Below the pieces are notes generated by a model. The model made no database searches and was not told the DNA's origin. It saw nothing but the letters and a program-made list of their open reading frames with translations. Shown here piece by piece: positions 1 through 64,000 of a stretch of DNA of 64,000 nucleotides. A program made the position numbers and the translations under genes. Source of the stretch: Tribonema minus (Eukaryota; Sar; Xanthophyceae; Tribonematales; Tribonemataceae); contig JAFCMP010000235.1 in assembly GCA_017506865.1 (NCBI GenBank), positions 372,001 to 436,000 of the forward strand. The letters run 5' to 3'. Position 1 is the first letter of the stretch. Each line of letters starts with the position of its first letter.

Positions 1-680
1 AGCCTGCGTTTCGACGCTCACGCCCGGTTCCGGCGACGCCACACCGGTGAGTCGAATGTGATCAGTGCCAGCAACACTCTATGCCATAACTACATAATGT
101 ACGTGTGTACGCCCGGTGAGAGCTGTTGCGCTTGACATAGCAGCAGCAGCAGCAGCAGCACACGGCTCTGGCATGCACGGCGGCGGCCTGTGTCGCAACA
201 ATGCCACCCGGTTTCAGCGACGCCACAACGGAGAGTCGGATGTGTTCAGTGCCGACACTCGATGCGTGATTAGTGCCAGCACTCTATGCCAGAACTACAA
301 ATGTATGTGTACGCCCGATGAGCGTTGTTGCGCTGGACGTGACAGCAGCAGCAGCAGCAGCATACGGCGCTGGCGCGACGGCGGCGGCCTGCGTCGCGAC
401 GCTCCCGCCCAGTTCAAGCGCCATCGCGGTGAGTTACATGTGATAAGTGCCAACAACAGTCTATGCCATAATTACAAAATGTACGTGTACGTCCGATGAG
501 CGCTGTTGCGCTCGACATAACAGCAGCAGCAGCAGCACACGGCGCTGACGCGCACGGCGGCAGCCTGCGTTGCGACGCTCCCGCCCGGTTCAAGTGAGGC
601 GAGACAGACGTCATTAGTGCCAACAGTATGCCAGAACGAACTGTATGCGCAAGCCGGAATGAGCGCTGTTGCGCTTGACG
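1..680 (+). repeat. Tandem repeat of about 165-200 bp carrying an exon-like 3' end and donor
   Basis: Four diverged units fill the left edge. Each has a GTTGCGCT(T/G)GAC segment, a CAG-type alanine run, a GCCTGCGT..CGACGCTC segment and then a 5' splice-like site. The splice-like positions are near 47 (GTGAGT), 231 (mutated to GAGAGT), 429 (GTGAGT) and 594 (GTGAGG). Read on the plus strand the unit encodes an Ala-rich segment (VALDVTAAAAAAYGAG). One unit may be a true exon of the VPS13-like gene; I cannot tell which. The shape matches the exon-edge duplications seen elsewhere in the window. Confidence 0.7.
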
Positions 681-1030
681 CAACAGGCACTCTCACACCG
701 CCGTCTTGTCCTTCCCGCATCAGCCGCGCCTTGTATCCGGAGCTGCCTCCGCGGCGCCTGCGGCGCCACAGCGCTGACGGCACCAAAGCCTTCACGGCGC
801 GATTCTGCACCGCTACCCCACGCTCTAAATTATGCTATCTTGCTATGACCCAGTGTGCAGTCACACCGGCCCAGCCGTGAGCGCGGCCTCTCCGCCATAG
901 CCCGCCGCCGCTGCCGCTGTCGCCGCACTCGCGCTGGCGCACGCAGCAGCCCCGCACACGTGCTACACATACCCACCTACCCTTTGCCTCACTCACACCA
1001 AAAGCAACATGTCCTGCCTTCCTGCTGCAG

Positions 1031-1990
1031 TCTCGGCCCCCCGCCACCCTCGAAGTGGTCACCTGGGGTGACTTATTTGGCGGCCGCAGCGGCGGCAGCG
1101 GCGACAGCGGCGGCGGCAGCGGCGGCGCCATGTGGGTGCGCTCCGCCGTGGTGCGGCTACGGCCGCTCGACGTCAGCGCTGACGGCGCGCTGCTGCTGGC
1201 GCTGGGACGGTTCTACGGAAGGGTCTCCGGAAACTTCGACGGCGCAGACGTGAGTGACTCTATATAGAAAATGCTACAACTCAGGTCATCAGGCCTCAGG
1301 GGTGTTGGGAACCGGTATTGCAGCAGGGGGAGGGTGTCTTGGTTGCAAGAAAGCAGACTTGGAATGTGCATGCCTTTCAATGCACAGCGCAAAGCCAACA
1401 AGTCGGCTGCCGCTGCTGCCGTGCAGTGGCGCGCGCCCCTCTCATTGGCTGTGCCGCTGCCGCCGATCACTTTCATGCTCGTTAACAGAGAATTGTAACT
1501 CGATTGTGACTTGCGATGCAGGCCAGTTGCAATGCATACATCCTCACCATGCTCGGACAAGGTCTCACCCGTGTATCGATCTCTCCGCCGCGCAGCCCGC
1601 CGCCGCCTTCGAGGACGCCGCCGCCGCCGCCGCGCCGCAGTGCGTGGATCCCTTCGCGGCGCTGCAGCTGACGCCTGCCGCCGCGCAGCGCGTGCCTGTC
1701 TCCGCTGAGGCGCCGTCGGGCAAAGTGTACGTGGAAGCGCTTGACATCTCGCCGCTGCGCCTGCGCGTCAGCTTCTCGCTGAGCGCCGCCCCCGCCGCCG
1801 CCCCCGCCGCCCCCGCCGCCGCCGCCGCCGCCGCTTCGGAAGCGGCGCCGCTGCCAGATGGGGGGGCATCGCTGGGCGCAGCAGGGGGGCAGCGCCTGCT
1901 GCAGGGAGAAGAGCAAGGCCCCCACGCAGAGGGTCTGCAGGAGCTCGCGCGCGCCGCCGGCGCCGCCGCCGTGCCGGCCGGCGACGCCCC

Positions 1991-2053
<63 letters not shown>

Positions 2054-5000
2054 GCTCATGCAGCTGCTGCGCGGTGTCGGCGCGACGGTCGCGGGCGTGG
2101 AGGGCGCGCCGCTGCGGCTGCGGCCGCTGGCGCTGCGCGACGTGCTTGTCGGCGGGCCCGCGGCACTGGGCGACGCGCTGGCGGCGCACTACGCGCGCGC
2201 GGCGGCGCGCCAGGCGTACCGCGTCCTCGGCTCTGCGGAGGTGCTGGGGAACCCCGTCGGGCTCGCGGTGGGCCTCGTCTGCGGGGTGAGCCAAGTATAT
2301 ATTGAAAGATGCCAGTAATTGGTTCTGAGCAGTTGCGTGCTACAGCTGGCAATGCGTATCTAGCTCCGCGGAGGTGCTGGGGAACCCTGTCAGGCTCGCG
2401 GTGGGGCTCGTCTGCGGGTGAGCCAAGGCTCAGTTGCAGTACTAGTTATCTTGAAAACGACACCAGTAGCCAGAAACGACACCAGTAGCCAGTGATCGTA
2501 AACTGGTTTGAACATAGCGTTGTATGCCATGTGACCCCTTAGCTGAAATGGTGACGCGCCTCTCATGCTGGCGGCACTGTCGCAGGTGTGTGTACTGGCC
2601 GCTGGTCGGCATGTAGCGGCGCTCAGCACGGGCCGTCCTGTCCGGGGTGTAGCCAGTGATCGTGAACTGCTTTGAACACAGCGTTGTACGCCATGCGACC
2701 TTCTTCGAACTCCCTCAAATGGTGACGCGCCCCTCATGCGCTGTCGCAGGTGCGCGAGCTCGTGTACCGGCCGCTGGTTGGCTTGCAGCGACGCTCAGCG
2801 CGGGCTGTCGTGTTCGGCCTGCGCAGCGGCGCGGCGGCGCTGCTGGGCAGCATTGTGGCGGGGTCGGCAAACGTCGGCGGCGCCATCGCCGGCAGTCTCG
2901 CGAACGGTCTCGCAGCGTCGGGTGTGGTTGCGCTGAGGTGCGCGCACGTTGTGATGTTCCCATGTTCGGTTACAACGCAGCGCTGCAAGTAGCTCGCTGT
3001 GCATGGGTGGGCAGTGTTGTCGCGGAGATTGACCTGGCGGCGTCGGGTGTGGTCGCGCTGAGGTGCGTTTGCACCACATCATTGTGAACGAACATGGCGT
3101 TGCCATGTTCGTTCACAACACAGCGCTGTGATTCTACGACCGGCTATGATGCGGCGCTGTAAGCAGCTCACCACGCGTGGGTGGCCACCATTGTTGCTGT
3201 GAGTGACCACCATGCATGCAAAGCACGGCTTGTCGCATCACAAGTGCTGCGAATGGAGGGGAAATCAATGTTGCGCCGACCGCCAGTGTCAGGGGTGCTA
3301 CCGCCGGCAGCCTTGCATGTGACTCTCCAGCAAATCGCCTGTCGTGCTGTTTCTCAGGCCCTGTTGGAACATGGGCTCGTGTTCTCATTGAGGCTGCCTA
3401 TTGCACTCAGGGAAGCCTCAACATGAACACGCGAACACGCATCCGCTTTCATGGATTTTAGAGATGTTGGTTCCTGAGATGTTGGCCAACACGACTTGGA
3501 AGGTGTCGGCAACACGACTGGAAAATAACCTTTCCCTAAACAGCAGGATGCCATGCCAGTTGCGACAACCGTTTTTGGCTCCTGTGCTGGCCCATATTGC
3601 CAGAAGTATTGGCTGGATCTCAAAATCATCAAAGTATGCAGCACCCGCCGCGCTATCTGCAACAAGATACGCGCTGCTGAGCTCACTACTCCTTTCAGAT
3701 CACGCATCCAGATTTTTAAACTTTATGTTAAAAGACTGCCTGTTGCAGTGACAGGCCTTCAATCAAACCAGCATCACATTTGGGGGCCTCAATCAACGCC
3801 AACATTCCATACCCCCCCCCCCCGCTGTGTCCTCAGTCTCCCGGATGGTACCGTCCTGTACCCCACCGGCTTCCTAACGGGCGGCCTGCTTGCCGCAATG
3901 GGCCTAGCGGCAGACCCAAGTGCGGGGCTGCGGGGCCGCCGCGGCCTATTTTTCGGGGCCCCGGGGGCTCTAGGGGGGTGCCTCAAGGCAGCGCTCGGCA
4001 TTGTGCTGCGGCCGTCGTACGGCGGCCTGGTGACTGCGGCGTCGGTGAGAAGGGGGCCTGTGCCCCCCCCCCTTTATGTGTGCTTTGTCGCGCCCTGCGA
4101 TGTTGTAGCTGCGGCGCTTGGTACTCAAACATTGTTGGGCGTGGTAGTGTGTGTGCGTGGCCGCGGCTGTGCTGCCTCGCACGCATGGGGCTCGCACTGT
4201 GGATGCCGATGCGAAGATATACCTTCACGGAGTACACGTGTGGGTTGCCTCGGCTAGTTGAGGTTGTATATTGCGCGCCAGTGGCGGCCATGACGGCACT
4301 CGTACGGCAGCCTGGTGACGGCAGCGTCGGTTACACAGAGGGGCTCGACGCAGTGCCCCCTGCATGTGCAGTGTGTCGCGCAAGTGTTGAGCCGCCATCC
4401 AACATTGCAGTCGACGGTCATCGATCTACGCGCCTGTAACCCACCATGAAGCGCGCCTGAAACAGGCGTCAACGTCAAGCCGAGAGTGATCGCCGTCAAT
4501 CACAGACTTGCTCATCACGCCTACCACTGAAAGTTCTGCCATTACATGCAGTACCAGATTGACACTCAAAATAGGTACTTTTAAAGTTGATATAGAAGTA
4601 TGATCATCCGCGTGTGCACCTCTCGATCATCCACTGCCACTGCTGCTGACATGCCGGTGCCGGCTTGACCGTGCGTGCCTCGTGGAGCAGGTCTGCAGAG
4701 CGCTGGGCGAGTACGCAAACCCTAGGCTAGGGCGCGTGGACAGAGCGCTGCTGCGACGGATCCATCGCCCACGACGGCACCTCAGTCCGCTGCAGCCCCT
4801 TGCTCAAGACGCGGTGAGTCGCCATTTGAAGTGCTGCGAGTCATTTCGACTTTCGTGTATCCTTTAGTCTCATCGTGATCGGGCGTGTGAACGTTGCACA
4901 GTCAGGACGAGTACGAGTACTTTTGAGGAGTAAGGAGTAGGAGTACTACTCGTTTTATGACAAGGAGTAGTACTCTTTTACTCGTTTAAGTTTATTTCCT

Positions 5001-7060
5001 CAAACACAGATGCTGTCCATGATCTTGCATCCTCTCGCTGATCAGGCGCACGTTTGGAGGATATGGCAGCGCAGATATCATGGCATTGCACGCATGGATG
5101 TTGTGAGGGCCCTGTGTATGAAGTCATACATGATTGCAACAAAAACATACATGTACTTCAAAGTACTTTATTACTGTTTGCTGTGAAGTACTCGTCGCAA
5201 TTTTAGTACTCGTTTAGTACTCCAGGTACTCGTTTAGTACTCTTGTACTCGTTGAGTACTCCTGGTACTTGTCAAGTACTCGAGTACTCGTCAAATTACT
5301 CAAGTAAGTGCTCGTACTAGGGTAAATTGTCATTCCCTGGGGAGTAGTACTCGAGTACTCGTGTAAATTTTCAACTTTTCAGGGAGTAGTACTCGAGTAC
5401 TCGTGTAAAACTTCAACTTTTCCGGGAGTAGTATTTGAGTACTCGTTACTCGTACTCGTCCTGACTGTGGAACGTTGTCGCACATCAAGTGCTTGTGGGA
5501 GCACACGCCTGCTTCAATGCTTGCCGCATTGCAGTGCTCCAAATGAGCTGCAAGTAGTTTAACATGCAGTGCAGAACGTGAAGCTCACTTGCTCGCAACC
5601 CAGGTTGGTGGCTGGCGGCAGACTTGCGCTCGAACATTGAGGTACTAGGGTGCTGCATTCAGGGCACTTTGTACTACATTACAGACCCCTGCGCTGGCAG
5701 TGCGACGCAGTTGGCACTTTCAGCCGCTGTCACTACTGCTCCTGATTGCGCGACTGTGATGGCATTGCCGAAATGCCAAGTGCCTGCTGATGGCATGTGG
5801 CCGAACCTGTGGTGTTTTCAATGGAATGTATCTTGATCTTTTATGTTGACACGTGTGTATAGCTGAAGTCGATTCACTCAATAGCGTCCACTCTTTTAAA
5901 TCAAAGCGATACCTGCGTTGAATCTCAGCGCTTCACGCCCTGAAGTGAGCAGTCCTCCCCCCCCGCTTCTCAGGCCTGCTCCTAATTATACCTGGGCTTT
6001 TCTCATCTCTGCTGTGCGCACTCAGGCTGATGAGCGATGTGTACCACAGCAGTTGAGCGAAGAGGGCATCGTGTGGCAAGCGCTGCTGCCAGGGCCTGCA
6101 ATGGCGCTGGTGACGCGACAGAGACTTGCGGTGCTGCGGCTGGACAGCTCACGAGGTCAGACATATAGTTGAACTCAAAACCGCCAGCACGTGCATCTTA
6201 CATGAGGAAGTCGAAACATTTCAATTGACTTTGATCATCAAGGACTTCGATGTCACGGCAGCGTGTTCAGAGTGCATGCCAAGGATGCAATACAAAACAT
6301 GCGAGGCTCTCAGCTGCTGCTGCAGGACTGGTGATGGGGAAATTTTTTGATGTGAAACTATAATTTCGTTCACCTGCATGTACCTGTAATCCCTGCGTCG
6401 AAGGCACACTGGTAACACTGATCGCCACGCAATTCAGCAGGTATCACGACATTTATTTCATGTGACTTGGGAAGATGAGAGTGTCAGCATGACCCCTGTC
6501 TAAGCATCAGCGGCAACTGTAATAACCGCACTTGAACACGTGCGCCGACCCATGTCTTCTCAGGTGACGCTCCGGGCACAAGGCAGTATGCGGTGGAGTG
6601 GCAGGCAGAACTCTCCGCCATCCAGAAGCTGCACCTGCACAGGACCGGCGGCACCCCGCCTGCTGCCACAGTTCTCAGCAGCCCCCCTGCAGCAGGCAAC
6701 GGAGTCTGCGAGGTGCACGTGCACCTGAGCAGCGCCGCCGCCGCCGCCGCTGCTGCTGCCGCCGCTGCTGCCGACGCCGCTGCTGCGCGCCTGCAGCCGC
6801 CGTCGCCGCATTCCATCACTGCTGCGGACGCGGCAGCGCTCGCGGCAGATGCAGACACTGCTGCTGCGCCAGCCACCGCCACCCGCGACGCTGCACCAGG
6901 CACTGGCGGCGCCGCTGCCGCTGCCACAGGCGGCGTGCCGCAGCCGATGGTGCGCGTGATTTGCTGTGCCGATGCGGAGCAATGTGAGCAGCTCGTGAGG
7001 AAGGTGACGGCGCTTGCGCCGCAGGCTGTCGTTGAGGTTGACGCTCCAGCTACGGCATAG
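1031..7060 (+). CDS. VPS13-like: VPS13-like intermembrane lipid-transfer protein, C-terminal part (5' incomplete)
   Basis: VPS13 proteins bridge organelle membranes and move bulk lipid. Inferred exons are 1031-1249, 1596-2285, 2750-2937, 3837-4044, 4691-4813, 6026-6155 and 6564-7060. Phases (0,0,2,0,0,1) join without error to a 684-aa C-terminal stretch. Recognition rests on the VPS13 C-terminal pattern: a segment PLRLRVSFSLS, then NPVGLAVGLVCG followed by VRELVYRPLVGL, a Gly/Ala/Ser helix region (GSIVAGSANVGGAIAGSLANG), VVALSLPDG, and a late ALVTRQRLAVLRLD segment like the family's 'lvTdrRvl' PH-like strand. The exon at 1596 is swollen by Ala and Gly runs (GGC repeat at 1992-2052). Exons left of 1031 are not resolved, so the Chorein domain lies outside or is unseen. 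The region between 4814 and 6025 could hide another small exon, for example from 5604. Family call is good; which VPS13 type is unknown. Confidence 0.75.
2353..2427 (+). repeat. Decayed copy of the 3' edge of VPS13-like exon 1596-2285
   Basis: About 75 bases repeat the exon end at 2221-2293 with few changes, including a TGCGG(G)GTGAGCC donor. The offset is about 131 bp. It lies in the downstream intron. Confidence 0.85.
2487..2814 (+). repeat. Two-copy tandem repeat spanning an acceptor and exon start
   Basis: Period is 164 bp. The first copy has a pseudo-acceptor CGCAG ending at 2585; the second has the used acceptor ending at 2749 and the start of the exon encoding RELVYRPLVG. Copy one has decayed and contains an in-frame TAG. 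Confidence 0.85.
3030..3068 (+). repeat. Decayed copy of the 3' edge of VPS13-like exon 2750-2937
   Basis: GGCGTCGGGTGTGG(T/C) followed by GCGCTGAG|GTGCG recurs 125 bp beyond the real donor at 2937/2938. Confidence 0.8.
4303..4336 (+). repeat. Decayed copy of the 3' edge of VPS13-like exon 3837-4044
   Basis: TACGGC(G/A)GCCTGGTGAC followed by (G/T)GC(G/A)GCGTCGGT repeats the exon end at 4018-4046, 285 bp downstream. The copied donor is degenerate (GTTACA). Confidence 0.75.
4905..5460. repeat. GTACTCGT-type simple satellite in the VPS13-like intron
   Basis: A stretch of over 500 bp is dominated by variants of AGTACTCGT, including palindromic GAGTACTC blocks. Two longer units near 5339-5440 (GGAGTAGTACTCGAGTACTC plus a TCAACTTTTC spacer) repeat at about 50 bp. 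The same motif family recurs at 40.70-41.16 kb. Confidence 0.9.
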
Positions 7061-8238
7061 GCTGGTCGTCGTCGCTGCTGGTGACCAGCCAGCTTGCCCT
7101 ATTGTATATGGTGGGCAATGCCTGGTCTGTTCAGTCCAGTGCGGCTGCAGTAACATGGCGCATTGTCAAGTGTGGAGCTATTGCGAAGCCGCTGCTGCAT
7201 GAAAGGGGGGAAGTTGATTCTTGTGCCCAAATACGCTAGCTTGCATCGGCGGCCCCATCTGTCGAGCGTTTGAGGACAGTCTGCCGCAGGGACAGCAATC
7301 ATTCACGTTGCGCTGCTTCAAGATGCGGTGGCGACAGCTACAGCTGGGCAGGCGGTGCGTTGCGCAGCAGCGGGAGCGGCAGCAGTCGATGCGGGTCGCT
7401 ATGCGCGCATACTACATTTTTGCATTCTTTACATGAAGTACACATGCGCGCGACTGCTGGTCCGCAGCGCTCCATGTGCCTGGCATCACAAGTATCGTCG
7501 CGGTACGGAGACTGTACGTGTAGCTTTGACAGGGTCAACGAGCGAACGTTGACTGGCGCTTGTACAACGCCGTGCGCTGCCGATACGTAGTACTACGCAA
7601 CTTGGGGTGGCATTCAGATGCCGCTCGCGCGCCGTGTTCATAATCAAGACATAGAAGCGCCACACAACTCACATTGACGTGCCTGCTGCACATGCCATGC
7701 GCGCCTTTGCTCATTTGTGCTGCAACGCATCTGGGGCAACAGGCGATGTGAACATGAGGTGTTTGCTCATATGTGCTGCTGGCGAGGTGAACATAGGGCG
7801 GTGAACATGGATGAAATTGCCTGGTGACTCCCGCTTGCAAGCTTGAGAGTTGATGCGTGGTGCCATGTGAAGCATATGACGCCGTGTTCATCACATGCAA
7901 TGTGTCAGTGCCGTGCCAGACACTCTTTGAGATGCAGTGCTGTCTGTCATTACGCTCGACTATTCGGAGCACACCTGCAAGTGCTGTGATCAGCATCATT
8001 TAGTTGATTCAACGGCTGCAGGTGGTAATGTGTGATTGCGGCGTCGGTTTCACACCTCTAATAAGGTTTAGTAAGCCAGCTACGTACAGATTTGTACTCT
8101 CCAGCCGATGCACCCATAAAAATAATCTTCAAGTTGCAGTTCGACCCAGGGCTTAACCCGAGATGCGTGCTGATGTACGTCATCTGATTTTTGCTTTCAC
8201 TGCACCGTGGACATAGACAGCAGCGCGCTATCTACATC
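7061..8238. other. Intergenic region between VPS13-like gene and aldolase
   Basis: No supported gene. It must hold the 3' flank of the VPS13-like gene and the aldolase promoter. A short diverged repeat (CTCAT(A/T)TGTGCTGC plus GGTGAACAT) occurs at 7709-7800. No convincing TATA box or RNA gene seen. Confidence 0.6.
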
Positions 8239-11200
8239 ATGCGTACCGCTGCCGTCGCCCTGACTGTCGGACTCGGTGCCGTCAACGCCTTCGTGCCATC
8301 ATCGTCGTTCACTGGCTCTGTTCAGGTACGCACACACGAAGCGTTGGACATGCACAACTCGCGTACATGCAGCACCTGCGCTGAACGCGAGCACGGCAGC
8401 GCTTGTTGCTTCGACATTGTCGTGTGAATTCCTGTGAGCCCTTTGCTCGAGGTCTGGTCGGAGCATACAGCTCTTTGCAAGCGTGCTGTCATACGGTTTC
8501 TGCATCCCGCAGAGATGGTCGAATGCACCTCTGTTTTTTGCCCTGGCGCTTGAAGCTGCGAAGCTTGCAATGAGCTGTTTTCGACAATCGACAGCGGACT
8601 GGCATGCAATGCGCATCATGTGTATGGTTGGTCCGGAAGAGCATTGGTCATATGTACTCGGCTAGTCAAGTCGAGGATATGCTGCCTTGCATATTGTCGC
8701 TGCCCTGCTCTGTTGTGTGCATTGTGTGATGCAACACTTTGCTTACTGTGTGTCAGCAGATACGCTCGGTGCGCGCGCGTGGCGGTGCGACCATGAACTA
8801 TGCCTTCGAGAAGGAGAACCCTTTCATGGAGGAGCTCAAGGTGAATGCAACAATTTATACTCTAATACTTTCAACGAAGTGCACAGCCTCTCAGTTATTC
8901 AAGTTATCAACACTGGCCACAGATTGAGTGACAAAACAGAGATTTGCAGAAGTCGTGAAAGATTGTGACGACAAGTTCCACATGTTGAACATCACTATAA
9001 GATCAGCTATCACATGCACACGGCACCCGAGGAGACACTGATGAGACAGTCCCCAAAATAAACGGTGCAACCAAGAATGTATACATCATCTCATTTTACG
9101 CTTAAAGACTGCGTACCGCGCAGCACTACAATGATTGACAGTTGCGCCATGCGCAAGCTGGCTGTTGTAACCTTGATGAAAACGAATCAAAAGATCGTAG
9201 AGCTCTAGGTGACAAGGGATGGTTAGCCGCAAGTGCCTTCCACCAATAACCGTGGTCGCCGCTGCTGCAGCAACTGGCCACGAGTAATGTTTGCTACTGT
9301 GGCTGGATCAGATGGACACTTTGCAATGGCCCCGCTCACTCCTGCTACGCGAACTCAAGTCACGGTGAGCGTCGAATCCCATCGAAGCCAAGGCTGCCGC
9401 ACTTGTAAAGCTCTCCAACAAGCGCACCGCCAGCGCCGCAATGTGGCTAGGGAACTGCGGTCGCTCGATGAGTGACCCGCATTGCGGGGTGGTTTCACCA
9501 AGAGCGCCCTGACCTCTGCACCATATGCGGCGCCTGCGCACTTGGCAGCAGCCTATCGGCCCCTTTGTATCACACACACCTCTGCAGGCTCCAGCGCACG
9601 TGATGCACTTGCTGCAATGCATGGAGCTAATGTGGGTCGCCAGCGCTGGGGTGATGGAATGGAATGCATGCCTCTGGGGAGGCAGACCTCCTTGCGTCGG
9701 CACCGGAGCTCGGCGCTGTGTGGCTTGGACATTAATGGTCATGCCTGCTGCAAACGCAGTCCATGTACATTAAGGCCGCCGATCCCGTCCCTAACCCTAA
9801 CCCTCTTCATACCATCAATCTGCAGGAACGCGGCGTTGTACCAACCCAAAACTTCAATCCATCATCTTTGTATGCGGGACGACTGCACTGCGCGCAGCGA
9901 CAGGCCACCGCCAAGAAGCTCAGGTCGTTAAATGCGTGACGACTGCAGCCCCCCCCCCTTGCCCTAACTTCAATCCTCATTGCGCGCGGCGACAGGCCAC
10001 CACCAATAAGATCTCGGGGCGCGGGCGCGGTCTTTGTACGCCGGGCCGCTCCCCTAAACCCCCAATCCTCAGCCTGTCACACCATCAATCTGCATGCGGT
10101 ATCAGCCCATGACTCCGATCTCATGATGCGCGTAATTGTGCTGCACGCGGTAACAGGCCACCGCCAAGAAGATCTCGGGGCGCGGGCGCGGCATCCTGGC
10201 GTCCGACGAGTCCAACGCCACCACGGGCAAGCGCCTCGCGACCATCGACCTCGTGAGTACGAGTCACGAGTCTGAGTCACTGAGTGGCAGTGCACAGCGC
10301 GCATGGCTGTTTTGTTTGCGAGTACAGCGAAAGGTCGTGTGCGGACGCGTGCCGCTGCTCACCGCGGCTTGCTCGAAGAGTTGATTGATGGCATTCTGCC
10401 CGCGAGCCGTAAGGGTTGCTGTCAGACGGGCAGAGGTGCTGCTGACGGATGTTCATTGTTCAGTCTTGTTGAAGTATGCGATGCATGCTGCGTCGATTCA
10501 TACAGCGCGCGGCTGCAGGTGGCGCCGCGGTGCCACCCTGGCGATGCGTTGAACGTGCGCTTGTTGACTGCAGGACTTGAAGTGAGAATTGGGGATGTTG
10601 CAGCGCCGAAGCAGGTCCATGTCTCAAGCCGCCTCACCTCAGCGCTGACACATATCATCTGCACATCCCGCCCTTCGCTCTGTTACACAGGCCAACACGG
10701 AGGACAACAGGCGCGACTGGCGTGAGGTACGTCCATGGTAGCGCTCAGTTTTAATTAGTTGAACTTGTTGTTGGGCTCTTGTGCGTCATGCCGTGTGTGG
10801 CGTATGGTGGCAGCGGTACCAGTTTTGGATTGGCAACGTTAAGCCGGGTGATGCTGGAGTAACGCGACTTTCAACGTATGTGGTGTCCAGCCAGCGAGAT
10901 GCGGCCTGGCTCTGAGAGCGGAGGATGGGTCATTGTACCTGCCACGGCATGTGTGCGGATGTCTTTTTTGGTGCGACACATCTAAAACGCATTTTCCCTT
11001 TTCGGTGTGTTCGCGTCGGAAACCACTCAAGCAGATGATGTGGCGACTGCTTTGTTAAGTGCTCTACTACTTCTGTAGTTCCACATTAGATGCGCAACCT
11101 CATTTACGTCGGACCGATGCAGTTTCTGCAAGTGCAAGTGGGACGGTCCCATTGGCGCGAGCGAGACTTCCTATAAAACCCTCACGTGCAAATGTCAGCG

Positions 11201-14200
11201 CTGCTTTCCGATCGTTGCTGCTAACAACAACACCGTTCCATTACACTGCTGCTGATGTTGTTACCGCTGCGCAAATCCTACACTGCCGCTGATATTATTA
11301 CCGCTGCGCAAATCCTCCACAGCTGCTGTACACGGCGCCGGGGCTGGGCCAGTACATCTCCGGAGCCATCATGTTTGAGGAGACGCTGTTCCAGTCAGGA
11401 GCGGACGGGAAGGTGAGCGCTGAGCGCTGGCGCACAATGGATCTTCAATTTGAAGTATGAATGTGGGAGGTGCAGTTCATGTGTTTGTGGTACTTTTGAG
11501 GCATACGCTGGTGCACGATGGGTCTTCAAGTTGGCGTATGACTGCGTGAGGTGCGTTTCAGGTGTTGGTGTTATGTGTTGAGGTACACTCGGCGGGGGTA
11601 CGCTCAGCGCTGGTACACGGCCGACACATTCTCAAGTTGAAGTACGACTGTGTGAGTGACGTGCGCTTCAGGCGTTCTTGCTGGTATGTGTCGATGTATA
11701 CTTGCGAGCTTGCCACAGATGGCAAGTTTGGGTTAGGGGTAGGGTTAGGGTTAGGGTTAGCAGACTCACTGCTGAGCGCTCACAATTGATGGGTCTGCGT
11801 GAAGCGCGACTGCCGCGTACCGGGCGCAGTAGTCCTGTTCCAGAGTTTGCCCTGTGTCGAGATCTGACCAGCAGCGCGTTTACATCACTAGCACCCCCTG
11901 GTGTGAGACGACGCTGTAGCCCTGACCAAAGTATATGACTGTACTGGGATTCAAGCAAATGCAACGTGTCGCCTGCTACGTGAACAGACGTGCTCACGCT
12001 GTGAGCAGCAGGCGCGCACAACAAAACATGTGAACGTCAGCAGCGCTACTTGAGATGCATGAAAGACGCCTGCCTGCCTGTGCTTCAATGCATACCTACC
12101 TGCCCGATGGCTGCAAGAAGGCACGGGCTTCGCCGCTGCTGTCATACTCTGAGCTACCATCCAGCCGTAAAGGGCGCGACGCGCGCAGTGCGGGGGGATT
12201 GGAGTTCAGAACAGCGGCGTAATAGGAGTCTGGTTGGGGAAGGCGGTGATCATCGGCACCTGAGTGGCGGCTCCACTGTCTAAGCTGGTTGAGCCCCCTC
12301 TTGGGCAACTGGAAGTTGACAGGTTGCGGGGGGTGGCGCAGCCAGCGTGCGTGGCAAACGAAAGCTGTAAGATGACCGGACTTGGGCGTTGCGGCCGCTG
12401 CCGATGCCCGTGTGCCCCCCGCCAGGCATGTTGAGAATGTAAAGAAAATGGTGGTCGGTGACGCAGTGCGGCGAACTACCGCTGCAGCCTCTCTGCCGCA
12501 ACTTCGAGTGTACCGCCGTACACAACACTTGAAGTATGGCTTATGAATGAATTTCTTACAAAACAGGCTTTAAAATCGCGTCGAGTGTGCGGCCTCAGAC
12601 ACGTGCTGGACTGCAGTGGCAGGCTGCGCACCTTGAATGAAGTGCAGCTCTGACAACATTCCTGCCTGTTGCGCGCGCGCTGTGTCGCTGTGTCGCGCAG
12701 CCCTTTGTGCAGACGCTCAACGAGGCCAACATTATCCCCGGCATCAAGGTGGACACCGGCCTGCAACCACTCCCGTTCAGGTACAGGCCGCCTCAGCTCG
12801 CTTCTGTCGCTCTCCGGTGATGATGTGAGCGAGTTTCTCTGCCGAGCTGTGGCGACTTGCTCGCCACTGGCGAGTAAAGGTCTGGCACTGTCGAACTGCC
12901 TGTTGCGCCACTGATTGCTACAGTTGAGTCAGTTACGGCAGTTGCGGGCGCATCAGCTTTGCCCTGCTCGCACATGTGTCGACTGGCATGGATGCACACG
13001 CGTAGCGTGTCGCCACACTCCGCCCTACACGACACGCATGCAGCTGCGCAAGCGACCGACACCCTGCAATGCGGCCCTCGGAGCATTGTGTGCATGATCT
13101 GTCAATCATCGTGCGTGCACCGCAGCATCGCCACGCTCCGCCCTACACGACACGCACGCAGCTGCGGAAGCCATCGACGTCCGGCGATGCTGCCCTCCTC
13201 GTGCTGAGACGTGCTGCTGACCCTGTGCCCGCTGCCCCGCCGCGCGCGTTCCGCAGCGACGGCGAGACCGCCACGCAGGGCCTGGATGGCATGGCCGACC
13301 GCATGAAGAAGTGAGTGAATCAATTCATGCATGTGAATTCATGCGCGTGAATTGATGAAAGGCTGCGGTTGTGCCCTCGCGCGAGGGGGCAGTTTGCGTG
13401 TGGTTAAAAAAAAACGTCAAGCCTCGTGTTGTGGATTGCGGGGCTTGCTGCGTGCTGGTAGCGGGAGAAGCGAGTGAACGTGGCGCGTGCGTGAATTCAC
13501 ACGCGTGAATTCAAGTCGTGAAAGGGTGCGCCCGTGCTGTGGCGCCATGGGCAGTCCGTATGTGATTCAGTGCCACATGCTGCATTACATATGTGTACAT
13601 ACATGGCTTTGTTGTCCATGTACGGCGCTCATTGCATGTTACCTGCATGCCTGCAGTAGTTCTTCCGCAAACAATGCTTGCAGCTTTGTGACAGGGTGCT
13701 GTGCGTGCGCAGGCTACGTTGGATCTGAACCGTGCTCATAGCAACTTGCCTGAGACGCGCCACAAATACGCACCTCCGCAGTACACAGCCAGCCGCTGGT
13801 GACCTTGGCGTTAGAGTCAGGGTGGCCCTACTCTTAACTTGGAGGCCTCTTCACGGCATCATCGCCGGTCATTTGCCGGCTGACATCATACTCTAGATAC
13901 AGACACGCTCGGTACTCACAGCCGATTCGCGCTGCGCTACATCCATGTGCCAGGTACTACGACCAGGGGGCGCGGTTCGCCAAGTGGCGCGCGGTCATCA
14001 AGGTACGTTGAGCATACTTCAAGTGTGAAGCAGTACGTGTAGACATTCAAAGCCGAAGTACGCCTGCATTTCTCCAGGAGTCGTTGTGTTCTGCGCTCGT
14101 CGCACAGCATCTGCGCGTGCGCGTGCAAGATAACCCCCCCCACGCATGAATGTTTGCGCAGCGTGTAGTATCTTGTCACCAAAGCTGTGCTTGCGTGAGG

Positions 14201-17200
14201 CGCATAGCATTGCTTGCGTATTCTGGTTGCGGTGGTTGTTGCGGCTGTGACGATCACGCTTGCAATCACGAGCGTATGTGTCTTTGCTGGTGCTGACCAC
14301 TGCTGTAGCTGGGACATGTGTACCACTTCCATTCATTCATTCATTCATTCATTCATTCGTTCATTCATGCGTGTCTTTGCGCGCCGCTGCAGGTGGACGA
14401 TGTCTACCCGACCGAGAAGGCCATCTGGGAGAACTGCCACGGCCTGGCGCGGTGAGTCACCAGCGACAAGTTCAAGTTTACATGAAAAACTTCAAGTTTA
14501 CATGACAACTTCAAGTGCACCATGAGTCACATCACAACAAATGGGGACTGCATGCGCTGTGAGATGCGGGCATGCACCTGTGAGGTGTGCAGCGCATCTT
14601 GACGCAAAGAGACCAAAGTGCACACCGCATTGCATGCGCTCTGCGACGCTAGCAAGGGGCAGCTACATGACTAAGCAGTTTTGTCGCTGCTGCGGTGATC
14701 TGATGCATATTGCAGGTACGCACAGATTGCGCAGGAGAACGGACTGGTACCCATCGTCGAGCCTGAGGTGAGACTTGTCACACATGAATCAAACTTCAAA
14801 GTTGTATTGAACTTCAATGTTGAAGTGATAATACCCATCGTCGAGCCCGAGGTGAGGCCAATGACGTGCTCCCTCATCCAGAACAAACTCGACGGACCCA
14901 CATTTCACTTTTTAAAACCCTCACGTCCCCACTCGACGGACCCACATTATACTTTTTAAACCCACACGTCCGACGTCCCAGTCGCACAACACGAGCAAGA
15001 GTGCCCCCCTTCACATGATCAGTCCGCTCGGTAACACGAGCCAAGAGTGGCCTCCTTCACATGATCAGTCCACTTGGTGGTAGGCATTTCTTTCGAGACG
15101 ACTGCAGTGAGCGATGAAGCTGCTCAGGCGAGTCGCCCCAACTGTAGCATGAACGCGATGTTGCAGGAGGCTCGGTAATTCACGATGGCGACGCATGCCA
15201 AGCCCTGAAAACTCATCCGCGCTCATGCATCTGAGCCTGTCGTGTCACTCTTGCTCTCGCGGACCCTCCTTTCAGTCTGGTGGCTCGCTCTTACGCTGAA
15301 GTGCTGAAAACAAGATACCAACCGGGTCCGGGAGGTAATGAAGACCTTGGAGGGCCAGCACCTAGAGGCCGCGATTAAGCGTCCATAGTGCTGATAGCGC
15401 TGACGCTTAATCGCGGCCTCTAGATGCTGCCCCTCCAAGTCTTCACCTCCCGGTCGCTTTGGTATCTTGTTTCAGCTCTTCAGCATAAGATCGAGCCACC
15501 AGACCGAAAGGAGGGGGTCTGTTGCAAGTGATGGAAAAAGTTGAAGTCGCAAATCGAAGTATTGAACTAGCGAATCAACTTTGCGGCCGCGTTCACCTTT
15601 GCTGGCAGTGAAACAAGCACCACACTTGACACGTGAGCGAAACGCCTGCAGTGCCTTTGTGGAATGCAGCTCTGAAGTACAGTCTTCGACAGCAGCAGTA
15701 GCCTGTGCAGGCGCCGTCGCTGGCCGCACAACGCTGGCTTGCACAAATGAACGCGAGCACGGTGACTGGCGATGAGCAACGACACGCATGCTCTAGCATG
15801 CGTCAGTCGCCTGCACATAGTGATCAGCGTGGCATGCTTATACTTTGTATACAGCTTGTGCGTGCTCTTTGAGCATGTCTCAACGCCTTTGTAGAGTACA
15901 CGCGTGCCTGCTGGCACCCCATTTTGACCCACTGTACTGCCTGCCGTTATTAGTGCTTTGTTGCTTGCCGCAGTTCTGTGATAACGCTTCTGTCGTCAGT
16001 GTCTTTGGCACTATTCATGACACTGCTGCCCGTGGTTGCCACTCAGCAACTCGCTGCAACTTGCTGCTGAAGAGCATGTGACCACACTTGATCACAAACT
16101 TGGCCCAATTGTGCCCTCAAAGCTGAGCATCATTGCTGACGCGCCCTCCGTGTTCAGTACTTCCGCGATGGCGCTTGTGTCACTGCCGGCCTGTGTTACC
16201 ACTCCGCAACTCGTTGGGACTTCGGGCGCCAAGTGGGGAACAGGCCTCGTCATGTGTACTTTTTGCGAAGAGGCCAGGGGGAGGAAGCAGCACGTGCACC
16301 CCTTCTTGACTGGTACCGTCCAGCAAGTGTAGGCACGTAGCTGCAGCAGAGTACTAGCTGGCAGGCTAGCATAGCTAAATAGCGCAGTACAGTCACGGCA
16401 CGGACGCGTATTCACCGGCGCACACGACGATGCATGAAAATAAATGAGAAGATCATAGAGCTCCACTTGAGCGACATGGTGCGGTTAGCCGCAAATGCCT
16501 TCCACTGATAATCGTGATCGCCACTGCTCGCCACTGCTGCGGTAATTGGCCACGAGTCAAGCATGCGTAGTCTGAGCATCGTCGATGGCATGCCTGCGCA
16601 GGTGACACTCGGCGACGGCGACTACTCCATCGAGCGCACCGCCTTCATCTCCGAGAAGGTCAACTCCCAGGTGCGTCACTTGAAGCTCGTATCATCAGTT
16701 GAAGTTCTTATCGCACGTCACACTGGTTGCATGCAGAAGTCTTTCCGTGCTCGAATGAGTTTCGTGCTCGAATGAAAAAGTGGAGGGGACAGGGCTTTGC
16801 AGAAGTGGCGTTGTGCTCGAACGCGCACAGTCCCTGGGCACCTGGATGGCAAGTGGTTTTGCACACAAACCATCATTTGTTCTGGTCTGCTGCCCTGCGC
16901 GTGTTGTTGGTGACGCACGCTGCTGTCACTCCCAAATAGCATCCTGCAGGCAGCTGGTGTGTTTTACTCGTGTACGCCCCTGTGCAATGTGCATTCCATG
17001 ACGGAAATCGACTGCCATTGTGCAATGTAGCCGGGCACCTTTCCGTTGAGCACACATCAAAACCACACAGCGCATGTTCGTTCCACGACATGCCATGCAC
17101 AGCTGCCCCGGACTTTTATGACATCCAACGCAGCGCCAGGACTTTGACTTGGCCTGCAGCAGTTGCAGCTGCAGGGCAGTCATGGCTCAGCATTGACCAT

Positions 17201-20200
17201 CAGAGCTGTGCTTGACTTGTATGACAGCAACACGCGTGTATGGACAGAGCCAGTCAGGGTTAGAGTTAAGGCTGGGGTCCGTCTCCCCAGTGTTCAAAGC
17301 TCACCGCACTGCGGTCCCTGGTGATCTGAATGCACAGGGCCTTTGCACGGGACTGCTATTCATGTCCAAAGCAGGGGCCCCGCAGACCAAGGCTGTATCG
17401 CGCCAGACCATTTTCTAGCTGCGGAGCAGCGGAACTACCACAAACATTGTGGATTTGTTGCTGTCAGTGCATCACATGCTGAATTAGCGCCTTTGCTGCT
17501 GTCGCGCAGGTCATGCGATGGTTGAACGAGTACAACGTCTGCCTGGACGCCATCCTCCTTAAGGTGAGCCAGCACTGAAGCTGCCAGTTCACAGTCGATG
17601 TGATGTTGATGTCCGGATGTGCAGACTCTCACACACTCTAACCTCAACACTTGAAGTCTGATGTTGAAGTACGGGAGAATGCGAGGGATACTGCGTGCCG
17701 CCGCACCTGCAGCCGTTTCAGTGCCAAGGCGCTGTCCGCGTCCGCGGCTGTAGTGCGGCGCACCTCATTGACCCGCTGCGTGGGGCGCAGCGAAGTGGAG
17801 CGTTGCTGCTTGCACTGGAGCGTGTGGGTACCGGCACACAGAGACGTATGCGCACCCGACGCACTGTGCTTCACGTATGAGCTGCAGCAGCAGTGGATGC
17901 GCACGGTCAGGTAAGCATCTCAATGCACTAGTGGTTGCCTGCTCTGGGCACCACAGCACCGGCATCCGATGCGCGCGAGTGCCAGATTATTGCCGTGATG
18001 CTGGAATCTGCTCGCTTGAAGACCTCCTGTGCTCTGTCTCACCACCGCAGCAACATGCTGCGAGAACGACAGGCTCAATGTCCGCGCACTGTCTTGGCGT
18101 CAGTGCAGCCAACGTGAGTTAGAACACAGCAACACGTGGTGCTGAATCGTGCTTCGCATCCTCCGGTTTGTTTGAACTTTTGCAGCCCAACATGATCCTG
18201 CCGGGTCTGGATGCGGAGATCCCGCCGCCGGACGTGGTGGCCAAGTACACCGTCATGGTGAGTCATCGATTCATGAGTCGATGAGTCTCCGAGTCTAGGT
18301 GCAACAGCTTGTGTGTACTAGGGCATCTACTTCTGCTGGCGCAATGCGTGCGCAGCGAGCTGCAGCGCGCTGGCACATGAGTGCGCGCGTTGCGGAGCGC
18401 TGCTGCCCTTCAGTTGAGCGCTGCTGCCACAGCTTGCCCACCCTTGCGATGATCGTCAGCGCCGTCATCAGCGGCTGCTGTTTGAATGAGGCGCGAAGTA
18501 CCGCATGCAGTAATGGCAAGCGTTGCTTATCAATGTAATCAGCAGTTGCTGCTGTTTGGGTGAGGCGAGAGGTGCTGCGTGCAGTGATGGCAAGCATTGC
18601 TTGAGTTGCGCTGTGATGCAACATAGAGAGCTGCTGCCCACTAGGCGGTTGCTCCACACCCCCTTCTGATATGGTGGACATGCTTCTGTGGCTCAGTTAT
18701 TTGTGCTGCCCCCCTGTGTGGCCATTCACATACCCAGGTCATGAAGCGCACGATCCCCCCTGCCGTCCCCGGCATCCACTTCCTGTCCGGCGGCATGTCT
18801 GCGGAGGAGTCCACGCTGAACCTGCAGGTATGTATGTGTACTATGTACTGTACTGCATGTGAACTGCAGTCCTGTTGTCCTTGTTGTTGTTGTGGCTGAA
18901 CTGGTACTGTACTGCAGTTACTCTCATGCACCTCATTGCAGCGCGCGTTGCTCTGTGATCGATTCTGCGCTACACTCTCCGTAGATGGATGCTTCTGTCC
19001 CCGGTCGGCAAGCAGGTTGCATGGAATCTGACCTGTGTTCGCAGGTGCTTCATTGCACCCTCTGTTTGCAAATGCTACAGAAGCCCTCTCGCGTGTGTGA
19101 TGATAACACGCAGTGCGCTAGTTGTTTGTTAGAAGTAGAAAAGTACATCTCTTTACGCACTTCCATCACAACTGGCTGCTGCTTCAACTCTGTTCTACTG
19201 TGCGACGGCGCTTTGGGAGGCACACTGTAAGTTGGTCTGTAGCTTCATCCGCGTGTAGGTCACAAAGTATTTACGCCGTCAAGCCCCTTGCACGCAGCTG
19301 CTGTCTGCTTTGTGTAAGTGGTGCTTATGCCTTTGCCTCGGTGCACATTAGTGTTATCACACAGCACTGATGGCAACAAACTTCTGGCAGTGGCCTGCTC
19401 TCTCCGCTTGTGCCTGCTTGTGTTAGAGGTGCTTACTCCTTTGCCTTGATGCACATTGGGTGTTTACAGGCACTGCAGGAGGCGTACCCCAACTCCCCTT
19501 GGAGCCTGACCTTCTCCTACGGGCGTGCTCTCCAGGTGCGGTGCAGTCGCTATCAAAAAATGTATCGTCGTGGCACCTTCCACTAAACAAAAGGAAGGGG
19601 TAGGCGCGAAGACATCGTAGGTACACCTTGATTGTCTTGCCTGTCATGTGTGTATTCAGTCTGACTACGCAAAAGGAAGGGGTAGGCACAAAGACATTGT
19701 TCACCTTTATTGTCTTGCCTACGATGTGTGCATTCAGTCTGCTGATGTCTCCGCAGGGGTAGATGTCGGCAAGAGGCAGGCAGACCATGAACGATAGGCA
19801 CAGCAATGCTCACCAAGTCCTGCTCTCGACCCATGCTGACTGTGCTCTGCCGACTGTGAATGTCACGCCTCTGTTGAAGTGACTGAGCAAGATTTGCCGC
19901 AGTCGCCGAGCCCCTGCTTTGCAGGCTAGCGATTATACAGCTAGTGTGATGCTGGCTGATGCTCACACATACACACACACACACACACTAATGCGCGCTG
20001 CTTACTCAGTTGAAGTCGATTTTGAAGTGCGCTAATCACAAAGACGTCCACTGTGGCTCAACGCAGAGCCCCACCCTGAAGACGTGGCAGGGGAAGCCCG
20101 AGAACAAGGCCGCCGCGCAAGAAATGCTCGTCAAGCTGGTGAGTGCGTTCAAGTGCACATTGGTCAAGTGCACATTGGGTTACTGCCGTGCATATGTCGA

Positions 20201-20809
20201 GTCTGTGCGCAGTGTTGTGAGTGCCCAGTGCGGCACCTGACAGGCGGCCACCTTTCTTGTCGTCTGCACTGCAATTGGCTATGCGCTGATCTACGAGTTG
20301 CCAGCAAGCACTGTTCAACCGCGCAGAGCCACGTGGCAGCGCTCATCTGCGTGCTTTTGCGCACACCTGTGCTCGTCTGAATGCATAGCACATACTTGTT
20401 CCTCATTCTCGCTCAGGGCGCGAAAAAGCCCAGATGATCGACATCAAAGCCTGTAGTCTACGTGTCATGTGGCATAGCATGTGCGTACGGGGTTTTTGAG
20501 GCGGACGAAGTCCTCCTGGAAGCCCATCTGTAGTTGGCTCAGTGACGGTTTGATGGTGTAGACAGCGCATGCGCTACATGAGTTGCATATTTTGCGTTTT
20601 CCATAGGGTTCGCGCCCCTCAAGCAGAAGCAGATAAAGTATGTACGGCGCAATGGAGCCACAGCAGGGTGACTCACCACCGCACCGCCCTCTTCCTTGCA
20701 GGCCAAGGCCAACAGCGAGGCTCAGCAGGGCAAGTACAAGGGCCCCCACCCCTTCCCCGGCGACGGCCGCATCCTCCAGGCCCTGCGCCTCGGCGGCGCG
20801 GGCAAGTAA
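8239..20809 (+). CDS. FBA: Class I fructose-bisphosphate aldolase, plastid-targeted, 17 exons
   Basis: It cleaves or forms fructose-1,6-bisphosphate from DHAP and glyceraldehyde-3-phosphate, in the Calvin cycle or plastid glycolysis. Exons: 8239-8325, 8760-8840, 10157-10252, 10691-10726, 11323-11412, 12701-12780, 13257-13310, 13954-14002, 14393-14451, 14716-14767, 16602-16670, 17510-17563, 18186-18257, 18738-18827, 19470-19535, 20067-20138, 20702-20809. All phases agree and give 404 aa. Class I landmarks are present: GILASDES (Asp73), FAKWRAVIK (Lys185), PIVEPE (Glu226) and the Schiff-base Lys269 in AILLKPNM, whose codon is the last before an intron. Residues 1-17 form a signal peptide ending VNA, followed by FVPSSS; the Phe at +1 marks targeting to a secondary red-type plastid. 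The first Met was chosen for this presequence. Introns carry many exon-edge duplicates. The C-terminus ends GAGK without the classical terminal Tyr. Confidence 0.96.
9174..9285 (+). repeat. Dispersed ~115-bp repeat, copy 1
   Basis: Contains AATCAAAAGATCGTAGAGCT, GGTTAGCCGCAAGTGCCTTC, CACCAATAACCGTGGTCGCC and ends TGGCCACGAGT. Near-identical to the reverse complement of 26933-27046; more diverged copy at 16433-16560. Confidence 0.85.
9893..10200 (+). repeat. Three copies of the acceptor and start of aldolase exon 3
   Basis: GCGACAGGCCACCGCCAAGAAG-type sequence occurs at 9893-9931 (then decayed), at 9981-10033 (continuing through ATCTCGGGGCGCGGGCGCGG), and at the true exon from 10150. Spacings are about 95 and 160 bp. 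Only the last copy continues into ASDES and the true donor. Confidence 0.9.
11243..11327 (+). repeat. Tandem copy of the acceptor region of aldolase exon 5
   Basis: TT(G/A)TTACCGCTGCGCAAATCC appears twice 41-43 bp apart. The second copy leads into the used acceptor CCACAG at 11322. Confidence 0.75.
11425..11690 (+). repeat. Three diverged ~90-bp tandem units after aldolase exon 5
   Basis: Each unit has GCGCTGG.(C/A)CA followed by GATCTTCAA-like sequence, a GAAGTATGA(C) core and a G(T/A)G.AGGTGC(G/A)(T/G)TTCA end. They follow the donor at 11413. Confidence 0.65.
11730..11760 (+). repeat. Interstitial telomere-like tract in an aldolase intron
   Basis: About five TTAGGG-type units, one of them TTAGGGG. 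Shorter tracts lie at 9788-9803, 43471-43489, 44136-44170, 51491-51507 and 58293-58320. Confidence 0.9.
13010..13197 (+). repeat. Two-copy 119-bp tandem repeat before aldolase exon 7
   Basis: CGCCAC(A/G)CTCCGCCCTACACG followed by ACACGCA(T/C)GCAGCTGCG recurs at 13010-13078 and 13129-13197, within 60 bp of the exon 7 acceptor. Confidence 0.8.
14331..14369 (+). repeat. TTCA/ATTC microsatellite
   Basis: About nine ATTC units with one GTTC interruption, close upstream of the aldolase exon 9 acceptor. Confidence 0.95.
14749..14854 (+). repeat. Exon 10 donor edge of aldolase duplicated
   Basis: ACCCATCGTCGAGCC(T/C)GAG followed by GTGAG occurs at the real exon end (14749-14772) and again 84 bp later (14833-14856). 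The copy keeps the reading frame PIVEPE and an intact donor. Confidence 0.9.
14890..15076 (+). repeat. Two short tandem repeats in aldolase intron 10
   Basis: A ~48-bp unit beginning CGACGGACCCACATT is doubled at 14890-14970, and a ~45-bp unit with CTTCACATGATCAGTCC is doubled at 14991-15076. Confidence 0.8.
15262..15519. repeat. Long foldback (inverted repeat) in aldolase intron 10
   Basis: Two arms of about 115-120 bp, from 15262 (GACCCTCCTTTCAGTCTGG) to about 15383 and from about 15402 to 15519, are reverse complements with few mismatches. The inner arm CTAGAGGCCGCGATTAAGCG matches perfectly. The loop is about 18 bp. It resembles a foldback MITE or a long hairpin precursor. No protein is encoded. 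Confidence 0.92.
16433..16560 (+). repeat. Dispersed ~115-bp repeat, copy 2 (diverged)
   Basis: Shares GATCATAGAGCTC, GGTTAGCCGCAAATGCCTTC and TTGGCCACGAGTCAA with the copies at 9174 and 26933. Lies just before aldolase exon 11. Confidence 0.8.
18469..18606 (+). repeat. Two-copy ~75-bp tandem repeat in an aldolase intron
   Basis: GCTGCTGTTTG(A/G)(A/G)TGAGGCG followed by GCA(T/G)... CAGT(A/G)ATGGCAAGC(G/A)TTGCTT occurs twice. Confidence 0.75.
19308..19469 (+). repeat. Acceptor region of aldolase exon 15 duplicated
   Basis: A block with GGTGCTTA(T/C).CCTTTGCCT(C/T) and (G/A)TGCACATT(A/G) occurs at 19308-19358 and 19417-19469. Only the second ends in the used acceptor TTTACAG. Confidence 0.8.
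19587..19752 (+). repeat. Two-copy ~84-bp tandem repeat in aldolase intron 15
   Basis: CAAAAGGAAGGGGTAGGC, TTGTCTTGCCT and ATTCAGTCTG recur in the same order. A CA microsatellite follows at 19965-19989. Confidence 0.85.
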
Positions 20810-21896
20810 ACACTTCAACTTGAAGTACCGACCTTCCCTTCCATGTTTACACCTGTGCTTACTGACAACGGTTACCTCGACGGCAGTGATGGGCAGTGAC
20901 GTAACGACGGCCCAGGGCCGCTAGAGCGGCGACAGAGCGACTTCTGCATCGCGCTCGTCCCACCACACACATGACGCGGCGGCCAGGCTGCCTAAAAGCG
21001 AGCGGTGCGCGCCGGCTGCTGCGCTCGTTGGCTGTACTGCAGCAGTTGCGAACTGCCGCAGCAGTTGCAAACTGCTGCACTCCAAAATACAGCGCCCTGA
21101 ACATGGGATGTGCGTCTCTCCGCCCGCTCGCCTGCTGTTGTCTTGCCTTGTTGTGTTGAGGGGCACGGTGTCAGCTGCGTCTTGACGCGCATGTACATGT
21201 ACTCTGGCACATATGATTGCAGTGTGTCGACTAGTGTTGGAAGCTCGCCTCAAGCAGCTCCAGCGCAATGCTCAATTGTAGTGTGTGCAACTAATCATGA
21301 GCTTACAGCAGGAACTGAAAGTGCACGAGACCAGCACATCACAGCAAGCATGCAGTAGCCCAGCGTTTTGAACAACTATACGGCTCTCTCTGCTGCCGAA
21401 CAGTATCTGACATTCCATACTGTGACTAGATGATGCGCAAGAAAGAACCTCGCCAGCTAATGTGGGCAGCAGTTGCTCCGAATCATGTAGACGACCGTTG
21501 GCCACGTGCACTTTGGCAAAAAATAGCCAGTGAGCCTGCGCTCCAATTGTCTGAACGTGGCAACCTGCCATGGAATGCTCTGAATTGTGGTATTTGTATG
21601 TAAGCTCAGCGTACATGGTCATACAGACAGGCAGCAGAATGCTGACGCAATTTTGTTGACCAGTGGCCAGGAAGTTGTTCCATTTGTCTTTGATGAAGAT
21701 GATTTAAGCTGAGCGCTTAGCACAATGGTCCCTGTGATCCCACACGATTCAAGCGGCATTCCATGCCGCCGCGCATTGTCCCATCGTAGCCTGGGCGTCG
21801 CAGGCAAATCTGCCGTGTTGCGGGCTACCCTGCCATCAAATTCTCCTCGCCAGCAAGCGCTGCGTGTCGCTGCAGGCGCTGCACTGTCTTGATGCG
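20810..21896. other. Intergenic region between convergent genes
   Basis: 3' flank of the aldolase and of the coiled-coil gene. The aldolase stop is followed at once by ACTTCAACTTGAAGT. No gene or RNA recognised. Confidence 0.6.
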
Positions 21897-23018
21897 TCAA
21901 CGTGTGCTGTGCCGCAAGGGGTCTGACCTTCTGCACTTGTTGTTTTCAAGAAGCCCGGTATCAGCCTCGGTCTTTGCGCTTGCTCCCGACGGTGCTCTCG
22001 GGATCTCCGCTCTGTGCTCCTCCGCACCGTCTGCAGCGGCAGCAGCAGCGGCGGCTGCAGCTGCCGCCTCTGCCTCCGCATCCATGTCCTCTGCGATATC
22101 ACCACCAGCCTGCAGTTGAAGCTGCAGGTCCGCCGGAAGCAGCGGCATGAAACCGCCCTGAAGCCCGAAGCTCGCCAGGAGGTTCCTGAGCATATCAGCG
22201 GGGCTTTCGCCGCTCTCGAGGCGCCTCTGCCCGTCAGCGCGCGACGCGGCCACCTGCGCCGACAGCGCTGCAAGGCCGCGACTGACGCCCATCAGGGTGT
22301 GCTGCGTGAGGCTCGCGCCGATGTTGAAGGCGTCGCTGGCGGTCTGGCGCTTCTGCTCCTCTGCCAGCCTGGCGTTCTCTTCCGCCGCCGCGCGCGCGGC
22401 CTCCGCGTCAGCGATCCTCTCGAGCAGCTCCGTCATCCTCTCGCGCTCCACGGCCAGCGCCGCCTGCAGCGTGGCCATCTGGTTCTCCTTGGCTGCCGCG
22501 TCGCGCCTGTGCTGCTCGGCGGCAGACTCCGCCTCCTGCAGGAGCTCGCGCAGCTGCTCGAGCTCACGAGTCTGTGCCGCTGTGCGGAAGTGACCTGCCG
22601 CCAGCAGCTGCTGGATGCGCTGCCTGAGTTCCGTCGTCTGCTGCTGGTTCCGCTCCCTCTCGACCCTCAGTCTGTTCAGGGCTTCCTGCTCTTGCTGACG
22701 GCGAGTCTCGATCAGCCGTTGGTTTGCGAGGTTGGTGTATTCCTCCATTACCCCAGGCAGCCACGTCGCAATGCCGCCCTCGCTCCTGCTGAAGCCCACG
22801 TACCGGTTCCGCGATTGCTGGCGGGCGACCCAGGCTGCGACGCGCTGCGCCAGCTCTCTGTACATGTACGACGTGTAGGCGCGAGTGGTACGGTTAAGAC
22901 GCAGCGCGGCGATGGCGTCGAGCAGCACCTGCCGGTCGCCGTCGGTCCAGCGCGAGCCCGCCACGCCATAGGGGGTCGGCATCCCAGCTGCGTCCACGGT
23001 AAATCTGAACCGGGCCAT
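21897..23018 (-). CDS. Intronless coiled-coil protein, 373 aa, unknown function
   Basis: A single uninterrupted frame of 1,122 bp in a region where every other gene is split. Start is the ATG at 23018. Residues 1-100 are a compact domain with a conserved-looking SRWTDGDRQVLLDAI helix that recalls SANT/Myb-like starts; this resemblance is weak. Residues about 95-235 are rich in Glu, Gln, Arg and Leu heptads (e.g. ERERMTELLERIADAEAARA) and should form a long coiled coil. The C-terminal third is Ala-rich, with a run of 13 Ala, and ends in a basic stretch. No signal peptide or membrane span. Being intronless suggests a retrocopy, a mobile-element gene or a virus-derived gene, but no partner enzyme is seen. 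The opposite strand is also open for 336 codons; I favour the minus strand because its protein has ordered heptads. Confidence 0.6.
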   Translation of the reverse strand: MARFRFTVDAAGMPTPYGVAGSRWTDGDRQVLLDAIAALRLNRTTRAYTSYMYRELAQRVAAWVARQQSRNRYVGFSRSEGGIATWLPGVMEEYTNLANQRLIETRRQQEQEALNRLRVERERNQQQTTELRQRIQQLLAAGHFRTAAQTRELEQLRELLQEAESAAEQHRRDAAAKENQMATLQAALAVERERMTELLERIADAEAARAAAEENARLAEEQKRQTASDAFNIGASLTQHTLMGVSRGLAALSAQVAASRADGQRRLESGESPADMLRNLLASFGLQGGFMPLLPADLQLQLQAGGDIAEDMDAEAEAAAAAAAAAAAADGAEEHRAEIPRAPSGASAKTEADTGLLENNKCRRSDPLRHSTR

Positions 23019-23283
23019 GGCTAAGAGGCCGTCTGCGATCGCTGCTGTGGGGTTGTGAGTAGCGTCTGCAATCGTAATGAGCCAATAACGCCATTTGATG
23101 TTTGATGTGTTTGACGTTTGATGGGTTTGATGTGGTGGTGCTTTGACTTGACGTGTTTATTCTGCCGCCACGACGGTTACGGATGGATGAGTGGGAGGTA
23201 GCGTCAGGTCAGCCTACAGCAAGCACACAGGGAGTTTTGCATGTTGTCAGCAGCAGCAACAACAACAGCTCCCTCCACCTCCA

Positions 23284-23368
23284 TGCAGAGGCACCACTTT
23301 GGGCCCATTCTCTCCTGCCGACTGTTGTGCCTTCATGGCGGAGGATGGAGTGAAGGTGCGGGTAGCGC

Positions 23369-23401
<33 letters not shown>

Positions 23402-23421
23402 CAGCGGCAGCGGCAGCGGCA

Positions 23422-23483
<62 letters not shown>

Positions 23484-23675
23484 AGCGGCAGCGGCAGCGG
23501 CAGCGGCAGCGGCAGCGGCAGCGGCAGCGGCAGCGGCAGCGGCAGCGGCAGCGGCAGCGGCAGCGGCAGCGGCAGCGGCAGCGGCAGCGGCAGCGGCAGC
23601 GGCAGCGGCAGCGGCGGCAGCGGCAGCGGCAGCAGCAGCAGTAGTAGCAGGGCACCAGCGCCAGCAGCAGCACCC

Positions 23676-23728
<53 letters not shown>

Positions 23729-24213
23729 TCCCTTGGACCTCTATGCAGAGGCACTATCTCAGGGCCTCCAACCTCCATGCAGATACACCATTCTGGGACT
23801 TGATGGCGCCCACGACTGCTACCTTCACTCCTCTGGAGTGATTAAGATGGAGTTATAGGCTGGAACGCACGTGTGGATTTGCCAGCAGCAGCAGCAGCGC
23901 CGACGGAAGCAGCGCTAGCAGCAGAGGACGGATTTAGGGGCCGGAGCGCGCTCATGCAGTCGCTGGCAGCAGCAGCTTTTCCCGCACCTGCGTGCAGATG
24001 CACCATCCTGGGGCCTGATGGCGCTCATGATGGCGGCAATCACTCATGTGGAGTATCGCCCGCAGTTGGGGGCTGGAGCGCGTTCGGCCTTGTGGACTTA
24101 CCTGCAGCAGCAGCAGCAGCAGCAGCAGCTTTGCAGGACCCACCCGCACTGGCACTTCTGTGGGGCCTGATGGCGCCCACGATCGCTACAACTACACCTC
24201 TGGAGTGTCGCTG
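23284..24213 (+). repeat. Interrupted repeat family around CAG/GGC tracts
   Basis: A ~65-bp block (TGCAGATACACCATTCTGGG, GATGGCGC, CTCTGGAGTG) occurs at about 23284-23352 (diverged), 23776-23846, 23991-24056 and 24153-24213. Copies are separated by CAGCAG tracts. Some copies stay open on the plus strand (ILGPDGAHD), but no start, splice frame or family supports a gene. Confidence 0.7.
23373..23728. repeat. Large GGC / GGCAGC / CAG microsatellite
   Basis: AGC repeats run into GGCAGC hexamers, a pure GGC block (about 23425-23482), a long GGCAGC array to about 23630, then CAG units to 23728. All six frames are low-complexity (Ala, Gly-Ser, Leu-Pro, Arg-Cys), so apparent open frames here are not evidence of a gene. 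Confidence 0.97.
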
Positions 24214-24367
24214 CTCGCACTTTGCGCGCGCTTGGTCTGCTGTCAAATGCAGGAAGAATGGTGTGGGGGGGGGGGACTTGGAGTTGCAGGCAAGATGTGC
24301 TAGTGGAATGCTGCCGATGGACCAAGTGTGCATTGCGCAGCGTGTGATGTGGTGGCTAACGCAACCA

Positions 24368-24423
24368 TTGGTATAGCTGGCTTTGTTGTAAAATCGATCT
24401 TACAACAAAGCCAGCTATACCAA
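24368..24423. ncRNA. Perfect 24-bp hairpin with 8-base loop
   Basis: Arms 24368-24391 and 24400-24423 are exact reverse complements (TTGGTATAGCTGGCTTTGTT and its partner) around the loop AATCGATC. It lies between genes. It could be a small-RNA precursor, a recent palindrome or a terminator-like structure; no expression evidence is available. Confidence 0.5.
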
Positions 24424-25771
24424 CCATCGTGCTGCGCAGCAGCTACAATGGCCAGCGAAATGGTAGGCTTGCTGGCGATGACGGGGGCGTCGTGCCGTGG
24501 GCGGCAGCGGCGCGTTGCACGCACGCGACCGCTCGCTTGACTGACACATGCAGGACAGCAACACACCCACATTTGCACCATGCATACATACTGTGCACGC
24601 TGGAATGCTGCTTCGAGCGCATAACTTTATGTGAGCCACACACGGTTGCGTACATCGGTTGTGCACATGCGTGTGTATAAATGATACTGTCGTTACGTAT
24701 GCAGGCAGGATGTCGGTGCCCGGAGCAGCCAGTCATTCAGGTATGAAAGGCATAGCACTGGGGAGCGTACGCTCAGCTCTCTTGGCAGCGCTCTACAAGG
24801 CCTCATCTTAGCGTGCTATGAACCACATGGCGGAGTTCAAGGGGGGGGGACAGATGATCGAGGACGTAGTGGGCGGGGAGCCTCTGAGATGCATGCATGT
24901 AAGGTCACCTCAGCCGTCCTGAAACCTTGCAACACACCCTCTTTGGTTCCCAACTTGCAGAACAGAGTGGGTTGCAGGGGTGTTACGGAAGTAATATGTA
25001 GCACAAGAAGATTGCGGAATCCATTATTGTACATGAATGCATTTACATGCCGTCTCAGAATGGCGAACCCCTGCAAGGCCGCTGATCAGTCGGCAACTGT
25101 AGACCCCCCCATTTCTCTTATATGTGCATTGAGTCTCTGATTAGAGTGGCGTGCATCCTGGCTTCAGCCGTGCACGCAAGCATCAAGCTCAAATATAGTC
25201 TGCTGCTGTTGCTGCTGCTGCGCTCGCATCGCGCCCTGGCGCAAGCTTCGCCACCTGACGTTGTCGGATGCGTTTCCATCAAGTTTGCCTTCTGCAGACA
25301 TGTTAATTTCACGAAGGCTTCCATCAAGTTGACATGCAACCCCGCTCGTGCAGCCCCGCCCCTGTCGTGATGCCATTCAAAGTAGATGCTCGCCATATGC
25401 GTGCAGCTGCAGCCCCCCCTATCTGCGCCTCACCTGCCCGCCGCATGCGCCCAGGTGCTGACAACGCCGCGCACCTGGGAACCTGCACGACACTGAAAAC
25501 ACCTGGGCGCACAGCCGCAAGCAGTCGCCGACCTCTGCATGCCTCGGTACAGAACCAGTCAACAACATGCGACTACACCAATGGCCACTGCACGCATTTC
25601 GCGCCCGCTGCAAGCGCCATCGGTGCCGTACACCCATCGATCCACGTCGCTGCCGCAGCCGCGAGCTGTGCCGCCAGCCAGAGTCTGCTTGCAACAGCAA
25701 CATCAGCCCCTGGCAAGGCGGCACACAGCCGCTGCTGCCCGCAGCAGCAGTGCCAGCAGCAGCAGCGGCGC

Positions 25772-25943
25772 TCAGACGACGGTGACGGTGACGTACATGC
25801 CGTAGCCGACGCAGTGGTCGTCGACGTCGCACGCGAAGGCGTAGCGCCCGCGCGTCAGCGGGCGCGTCAGGTGCGTGTGGCCGGGGCCGCGCGTTACGGG
25901 TTCCAGCTGCTTCCAGAAGGCGCACGGCTCCTCTGCAGCGGCA

Positions 25944-25974
<31 letters not shown>

Positions 25975-27525
25975 CGGGGGCGGCGGCGGCAGCGGCGGCG
26001 GCGCGGTAGGTTGAGCACTGAGAGGTTGTGACGGCGCACGTGCTCTGCTAGGAGACGGTGTCGTACGCGCTGCTGTCTCTGGGTGGTGTGATGCAACACT
26101 TGGCGCGCAATCTAGAGCCAACAGGTACAAGGGGGGGGGGGCACATGGAGGAGGACGTAGGGGAGGATCCCGAGATGCCATTTGGCGGCGGCGGCGTTTA
26201 AGTGGTTGTCGTTACGATACTTTCAGACTGTCATACGACATGTAGATTCCGTACAGCTAGATGCCAATCATCTGGGCTTTTTCGCGCCCTGAGCGAGATT
26301 AATCAAAAGTGCAAGCTTGGTTGGCATAGTTGCGCACTGGAAAGGGTAGCGTGCCGGCGCTGGAAAGAGCAACACGATCAACATCATGCGGCATTTCCGG
26401 AGGGCGCAGCACCTGCAATGCACAAGGACTGCACATGCCTTGATCACAGAGAATTCGTTGAATTTAGAGTGTTTGATTCGGAGCCTGGTCATCTGTGGCT
26501 CGCTCCCATTGGGCATAACAGTGGAGGCTTAAGAGTGCATGCTTGCGGGCTTGCCACAGCGTGGTGCCTTGCAAAAGACTGCCAGTACAGCAGTCAACTC
26601 CAGCCAGCTGCAAAAGACGGCGCCAATGGCACTTCCAACGCAAGGCCACTACTAGTAGTACCAGAGGATCTGAGATGAAATGCAAACTCACCTATGACAA
26701 AACTGTGTGCTCATGCCACATCATACCTGGGATGCCGCATTGGCACAGGCTACCGTGTACCCTTCTAACTAGGGTACAACACCCACAATTGCAAGCTGCT
26801 AGCCACAATATAACGAGCTGGCCTACCGAACACGTGAGACCTGTCCATACTGAACACCCATGCCTCGAAATCTAAAAAGCTTGTACATAAAGTCTTTCTT
26901 TGACTGGTGGTTATGGTGGCACTGTTTGACTCGTGGCCAATGACTGCAGCAGCGGCGACCACGGTTATTGGTGGAAGGCACTTGCGGCTAACCACCCCTT
27001 GTCACCTAGAGCTCAACGATCTTTTTGATTCGTTTTTCATAACATCTACTGCTAGCAGCAATGCTGCACAATATAACACCTTTAGCAGGTTTGCAGGCAC
27101 AGATCGCCGGCGGTGCTTACGAGGGTCGCTGCTGTATAGGGAGTGGTAGAGACAATCTGCCCAGACGAATCTGAGTCTGGTACCGGCGGGGACTTCGATA
27201 GGCGGCGTGGGCATCGAGGGAGGAATGCCCCACTGCACCAGCTTTACCTGCATCCAAACGGGCAAGGCACGGTGCGAGCGCGAGTGTGCATGTTTGCGAG
27301 CGCTGCAGAGCGCCGACCTTCGAGGTTCGTACAGGAGCGGCCGCGTCTACATTGATTAAAAGCATAGCACGCACAGCCGCTTGTCAAAACGTACGACAGG
27401 CGCACAGGGAGTTCGCATGATGAAGCGAGCCTGAGCCAGCAGCGAGCGACACTTGCCTGCGCACAGACAGCTTGCAGCGCGACGATGACGCCCACCAGGG
27501 ACGAGCACAAACGCGGCAGTCTCAT
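25772..27525 (-). CDS. Secreted type-1 copper protein (cupredoxin) A, 118 aa
   Basis: Small blue-copper fold, expected in electron transfer or copper binding outside the cytosol. Exons 27525-27457, 27247-27121 and 25932-25772 join in phase (0, then 1). Residues 1-23 are a signal peptide (MRLPRLCSSLVGVIVALQAV). The beta-barrel start VQWGIPP..PIEVPAGTRLRFVW is followed by ligand His58 (YHSLY), then Cys100, His105 and Met111 in FACDVDDHCVGYGM. Cys69 and Cys106 could form the disulphide usual in phytocyanins. Intron 1 appears to use a GC donor (CAG|GCAAGT). The downstream neighbour on the same strand is paralogue B with the same intron positions. Substrate or partner unknown. Confidence 0.8.
26933..27046 (-). 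repeat. Dispersed ~115-bp repeat, copy 3 (inverted)
   Basis: Reverse complement closely matches 9174-9285. It sits in intron 2 of cupredoxin A. At 26266-26297, in the same intron, a further ~31-bp block matches the reverse complement of 20408-20438 exactly (core GGGCTTTTTCGCGCCCTGAG), so a larger element may be present. Confidence 0.85.
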
Positions 27526-28259
27526 CCTCGAAGTCTTTCAGTCTGAAGCCGGTTGGTGCAAGAGCGTGTGGGCGAGCGATACGTGGAGAGTCACCAGTTG
27601 CCGCCGGCATTTTCCGCACACTTGCTGGATTTTCCGCACACTTACTGGGAGAGTGGTCACCTTGTTAAATAAGTTCAAGTGTGCGCTTTGCCTATGTGCA
27701 GACATGCAGGACCACCAGCCAGCTCAGCAATGACAACATTCACAGCAACAGAAGAATCAGCATTTGCACGTCTTGCAGGCTCTCGAAGTGAGTATTGGAC
27801 AAGTACATTCACGTGTCACATGCACTGGGCGTGAGCGTGTATGACGGTGATGCTGCACCAGCTCCTGCGTCAAGCGCCCACAGGCAGCCTCCGTGAAACT
27901 CAGCGAGGCACCACCTATGGCCAAGATCAGGGCCGGTAGCTGGACTTGCTGCACGCCAATACCTGTGGCACATCTCTGCCGCCTCCCCCCCGGCGCCTCA
28001 CCCCAGGCCACCCTCCCCAGTCCTACACTGCAATGGAGAGCGTGAACAACAACGCATGGTGGCGACATCAGCATCACTGCTGGCGTTGTGGCCAGCCAAA
28101 AGCGCTCCGGAGCCTCAGATGGCAGTGACAGTGATGGAAAGGCCGTGCTGGGTGCACAGCGGTTTGGTGACATCGCTCCAGAGTGATTTGCGTGCGCGCG
28201 CGCCGCGCCTGTAGAACCACCACGCAGATGGCAGACAAGCTGCAGCAGCGCTCGCAAGC

Positions 28260-28406
28260 TCATACGACAGTGACGGTGACGTAGAGGCCGTAGTCGACGC
28301 AGCGGTCGTCGACTGCAGCAGCGCTTAGAGCCTCATATGACGTTGACGATGATGCAGAGGCCACAGTCGACGCAGTGATCGTCGACTGCAGCAGCGCTCA
28401 GGAGGC
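28260..28406 (-). repeat. Two decayed copies of the 3' end of cupredoxin B
   Basis: Units of 73-74 bp starting at 28260 and 28333 repeat the final coding bases of the gene at 28407, each including a TGA on the minus strand and the 'YGLYV' region. They lie just beyond the true stop, that is in the 3' untranslated region. Confidence 0.9.
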
Positions 28407-30675
28407 TCATATGACGGTGACAATGACATAGAGGCCGTAGTCGATGCAGTGGCGGTCGACGTCGCACGCGAAGGCGTACACGCCCGGCGCCAGCGGCGTC
28501 GTCACGAACGCGAAGCCCGGGCCGTACGTGTCTGGCACCAGCTCCTGCTGGAACATGCAGGGCGCGGCTGCGGGGCGGCGTACGTGTTGAAGGGGGGGGG
28601 GGGAATTGGGGGGGTCGAGTGCTGAGTAGTGTACATGACAGGTTTGATGTCATGGTGGCAGGCATGTTGACTATGGTGGCCGGTGGTGGTGAGTGACGCT
28701 GTCAGGGGTGTGGATGATATGATGGATGTCATGGCGGCAGCCATAGTTGAATATGCTGCCCGGGTGATGGGCAACTTCGATTGGTCGACAAGCGGAGTGG
28801 AAGGGGGGGGGGGGGCGCAGAACTGGTGATGCAAAAGCTGAGTCCGTCACATGGGACTCCTGGAAGTATGGAGTTGAAGTTGTGGGCGCTCCAACAAGGG
28901 TCACATTCTGGCGCATGCCAGCAGTCAAGCCCTGTTCCGCTACTGCTGCTGAACCGGTGTTCAACAAAGCTTTTACAGGCTGACCATCATGCAGTTCGCG
29001 CTGTCGATGGGAAATGAGTTGGATTCTGTAAGGTCTGACTGAAGGCGACTGGTTTAGAAGGGTTGCGGCACGATCACAAACTGCAACTTTGAACGCCTGT
29101 CACAAGCAGCCAACCGTGCCTCTGAAGCGCAACCCATGACGCCCCGCACGCGCACCAGGCAGGCTCGATTTATCTCGCGCCTTGCTTGCCGCAACTGCTG
29201 CTGCCGCAGCGTTAGGCAGATGAAGAGGCGGCGCAGAACAGGAGCCTGAGCTCTGACATCCACGCCGTAAAGAGAGACCTGCACAGTCACCGTGGACTCC
29301 AAACACAGACCCGGGACGGAACGGCACTGCAGCAGCAGGCGCATGAGGCAGACTCCATGCTGAGTGACATGAGGGGCGACGGTCGCCGCCGTGCGCCGCG
29401 ATGTCAAAAAGCAGCAGCGTCGCTGCAACGCGCTGGCCGCGCAACATGCGCTGTGCCACGTGCTGCACGAGGAGTGCCATGTAACATCGCAGTCCACACA
29501 GTGCACTCCATACACGTAACATCGCATTGCTCGTGCAGCGCTTCGCGCTCCTGGCACAGCGCAACTTGCGCAGCCAGCGCATCAGGCGACGCTGCTGCTT
29601 TTTGCCAGCGCGGCGCCCTCAGGTCCCTCAAAGCGGAGTCTGTTTCACCTGCTTGCTGCTGCATTGCCGTTTGATAATTCAACCGGTGACCGCGCAAGTC
29701 TCACTGTATGGCGTCGATATCACAGTCCAGACGCCTGTTGTGCACCGTGACTTCATCTACGCGGCGCTGCCGCAGCAGCAGTTGCGGCAAACAAGGCGCG
29801 ATACGAAAAACAGAGTAGGGGGCTGACATTGAAACGCTCAAGCACCCGGTTACAATCGACCATGTGCGTTCCACACTGAGTGGAAGGAAGCTGGTGTACT
29901 GCTTGCTGGGTTTGTCCACCGTCGTCGTGGGACGCCACTCACCTGGACTGCTGGTGTAGAGAGTGCGTGTTGTCGTCGGACCACACGAACTTGAGGCTGG
30001 CGCCAGCGGCGACGGTGATGGGAGAGACGGGGCCCAGGCGCCAGGGGACGACCACCACGGGACCAGTCTGTGTCCCCGAAGAGTACGTCGAGGAGTACTG
30101 CACACGCACGCAGCATCAGAGCAAGGAAGGACGTGTGAAGACACGCGCGATCATGAGCATGGATTGGCTGATGGGCGTGGCTACGGATGGCTGACCTCAA
30201 TGCATGGCATGACCCTTGTGAAAGCTTGCTGAGCAGTGCAGGCGCCTGAAAAGATTGTGCTCGTGAGGCGGATTCACTGACACGTAGGCTAGCAGACGGC
30301 ATGCAAGGAGACTCAGGTATACATGCATGATAGCGTAGGGTACAGGGCAAGGCGGCTGACAGCACTCAAAGAGGGGACCAGGAAGTCGAACTTGCACTAT
30401 CCCAAATTTCTACAAGAGCAAGACGCTGTCATCAATTTCAGTTGACCATGTTGTCAACAACGACCTTACCGCACCAGCGTGCAGCGCTTAGAATTAAGCC
30501 GATGAGCACGCCGTCGTAGCCCCACTTACAGGCACACATCAACTGAAGCGCCGCAACAACTGTTACTGTGGTGAATCTGCTGATTTCGGCCGGCTAGTTT
30601 GAAACTGACCTGCGCACCGACAGCCAGCATGGCGACGAAGGCCATCAAGCTCCTCATGATCGTTGGCATCTTCAT
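28407..30675 (-). CDS. Secreted cupredoxin B, paralogue of A, with apparent 2-base frameshift
   Basis: Exons 30675-30610, 30067-29943 and 28567-28407. Residues 1-22 form a signal peptide (MKMPTIMRSLMAFVAMLAVG). Exon 2 encodes VVVPWRLGPVSPITVAAG then LKFVWSDDNTHSL with the His ligand. Exon 3 is 161 bp, the same as in paralogue A, and encodes PCMFQQEL and FACDVDRHCIDYGL. Here Leu replaces the axial Met, as in some type-1 sites of altered potential. Exon 2 is 125 bp against 127 in A. This leaves the last codons of exon 2 and the join to exon 3 out of frame by two bases. The gap falls in a CTCT run in minus-strand GCACTCTCTACACC. Either sequence error, a null allele or a small unseen exon explains it. 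Intron 2 holds a large foldback. Confidence 0.7.
29170..29803. repeat. Large imperfect inverted repeat in cupredoxin B intron 2
   Basis: Arms of about 310 bp (29170-29491 and 29517-29803) are reverse complements with roughly one change in four to five bases and a short central loop. Matching landmarks include CGCGCCTTG(C/T)TTGCCGCAAC and AAAAAGCAGCAGCGTCGC. One arm strand keeps a Gln/Asp/Arg-rich coiled-coil-like reading (LQQQAHEADSMLSDM; partner MQQQAGETDSALRDLRA), so the arms may descend from a coding segment duplicated head to head. Confidence 0.85.
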
Positions 30676-31408
30676 AGCTACGGCACTCTTGCAGTGTGTT
30701 CAGTCAAGCTTTTGATACGAGTAGTAGTCCTGCGCTGTGGCGCATGTGAGTCAGGAAGCATTCTGCGTCGTGTCCGCGCCGCCAGTCCGTGCTGCGCTCT
30801 GCAAGCAGCGCGCAGCCCCGTGGCGTTCCCCGAGCTACGCGCCATCGACAGCGCGTCATGAAATCTTGCTTGCTGTGTCATCTTCGCCTAAGCGGACCTT
30901 TGCGTGCGTGCAGAATGCTCTTGCTGTATTGTATGGCATCTGCTAGATAATAGCTCATGGACAGTCCCAAACCACCACCACCCGAGGCGCTGGCGCTGCC
31001 GCTGATGCATTAAAAAAGAAATCAAGCACCATTCTCGGGCACGACGAATCACGTTCCCGGGGCCCGAGAATCATCGGTCTAATCTTTCAAGTGCCAAAGT
31101 TGCAAAGTTCAGAACCGTCGTTGGGGTGGTGCAGGAAGTGTGTGCTACAGCAATCCGTGTTACGGATTCTACTGCTGCTTGAAGCTGCATGCGTTCGTTG
31201 TGCCGCTGTGCGCGGTGAGGGATTCCAGCTGGACTCCGCCGGGGGCAACAAAAACGCGCACAACGCACCGCCACCGGTACTTTTGCTGTGGCACCCACTC
31301 TTGGCAGCAAATTGACCGGGGCACGCAACGCAACACGCGCTACAACGCTGCTCTCTGTGCTAGCTTTGCAGCCGCAGCAGTCAGTACACGTATCACTGTG
31401 CAGTTGCG
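30676..31408. promoter_or_regulatory. Shared divergent upstream region of cupredoxin B and GH26-A
   Basis: The two starts face away from each other, 733 bp apart, so the promoters must overlap here. A 10-bp perfect inverted repeat ATTCTCGGGC / GCCCGAGAAT lies at 31031-31040 and 31062-31071 and could bind a dimeric factor. No TATA box is evident. Confidence 0.35.
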
Positions 31409-34400
31409 ATGGCGGCAGACGACATCGAGCAGCAGCAGCAGCAGCAGCAGCAGCCCGTGAGGGTTGCCTCGCGCAAGCGCGCATGGTCACTGTTGCTGGC
31501 CAGCGCTGCGGTCACTGGCTTGTGCCTGAGATGCTTGTCGGCTAGCAGTGCAACAGAGCCAGGCGCACTCGAAGCACAGCACAGGCGGCTGGATCCAATG
31601 CAGCCCGGATTGTCCGAGACGGCCGCAGGTGCGTGTTCACCCCACGACTGCCGTATCATGATCGTTGCGTACTGATCAAAGGCGATGAGCAGACATTCGC
31701 GCACCTGGCCGCCCGTCCATGTTGGTGGCGATCTTCACCTTTGCGTTGGCGGTATCCAGAGATCCAGGTGTGCCCGCTGGCCTAGCCTACTTGTGACTCA
31801 TGGTTGTAAGGCAATCGCACCGCATCCCTGCAGGGCCTTGTGCCGACCGCTACTTAGCAATTACCGGACACGTGATGCTGCCCTTATCACTGACACACTA
31901 CGACATGCATTACGATCAACCGCGCAGCGCGTGTGGGCCAGTTTGCAGCCTCAACTGCCACATAGCAGTAACCTGCAGCGCACGCAGATTCCTGACTGCG
32001 CGTTGCAGTTTCAGCATGTTGACGCGCTGCAATAGTGCAACTCACTTTCAACCGCATATACCTGCTGGTGCTTGCTGTGCTGCAGATGCCTCTCTCCTCC
32101 AAGCAGCATCGCTGGATGTAAGCAATGTGAGTGCCGAATTATGTTCATGCGGTAGCATGCTGCGACAATTATCTGTGGCATATGCGACGCGCTGCACATT
32201 CTCAACATAAAAATGAGTCCAAGTCATACGCAGCCCACATGCACGCCTCAGCAACGGGGCGCGACACGGCACGTCCCCATGTACAGTTACTACTTCAATT
32301 CTACATGCAGGTTAAGCAGTCGCCTCTACATGCGCTGCGGGCAGTCACGCTTGCAGTGCGCATCAGAGGGATCAGATCATTCGACACATGCACATGCACC
32401 ATTCGTCTGACTGTAGTACAAGCCTGACCATCGCATATTCCTGCCGACATGTTCCGTGTGCGCCGCAGGGTGATGAACCGCTGTTGCGCAGCGATGGCTC
32501 CAAGCCCAGGGAACTGAGCTATAGAGCCCCCATCAAGTTCGGCGTGCACACGGAGGAGGACATTGACGTTTTGGAGAGGCAGATTCATGCCAACATACCC
32601 ATGGAGCTGCTCTATGACAGCATCTACCCCGGAGAGGGGTCACTAGGTGCGCGGTCAGCGGCGATTCTGCATTGCTGGATCAAGAAATTGCCTGGTCCCT
32701 AGAGCGCATGCCGCAATGCAGGCGTCATCGTGAAAAGCGGTCTGCCAGTTGCAGCGCGGGGTAAACGCCGCTAGCGCCACGAATATGCCGTGTGAAATTA
32801 ACACCCACGGTGAAGGGGCGGGGTCCATACTCACACTTGAGCCGGTGGTTGCTCTAACAAACAGAGCAGACATGCCGGTCCACAGGATAAGGTATGTGCT
32901 GCCCTGCGCTATGTACCTACCCACCCATGAGGTGCGGGTGTGTGGTGCAGATGTGTGCACCAAACTGCGTCTCTGGAGTCCACGCAGCAGCGAACACCAA
33001 CATCACTTGTTGGTAGCAATCACCTTGTCGTTGCCAAATGAGAAGCGAGTGATGAATTGACCACTGAGAGCCCTAGCCTAAAGTTGTTGTCACTTGTACT
33101 CGGCAGAGTAATTCATGCCGTAGGAGCGCACATGTGTCTCTGCCAAGTGAAGTAGCATTGCGACTGTTGCCTGAAACATGAACGCAAACAGAGGCTTGCG
33201 TACTCAGTTGAGCTGCTGCACAGGTGGTGTTGATGAGCAGTGCTGCAGGTGCAAGGGACTGCAGCCTGGCATATAACCCAGCAAATAACACTTTGGCTGG
33301 ACACAGTGCATGCAGGCACGTCCATATCAGATGGTGACATAGATGGATGGTTTTGTCAGGCGCTGCTTCTGGGCACTAAGGCAATGGCTGCATGATGTTG
33401 GCGACCATGTCATTTTGCAGCATGCAAGTGCAGAAGCGTATACAAGCGTGAGACCGCAAACCGCGCCGCCACGCATGGGCCGCAAGTGCTCTGCCAACAG
33501 AAGTGCGCGCTGCTGCCGCCTGTCTCACTGCAATCATCGCACCGTCTGTTCTCAGCACGATTCAAAGTTGAAGTTGAGCATGGCCTGAGCAGTGCTACGC
33601 ATGGGGCAGCAGTTGGGAGGACGCGCAGGATTACTGCATGCAGAAGCACGACGCTGCTGCCACCTGTCACATTGCGATGATGGCGCCATTGTAAGCAGAA
33701 TCACATTTTTAGCGTGGCCTGAGCAGTGCTGTCGCGTGCTGCTGCTGCTGCCCCTGCCCCCCACACAGACTACAAGTACACGGTCAAGAACGCGCTGGAC
33801 CGCAAGAAGCAGGTGTGTACTTCAAACACACGCGCTAAGTGATGCCCAACAATGATATGCCTTGAAGAGGCTGTGGAAGTATGTTGAAGTAGCCCACGCG
33901 TACATGTTTAAAAACCTTGCAGATGGCAAAGACGCTGCGCCAACCTGTGCCCCCATTAGCACGCCTACTGCTGATGCTCACCCGCATCCTTTCCCCCTTG
34001 ACGCGCGCCCTTCAAGGTTTTGTCCTTATCATCGAGCTGCGCTCGCTTGATGCTGATCTCACCCTACCCTATTTCTCCCCCCTTTTCCGCAGGTTGACGT
34101 TGTAATCCAGCTGCGCTCGCACGACTACCGCTGATGCTCAACTATATCTCATTATACCCTACGTGATTCTGATATCTACCCATAGCCCCCCCCCCCCCAC
34201 GCAGGTCATCCTCGTCATCCAGCTGCGCTTGCACGACTACCGCTGATGCTCCGCTTTTGCTCCCGATACCCTACGCAATGCTGATACCTACCCAGTTCCC
34301 CCCCCCCCCGCCTCCGCCCCCCCCTGCAGGTCGTCCTCGTCATCCAGCTGCGCTCGCACGACTACCGCTCCCTTCAGGCGGTCGGCGAGGGCCGCTACGA

Positions 34401-37247
34401 CAAGCAGCTCAACGCCTTCATCGACGAGTGGAAGGCGGACGGCAACCGCCGCCTCGGCATCCGCCCCATGCACGAGTTCAACGGCGACTGGTACGAGTGG
34501 GGCACGTACCGCGGGGGGTCCAACTCCAAGGCCGCGTTCAAGCGCGCGTACACGCACGTCTCGCGCCTCTTCCGGAAGCGCGGCGCGAACGCCGTCATGC
34601 AGGTGCGTCACAATTGAAGCTACTTATCTCTCGCCTCAAGCGGCCGCGGCGGCGCCGCCGATCGCCCCCCCTGATCTGTTCATGGCACTTTGAAGTGCAC
34701 TGCAGTGCTTGCTGACTATGAGCTTGTGCGGGGTGAGAGGTACCTGGGCTCCAGAGGCAACTTCACAATGCGCGAGTACCGGGTGTCAGGTGTGGCGTTA
34801 GCGGCGGGAATTGATAGCTGCATGTACCGCTGCTTGTAGCATGTGTGCTGAGTATCCCTGAGACGTGCCGTCTCTCATCCCCTCTCCATCTGCTCTTTAC
34901 TGTCCTGCGCAGCTGATGCTTGCGTCAACAACTTGTGCCATGAGTTATTGCCCCTGACCTCCCCCCCCCGCCCCCCCCTCTGCGTGCACGCATTGTGCAC
35001 CGTTGCCCTTGCCCATTTCCCCTCTGCAGCTGTCGTACAACTGTGTCAACCCCAACGACGACCAGACAAGCTTCAAGGAGTGGTACCCTGGAGCGGAGCA
35101 CGTGGACATGGTCCTCTGCAGCGCGTGAGTCACTGTCCACAACACTCAGTCATGACTGCTTGTTGTGTTGCTGTGCAGTGCTGTGCAAAAGTTGTGTCAG
35201 CATTATGACAATGTACTTCTGCTGGTGCGCGATGACCATTCCTGAGTAGTGGCTGCTTGTCTTGATGTCTGCGGGTTCCATGTAAGCCGGCTCTGCAGTC
35301 AGACTGGTTGTGTGCATGCGCCCCGCGTGGCTCAAGCGAAGAGAGAGGCTGTGCAACATTCATCAACCGGTTTGAAAGTGGGCCCGTCTGCAGTTGCACC
35401 GTTATCGTGTGCCAGACCTTTTTGCAGGCTGCTCTGCGGGTGCTCTCGCAACCGAGAAGCAATGCATCAACTGGTGACATCCCGCCTCCCTGCTACTTCA
35501 ACTTTATTCTTATCATATCAGCCACCCATGCGATACCCGCCCTACGGGGGTGCTCTGGTGACTTTTTCGAGCAGCCATTTCGTCGACTACCTGCCTGCAA
35601 CTTCAACTTACACTTCACTCACATCGCACCCCCCTGCCCCCCCCCCCCCGCCCCCCCGCGCCCCCGCAGCTACAACAGGGCCGGCATCGACAGCGACCAC
35701 CAGAAGTGGGAGACCTTCGAGCAGGTCTTCGGCTGGGGCTACAAGCAGATGGCGGCGCTGCCGGGGCGCAAGCGCCTCGGCGTCGCCGAGATGGGCACAA
35801 CGTCGTGGGGCGGACACAGCAAGGCGCAGTGGATACGCGACGCATTCAAGGCGCTCGTCAACCAGTACACGCGCGTGGAGGAGGGGTGAGTGAGCGCGCG
35901 ACACGAAGGGGGGGCGGGGTTGTCGGGGGAATGTGCGTCAGTAGCTCGCACGTGCGCGCGCTGGGGGTGGGAGAGGGGGGGGGGGGGGGGGGGGGTTCAG
36001 GAGGAGGTGTTGCGCGTTACAGTAGCATGGAGGCGCTCAACCAGTACACGCGCGTGGAGGAGGGTGAGTGAGGGCGCGTTGCGCGCGCGAGGGGGTGGTG
36101 GGGGGGAGGGGGTGGGGGGGGTTCAGGGGGTGTGCTGCGTGTCACAGTAGCGTGGAGCGGACATGTGACACCTATTGCTCATGAGCAATCCCGACCACAC
36201 AGATGCAGTGCCATTAGGTACTCCCGTTGGCATTTGGATTCCATCCAGGTCAGCTCGCACACATGTCTCTGACACCTTTGTTACGCGCTCGCAGACAAAG
36301 CGATTCCTCAAATTTTCTTGACGACCGCTTGCCAACAAGTAGCTAGTCAGCTGACGCTTGCCTTGCATGCCTCCCTTTCTGCCCACGCGTGATGCCTCCA
36401 TCCTAGCCGACCGCTTGCCATCAAGTAGCAGCTCAGCTGACACATGGCTTGAACCCCCCCCCCCTTTCTCCCCCCGCGCGCGCAGCTTCTGGCTGCTGCA
36501 GAACAAGGACGGGTCCGGCGACTGGAACCTCAACACGCGCAGCGAAGTCGCCGCGTTCGGCCAGAGCATGCGCAAGTACGAGTACGCAGCCGACGGCGTG
36601 AAGGGCAAGGGCGGCGGCGGCGGCGGACACGGTACGCAGTAACTCTAGCGCTAAGCCCTAGCCCTTGTTAGCGCGGGCCTGCGCCTCTGACCTCAGTGCA
36701 CACACAGGGCCACACGTGCCGTTCGCTGTAGTGACCGCCGCGCGCGCACGATTGTGTGGTTGACGTACATGCAGTTTCAGGGTGAGATGGAAAGCGCTTG
36801 CTGAGAGTACGGCTGAAGCTGCTGTGCGTCGCGCCTCGTGCCGAAACACTAATGGTGCGCAGGTCGTATTGTGCACGCGTACCGCAGGCATATTCTAGAC
36901 CTCACCGCGTGCAAGCTTCGACCCTGATCATTCGCCAGCACTGACAGCGCCTACGTCACACACTCCTCTCAAGCGCAGCAGCGTTCTCCAATAGCACACA
37001 CTTTGCAGTGCATTATACCATGCATCCATATATGCGAAATCCAGTTTGCCCTCTCTTGAACGCTGCCGTGCCAATTGCCGCAGGCGCCAAGCCGCACCAC
37101 AAGAAGCGCCGCCGCCGCGGCGGCAAGGGCCACAAGGGCAGGGGCAAGCGCCGCCACAAGCGCCGCGGCGGCGGGCGCAAAAAGCACGGGGGGCACAAGA
37201 AGCACGGGCACACGCGCAGCCTCGAGGAGCCTGAGGCAGTGCTCTAA
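31409..37247 (+). CDS. Membrane-anchored GH26 family protein A with basic tail
   Basis: GH26 enzymes are mainly endo-beta-1,4-mannanases. Exons: 31409-31628, 32469-32646, 33769-33812, 34330-34602, 35030-35124, 35670-35885, 36486-36631, 37084-37247. Phases agree from exon 2 on. The exon 1 donor (phase 1) and exon 2 acceptor (phase 0) disagree, so a small exon or other site is missed there. The N-terminus has a CAG-encoded Gln run and a hydrophobic anchor (WSLLLASAAVTGLCLRC), a type II membrane arrangement. IKFGVHTEEDI starts the barrel. RPMHEFNGDWYEWG carries the acid/base Glu, and KRLGVAEMGTTSWGG the likely nucleophile Glu. After a WLLQNKDGSGDWNLNTRSEV segment comes a ~54-residue Arg/Lys/His/Gly tail. 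Paralogue B lies convergent at 54.7-60.4 kb. Activity and substrate are inferred only. Confidence 0.87.
33445..33735 (+). repeat. Two-copy ~145-bp tandem repeat before GH26-A exon 3
   Basis: GCTGCTGCC(G/A)CCTGTC(T/A)CA followed by ATCG(C)(A/T)... and TGGCCTGAGCAGTGCT recur in order. The second unit ends near the exon 3 acceptor at 33768. Confidence 0.75.
34005..34329 (+). repeat. Three pseudo-copies of the GH26-A exon 4 start
   Basis: Copies begin at 34017, 34093 and 34205 and the true exon at 34330, giving spacings of 76, 112 and 125 bp. Each has an (A)G|GT boundary then sequence like CAGCTGCGCTCGCACGACTA. The copies diverge after that into CGCTGATGCTC, whereas the exon continues CGCTCCCTTCAG. 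The older copy is more diverged. Confidence 0.92.
36030..36067 (+). repeat. Copy of the GH26-A exon 6 donor edge
   Basis: AACCAGTACACGCGCGTGGA with GAGG(G)GTGAGTG recurs 179 bp past the true exon end at 35885. More tandem pieces follow (GGAGG.GTGTTGCG block doubled at 35994 and 36120; GACCGCTTGCCA block at 36324 and 36410). Confidence 0.9.
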
Positions 37248-37385
37248 GCGTTGCTGTGTTCAAGCTCTGAGCGCTGCTGTTAGAGCGCTGAGCGCTGCTG
37301 TTGGAGGTCTGAGCAATGCTGCTTGGGCTCGAGCACTGCTGTCAAAGGTGTGAGCGGTGCTGTTCAGTGCTTTCAACGGCGCTGT
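37248..37385 (+). repeat. About five ~27-bp repeats just after the GH26-A stop
   Basis: Units of the form GCTCTGAGCGCTGCTGTTAG with changes follow the stop directly, so they are probably in the 3' untranslated region. Confidence 0.8.
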
Positions 37386-39247
37386 ACCCTGATGTTTCAG
37401 GCGGGCGGGGGGTAGGAGGGGGGGGGGGGCTAGGGGGGGGAGTGTAGTGTGGGAAACTGCAGTGTGCTGGCGCATGAGCGGTAACAGCAAGTCCTCATGT
37501 CACATGCATTGGCAGCGGCACGGGGGCGATGCAGACGGCTTTTCGCCGCAGCAGCTCTGTCCCATCCCTTAAGGGCGGTTACATCGAGCCGTACTGTTGG
37601 AATGGCGGCGCCGACACGCGCCGCTCACCTGGTCGCAAAACGTACGCTACAGGGTTCCGTTGTGGGAATTTTGATGCCCCAAGTGGCGAAATCCGTCGTG
37701 GAAAGGGGGTAGCCCCCGCCCCGCCCGCGGGCCGCGTCTCGTGGTCACGAGGCGCCGGCCGTGTGCGGGTGATAGGTAGGGTAGGCAGGTATATTATTTA
37801 TAGGCTTTGGGATTGACGGCCCCCGGACGGGGGCTGCATGATAAGGGAAGTGCGCTGCGCTCTGGGCGCAGCTAGGTGCGATTGCGCACGGCGGGGGGAG
37901 GGGGGGGGGGGGGTAGGCAGGTGTGACGGGAGGCTTGTCGGTCCCAGTACGGGGCCGAACGATAAGGAGAGCTGCGCTGCGGTCTATTCATAGCTAGGTG
38001 CGTTCAAGGAGGGGGATGGGTGCTGGAGCCTGGCACCACCAGCAGCGCTCATCCCGCCTGCGCTGCAGTCTTGCAGCGCGGCGGTGGCACCAGCAAGCAC
38101 CCAGCCTTCCGCTGCTCCCCCAGGCCTGGTGCGACGGTTCCCCTGTTCACTTTTCCCACGAAGGGGGCACCATTTGGGTTTTCCTGTTTACGTACTTGTG
38201 TCTTTACCAATTTCTGGGCCACTCGGCGGCATCCGGTGACATCCGGTCTGCTGTGTGGCGCATTTATGTTCAACTAGTACGTTACAAGTGGGCAGCGACC
38301 GCACGCACCTTCCGGTGGCTCCCTTCGGAGGCCTGTCCGGCGTCCACTTGAAGTTGATGCGTTAAAAGTGCAAAATCACAGCTTTACGTTAACTGCAACT
38401 GGTGTTGTCTGGCGCTGTTGTCTGCACTGTGAGCTTGCTCTCACTACTGATCTGATGGTGGGGACATCGATCCTGGTTTGCCGCTTGGCTTTGCACTGAG
38501 CGTACAAGGGACAAGCCAGTACTACCGCACTTGCTCTCCTGGGCCAGCACTGGTGCATTTCTCCCCAGTCAACCAGCGCAAAACAAACGTCCCACATCAG
38601 CTGTACTGCTCTACTGTTGGGCCCAGAACTGAGAGAGTCTCTACCCCCCCTGCAATGTGTCCAAGGGGTCTAGACCCTTGCTGCGAGCGTGCCTTGACAC
38701 AAGCTTCGATTCCAGGCAGCCGCATGCAAGGAATGCGAACACAACAGGACAACACACATCAGAAACACACACACGGCTAGTCTACTACTGTAGTGCAGCT
38801 GCGAGCCAAAGTCCCGGAAATGATGGGCTTTTTATTCTTTGAAGGTAACGGTAAAAAATCAGCATTTCACCGAGGAGCTCGCGCTCTACTTCAACAAGAA
38901 TCGCTGTGCGTTGTGCTGGGCTGACCTAGGCTTGCCGCGGCGTGGCGCATGAGAAGGAATGACTGGTGCATTCGACCAAAAGTGTCATAGGAGCCAGAAG
39001 GTGCACCTGCGGCCGTGCTCCGATGGCGGCGTTGCTGCTCTACATGTGAGTGCATGCGGCTGCTGGTGATGACACTGGTGCTGCAGGGACGATAATGTGT
39101 AGAAGTGGTGGTCACCGAATCGCTCTAGACGATAAGCAAAACTCGCAACCTTGGACATTTGCGCTCGACGCTGGGAATAGCTGTTTCAACAGTTGGTACG
39201 CAGTTGGCAATTGCACACTTTGTTCGATTGCAATTTGCACGGACCAG
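37386..39247. other. Intergenic or unresolved 5' region of the next gene
   Basis: Contains G-runs, and a diverged ~135-bp doublet (GGGTAGGCAGGT ... GATAAGG ... CAGCTAGGTGCG, near 37780-37875 and 37912-38000). A short plus-strand stretch at about 38852-38893 after a CAG reads HFTEELALYFNKN and may be an exon of the next gene; it cannot be joined with confidence. Confidence 0.5.
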
Positions 39248-41614
39248 GCGCGCCTCAGTCACGTCAACGCCTTGACCGCCGATCGCTCGCAGACGCCAGG
39301 ACCACTGGAGCCCCTGATACTGAACGACAATGGCAGAAAGCACTACAGGCCAAATCTCAGCGACACCGCTGCCTTCAGGCCTCACATACGCATCGACGAG
39401 CAGGCGAAGGCTAGGCGCGGGCGGGAGGCGAGCCCGACTGGTAGAAAACACTTTTCGCCCGAGCCCACTGGTGATGGCAGAGCTGCCAGTGCAAGACCGG
39501 GTCTGAGGCAGATACCCGAGCTGAGTCGGCGCAGCGGATTTGACATGCCCGACCCGGACTTGTCTCTACAGGTGGGTATCCCTAGCCGTAATTTCATAGA
39601 TGAAAGTTTTATCTACTTCTATGAACGTTGAGCGGTGCCTTGGCAGTGCAAAAGTACCTCTGCTTGGTGCTGCGTTGCTCTTCCTGCATCCTGATTGTGA
39701 ACTTCAGCGAGCGTGGTCGCGTCTTACGCATGTCTACAGAGTGAACATTTGATTCTGCCGGAGGTGATGGAGTGAGTACAGCTGTGCGGCTGGTCTCTAG
39801 TATGATGGTCTCTCTCTCGTAGGCTGTAGTCCAAAATGCTCATGCGTGCACCACAAACTGACGCATATATCGCTTTTAGCGTGAGCACATGGCAGGGACA
39901 TGGTACCTGCTTGCTTTTGTCACTTGAGTTGCAGCCGCTGTGCTGGGGGCGCAGCGCGCTTCACATCGTGAACTGCACAGCAAACGCCACCGTGAACACG
40001 ATGCAGAGGGGCACGACCGCAAGTGCGCACAGCTTCTTTTTCCGCGCATACGTTCAGAGGTTGGAAATCTACGCTGGCAGGGCACACCGTTACGAATGCA
40101 TAGCAGCAGGAGAAGCAGAGGCGCTGGACGCGGCTTGCGCATGTGCGAAACGACGAGTGATCATTCACGAGATGCACCAACGACATGGTGGCTGGGGCAT
40201 AGCCTTCGACCATGACTTACCTGAACCTGTCAGAACTTGCAATTCTTTTTGCAATCTTTTCTTATACTTGGAGCAATGTGTGAAGGTTCCAAGGGCGACC
40301 TGTGAAGGTGCCAGAATACTCCCTAATGTGTCAGGAACGTCAGAGCACTTCCCAATGTATCAGGAAGGTTCCAGACCACTTCCTAACGCATCAGGAACGC
40401 TCCGCGTTCCAACGCGCAGAGGAAGCGCGTGGTCGTTGCCGACGCGGCCACGGGCGCCTTCGCCAAGGACCACGTGTCGGGCGAGCTGACGCTGGAGCGG
40501 ACCTTCGGCGTGAAGCACAAGCTGGCGGAGATGCGCGGCGTGCGCAACGCCATCGCGCAGGCGTGCCCCGGCGACAAGCTCTACCACCACGTCGACTACA
40601 GCCCCGGCTTCTACAGGGAGGGCGGGCACGTCGTGGGCAGCACGTTCGTACGCGACGCGGCGCGTGTGGGCGGCAGCGGCGGCCGTCGGTGAGAGACAAG
40701 TCATTTACTCATAACTCGTACTCGTCGAAGAGGCTTTCGTACACACGCACTCGTACAGCACGGGTACTCATGTGTGGTATCTACAAGGGGGGCGGGCACG
40801 TCGTAGGCAGCACGTTCGTGTGCGACGCTGCGCGCGTGAGCGCGGGCGGCGGCGGCGGCAGCGGCCGTCGGTAAGACCTCCACAGTTGGGACGAGTCTTC
40901 TACTCATGACTCGTACTCGTAGAAGCACTCGTACACGACACTCGCAAGGGCGGGTACGTTGTCGGCAGCACGTCCGTGCGCGACGCGACGCGCCACGCGA
41001 GCGCGGGCGGCGGCCGCCCGTGAGGCACGAGTCATTTACTCATTACTTGTACTCGTCGAAGAGGCAATCGTACGCGTACTCGTATATGATCTCTGAGGCT
41101 GTCCTCGCAGGTTAGGGTCACGTACAGTTTTCGTACAGGACGAGTACTCGTTCGCAATGTCATTCCCGTACTGGTACAAGGAAAGTACACACCACATGGC
41201 ACCAAAGCGCATGCGTACACGAGAGCGACTCTCCTAGAGCACCTCTGCCGCAATCGCTCAGCGCAGTGCGACGGTCGTGACCGTGCGCCCTGCTCGCCTT
41301 AACGCCGTTGGCGACGCGCATTGCCACTGTCGTAATCCTCTGAATCGTCCTGTTGCCATAAGCCAACACACACGCGAACAGAGAAGCTCTGCATCACGTG
41401 CGCAGAGCTTAGCCCTGCTCCAGCGCCTCCAACTGTCGCATGCCGCTGCTGCTGCTGCTCCTGCAGAGCGCTCGACGCCGGCGCAGGCTCAGAGGGCACG
41501 CTGGGATACGCGCTCAGCTTCCGGCAGGGCGCGTGCGTGCCGTATGCGCAGCGGCTGCTGAGCGCTGCACACAGCGGCGACATCGCCGCCGTCCGCGACC
41601 TCGGCGCCTACTGA
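39248..41614 (+). CDS. Unrecognised protein, 3' part (three exons)
   Basis: Exons 39248-39571 (5' limit uncertain), 40420-40688 and 41467-41614 join in phase (0, 2) to about 246 residues ending LGAY. The first carries two similar motifs, GRKHYRPN and GRKHFSPE, 48 residues apart in a basic, Pro-rich and probably disordered context. The second encodes KRVVVADAATGAFAKDHVSG, then LYHHVDYSPGFYREGGHVVGS. The last is SEGTLGYALSFRQGACVPYA and RLLSAAHSGDIAAVRDLGAY. No signal peptide or membrane span is seen in this part. I do not recognise a family. Its second exon edge is copied twice in the following intron. It is convergent with the class II aldolase gene. Confidence 0.55.
40690..41160 (+). repeat. 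Two decayed copies of an exon's 3' edge with ACTCGT satellite
   Basis: The exon end GGCGGGCACGTCGTGGGCAG ... GGCCGTCG|GTGAG recurs at about 40790-40877 and 40948-41024. Each copy is followed by an ACTCGTACTCGT tract as in the true donor flank, so unit length is about 160-175 bp. Copies retain donors (GTAAGA, GTGAGG). Confidence 0.9.
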
Positions 41615-43484
41615 GAGCGCGTAGCGCGGCAGCAGGCCAAGTGCCATGGATCTGCTGCAAGGCACGCGTCGGCCATCACGGCACAGCGTGTCGGAGCTCG
41701 GAGCCTGCCGAGTGCGCGCGGCGTGCGCGCAGCGGCGGCAAGCGGCGCCTCGGCACGGCACAGTTTGGCCATCGCTTTAAGGGCGGCTCGACTTCGCCTT
41801 TCGCGCGCAGGAGCGCTTGCGTTGCCGGCGACTGTAAATGGCTCAGTCGCAGGGGGGTCACTCGCCTTCAACTTCAACTTATTTGAGCGTGGGTGTCGGC
41901 TTGTTCAAGCTGCAGTTGTACGGTGCCCTAGTAACAGAGTAGTTGGAATTTCGGCTGCGCAGTGTAAGTAGTGTGCTGTACATAACATCGGCGTGAGAGC
42001 GTGCTCTGCCAGGCCTTGCTGTCATCACCGCCTTCATGCCAGTGCCTCAGTGTTGACTCGCTCGAAGTATGCATTTCGCCTCTGCGCATTACACTGCGGA
42101 GCGCCACCTACAGGCAGGCCATCAAGCTTCACAAGTCCTCATTACAAAGAAACACATCGCACTATACATTGTGGTCTGCACCGGTTGCAACTTCTTTTAG
42201 AAGGTAGTGCAGAGAGCCGTGGATGTACTCACATCGCGTAGGACCCGCTATCGTTTCTGAGTGGGGTCATAGCTCACCTTTCTTGGAAGGTGTTGCACAT
42301 TCTCATGGACGTTTACAATGTTTTTTGGAATTTGAATCCCCAAAAGCGTGCAACTACCGCTTACATACATCCCCTGCGATCGCGGCATGGAAGGTTCTCT
42401 TTACACCCACAGGCTATCCTGCCAAGAAGCTGGCGCTTCAACCCGCATTGCATGCTGCAGCATTGTATCCTTTGAGAAAGACATTAAATTCTGTTGGCAT
42501 ACACAAGCAGCCAGTCATTCAAAACTGCAGCAGCGCACTGAGTGTGCAATGCATCGCCGCTCTTGTGCTCTGGCGGTGGCATGCGTGCCGGACGCAGCCG
42601 CAAGGACAGCATAGACATCATTGCAAACCGGCCACTTGACAGCACATGCGCGCCGCACGACAGAGCAGCTGAACGTATAGCTATATGTCGGCATCACCAG
42701 CAGCATCTTCGGAGTATGTTGCTTGGTGATGTATGCTGTTGGTGATGCTAACTTCGACGAGTGTGCTCCGGCTCACGGCGCTGCTGACATGAAGTTGGAT
42801 GTTGAAGTGAATGAATGCCGATGAGCAGAAATGCTAGCTTGTCACATTTGAGGCCGTGCGGTGCACAACCACGCGCGCACTCAACCAAAATGCTGGCACC
42901 AAAGCAGTCTGATTACATCCGGCAAGCGCAGCGAAAACAAGAGTCCCAACGGTATGTCATTACGCCCGACAGTATTGACAGCCATACACAGGAGCCCGCA
43001 CGCCACTCCACGGGGGCACAAATAATACTCTGTGAACAAACTTGCGGCGTGAAAGGGGCACGTCACTTCAACTATCGCCGCGTTCGGCGCGCGGCGCTGC
43101 CATTGCTACGCACCTCCTGCACCACCGCCAAAAACCAGGCGCTTGAAACGACAGTGCCAGCGAGCGGGGTGATGTCTGATGGTGTGCTGACTGAGCCTGC
43201 GGCGCTGAGCGTGGCTGCGGCGGCGCTGCTGTGACGCGCCATTTTTGTGCTACATGTGTACGTGGCCGTCCGCAGCGCCGCTGTCTCGCACCCCAGGAAG
43301 TTGAAGTTGAAGTTGCGTGCCGCGCGGCGCGAAGAGCCCACATGGGCGGGGCCTACTATGTACTGCTCTACTTACTTTGCCGAGCGTGCCTTTGTACACC
43401 ACTGGTCTCTGCTACACACACGCGCACTCGAAACGAAAGGGGGGGCCGGCGGGGGTTTAGGGGGGTCATACCCTAACATTAGGG
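41615..43484. other. Intergenic region between convergent genes
   Basis: No supported gene. Contains simple TTGAAGT repeats (e.g. 43300-43315) and G-runs. Confidence 0.55.
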
Positions 43485-46400
43485 TTAGGTGTTGAAGTTT
43501 GCGGCCTCGCGCTTGAGCTTGCGTACAATGCCGCCCCACTCCCTGGACCCATCATATGCGTAGTCCTCACTCAGCATCATGTCTTGGTACTGTGAGGGGA
43601 GCAGCGGGGGGGGGGGGGGGGGGGAGGGGGGCATGCGGCGCGCATGTGCGTCAAGCGTAATTGGCATTACTAAAATGCCGGGTGTTCAGGCCGTTATGGT
43701 GATCGATCAGCCGCCATTGATGGGCCGAGAGCGTCTGCGCAAGAGCAGGCGCACGACAGACGAGACCTGCACACAGGAAGGCTCAGCATTCAGTTCACAT
43801 CGCAACAGATACGGTAAGCCTGTTGCAGTCATATTTTCATGAACCAGCGCAGCACTAGGAAGTTCAAGTGCTTGGCCCCGATGTGCTGAGTCATTCAATC
43901 ACGTTTCCGCACCTGCGCCTGATTCACCAGTCACATGGGACCGAATTGCACCATCATAAGATATGTCAGTAGCACACACTGTGGATGGCGCTCTCGGCGA
44001 ACAGCACGTCTGCCCTCAGCTACTACTTCAAGTACTTCTGTCTGCAGCAACGCTGATGCAAACCCAGGGCAGGCCCCAGCCCTGTCAAATCACTCAGGTC
44101 TGATGCCATGATGGGGCACGAAAAGCACAACTCAGCCTAACCCCTACCCTAATCCTTACCTCAACCCTAGTAAAGTTAACAAGTCTCCCTACACACACCA
44201 TGGGGTTCTACGACCGGACCATTTTGTAACGCAAGTTTAATTCAGGCAGCGCAGCTCAACATGCGCACGCACCTGAGCCTCGAGATGTTCGTTAGTCGGC
44301 ACCACCAGGTCCTCTAGCGAGTTCGCCATGGCGAGCGCCTTGACCTGCGGAGGCGGCCGTGGCAGCGCTCGCGGGGTCAGCAAAAATAGTAGCAAAGTGG
44401 CTTCCCAAAGTACGCCGCTTGATACCTCCTCCACAGTAGTACATGCGGCTGGTGTGGTGGGTGGGCTGGGCTGCAGGGCTTGCAGGAGCTAGCACCAGCG
44501 GCCCTCAGGTGATGCCAGCGTGCGTAGCCCCTTCGAGAAAACTTCAAACGTGTGGTGGTGTCTCGGAAGCCCTGGCTGGCGTGCGGAGGAGGGACAGGCA
44601 GCGGCTTGGCGTGCTTGGAGAGCAAGCGGAGTCGGCTGCACGCCACGGCACCAACCACAAGTTACTCGCAGCGGTAAATGGCAATATCTTGTCAGGCTTG
44701 CAGCCTGCGGTGAGCCGTGACCTCGCTCATCAAGGAGGCGATGCTTTACTTAGTTATAAAGCCTTTCTCTCTAGCGTCAGCGCCTGGCGCCCAGTGACTC
44801 CCTCTGCTTATCTCTATGATATCGGGGTTCACGAAGATAGCCACAATCTCCAGTTCAGGGCCCATTATGGTGACCTTGGCCTGCATGAAAACTTTGAGAT
44901 GGAGTCTGCGTGGAGCTGGGTGGCCCTAAGACGGGTCTGTCTGTGGGGAGAGTGTCTTGCAGCTTTGTTTGGTATCCCTGCTAGTGTGTGGGGGACAGTC
45001 GCTTGCGGATGCTTTGTTGGGGGTGATATGGGGGGCCCGGTGAACCACCGTCTCGCCCATCAAGGAGGCGATGCTTTGCTTAGTTATACAGCCTTTGTTT
45101 CTAGCGTCAGCGCCTGGCGCCCAGTAAGTCCCTCTGCTTATCTTTATGATATCGGGGTTCACGTAGATAGCCACAATCTCCAGTTCAGGGCCCATTATGG
45201 TGACCTTGGCCTGCATGAAAACTTTGAGATGGAGTCTGCGTGGAGCTGGGTGGCCCTAAGACGGGTCTGTCTGTGGGGGGAGAGTCTTGTAGCTTTGTTC
45301 AGTATCCCTGCTAGTATGTGGGGGACAGTCGCTTGCGGGTGCTTTGTTGGGGGTGATGTGGGGGGCGGGGTGCGGCGTGCAAGCTTTGCATGCTACACCC
45401 AAGAGTGAAAACAAGGCGACACACCTACAACATGGCATTTCCACAGCCACAAGTGGAATATAATAAAAGTACATGTGCAAGAATACTTGTCCCGTCAATG
45501 TAACAAAGTGCCTTCCCACAGTACGCCGGTTGATACCTCCGCAGTAGTTCTTTGAAGTATGCAGGAATGCTCATGGGGATACGTAAAGTATGGCGTGCTT
45601 CACAATGTGTGTTGGCCCACAGCAGACATCCAGTCCCAAACAGGGAACGCAAGGACAAAGGGAAAGTGAGGCGATACCTGCTGTGACATTTACAATTGCT
45701 TGGGCCGTTGATGTCACGGCGTGCGGTATGCATGTACTTCAAGCATAGTACTTCAACATGGAACTACATGGTCGCGAAAGTGGTCTCACCTGCACCTCGC
45801 AGGCCTGATTTATGTAGAAGGTCACGAAGAATGCCTCCGCGGCGGTGCGGCCGACCGTGTACATGCCGTGGTGCTCCAGCAGCATGGCTGCGCAGAGAAG
45901 CGCGGCGGAGGCTCCAGGGTGAGTCATAGGGTTGCACGCAAACGTGTTCAGGGCGTATTTGGCGACCTGGCATACGTCTTGAGCAAAACTCAGCATGATA
46001 ACGTGCTGCGCAAACGGCGCATTTGTGGGGGATTGTTGTGAGTCTGATCCATTCTGAGCATACAGACCATCACAAAACGGGCACTTGAACTCAGAAATAA
46101 ACTTCAACAATACGCTTCTGTGCAACCCGAAGGGTGAGTGAAAGCAGTGGTTGAGTGCCATGAGAACCAGTGGGCTGCGCAGACCCAGTTTCCAACAAAC
46201 AGACGCCTAACCCTAACCCTGGACCCTAGCCCTAGCCCTAACCTAACCCGAACAGGCGCAGGAACTATGTCAAGAACCACCCAGCAGCACATGCCAGGTA
46301 CTGCACCACAAACACGAGAACTGGTTTTGAGCGCGCGCTCAGACGCCGCATGAAACCGCCACCTCGCGTGCACCGCGACACAGCGACTGCAAGCGCATGC

Positions 46401-49400
46401 GTAAGCATGACTTTGCGCAAGCACTGCTCGCGACTGACGCGTGTCAGCGCGCATCGCAGCGCTGCGCTGCGCTGCTCTGGCCATTGTCAGCGACTGCCAC
46501 GGCGTCTGGCGCATGCGCGATCGCGGCGCTGCCACAGGCACTCGGACAGCAACGCTCCGCATGCGCGACGAGCGCCGGCGACGCTCCGGTTGCTCACGCT
46601 GCGCGCGGCGCATCTGTTGAAGTATGGGCTTGTTGCGCGTTGCGGCCTATACTTCTGTGGTTCATGCGTGTTCCCAGCGACAGCTACAGCGGCGTGTTGG
46701 CGCACCTCTGGTGAAGCCCTTGAAGCCGTTGGCCATGGCGCCCTCAAAGTCGCCGCCGTAGGAGAAGTCGTACCTGCGATGCGATGCAGCACGTACATGG
46801 GAGCGTTCCGCGCGTCAGTGCGCTAAACAGAGTGTCAACGGGGCCATGCCAGGCAGGCACTGACGCCGTGAAGTGCGCATGCGACGGATGCAACGTGCGG
46901 TGGGAGGGAACACCAACCTCTCACCCCACTCGGGGCAGTGCTAGGCAGGCGCTGGCATCCTGGAGTCGTGGCAGCAATGAAACGAGCACGCGACAGGTGC
47001 AAGGCGCGCTGGGGGCGAGTGTCGACCTCTCACCTCACGCCCCCGCTTGCAGAGGCACAGGCGAGGCGCTCACTGCGCCTACAGCGGCGCGAGCAAGCCG
47101 CTCTGTCTGCACTAGCCGGCACCAGCGAGACAATAGCCGTACAGGCTCCCTGTGCAGTCGCGCAAACTCTACTGGTGTCCCCCCTTGTACGATGCGCAGG
47201 TGCAATCGCATGCACTGCAGGTGCACTCGCTCGCGCTCATGTGTAGTCAGGTGTGCCTACTTGTACTACAGGCAAAAATGACTTGTGTGTCGAGACCACG
47301 CAATCGAGGCAGCCTGGCTCAGCAGCAGCAGCCCCGCCTCTTAGTCCCATGCCTACACCTCCCTGCAGGTGTACTCATGTGTACTGCACGTGTACTCACT
47401 TGTACGTCGTCACCACGCCGTGAAACATGAAGGCAGCCTGGCTCAGCGGCAGCAGCCCTGCCTTGGTGGCGGCCACGGCCTGACCGCGTGCAGGTGTACT
47501 CACGTGTACCACTATAGGTGTACCGCACATGTACCGCACGTGTACTCACTTGTACGTCGTCACCACGCCGTGGAACATGAAGGCGGCTTGGCTCAACGGC
47601 AGCAGTCCCGCTTTGGTCGCCGCCACAGCCATGACCGCGTGCGGGTGCGTGTGCAGTATCACGTTGACCTGCACACGACGCGAAGGCGCAGAGGGCAAAG
47701 CGCAGAGGGAGGCATACGCAGCGTACACTTAGCGCATGATCATTTCAGGATTAACGTGTACTTGCGTGTGCAGTATCACGTTGACCTGCGCCCGACGCAA
47801 ATGTGCAGAGAGCAGAGGGACGCAGCGGACGATCAGCGCATTATCAGTTTATGGTTACTGTAGCATGTACTTGCGTGTGCAGTATCACATTCGCGTGCAC
47901 ACGAGATGACGGGGACACGCAGAGAGCAAGGCGCACGAGGACGCATACGCAGCCATACAATGAGCACTGACGCCGTTGCTACGCGTACATGCAAACATGT
48001 CGCATGCGGCACGCCCCATGCAGAAGGCGAGATCAGGTGGCACGCCGAAGCAGCTCAGACACGCGTGCTGCTGTCACATCAGTCTCTGCCCGCCCTGAAT
48101 GCTTGGGCCGTAGATGCAGCTCTCAGGCTTCCTTTTGCGTCCACTGTGCCGCCCGCATGGTGCCAGCCCAGGGGCAGGCCCCCCGCTCGTACCACCGTGC
48201 ACCTACGGACAGAGCTGCCCCCCATCTCAAACGTGCGACGCCGCGACAGGATGGCAGCGGCAGCGGCAGCGCGAGGCGCCACAGCACCGCAGGACACCGG
48301 GGAGTGACCGCCACTGCACATGTGCATGCCGCTGCGTTGCCCGTCCACTCGTGTACGCCGACAGTCAGGCACACTTCCAACTCGCGTATTCCTGCTACTC
48401 GACGGCATGCCTAGACTATTTTTGCCGTTCCCCAGCTACTGCAATACGCGACCGCGCAACACGCTGATGTGCGGTCTGAGGTCACTGCGGCTCAGACGGC
48501 GCCGCGCGGCGGCGGCGCTCGCCTCTGGCCGTTACCGGAATATACATGACAGCATTGGTTCTGCAATTCCAACGCTACACATGTGCACGCCGCCGCGATA
48601 CCAGTCTATGCATGCACGGCGACAGTCCGCTAAACTCTCCACTGTGCACGTCACCGCTGCTTGGGTGCGGCGAGTGCAACACGAGTGCGCTGCACGCTGA
48701 CATGCGGTCATCACCGCTCCGATAGCGGCATGTGGCGGCGCCTCTCACCTCTGGCCGCTCCCGGAATATAGGCACCGCGACGGGCAGGCAGCCCATGTTG
48801 ACGACGCTCGCCGTCGCGGGCGTCCGCTCCGCGGTGACAGAGTCGATCTGCGGGCGCACACCACACGCACGATCAGAGTCCGAGTCAGCAAGCCGAATGT
48901 GCGTGAGAGTCGTGCAGGCGCGCACACCGCTGTGCGCTTAGATGAGCGTCGGGAGCGACGTTGCGGCGGCGGGGCTGCAGAGCACTGCAGGACTGCTACT
49001 GCGGTGATGCATGCACGCATGTACTTCATGGAGCAGGTAGGTATGTATGGTGCCGGGTGCGCCGCAGGGCGGAACTTCCACAGCGCGTAACTGTCAGATC
49101 TCAGGCGACGAACGGAGCATGTGCCGCTGGCACAGTCACAGCGTATGCGCCTAAGCTGCGGCGCCGTGCATCGTGGGACTTGCGGCGTCCACTGAACGTA
49201 GGTTAAGGGTTGGGGTTGGCCTGCTTACGGTCAGGGTTAGCCTGAACCTCACACAACCGTCACATCATGAGACTGTCAAGGCGCGGGCGCGACTGAGAGA
49301 GAGCGCGGGCTGCCGCTAATGCATCTTTGCGCGTCTACGCGTTGCGCCCACGCGCCGCGCCCGCGCCGTCACACACGCTGCGGAAGCAACGGCAGCACAC

Positions 49401-52400
49401 ACCGACAATGCGTATCGAACAAGCAGCCTATGCGCTGCGTTGTGCCACTCTGTCGCAGTGCTGGCGCCGTGCTGTCACACACGCTGCGGAAGCAACAGCA
49501 CAGGTATGTGGCGGTGTGTACTACGCAAGCAGCCCATGCGCTGCGCTGCTGTGTCGCACAAGCTGGGAAGGCGACGCGAGCCGCCATCGCCTGAGCGCTG
49601 CTGCTCACCAGCGTGCCGTCGAACCCCACGCGCACGAGGCCGAAGCTGGCCGTCACCTGCAACATGTGAAGAAGCGGCGGGAGTAGCGTGTGAGCGGGCC
49701 GCTGCCGACGGACGTTACCTGGAATGAAAGAGGTGATTGAAATGGAAAACAAGGCGGCGGTGCGCGCGCGAGCGCGGTGCGGATGAACGCGCAAGCCTGC
49801 GCTGCCGCGCGCCGTCAGATCCAGCACGGGCCGACCAGCAATATTAGGGTGGGTGCGTACGCACGCACAAGAGCATGGCGCCCGCGGGAGGATCTCAGCA
49901 CACATCCACAATGCACAGAAAGCCACAGGAGATCACAGCGCTGTCAGAACACCCGTGCGCATGCAGCACTGCTGACACCAAAAGGTCCCGACCCGAACCT
50001 TCAGCACAATGCAGACTGCGTCAAACCGCCCTTGGTTAAGCCCCAGCTGTGCAAGCAGCGTTCAACGCAGGGCGTGCCACCCATATACACATGTACACCG
50101 TCTTTGACCAAAGCCCTACTGTATTGCAAGCGCAGCTTACTCTATAGAGTCTTTTGAAAAGGGGTGCCAAAGCACACAACACACCAGCAACAGAGGTGAA
50201 GTGACAGCTCTCCTGCCACGAGTTGAGAGAACGCGGCCGTTCGCACCTCTTCAAAGAAGACGCCTCACTCCTGTGCAGAGTATAACCCCCCCCCTCCCTC
50301 TTCGTTGCTTACCTCTTCAAAGAAGACGCCCCACTCCACCATGAGCATCTCCTCGGGGTGTCCGCGCAGCCGCACCATGACGCACTGCGCCGCGAGGTCG
50401 TCGCCAAAGCCGTACAGGTGCAGCGCGCGCGCCTGCAGTGCTCAGCGGTTTAGCAGCAGGCGCGTATCAGCAGGGAGTAGTTGTTTTGTTGGAGCATATG
50501 GCAGTTACATGCTCGTTGCCGCGAGGTCGCCGCCAAAGACGTACAGGTGCGGCGCGCGCGCCTGCACAGTGCTCAGCGCGCAGGTTTGGCAGCACGCGCG
50601 CGTATCAGCAGGACGTAGATTTATTGGGGCACATGGCAGTTACAAGCAGCATAATGCTGAACTGCCGTCGGCACGCTTGACGGTTACGGCAGTTACATGG
50701 TCGTTGCCGCGAGGTCGCCGCTGAAGCCGTACAGGTGCAGCGCGCGCGCCTGCCGTGCTCAGCGCACAATTTTGGCAGCAGGCGCGCGTCAGCGAAAGTT
50801 TATGTCAAATGTCATGAATAATTGTGAAGTACGTAGTCTACACGTTATCGCGTGTGTTGTACCCAGTAATGAGAGTGTGAATGAAGGGCTCAACTGCTGA
50901 GCCTGCAGTGCGCAGCGCGCGGTTTGGCAGCAGCAGGAGCGTGTCAGCAGGAGGAAGTGTTAAACACAAAAATCTGTTGCGTGCGCCATACTCAGTATCA
51001 GGGTCTGAGTGAAGGCATCGGCTGCTCAGAGTCTTCGGCGGTCCAGTGAGAGCGCTCGGCGGCAGTGCGCAGCGCGCGGTTTTGCAGCAAGAGTAGATCA
51101 GCAGGAGGTAGTTGTAGTTGTTTTGTTGGAGCATATGGCAGTTGCATTTCGTTGGAGCATGTGGCAGTTACATGCGCATTCCGTTTGCACGCTTGACAAC
51201 TACGGCAGTTACACTTGCCGACACACAGACCACAGTACAATCACTTCCAACAGCACACGACCGGCATCGGTCTTCTGTTACAGTTGTCACCTCAATGTCA
51301 ACCTCTGGCGTTGTGGAGCAACGGCTAGTGAGCGACAGCTGTCGACGTTGCAGCAAGCTTTTGACACAACAACGTTGTGCATGCGTCGTACCCAGTAATG
51401 AGAGTCGGAATGAAGGCGCTGGCCGCTGAGAGCGTTCAGCCGTCCGAGCGATCCCGGGCGTTTGGGCGCAGGGCGCAACGCTGCATTTGCTTAGGGTTAG
51501 GGTTAGTTGCCGTCAGCAATCTGCTGATGCGGCGCCTGCAAGGTCATGTCAGCAGCGGGTGATACATTGGCAGTCAGAGCAACTTGGTGGCACTGTGTAC
51601 TGCGTACTGCATCTACACTGTAGTAAGTGTACTGTACTGTACTATGTGCACTGCCGCGTTGCACGATGCCGCCGTCAGTGAGAGGCTGCAAGGCGTGAGA
51701 CACACGTGGTACATGCTGCTGCACGTGACGTTCACGACTGTGCGCTGAGCCGCCAGGGTGCCTTTGTATGTTTACGAGTTATAAATATCTACACAGCCAA
51801 GTGCTGTGGCTTAACCAGAAAGGGAGGGGTGGCCAGATCCAAGTCATTGACGACCACACAGGATCATGGCCGCTACAACATTGGTCGTCAATTGCATCCG
51901 TGACAACTGTTGTCGATATTTTGTTCAAGTAGAGTGATTGGCAGCGCTGGTGCTTTCTTGTGCTCTGTGGGGGCGCTGATGGTGAACTGCGCATGAACCT
52001 GTGGCTTCTGCACATCCGTCCTGCGCATGCTGTGGCTGCTGCACATCCGTGGTACGACAGCTGCGGTGGCGCCCAAGATGGGAAAGTGACACTAATTGTG
52101 TGCATAGTAGTACCGTGTTCTCACCACTGCTGCGGCTGTACATCTGTGGTACGACAGCTGCGGTGGCGTCCGAGATGGAGACATGATATCAGTTGTGTGC
52201 GTAACAGTACTATGTCCTCACCACTGCTGCGGCTTCCACCCTGCTCTCCCACTCTGCAGCTGACACACCCATCGGATTGGCCCCGTGAGCATGCTCCGGC
52301 AGCACCATCTCCTCTATCCGAGGGCTTTTGGCTCGCTGTGCGGCGATGAAGGTAGAGAATGGCAGTTAAAGCGTACGATGAACTTTGTGCAGTAGCGCAG

Positions 52401-52917
52401 GCACTGCCGCCACCGCTGCTACTGCCGCCGCTGTTTTGAAACTTTTTGAATGCCAGCATCACGCGCACTGGGGGCTAGAAGCACCGCAATACAGCGCGCG
52501 CTCGACCGCGCAAGCGCACGTCACGATGCTATATCATTATCAAAAAAAGCACGAAGGATACAGTAGCGAGGCATACAGGTCAGCGCGCAGAGGACGGTGC
52601 CCATGCGGCATATCTCTCGAATGGCAACTTCTGCGCGTCACACACATGAGATCATGGCAGACCCCACTCGAAGCAGGTTCACTCACCTGGTTTGGAGAGA
52701 TCGGAACCGCTTTTCTGATGTTCTCGAGAGCATGCGTCGACAGAGGCATCACAGACGCCCGCCCATGCTTGTCGGTGCTGTTGATATCATTGATGACACT
52801 GCCTGGACAATTGGTGTCTTGGCAGTCTATCGGAAAACTATCGGTGGTCGTGAGCCGTGAGCAGCACCCATGCAGCAATAATAAGAGCAGCAGTGTGCCA
52901 GCCCTGCCGCCCGCCAT
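43485..52917 (-). CDS. Class II aldolase/adducin family protein with signal peptide, 357 aa
   Basis: Family members are zinc-dependent sugar-phosphate aldolases or epimerases, or non-enzymatic adducin relatives. Exons: 52917-52687, 52335-52222, 50432-50313, 49656-49609, 48847-48749, 47668-47550, 46773-46706, 45887-45790, 44344-44273, 43589-43485. All phases agree and give 357 aa. Residues 1-22 are a signal peptide (MAGGRAGTLLLLLLLHGCCS). The domain starts at VSAAEWESRVEAAAV and runs through LHLYGFGDDLAAQCVMVRL, VTASFGLVRVGFDG, then VNVILHTHPHAVMAV (metal ligands His210 and His212) and LLEHHGMYTVGRTAAEAFF (His273), ending GSREWGGIVRKLKRE. The zinc triad looks intact. The sugar substrate cannot be told. 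A signal peptide is unusual for this family and suggests secretion, ER or plastid routing. The stop codon lies in a TTAGGG-like tract. Confidence 0.92.
44388..45551. repeat. 330-bp tandem duplication flanked by ~52-bp direct repeats
   Basis: Two units (about 44708-45037 and 45038-45370) are nearly identical, with a stretch around 45180-45280 matching exactly. Outer direct repeats with TACGCCG(C/G)TTGATACCTCC lie at 44388-44441 and 45500-45551. It sits inside intron 8 of the class II aldolase gene, so the whole may be an inserted element with short direct terminal repeats. One long plus-strand frame crosses both units because 330 is divisible by three. Confidence 0.85.
46206..46250 (-). repeat. 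Telomere-like CCCTAA tract in an intron
   Basis: CCTAACCCTAACCCTGGACC followed by further CCCTA(G/A) units, in the intron between exons 7 and 8 of the class II aldolase gene. Confidence 0.85.
47280..47920 (-). repeat. Copies of class II aldolase exon 6 on both sides of the exon
   Basis: The donor side of exon 6 (true end 47550) is copied at about 47391-47470, including ACTCACTTGTACGTCGTCAC and GGCAGCAGCCCTGC, and more weakly at 47290-47345. The acceptor side (true start 47668, GTGCAGTATCACGTTGACCT) is copied at about 47762 and 47873. Spacings are about 110-145 bp. Confidence 0.9.
48310..48720 (-). repeat. Copy of class II aldolase exon 5 donor region plus tandem flank
   Basis: GCCTCTGGCCG and CCGGAATATA of the true exon end (48745-48770) recur at 48520-48545. 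A linked block (CACATGTGCA(T/C)GCCGC and CGGCGACAGTC) is repeated at 48316 and 48581. Confidence 0.75.
50512..51100 (-). repeat. Two to four decayed copies of class II aldolase exon 3 start
   Basis: The true exon 3 start region (GTACAGGTGCAGCGCGCGCG, with the following GCAGCAGGCGCG) is repeated at about 50520-50620 and 50700-50790. The adjoining intron part alone recurs near 50905-50965 and 51065-51110. Spacing is about 130-190 bp. Confidence 0.85.
52020..52180 (-). repeat. Copies of class II aldolase exon 2 donor edge
   Basis: CTCACCACTGCTGCGGCT at the true exon end (52217-52234) recurs at 52120-52137, and GCTGTGGCTGCTGCACATCC at about 52030. Copies share the tail GTGGTACGACAGCTGCGGTG, about 107 bp apart. 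Confidence 0.8.
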
Positions 52918-54696
52918 CGTTTCTCTCTGCCCCGAGCTTTTACTTCCATTTTCAAAAAGGCAACTTCAAGTCAAAGTTGCAGTTCGTGAAACAGCCGCGT
53001 GTGGTGACCAGCGCCCTGCCGTAGGCGCAGTGTAGCGACTACGAGGAGACGCAGAAGGGCTGTACCCTGGAGACGCTCAGAGTTGCTAATGAGTGCGTGC
53101 CCGAAAGCCATGAAGCCCAGCCGTCTGTCGTCACTACAGTCACAGTCGGGAACATTGAATATAGCCGCGGCGGGTGCGTAGCCATGATGCACTTGCGAGC
53201 ACGCAGGGGCACTCGCAAAGCAACTTACTGCTGCAGCTTTTTCATGAAGCGCTTTGCAGACCAAAAGCAGGCATAATCAATGCCAGATCATCCGATCGAC
53301 CTCGAAAACTGCCATACCAGATGTGGCTTTCGGCGTATGTCTGCAAATTGTACGTGGGGTAGCAGTACTGTAGGCATGCTTTTGCACCACGTCAAGCCAG
53401 CAGTCGCTTGACAGGGGTGTCACCCAAGCTGCCTGCCACAATTGAAGCTCCTAACCAGTGGGCGCACATCGAAAGGTGCTAGCAGCTTACATGCACGGTA
53501 AGCTGCTTGTTACATTCATGCTGCCCTAGTGATATTTGAGGCGCACAAGGCTTTATTTTGAATTCAAACTCTTGAAAGTACAGTTGAAGCATACCCGTTT
53601 AGATACTTGTGACGCACAGTACTCCAAGCTGAAGTGAGGCAGACTGAACATTGAGCATTCGCGTAGTTCAAGGGACCAAGTCCTAGTTGCAGTGCAGGAA
53701 GTTCAAGTCCTATGCGGAGCGTCACCGCCGCAGCCCCACCTCTACATACACTGTCACAACAGTGACTTGCTGCAGGTATGAGCACTCCAGGCATGTCCAT
53801 TGTACATCTTGACTGATGCTGGAACAAGCTAGAGCCAGCAACGCTTGCGGCATAAGGAATACCTGCGTGCGCAACACGCAACGCTGCAGGATCTCAGGTA
53901 GAGGTTGAGCATGTGAGTTCAGCTGGACACCTTGCCGCATCTCAGATGAGCGAAGCTGCGCAAGCAGAGCCACAACTAGCTGAGCCACACTGGCTTGCAC
54001 GCTTGGGTGCATCACAACAAGGCAACTGCGAAAAACAGCAGCGCACTTTGGGACGACGCTGAGCACACAGAAACAGAGAGCTTGCAGGCAGAGCTTGGAA
54101 AGCTGAAGTCCCGCCAATGTCGTGCTGTACCACGCGACAACAATAACAACAGTACATTCAAAGAGTGAACGCGGCGCGTGCGCCGCTTCACGATGCATAA
54201 CATGTCGTTGTACGTCATACGGTGACGTGCCAGCCACGCGGCTGTTCCAATAAAAGGACGACGCTCACACGTACTTGTGCCTGGAACAACGCTATACTCA
54301 GGTGCGCGCGGCGGCAGGGGGCCGGCTGGCGCACCGCCGCGCGAAGCGCTTCCGGTGCCGGTCGAGGCACCGCCGCCGGTAATCTATGCATACCGTAAAC
54401 TGCAAAATGGACGAAATAGAGATAAAAAGTGTCGACGGCTAGACTTGCCAGTCACACGCAAAGTGCGGCGCGAATGCGGCGCAGCCCTTGGGCCGCAGTG
54501 CTCAGGCGGGGAGCGCTGAGGACAGGCTGCCGTGCGCCTGCATGACGCACGCTCGGGTTGCTGCTGGCAGCCCGTAGGCGCAGCGGACACCGCGCCGCCG
54601 GCGCCGCTGCAAACGCAGGTCTAGGTTACGTGACACAATCACTACCTATGCGCCGTGACGCCCATGATGAGCGCCAGCACTTGCGCCTGCAGGGCG
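52918..54696. other. Intergenic region
   Basis: 5' flank of the class II aldolase gene and 3' flank of GH26-B. Open frames here lack motifs or splice support. Nothing recognised. Confidence 0.5.
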
Positions 54697-57600
54697 TCAG
54701 TGCTTGGGCCCACCGCCCTTCCCCTTACCCCCCCCCTTCCCCTTGCCCCCCCCCTTGCCTCGCCCCTTGCCGTTGCCCCTCCCCTTCCCCTTCCCTCCGT
54801 CCCCTTTGTGGCCCCCCTTCTTGCCGCCGCCCTTGCCCTCCCCTGGCTTTTTCCCGCCCTTATGTCCCCCCTCCTTCCTCCCTCCGCCATTCTTGCCTCC
54901 GTCCTTCTTACCACCCCCGCCCTTCCCCCCTCCGTCTTTCTTACCCCCGCCCTTTCCCCCCCGGCCCTTCTTACCGCCCCCCTTTTTGCCCCCCGGCTTC
55001 TTGTTGCCCCCCTTGTTTTTCCCGTGCTTCTTGCCGCCCCCCTGATTCGCGCTGCCCCCCCCCCCTTTACCATTCCAGTCCCCCACGCCGTCGGTGGCGA
55101 ACTCAAACTTGCGCATGCCGTCGCCAAAGGCCCACACGTCGCCGTCGGTGTTGAGGTCCCAGTCGCCTTCCTTGTTCTCCAGGAGCCAGTGGCTGCACCG
55201 GCCGTGCAACACAAGGGGCACAAACAAAAGTAATCATGAAACGCTGAGCATCGACATTTGATGGCCGTCTGAGACGCACCAGAGAGTGCATAAGAAGCGC
55301 AACTTCTACCGGAGCTTGCTATGTCAGCAGTCGCCCTCCTTGTTCTCCAGGAGCCAGTGGCTGCGCGAGCCGTGTGCGGCGCATAAGGGCAGAAATGAAA
55401 CGCTGTGCATTGACTGACACGCATTTGATTGCCGTCTGAGGCGCACCAGAGAGCGTAGCAAGCGGGGCGAGTTTGAGTAGCGCGACTTTCTATCACTGTA
55501 GAGCCCAATACGTCACCAAGATTCACAGTCGCCCTCCTTATTGTCCAAGAGCCAGTGGCTGTACGGATCGTGTGTGACACCACACGGGGCACAAATGAAC
55601 CGCCGTGCAGCAACTGACACGCAAGTGATTGCCGTCTGATACGCACCAGAGCGTGCAGCAAGTGGGGCAGTTTTGATAAGAGTGACTTTCTACTAGAGCT
55701 TGCTATGTCACCAAATCTCACAGTCGCCCTCCTTGGTCTCCAGGGGCAAGTGGCTATGCAGCACGAGTGCAACATCTCGGGTAGAAGGTACATGTATGAT
55801 GTGGTCGGGAGAAGCTCAAGTGCAAACCTCAAGTGGAACGTCACCGCCAGAGCCTGCACAGTTCACCTATTACATCTGCCCCAGCACAGCAAGCTGTTGT
55901 GTTGTGGCCTCCACCACCACCAGTCACAAAGTGTCAGTCTCGGTGGTGCTCTGCTCTTCAGCTATGGTGTGGCACATGTTGGTGCCACCAACAACTTCAA
56001 CATTTGACAACGCTCAACCTACCGCTCCTGCACGTGTGGGTACCTACACACGAGCTGGTGGAACGCATCCATGAACCACGCTGGCACGCCGCCACAGCAG
56101 TCTGCCGAGTGTACTCTTTATGAACGCTCACTTATGTAGTCTAGGGTGCGAAATTGCCCAGCGAGTGGTACCAGAGTTCAGAGCCGAACACTCAAACTTC
56201 AACACCTCACAACGCTCACCCCCCATGGCACTTACCACTCCTGCACGCGCGTGGACTTGTACACGAGCTGATCAAACGCGTCGATAATCCATGCTGGCAT
56301 GTCACCGCGCTAGGCTGTCGAGTCCACCAGAAGTAGAGCAGCATACTGACATCTTCAACACCTGACGACGCCCCACTCACCACTCCTGCACGCGCGTGTA
56401 CTTGTACACGAGCCGAACACACGCGCAACTGACCTACGCCGGCACGTCACCGACCTAGTCTGTCGAGTTTGCCACAATTAGAGCAGAATACTGACAACTT
56501 CAACGCCCCTTTCTGTCACTCACCACTCCTGCACGCGCGTGTACTTGTACACGAGCTGATTGAAAGCATCACTGATCCACGCCGGCTTGTCACCCCCCCA
56601 ATCCGTGGAGCCAGTCTCCCCCAGCCCCAGCGGTTTGTTGCCGGGAATGCTGGCCATGCGGTCGTAGCCACCCCCAAAGACTTCATCGAAGCTCTCCCAG
56701 CCGTGGCCCTCGAGGCCGGACCGGTTGTAGCTGCAGGGGAGGACGTGGGGGGGAGGAGGGGGGGGGGGGGGGGGGGGGGGGCATGGCTTAGGGTTATGCG
56801 GGGTCAGCAGTGTGTGCTTGTTTAGTGTCTGCAACGCTTGTCCAATGCTTGTGCACGATGGATGTGGGAGGTGCACACCGCGGTTCAGGCTGAGCGGAGT
56901 GTGTGGAAGTGATGAGACATGGACATTATGCATATGTGTACATGTACCAAAGACACACGCACTTCACCCCGGCGACAAAGCCGGACAACTGCAAAGTGAG
57001 TGTACGCAGTCCCAGGCCACCATTTTTCTGAACTCCACTTGAAGTACACCATCCCACAGATCAGGTTGCAATTGCGTCACTGTCATATGCAGTGGCGTCA
57101 ATATGGCAGCGCCCAACACGAACAGCATCCATTACTGATGTCGCCATGCATGCGCAGCAGTTGAGCACGGTTCCTCAGGCGCAAGCACAAAGCACATCTC
57201 TTGCAACACCATGGTCGTCACAGTCCATGCATGCGGAATGAGGCAAGCCATCAAGAAAGCGGGTTAAAAAGCTCTTGTCTGCTACTTCGGGCGGGCAGGC
57301 CCTCTTGCTGAAGGCAGGGTACTCTAACCCTCTAGCCCTTCTACATGGAGAGATGACTGGCTCAGCCACAACAAGGCAAAACGTGCGCTGTTTCTGAATT
57401 CACGCGCTGCAGTCCACCACGTCGTCGCCGGGCAATCTAACCCTAAGCTAGCCCTTCTACATGGAGAGATGGCATGGCTCAGCTATGACAAGGCAAAAAG
57501 GGCATAGTATGCTAAACTCACGCGCTGCAGAGGATGATGTCCACCACGTCGTCGCCGGGGTACCAGTCGGCGAACGGCGAGCCGTCGTTCTGAGCGCTGT

Positions 57601-60423
57601 CGCAGTTGTACGCCAGCTGCAGTGGCGGCGACGGTCATGGGGGCATGTCATAAGTTTGACTCACAATGGTGAGTGAATGATGACGCGTTGAATGGTGCTG
57701 TCGCAGTTGTACGACAGCTGCAGCGGCGTCGACGGTCATGGGGGCATGTCGAAACGGCGAGTGTTTAGCGAAGCGTTGATTGACGTTAGTCAGCTGGTGA
57801 TGCTCAAGCGTCGACTGTGCGTGACACGGGACTGTCGTTGACAAGTGTGTGTGTGCGCGGAAAAAAGAGCAAAGCTGTGGTCGTCGGCACTTCTTGCATG
57901 GCCTTTTGAATGCCGAGTTTCATGCAAAGCTTGCCGAGGGTTATATGACACATACATAGCCGTTGTGGTTGCCAACATATATTCGCCTGGCGACTTGCAT
58001 TTTTCTCAACACCCTCGTACGTACAACTGTGCCGTGAGCAAGCGTCAGAAAGCAGTGTGCGGTCCAAATCCATGCGCGGCAACGTCAAGTCATTCGAACA
58101 GCTACCTGTTCAGCTACTTGCAATGCATGCCACACTGCCTATGAGCTGCATGCACCAATGGCTGCTAAACTCAGTGTGCACGCCTTGCAGCCCCACAAAT
58201 CATCCGCACAGCAAGCGTACAGTACGGCGCGAGAGCACGTGAAGCACCACACCTGTCGCTGATGCATGCTGACATCTCGACCCAACCAGCTTGCCCTAAC
58301 CCTAGACTAACCCCAACCCTGCTTCCGTGCACATAGGTACCTGCATCTTCACGTTTGCCCCGCGGCGCTTGAAGACGCCCGCCACGTGCTGGAACGCGCG
58401 CTTGAAGTTGTCCTTGCTGTTGCCGCCGCCGCGGAACGTTCCCCACGGGTACCAGTCGCCGTTGAACTCGTGCATGGGGCGAATGGAGAGTCGCCTGTTG
58501 CCATCGTCCTTCCACGCGTCGATGAACTGGTTGAGTGACGCGTCGTAGCGGCCGTCGCCGATCTCCTGCAGGTTCGTGTAGTCGTACGTGTCGAACTGCA
58601 CCACGAGCACGACGTCATCGACCTTGTCCAGCGCGGGCTTCACGGTGTTCCAGTAGTCTGCGCGGAGGGTTAGGGTTAGGGCTTGGGGTAAGGGTTACAC
58701 TTAGGAAGCAATTAGCATTTATCGCAAGGGTGTCAACTTTGCAGGCATGGAAGCTTTTCAAGTGAGGGCCACTCTACGGCTAGCGTACTCTCACATTGAG
58801 GGACACTCTACAGCTAGCGTACTCGCAAGACTGTAGGTTTTGTTGCAGCCTCTGGGTGTATGCAAACATGCAGGCGTATGGTGGAGGTTTCCATCTGTGT
58901 ACTTGGCACTGCAGCAACCATGATCCTGCGTCAGGCAGCGAGAAGGAACAGCGCTGACCATGTCGGATATACATCATGCGCCAAGTGACACACAACTCTA
59001 AAGCGGGCAATCTAGGACCATGTGAAGTCCTGCAGTTCAAAAACAGGCAAACGGATGCGATTGGCGCCAAGCCCGACTTCAAGCACGATCGGCAGCCGAC
59101 GAGCTGCACATGCGAGGCATGACTGGAGGGCATCGCGTGTCACACACGGTGGCGAGTGGGCAGGAGTCTACTATGCACTGTAGCACGCCATGCGCTGGTC
59201 GAACGCGTGTGATCAGAGTGAGGGGGTATTGGGCGTTGGCAGTGTGCGGCGTCCCACATCTCCTTCCCCTGTGGCAGCTCAGAGGCCCGCAATCGACCGC
59301 CGCGGCTGCCAGCATGTGATCGGCAGACTAGACTGCAGGCGAGAGTGTGACACTGATCCGCGCACCGTAGACGGATGCAATGCAGCAGCGGCGGCGCATG
59401 AGTTCCATTGGAATCGTGAACTGCATTTTAGGGTTTCCGCCCCCCAAACGGAAGTGAGCAAGTACATACATGCACGCAGCGGCGGCTGTCCTCGTACTGC
59501 GCCCTGTGACGGCGGCACGCGGCGGCGGCGTTCACGCCGACAGCGCCCTGTTCAGTACGCGTGGAGGTTTGAATGTGTGTGACAGCGCCTGACAGCGCCT
59601 GCACATCACGACCAGGACCGAACCTCGACGCGTACTGAACAAGGCGCTGTCCGCGCGAACGCCGCCGCCGCGTGCCGCCGTCACAGGGCGCAGTTCAAGG
59701 ACAGCCGCTGCTTCGTGCATGTACTTGCGCATTTCCGTATGGAGAACGGAAACCCCTAAATTTTGGTGCGTGTCTTGTACGGAACTCATGCGCCGCCGCT
59801 GCCGCATCGCGTTCGCCGCAGTGCGGATATGTGTCGCACCCCCGCCCGCAGTCTGCGGGCCATGCACTGGCTGGGAAGCACGCCAAGCGAAAGGCTGTGA
59901 CAAGCTCACATTGTACTCACCTATGCCTCCACCGCCGTCAAGTTGGGCGTCCTGGAACAGCAGTAATAGGGAAATGTCCGCGCCTGCAGGCATACGCACC
60001 AGACAGAAAAAAAGAGTTGAGTTTCGTTTGTGGTGCATTTACCCTCTGATATATATTCCAAAGAGACGGGCTATGTTCGGTATCTTGCATTCTGTTGCTT
60101 GCCGGGAACAGGATGCGTTTAGCAAACAGGTGGGACGGGCATGCGCATCTTGGCTGACCTATTTGAGCCTCTCTGTCGGCAAGCGGCTTTTTGTCATGAA
60201 CGCCGAACTTGATGGGGCGCCTCGAAAACTTCAGCTGCCGATGTTGATGTTGCAACGGCGCAGACGGCACCCCATCTCGCCTCCACAACGCTCCAGCGAT
60301 GCACGTCAAAACCACAGTTGACAACGCCAATGCGCGCCATCGCCGTCGTCTAAGAGGTGCAGCATGCTCGACGTGGTAGCCGGGCACAGCCGCCGCACTG
60401 CACATCATGCCTACACAGCACAT
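54697..60423 (-). CDS. Membrane-anchored GH26 family protein B, Lys/Gly-rich tail, 480 aa
   Basis: Paralogue of the GH26 protein at 31.4 kb and the clearer model. Exons 60423-60159, 59983-59921, 58657-58341, 57616-57522, 56730-56524 and 55192-54697 join in phase (1,1,0,2,2). After a basic cluster (LRRRRW) a hydrophobic anchor (ALALSTVVLTCIAGALW) gives type II topology. PIKFGVHDKKPLADRE opens the barrel, RPMHEFNGDWYPWG carries acid/base Glu173, and KPLGLGETGSTDWGG likely nucleophile Glu285. The WLLENKEGDWDLNTDGDVWA segment precedes residues 357-480, almost wholly Gly and Lys with some Asp, His and Asn. Such a polycationic tail could bind anionic wall polysaccharide or mineral; this is inference. 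Compared with A it lacks the introns at KKQ|VVLV and before the tail, and has an extra one at AQIG. Mannanase activity is not shown. Confidence 0.92.
55331..55780 (-). repeat. Three copies of the GH26-B exon 6 start
   Basis: TCGCC(C/T)TCCTTGTTCTCCAG with GAGCCAGTGGCTG starts at 55163 in the exon and recurs at 55331, 55529 and 55723 (spacings 168, 198, 194 bp), with acceptor flank. Each copy drags a long intron tail (CACGCA.(T/G)TGATTGCCGTCTGA, GCACCAGAG). Confidence 0.93.
56020..56460 (-). repeat. Three copies of the GH26-B exon 5 donor edge
   Basis: CCACTCCTGCACGCGCGTGT with ACTTGTACACGAGC(T/C)G is at the true exon end (56521 on) and at about 56383, 56238 and 56025; spacings 143, 145 and 213 bp. 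Divergence grows with distance from the exon. Confidence 0.93.
57331..57760 (-). repeat. Copies of GH26-B exon 4 on both sides
   Basis: The donor edge (CACGCGCTGCAG..GTCCACCACGTCGTCGCCGG) is copied at 57400-57432, with a shared CTAGCCCTTCTACATGGAGA flank ~112 bp apart. The acceptor edge (CGCAGTTGTACG(C/A)CAGCTGC) is copied at 57702, 101 bp from the original. Confidence 0.9.
58667..58697 (+). repeat. Telomere-like tract forming the GH26-B exon 3 acceptor tract
   Basis: GGGTTAGGGTTAGGGCTTGG on the plus strand; on the coding strand the CCCTAA units are the pyrimidine-rich tract directly before the CGCAG acceptor of exon 3. Confidence 0.85.
59310..59870. repeat. Large inverted repeat in GH26-B intron 2
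   Basis: Arms of about 250 bp (59310-59575 and 59623-59870) pair imperfectly; landmarks are GCGGCGGCGCATGAGTTCC, GGGTTTCCG, and CGGCGGCACGCGGCGGCGGC against its complement. The loop is about 47 bp with a GACAGCGCCT doublet. Confidence 0.88.
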
Positions 60424-61235
60424 TACTGGCGACGACCGCGGCAGTCAGTGCACCATTACCATATCTCGGTGAAATGGCATCGAGAAATTTCTTCCGTTGA
60501 AAGCTTTGGCCGAAAAGGCCCGTGGTGATTCAATCCAGACATACATCACAGTTCAAGCACACATAGAGGGGAGCAATGAATCATGATCAATCATGGAACT
60601 GCCCACATGGTATCATGCACAGCATCGAATGTGTGAGTACACATGCCAGAGGGAGGGGGTGCAACAGCATGTGAGATGTAGCACATCGGCCCACATAGCC
60701 TGCTAGCTGAGCAGGCCCACAACAGGTCATGGTGGATGCTAAAAACTCATTCTCATGCATCCACAAATGCGCTACACGATTCAGAGGTTGACCCTGCGCA
60801 GGCCAATGGGCACAGCTGCATGAGCAGTGATGACAAGCATGCATGACCAGCAGAACAATGTGTTGGATGTGTATCTACAGCAGGTGTGAATTCTGCTTCA
60901 CGCAGCGGGCGCAGCGACAAACCTCTGCACATGCCTCAGCGGCACCGCTGCGTGCGGCACTTCCGGTGCAGCGGCCTTACATACAGTGTGTTGCAGCCGC
61001 GCACGGCAGCCATGTGTGGCTGCACCTAAGTGGCTGCAACAGGTGTGAGATGTTGCCGCACCTGCAGTGCTCCTGGGCAGATCATTGCCTGCTTTGAACC
61101 GCAGCGTGCCGTGCTTCTTGGCTGCTGGTAGCAGCCGCTTGTCAACATACACTCTCCCTCGCCCTGCCCCCCCCCCCCTCAGGTACAACAATGTGGTGCT
61201 GCCGTTTTGAACACGTTGCAGCAATGGCGCAGGGT
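60424..61235. other. Intergenic region upstream of GH26-B
   Basis: Must contain the GH26-B promoter. Nothing recognised. Confidence 0.5.
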
Positions 61236-62060
61236 TCAGGTGGCCTTGAACTTGCCGAGGCGGTCCTTCTCCGTCGTCTGCACACGTGCATCAAAGCATC
61301 AAAAGAAGGTGTTGATGTCGACTCAGCACCATGGGAAGCCAACGAGCATGTGATCGTCAATCACGTTGCGTCACTGGGCTGGCGGTTCTGGCTGTAAGCC
61401 AGCGGTGAGCCAGCAGCTAGCAGGTGAGGCCAGCACATCCTGGTCAATGTAGTGCAGCAGTACGCATTGCAGCTGCAGCAGTGGGCCACCACACGACATG
61501 GCCTACCGAAAAAAGGTTGCATGGTGCTGTATTGAGCTGCACACTCTGCTTACATGTTGGGCACCGCTAGGACGGCAAATGTATCTAAGGCAGTCTAGCA
61601 GCGGTTGCAATAGACACATAGTAGCATCACACTGTTTACCACGATGCCGCAGTGCAGAGGAAGAGGCAAGGAGGAGCGCTTTTCAAGCAGCAAACGCACA
61701 TGGCAATGTTGCTGCTGAGGTTCAGCAAGAGACGAGTGTCTCGAGAAGAGGACCTAGTCTAGTAGTGTTGCTTGAGCTATGTAGGCACCTTCACCTCAGG
61801 AAGAAATGAACCAGAGTAAAAGAAAAACCACCTGCCGACCCATTGCGTCGCCGAAGATGGAATCCCTTAGGTATATCGCATGAGTGTTCGTGGGGCTTAC
61901 AAAAAAAAGCTCATCTTAAGGAACTCACCAGTTTGTACAACCAGAAAGAGAACGCCAGCGCGTGTAACGCCACCGCCGCAGCGAGGAAGTATTGCGCAGC
62001 GACGGGCAGCTTGCCCATGCCTATCGCAGCCAGCAGACCCTCGCCTCCGTCCGACTCCAT
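61236..62060 (-). CDS. Small single-pass membrane protein, 57 aa
   Basis: Exons 62060-61929 and 61277-61236 join in phase 0 with clean GTGAGT donor and TGTGCAG acceptor. The protein starts MESDGGEGLLAAIGMGKLP, has one hydrophobic span (QYFLAAAVALHALAFSFWLY, about residues 23-42) and a basic tail ending TTEKDRLGKFKAT. Small size, one central span and a charged tail resemble accessory subunits of mitochondrial or ER membrane complexes, but no family is identified. The ATG has no upstream acceptor that would suggest a longer form. Confidence 0.5.
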
Positions 62061-63760
62061 GTGCACGGCAGTCTCAGAATAATTCTTGTGCCTGGCGCAG
62101 GTGTGCTCTTCGCACTAATCTGTTGAACCAGAAGGCTAGCTCACCGCGAAGGAAACTAGATAACGTTGAGTCGGTGATGATCTTGATACGGTCAGCTGTG
62201 CAGTGAGCGCGCGACGCTTTGCTACAAGACTGGGAAGGCGCGTCCTTTCCGCCCATCGTCAGGGCGCATTAGCAGGTAGCAGGCGCTTTAAAAGCTTTGT
62301 GGGCAAAAAGTGGTTATTAATTCTCCATTGTACTTTGGTGAAATGATGGCAAATGACCAGTCCCCAACTGCAGCTCGTAGTGGGGTTGTCTAATGGCGCC
62401 GCAGCTGGGTCAGGCGGCGCGCGCCCAGGCATGTTAGCATGGGTAGCAGGGTCGGTGGCTCGCCCCGGACCGACTGTACACGCCTGCGCCACCACGGTCA
62501 CGTACGGCACGGTCGCGCAGCGAGAGGCGTCAGCTGTGTGATGCTCGCAGCGATTGATGCCCTATGTTCCATCGCGACGCGTCCGCCGCAGCGCGCGGCA
62601 CGCACTGCCAGAGAGTGTCGTTGCACCCGCCCTTGCATGCATTTTGTCGCACCTCACATGGGCTGCTGGTATTCGGCACTGCCCTGATGTGCTCACCACT
62701 CAGCAATTTCAAGGGCGCTGTCGCTGTCGCCGCCGGTCTCGCTGCCGCATCAGCACCTCCGCCATGGCCAGCGTCGCTGCCGCTCGTGTGAGGACCCGCA
62801 GCAGCAGCGGCGCCCTTTGCGACGCACTCGGTGCAGCACACTACTGGAGCGCACGCGGCACACCTGTGACAGCAGCGGCAGCAGCGATGCAGGCTACAAA
62901 GTGGCAGCGCCGCTGCATCTACCACTACTGTGGCCCAGTGCTGCTGCTGCTGCCGTTCAGCGCTGTTGCTGCCGCGCTCTAAAGCGACGGCAGCGGCGGA
63001 CGCTGCGAATTGTCCGCAATTGGCTGCCCTCGGCTGCTGCAAGTGTGGACTGTGTCAGCGCCTGACAAGAGAGAGGGCTGCAGCTGCAGTCATTCTCCTA
63101 CATAGTGCTGGCGTAGTAAGCACTTGGCAGCGGCAGCGGTGAAAGCGCAGCAGCCTGTCGCAAAATGGGTGTTGACCGTGGGCAGCACGGTCAGCTCGAT
63201 CGCGTGCATCTGCTGAGCTGCAGTCAGCCTGATTCGTGATGCCACTTGTGCATCGCTCTTGATGCCAGCATCATTTGTTTGGCAGTTCTCGGTCTCCCCG
63301 CTCCCTGCGCCAGCTGTCCCCCTCTCTTCGGCTCGCAACGCTGGTCATTCAAACCGTCGGCTGTGCCTGATGAACTCGCAATGTGCACCAGCATGGGATT
63401 GTCATAACCAACAGAAAACGACGATGACCAACAAAGAAAGAAAATGAAGGTCGTGATCACAACTTGCTTCAAGCGCAAACGCGGCGCCCATCGATTCAAT
63501 TTGCCACACTTGTGGGAACTTCATTGTGTATCGGACCTGCTTGCGGAATGTCAAGCTGCTGCAGTGCGCGCTGCGCAACACACACATCATCAGTACCCCC
63601 CCCCCCCCCCCCCCACACACACACACCCCCAGCCTGCCCCATTGGAGCACTGCCATGACAGCGTGATTCTCTGAACTGTTGCGTCCCCTGGTATACAACA
63701 TGAAACTGACATGTAACTGACATACAACATACAATCTTCGTTGCCGCCACTGCGGCAGCC
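62061..63760. other. Unassigned region with low-complexity frames
   Basis: GC-rich, CAG/CTG-rich sequence with overlapping open frames on both strands of Ala, Cys and Arg bias. A C-run (about 63596-63614) and CA repeat lie near the right end. No gene supported. Confidence 0.5.
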
Positions 63761-63793
63761 CTACTTGCCAGCAACTTCTTCAAAGTTCTCCAC
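63761..63793 (-). CDS. Last coding exon of a gene leaving the window, possibly NAC-beta/BTF3
   Basis: After a GCGCTGCAG acceptor the exon reads VENFEEVAGK then TAG. The C-terminus of NAC-beta (BTF3) proteins commonly ends ..VPDLVENFDEAS.., so this may be that ribosome-associated chaperone subunit. Only ten residues are available and the upstream exon is not seen before 64000. Confidence 0.3.
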   Translation of the reverse strand: MENFEEVAGK

Positions 63794-64000
63794 CTGCAGC
63801 GCGCGGCAGATGCGCAACAGAAGGCGTGTCAGCGACCAGCTGAATCGTGGCACGGAGTCCACCCCACTGCCGCAAGTATGGACACAAGCTGCATCACAGC
63901 ACCACATTTGCCAGGGCAAACAGAAGCGTCACTCGATACCGCAGAGCCCACATACAATTTACTCGCACTACTACTACTTGAAGTACACTGCTCTGGCAAG

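Follow-up and report, generated by a model that had tools for sequence, protein, structure and literature searches.

Do exon ends in Tribonema minus, a xanthophyte, become copied into the adjacent introns together with their splice sites, and is the exon edge a preferred place for such duplications or a bystander of them? The question comes from a stretch of 64,000 nucleotides (positions 372001-436000 of contig C235, hereafter the window) in the 158.18 Mb assembly, where a sequence-only reading had claimed decayed copies beside at least 15 exon boundaries in five or more genes. Our analysis confirms that copies of exon edges in adjacent introns are real in this genome.

Local repeats in the window

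Local repeats in the window are mostly in direct orientation, with 108 direct versus 16 inverted pairs in a self-comparison (distance below 1.5 kb, E up to 10). Among the 16 positions singled out by the earlier reading, 12 fall inside a repeat copy, and 36030, 3030 and 2353 lie within 1, 4 and 10 bp of one, respectively. For 34017 the nearest BLAST repeat is 71 bp away, and a targeted alignment places an older copy (34022-34046) at 5 bp from it. By the two approaches together, all 16 positions are on or near local direct repeats. Positions 9893, 14833, 28260, 40790, 47391, 47762, 50520 and 52120 are genuine repeats which we counted without assigning them to a gene or an exon edge. Seven edges in three genes were confirmed by homology or by NCBI proteins, i.e. 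donor 2285 and acceptor 2750 of a VPS13-like gene, donor 35885 of GH26 gene 1, and 57616, 57522, 56524 and 55192 of GH26 gene 2. Two further edges are probable, and of the proposed five or more genes three are confirmed. The window also has a 330-bp direct duplication at 44722-45372, 94% identical, within an open frame of 322 codons.

Edge copies in the VPS13-like and GH26 genes

One intron of the VPS13-like gene (donor 2285, acceptor 2750) is crossed by alignments of the VPS13A (E 4e-11) and VPS13C (E 4e-10) chains; neither Pfam nor the protein database has a match for this piece. The features are as follows.

2230-2285, plus strand: exon end, donor GTGAGC at 2286, with the VPS13A/C chains aligned across the intron
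2363-2427, plus strand: intronic copy of the 2285 exon end including the donor, 92% over 66 nt against 2230-2295; exon part 48/52, counted with the donor taken as 2281, four bases short of 2285
2590-2637, plus strand: copy of the exon start at acceptor 2750, 41/48
3034-3062, plus strand: copy of the exon end at putative donor 2937, 26/29

The whole unit at acceptor 2750 (2485-2645 against 2649-2817) aligns at 76% over 176 nt. Donor 2937 is putative, being placed from the end of the VPS13 similarity and a GT.

The junctions of the two GH26 genes were set by NCBI proteins, P0002 for gene 1 and P0001 for gene 2 on the minus strand, and a T. minus NCBI protein matches gene 2 at 99%, with 96% of the query covered. 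By these junctions, gene 2 has copies at four of its edges and gene 1 at one. Acceptor 34330 of gene 1, with three copies, is a probable edge: the annotated protein is partial and begins there. The GH26 family is large in the whole genome, with 117 match rows for P0001.

34022-34046, plus strand: oldest copy of the gene 1 exon start at 34330, 22/25
34102-34132, plus strand: second copy of this exon start, 30/31
34205-34244, plus strand: nearest copy of this exon start, acceptor AG intact, 38/40
34330-34602, plus strand: gene 1 exon, acceptor probable, donor as in P0002
35670-35885, plus strand: gene 1 exon whose donor edge is duplicated, junctions as in P0002
36037-36064, plus strand: copy of the gene 1 exon end at 35885 with GTGAGTG, 28/28; 90% over 52 nt
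57522-57616, minus strand: gene 2 exon with acceptor and donor edges both duplicated, junctions as in P0001
57697-57750, minus strand: copy of the acceptor edge of this exon, 94% over 54 nt against 57596-57649
57314-57432, minus strand: copy of the donor edge of this exon with downstream intron, 78% over 133 columns against 57427-57559; exon-only score 42 versus a control maximum of 35
56524-56730, minus strand: gene 2 exon with donor edge copied three times, junctions as in P0001
56023-56416, minus strand: the exon end at 56524 in three copies, whose edges lie at 56381, 56236 and 56023, all with GT; 35/36, 50/59 and 45/57
55328-55753, minus strand: the exon start at 55192 in three copies, whose edges lie at 55360, 55558 and 55753, all with AG; 32/33, 31/36 and 31/36
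55099-55192, minus strand: final annotated exon of gene 2, C-terminus MRKFEF of P0001 at 55099
55193-56523, minus strand: gene 2 intron of 1331 bp, 82% covered by the donor-edge and acceptor-edge families

The proposal that an exon end and its splice site can be duplicated in tandem repeatedly at one edge is supported. Edge-linked families are found in four of the six NCBI-supported GH26 introns. Both P0001 and P0002 splice at the exon's own sites and bypass the copies, and the suggestion that the copies seed alternative exons finds no support here. Nor, in this one assembly, does a link to the gain of new introns.

Exon edges elsewhere in the genome

The same arrangement is found at exon edges far from the window. 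From a search for the kinesin family we took 12 loci with several exon rows (64.8 kb), in which the local pairs are 142 direct versus one inverted. We scored 26 junctions, retained 20 with a score of at least 5 and discarded six, two more exon pairs having no junction; the 20 introns have flanking exons that are contiguous in the profile. Using exon-only queries of 60 nt and reversed or reverse-complemented controls, 14 of the 40 kinesin edges (6 donors and 8 acceptors) are matched in the adjacent intron by a copy that outscores every one of the 80 controls. When the six GH26 introns and three dynein introns are added to the 20 kinesin introns, 20 of the 58 edges (ten donors and ten acceptors) score above all 116 controls; the GH26 introns come from the region of the earlier reading, the repeats near the dynein introns had been noticed before inclusion, and the kinesin-only figures exclude the GH26 introns. 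Among kinase and dynein edges placed more roughly, at the ends of domain matches, 5 of 25 exceed the control maximum. Roughly a fifth to a third of the tested T. minus exon edges thus carry decayed copies, including the splice site, in the adjacent intron. As an illustrative locus outside the enrichment tests, a helicase exon end on contig C157 occurs three times in succession. Loci L054-L056, chosen for overlapping Pfam rows, enter the tallies of copy recovery, spacers and splice sites and are excluded from the enrichment tests.

Many loci are affected, as would be expected of a mobile element or introner, or of an assembly artefact, yet we regard both as hardly credible. A three-copy array of 366 bp matches only itself and 74 bp in a paralogous exon region across 158 Mb, every family derives from its own exon, and the copies differ by 0-20%, unlike duplicated reads.

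Two side observations concern sequence composition and the contigs. Relative to the base-composition expectation, two octamers are over-represented in the 20 kinesin introns (L057-L068, 17.7 kb), ACTTCAAC 71-fold and TTGAAGTT 65-fold; TTAGGG and CCCTAA exceed it 4-fold and 3-fold. The contig pairs C90/C179, C223/C144 and C359/C467 (L009, L011, L021, L032 and L050-L053) are intron-poor, differing in this from the intron-rich C235; their partners are near-identical and their open frames long, for kinases, SNF2-like and GH26 proteins. C90 and C179 are collinear at ~95%; we compared them as an allele-like pair for polymorphic duplications and excluded them as intron-poor. Such pairs could represent haplotypes left uncollapsed, a different organism or a large insertion.

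Structure and decay of the copies

The duplicated units are local direct repeats holding the exon end, the splice site and the following intron, and their copies decay free of coding constraint. Spacers are homologous (z>3) in 23 of the 34 adjacent unit pairs, in 12 families. Between exon and copy the divergence is 0.097 for the exon part and 0.183 for the spacer (from the 24 of 34 pairs in which the spacer is homologous); between copies it is 0.153 and 0.174, respectively (19 of 38 pairs). Comparing the exons with 29 copies, we counted 40/452, 28/450 and 67/448 differences at the three codon positions (~1.4:1:2.4), which is near the 1:1:2 expected when the exon alone is constrained. Given the homology of the intron parts, the codon pattern and the similar decay, the copies appear to be tandem duplicates of whole units that decay neutrally next to an exon under constraint. 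In single cases the copies, too, had seemed likely to be under coding constraint, which the codon-position count did not bear out. RNA-mediated copying of exon ends alone, considered because several copies appeared to end right behind the splice site, was rejected as the spacers are homologous and older.

Older copies tend to sit farther from the exon, as the sequence-only reading had noted. Of 13 families, some in the window and some outside it, 10 have a nearest copy more similar to the exon than the farthest one, two show the reverse, and one is a tie (sign test, P=0.019).

The proposed creation of pseudo-splice sites is supported, and they are many: GT or AG is intact in 40 of the 48 edge-reaching copies (23/30 donors and 17/18 acceptors), where two of the eight exceptions come from alignments shifted by one base and the VPS13-like donor was again placed four bases short. 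Such intact sites, together with a kinesin copy identical to its exon at 66 of 66 positions, could mean that selection maintains the copies as alternative exon ends or as decoy splice sites. We consider this very unlikely: neutral decay to such divergence would leave about as many splice dinucleotides intact, the 53 synonymous and 66 non-synonymous codon changes show no synonymous excess beyond the exon's own, and the annotated GH26 proteins ignore the copies.

In some kinesin loci young-looking exon parts stand beside far older spacers, which plain duplication followed by decay fails to explain. The copy just mentioned, at 4895-4960 of L057 (gene-oriented), has a spacer matching at 112 of 144 positions (22% diverged). 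The exon part and the spacer match at 55/58 and 45/61 positions in L061, and at 67/72 and 68/104 in L062. For these mismatches short-tract gene conversion from the exon, refreshing old copies so that their exon-derived parts look younger than the spacers, is the obvious candidate. Copies were detected through the exon part only in 37 cases, the intron part only in 11 and both in 14 (a tally in which the donor edges of the window are off by one), which also fits gene conversion. However, the copies were mostly sought through their exon part, biasing the data toward such a picture, and the pooled divergence between copies is nearly equal for the two parts; as a general explanation we hold gene conversion to be improbable.

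A likely preference for the exon edge

The exon edge takes part in duplications about twice as often as expected, an excess that is likely rather than proven. Under uniform local tandem duplication the edges would be mere bystanders, with the constrained exon copy keeping the repeats recognisable longer. The detection bias behind this explanation is real, an advantage of 1.2-1.3 for edge families in simulation, 26.7% of the intron-interior positions also lie in repeats, and 10 of the 32 families are purely intronic. Across all 29 introns, though, 22 of the 32 families are edge-linked, versus 33.7% of the 249 duplications detected in a simulation that models both exon constraint and detection (P=5.6e-5). 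With the exons masked, 16 of the 26 families lie within 30 nt of an intron end versus 28% expected (P=4e-4). In the kinesins alone, 16 of the 24 families touch an edge (P=0.001), while uniform placement gives 6.1 and a twofold detection advantage 9.2.

The preference is only likely because it weakens in three cuts of the data: in the kinesins without the richest locus, L057, it is 9/16 (P=0.054); at the stricter margin of 12 nt with exons masked, 10/26 versus 24% (P=0.07); and per position, edges are spanned in 35% of cases (14/40) versus 26.7% for the intron interior, a tally that includes the copies themselves. The claim that repeats overlap exon ends beyond chance therefore stands at about twofold, but L057 carries much of the kinesin signal and the per-position contrast is small. 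We judge uniform duplication a live rival, although a rather unlikely one.

Of the 23.7 kb of intron tested, 33% is covered by edge-linked families, and in two introns the share is 82%, which agrees with the expectation that such copies make introns grow. Introns with edge families are also longer (median 791 versus 558 bp, P=0.018), which is partly expected because longer introns give more room.

How edge copies may accumulate

The explanation we favor, with good confidence, is that tandem duplications of ~75-250 bp are frequent in introns, and that units straddling an exon edge leave decaying copies while the exon copy keeps being spliced. Ordinary duplications of this size would arise often in the introns of T. 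minus. When a unit straddles an exon edge, the exon's own copy would stay in use, and the other copy with its splice site would be pushed into the intron. A duplication across an edge would be cheap as long as the exon's splice site stays in use, and pairing of splice sites over a short exon (exon definition) may let the cell ignore the copies. Through repeated rounds, introns would grow outward from their edges.

More tentatively, we speculate that the exon anchors a ratchet, by which arrays at the edges build up, are seeded anew from the constrained exon and form much of the long introns. Removal of a copy by recombination with the exon might splice decayed sequence into the exon, and such a ratchet against loss could let edge families outlast purely intronic ones, giving the twofold excess and the larger introns.

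Comparison with known systems

Xanthophytes are a sister class of the brown algae. Brown algal introns are long, with an autosomal median of 524 bp in Ectocarpus (PMC12477816). Some T. minus introns are largely built from their own exon ends, and edge arrays offer a source of intron length other than transposons, with readable internal clocks. With an exon end and its splice site present two to six times in succession, they place splice sites in natural competition and so provide an assay of which one the cell picks. Should the edge excess prove genome-wide, intron growth would become directly testable from single assemblies.

The arrays fit the class of local tandem duplications or minisatellites, their copies being direct, local, head-to-tail and inclusive of the spacer. 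Tandem exon duplication and mutually exclusive exons do not describe them, as the copies hold one edge and show a neutral codon pattern. Introners likewise affect the introns of many genes, but they are a single family dispersed across genes, while each family in T. minus is local. In the human interferon-induced gene 6-16, a minisatellite has repeated splice donor sites and, like the T. minus arrays, multiplies the donor at an exon edge; it consists of short uniform units in one gene, whereas T. minus has decayed units of 75-250 bp at many edges.

Single boundary-crossing duplications have already been published, and a literature search, with subscription papers mostly outside its reach, uncovered nothing on exon-edge copying as a pattern across a genome. 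That introns can arise from AGGT segments duplicated in tandem has been reviewed (PMC3443670) and put to a test in flies (PMC2891723). Such a duplication is also local, in tandem and with splice-site sequence, but in that model a proto-splice site within an exon is copied and the stretch between the copies becomes an intron, while the T. minus unit spans an existing edge. The closest case is the potato RdRp gene, where a tandem duplication crosses an intron-exon boundary and carries splice signals, as in T. minus. It was one event that created a new intron (PMC4974935), whereas in T. minus many edges have several copies each and existing introns are lengthened.
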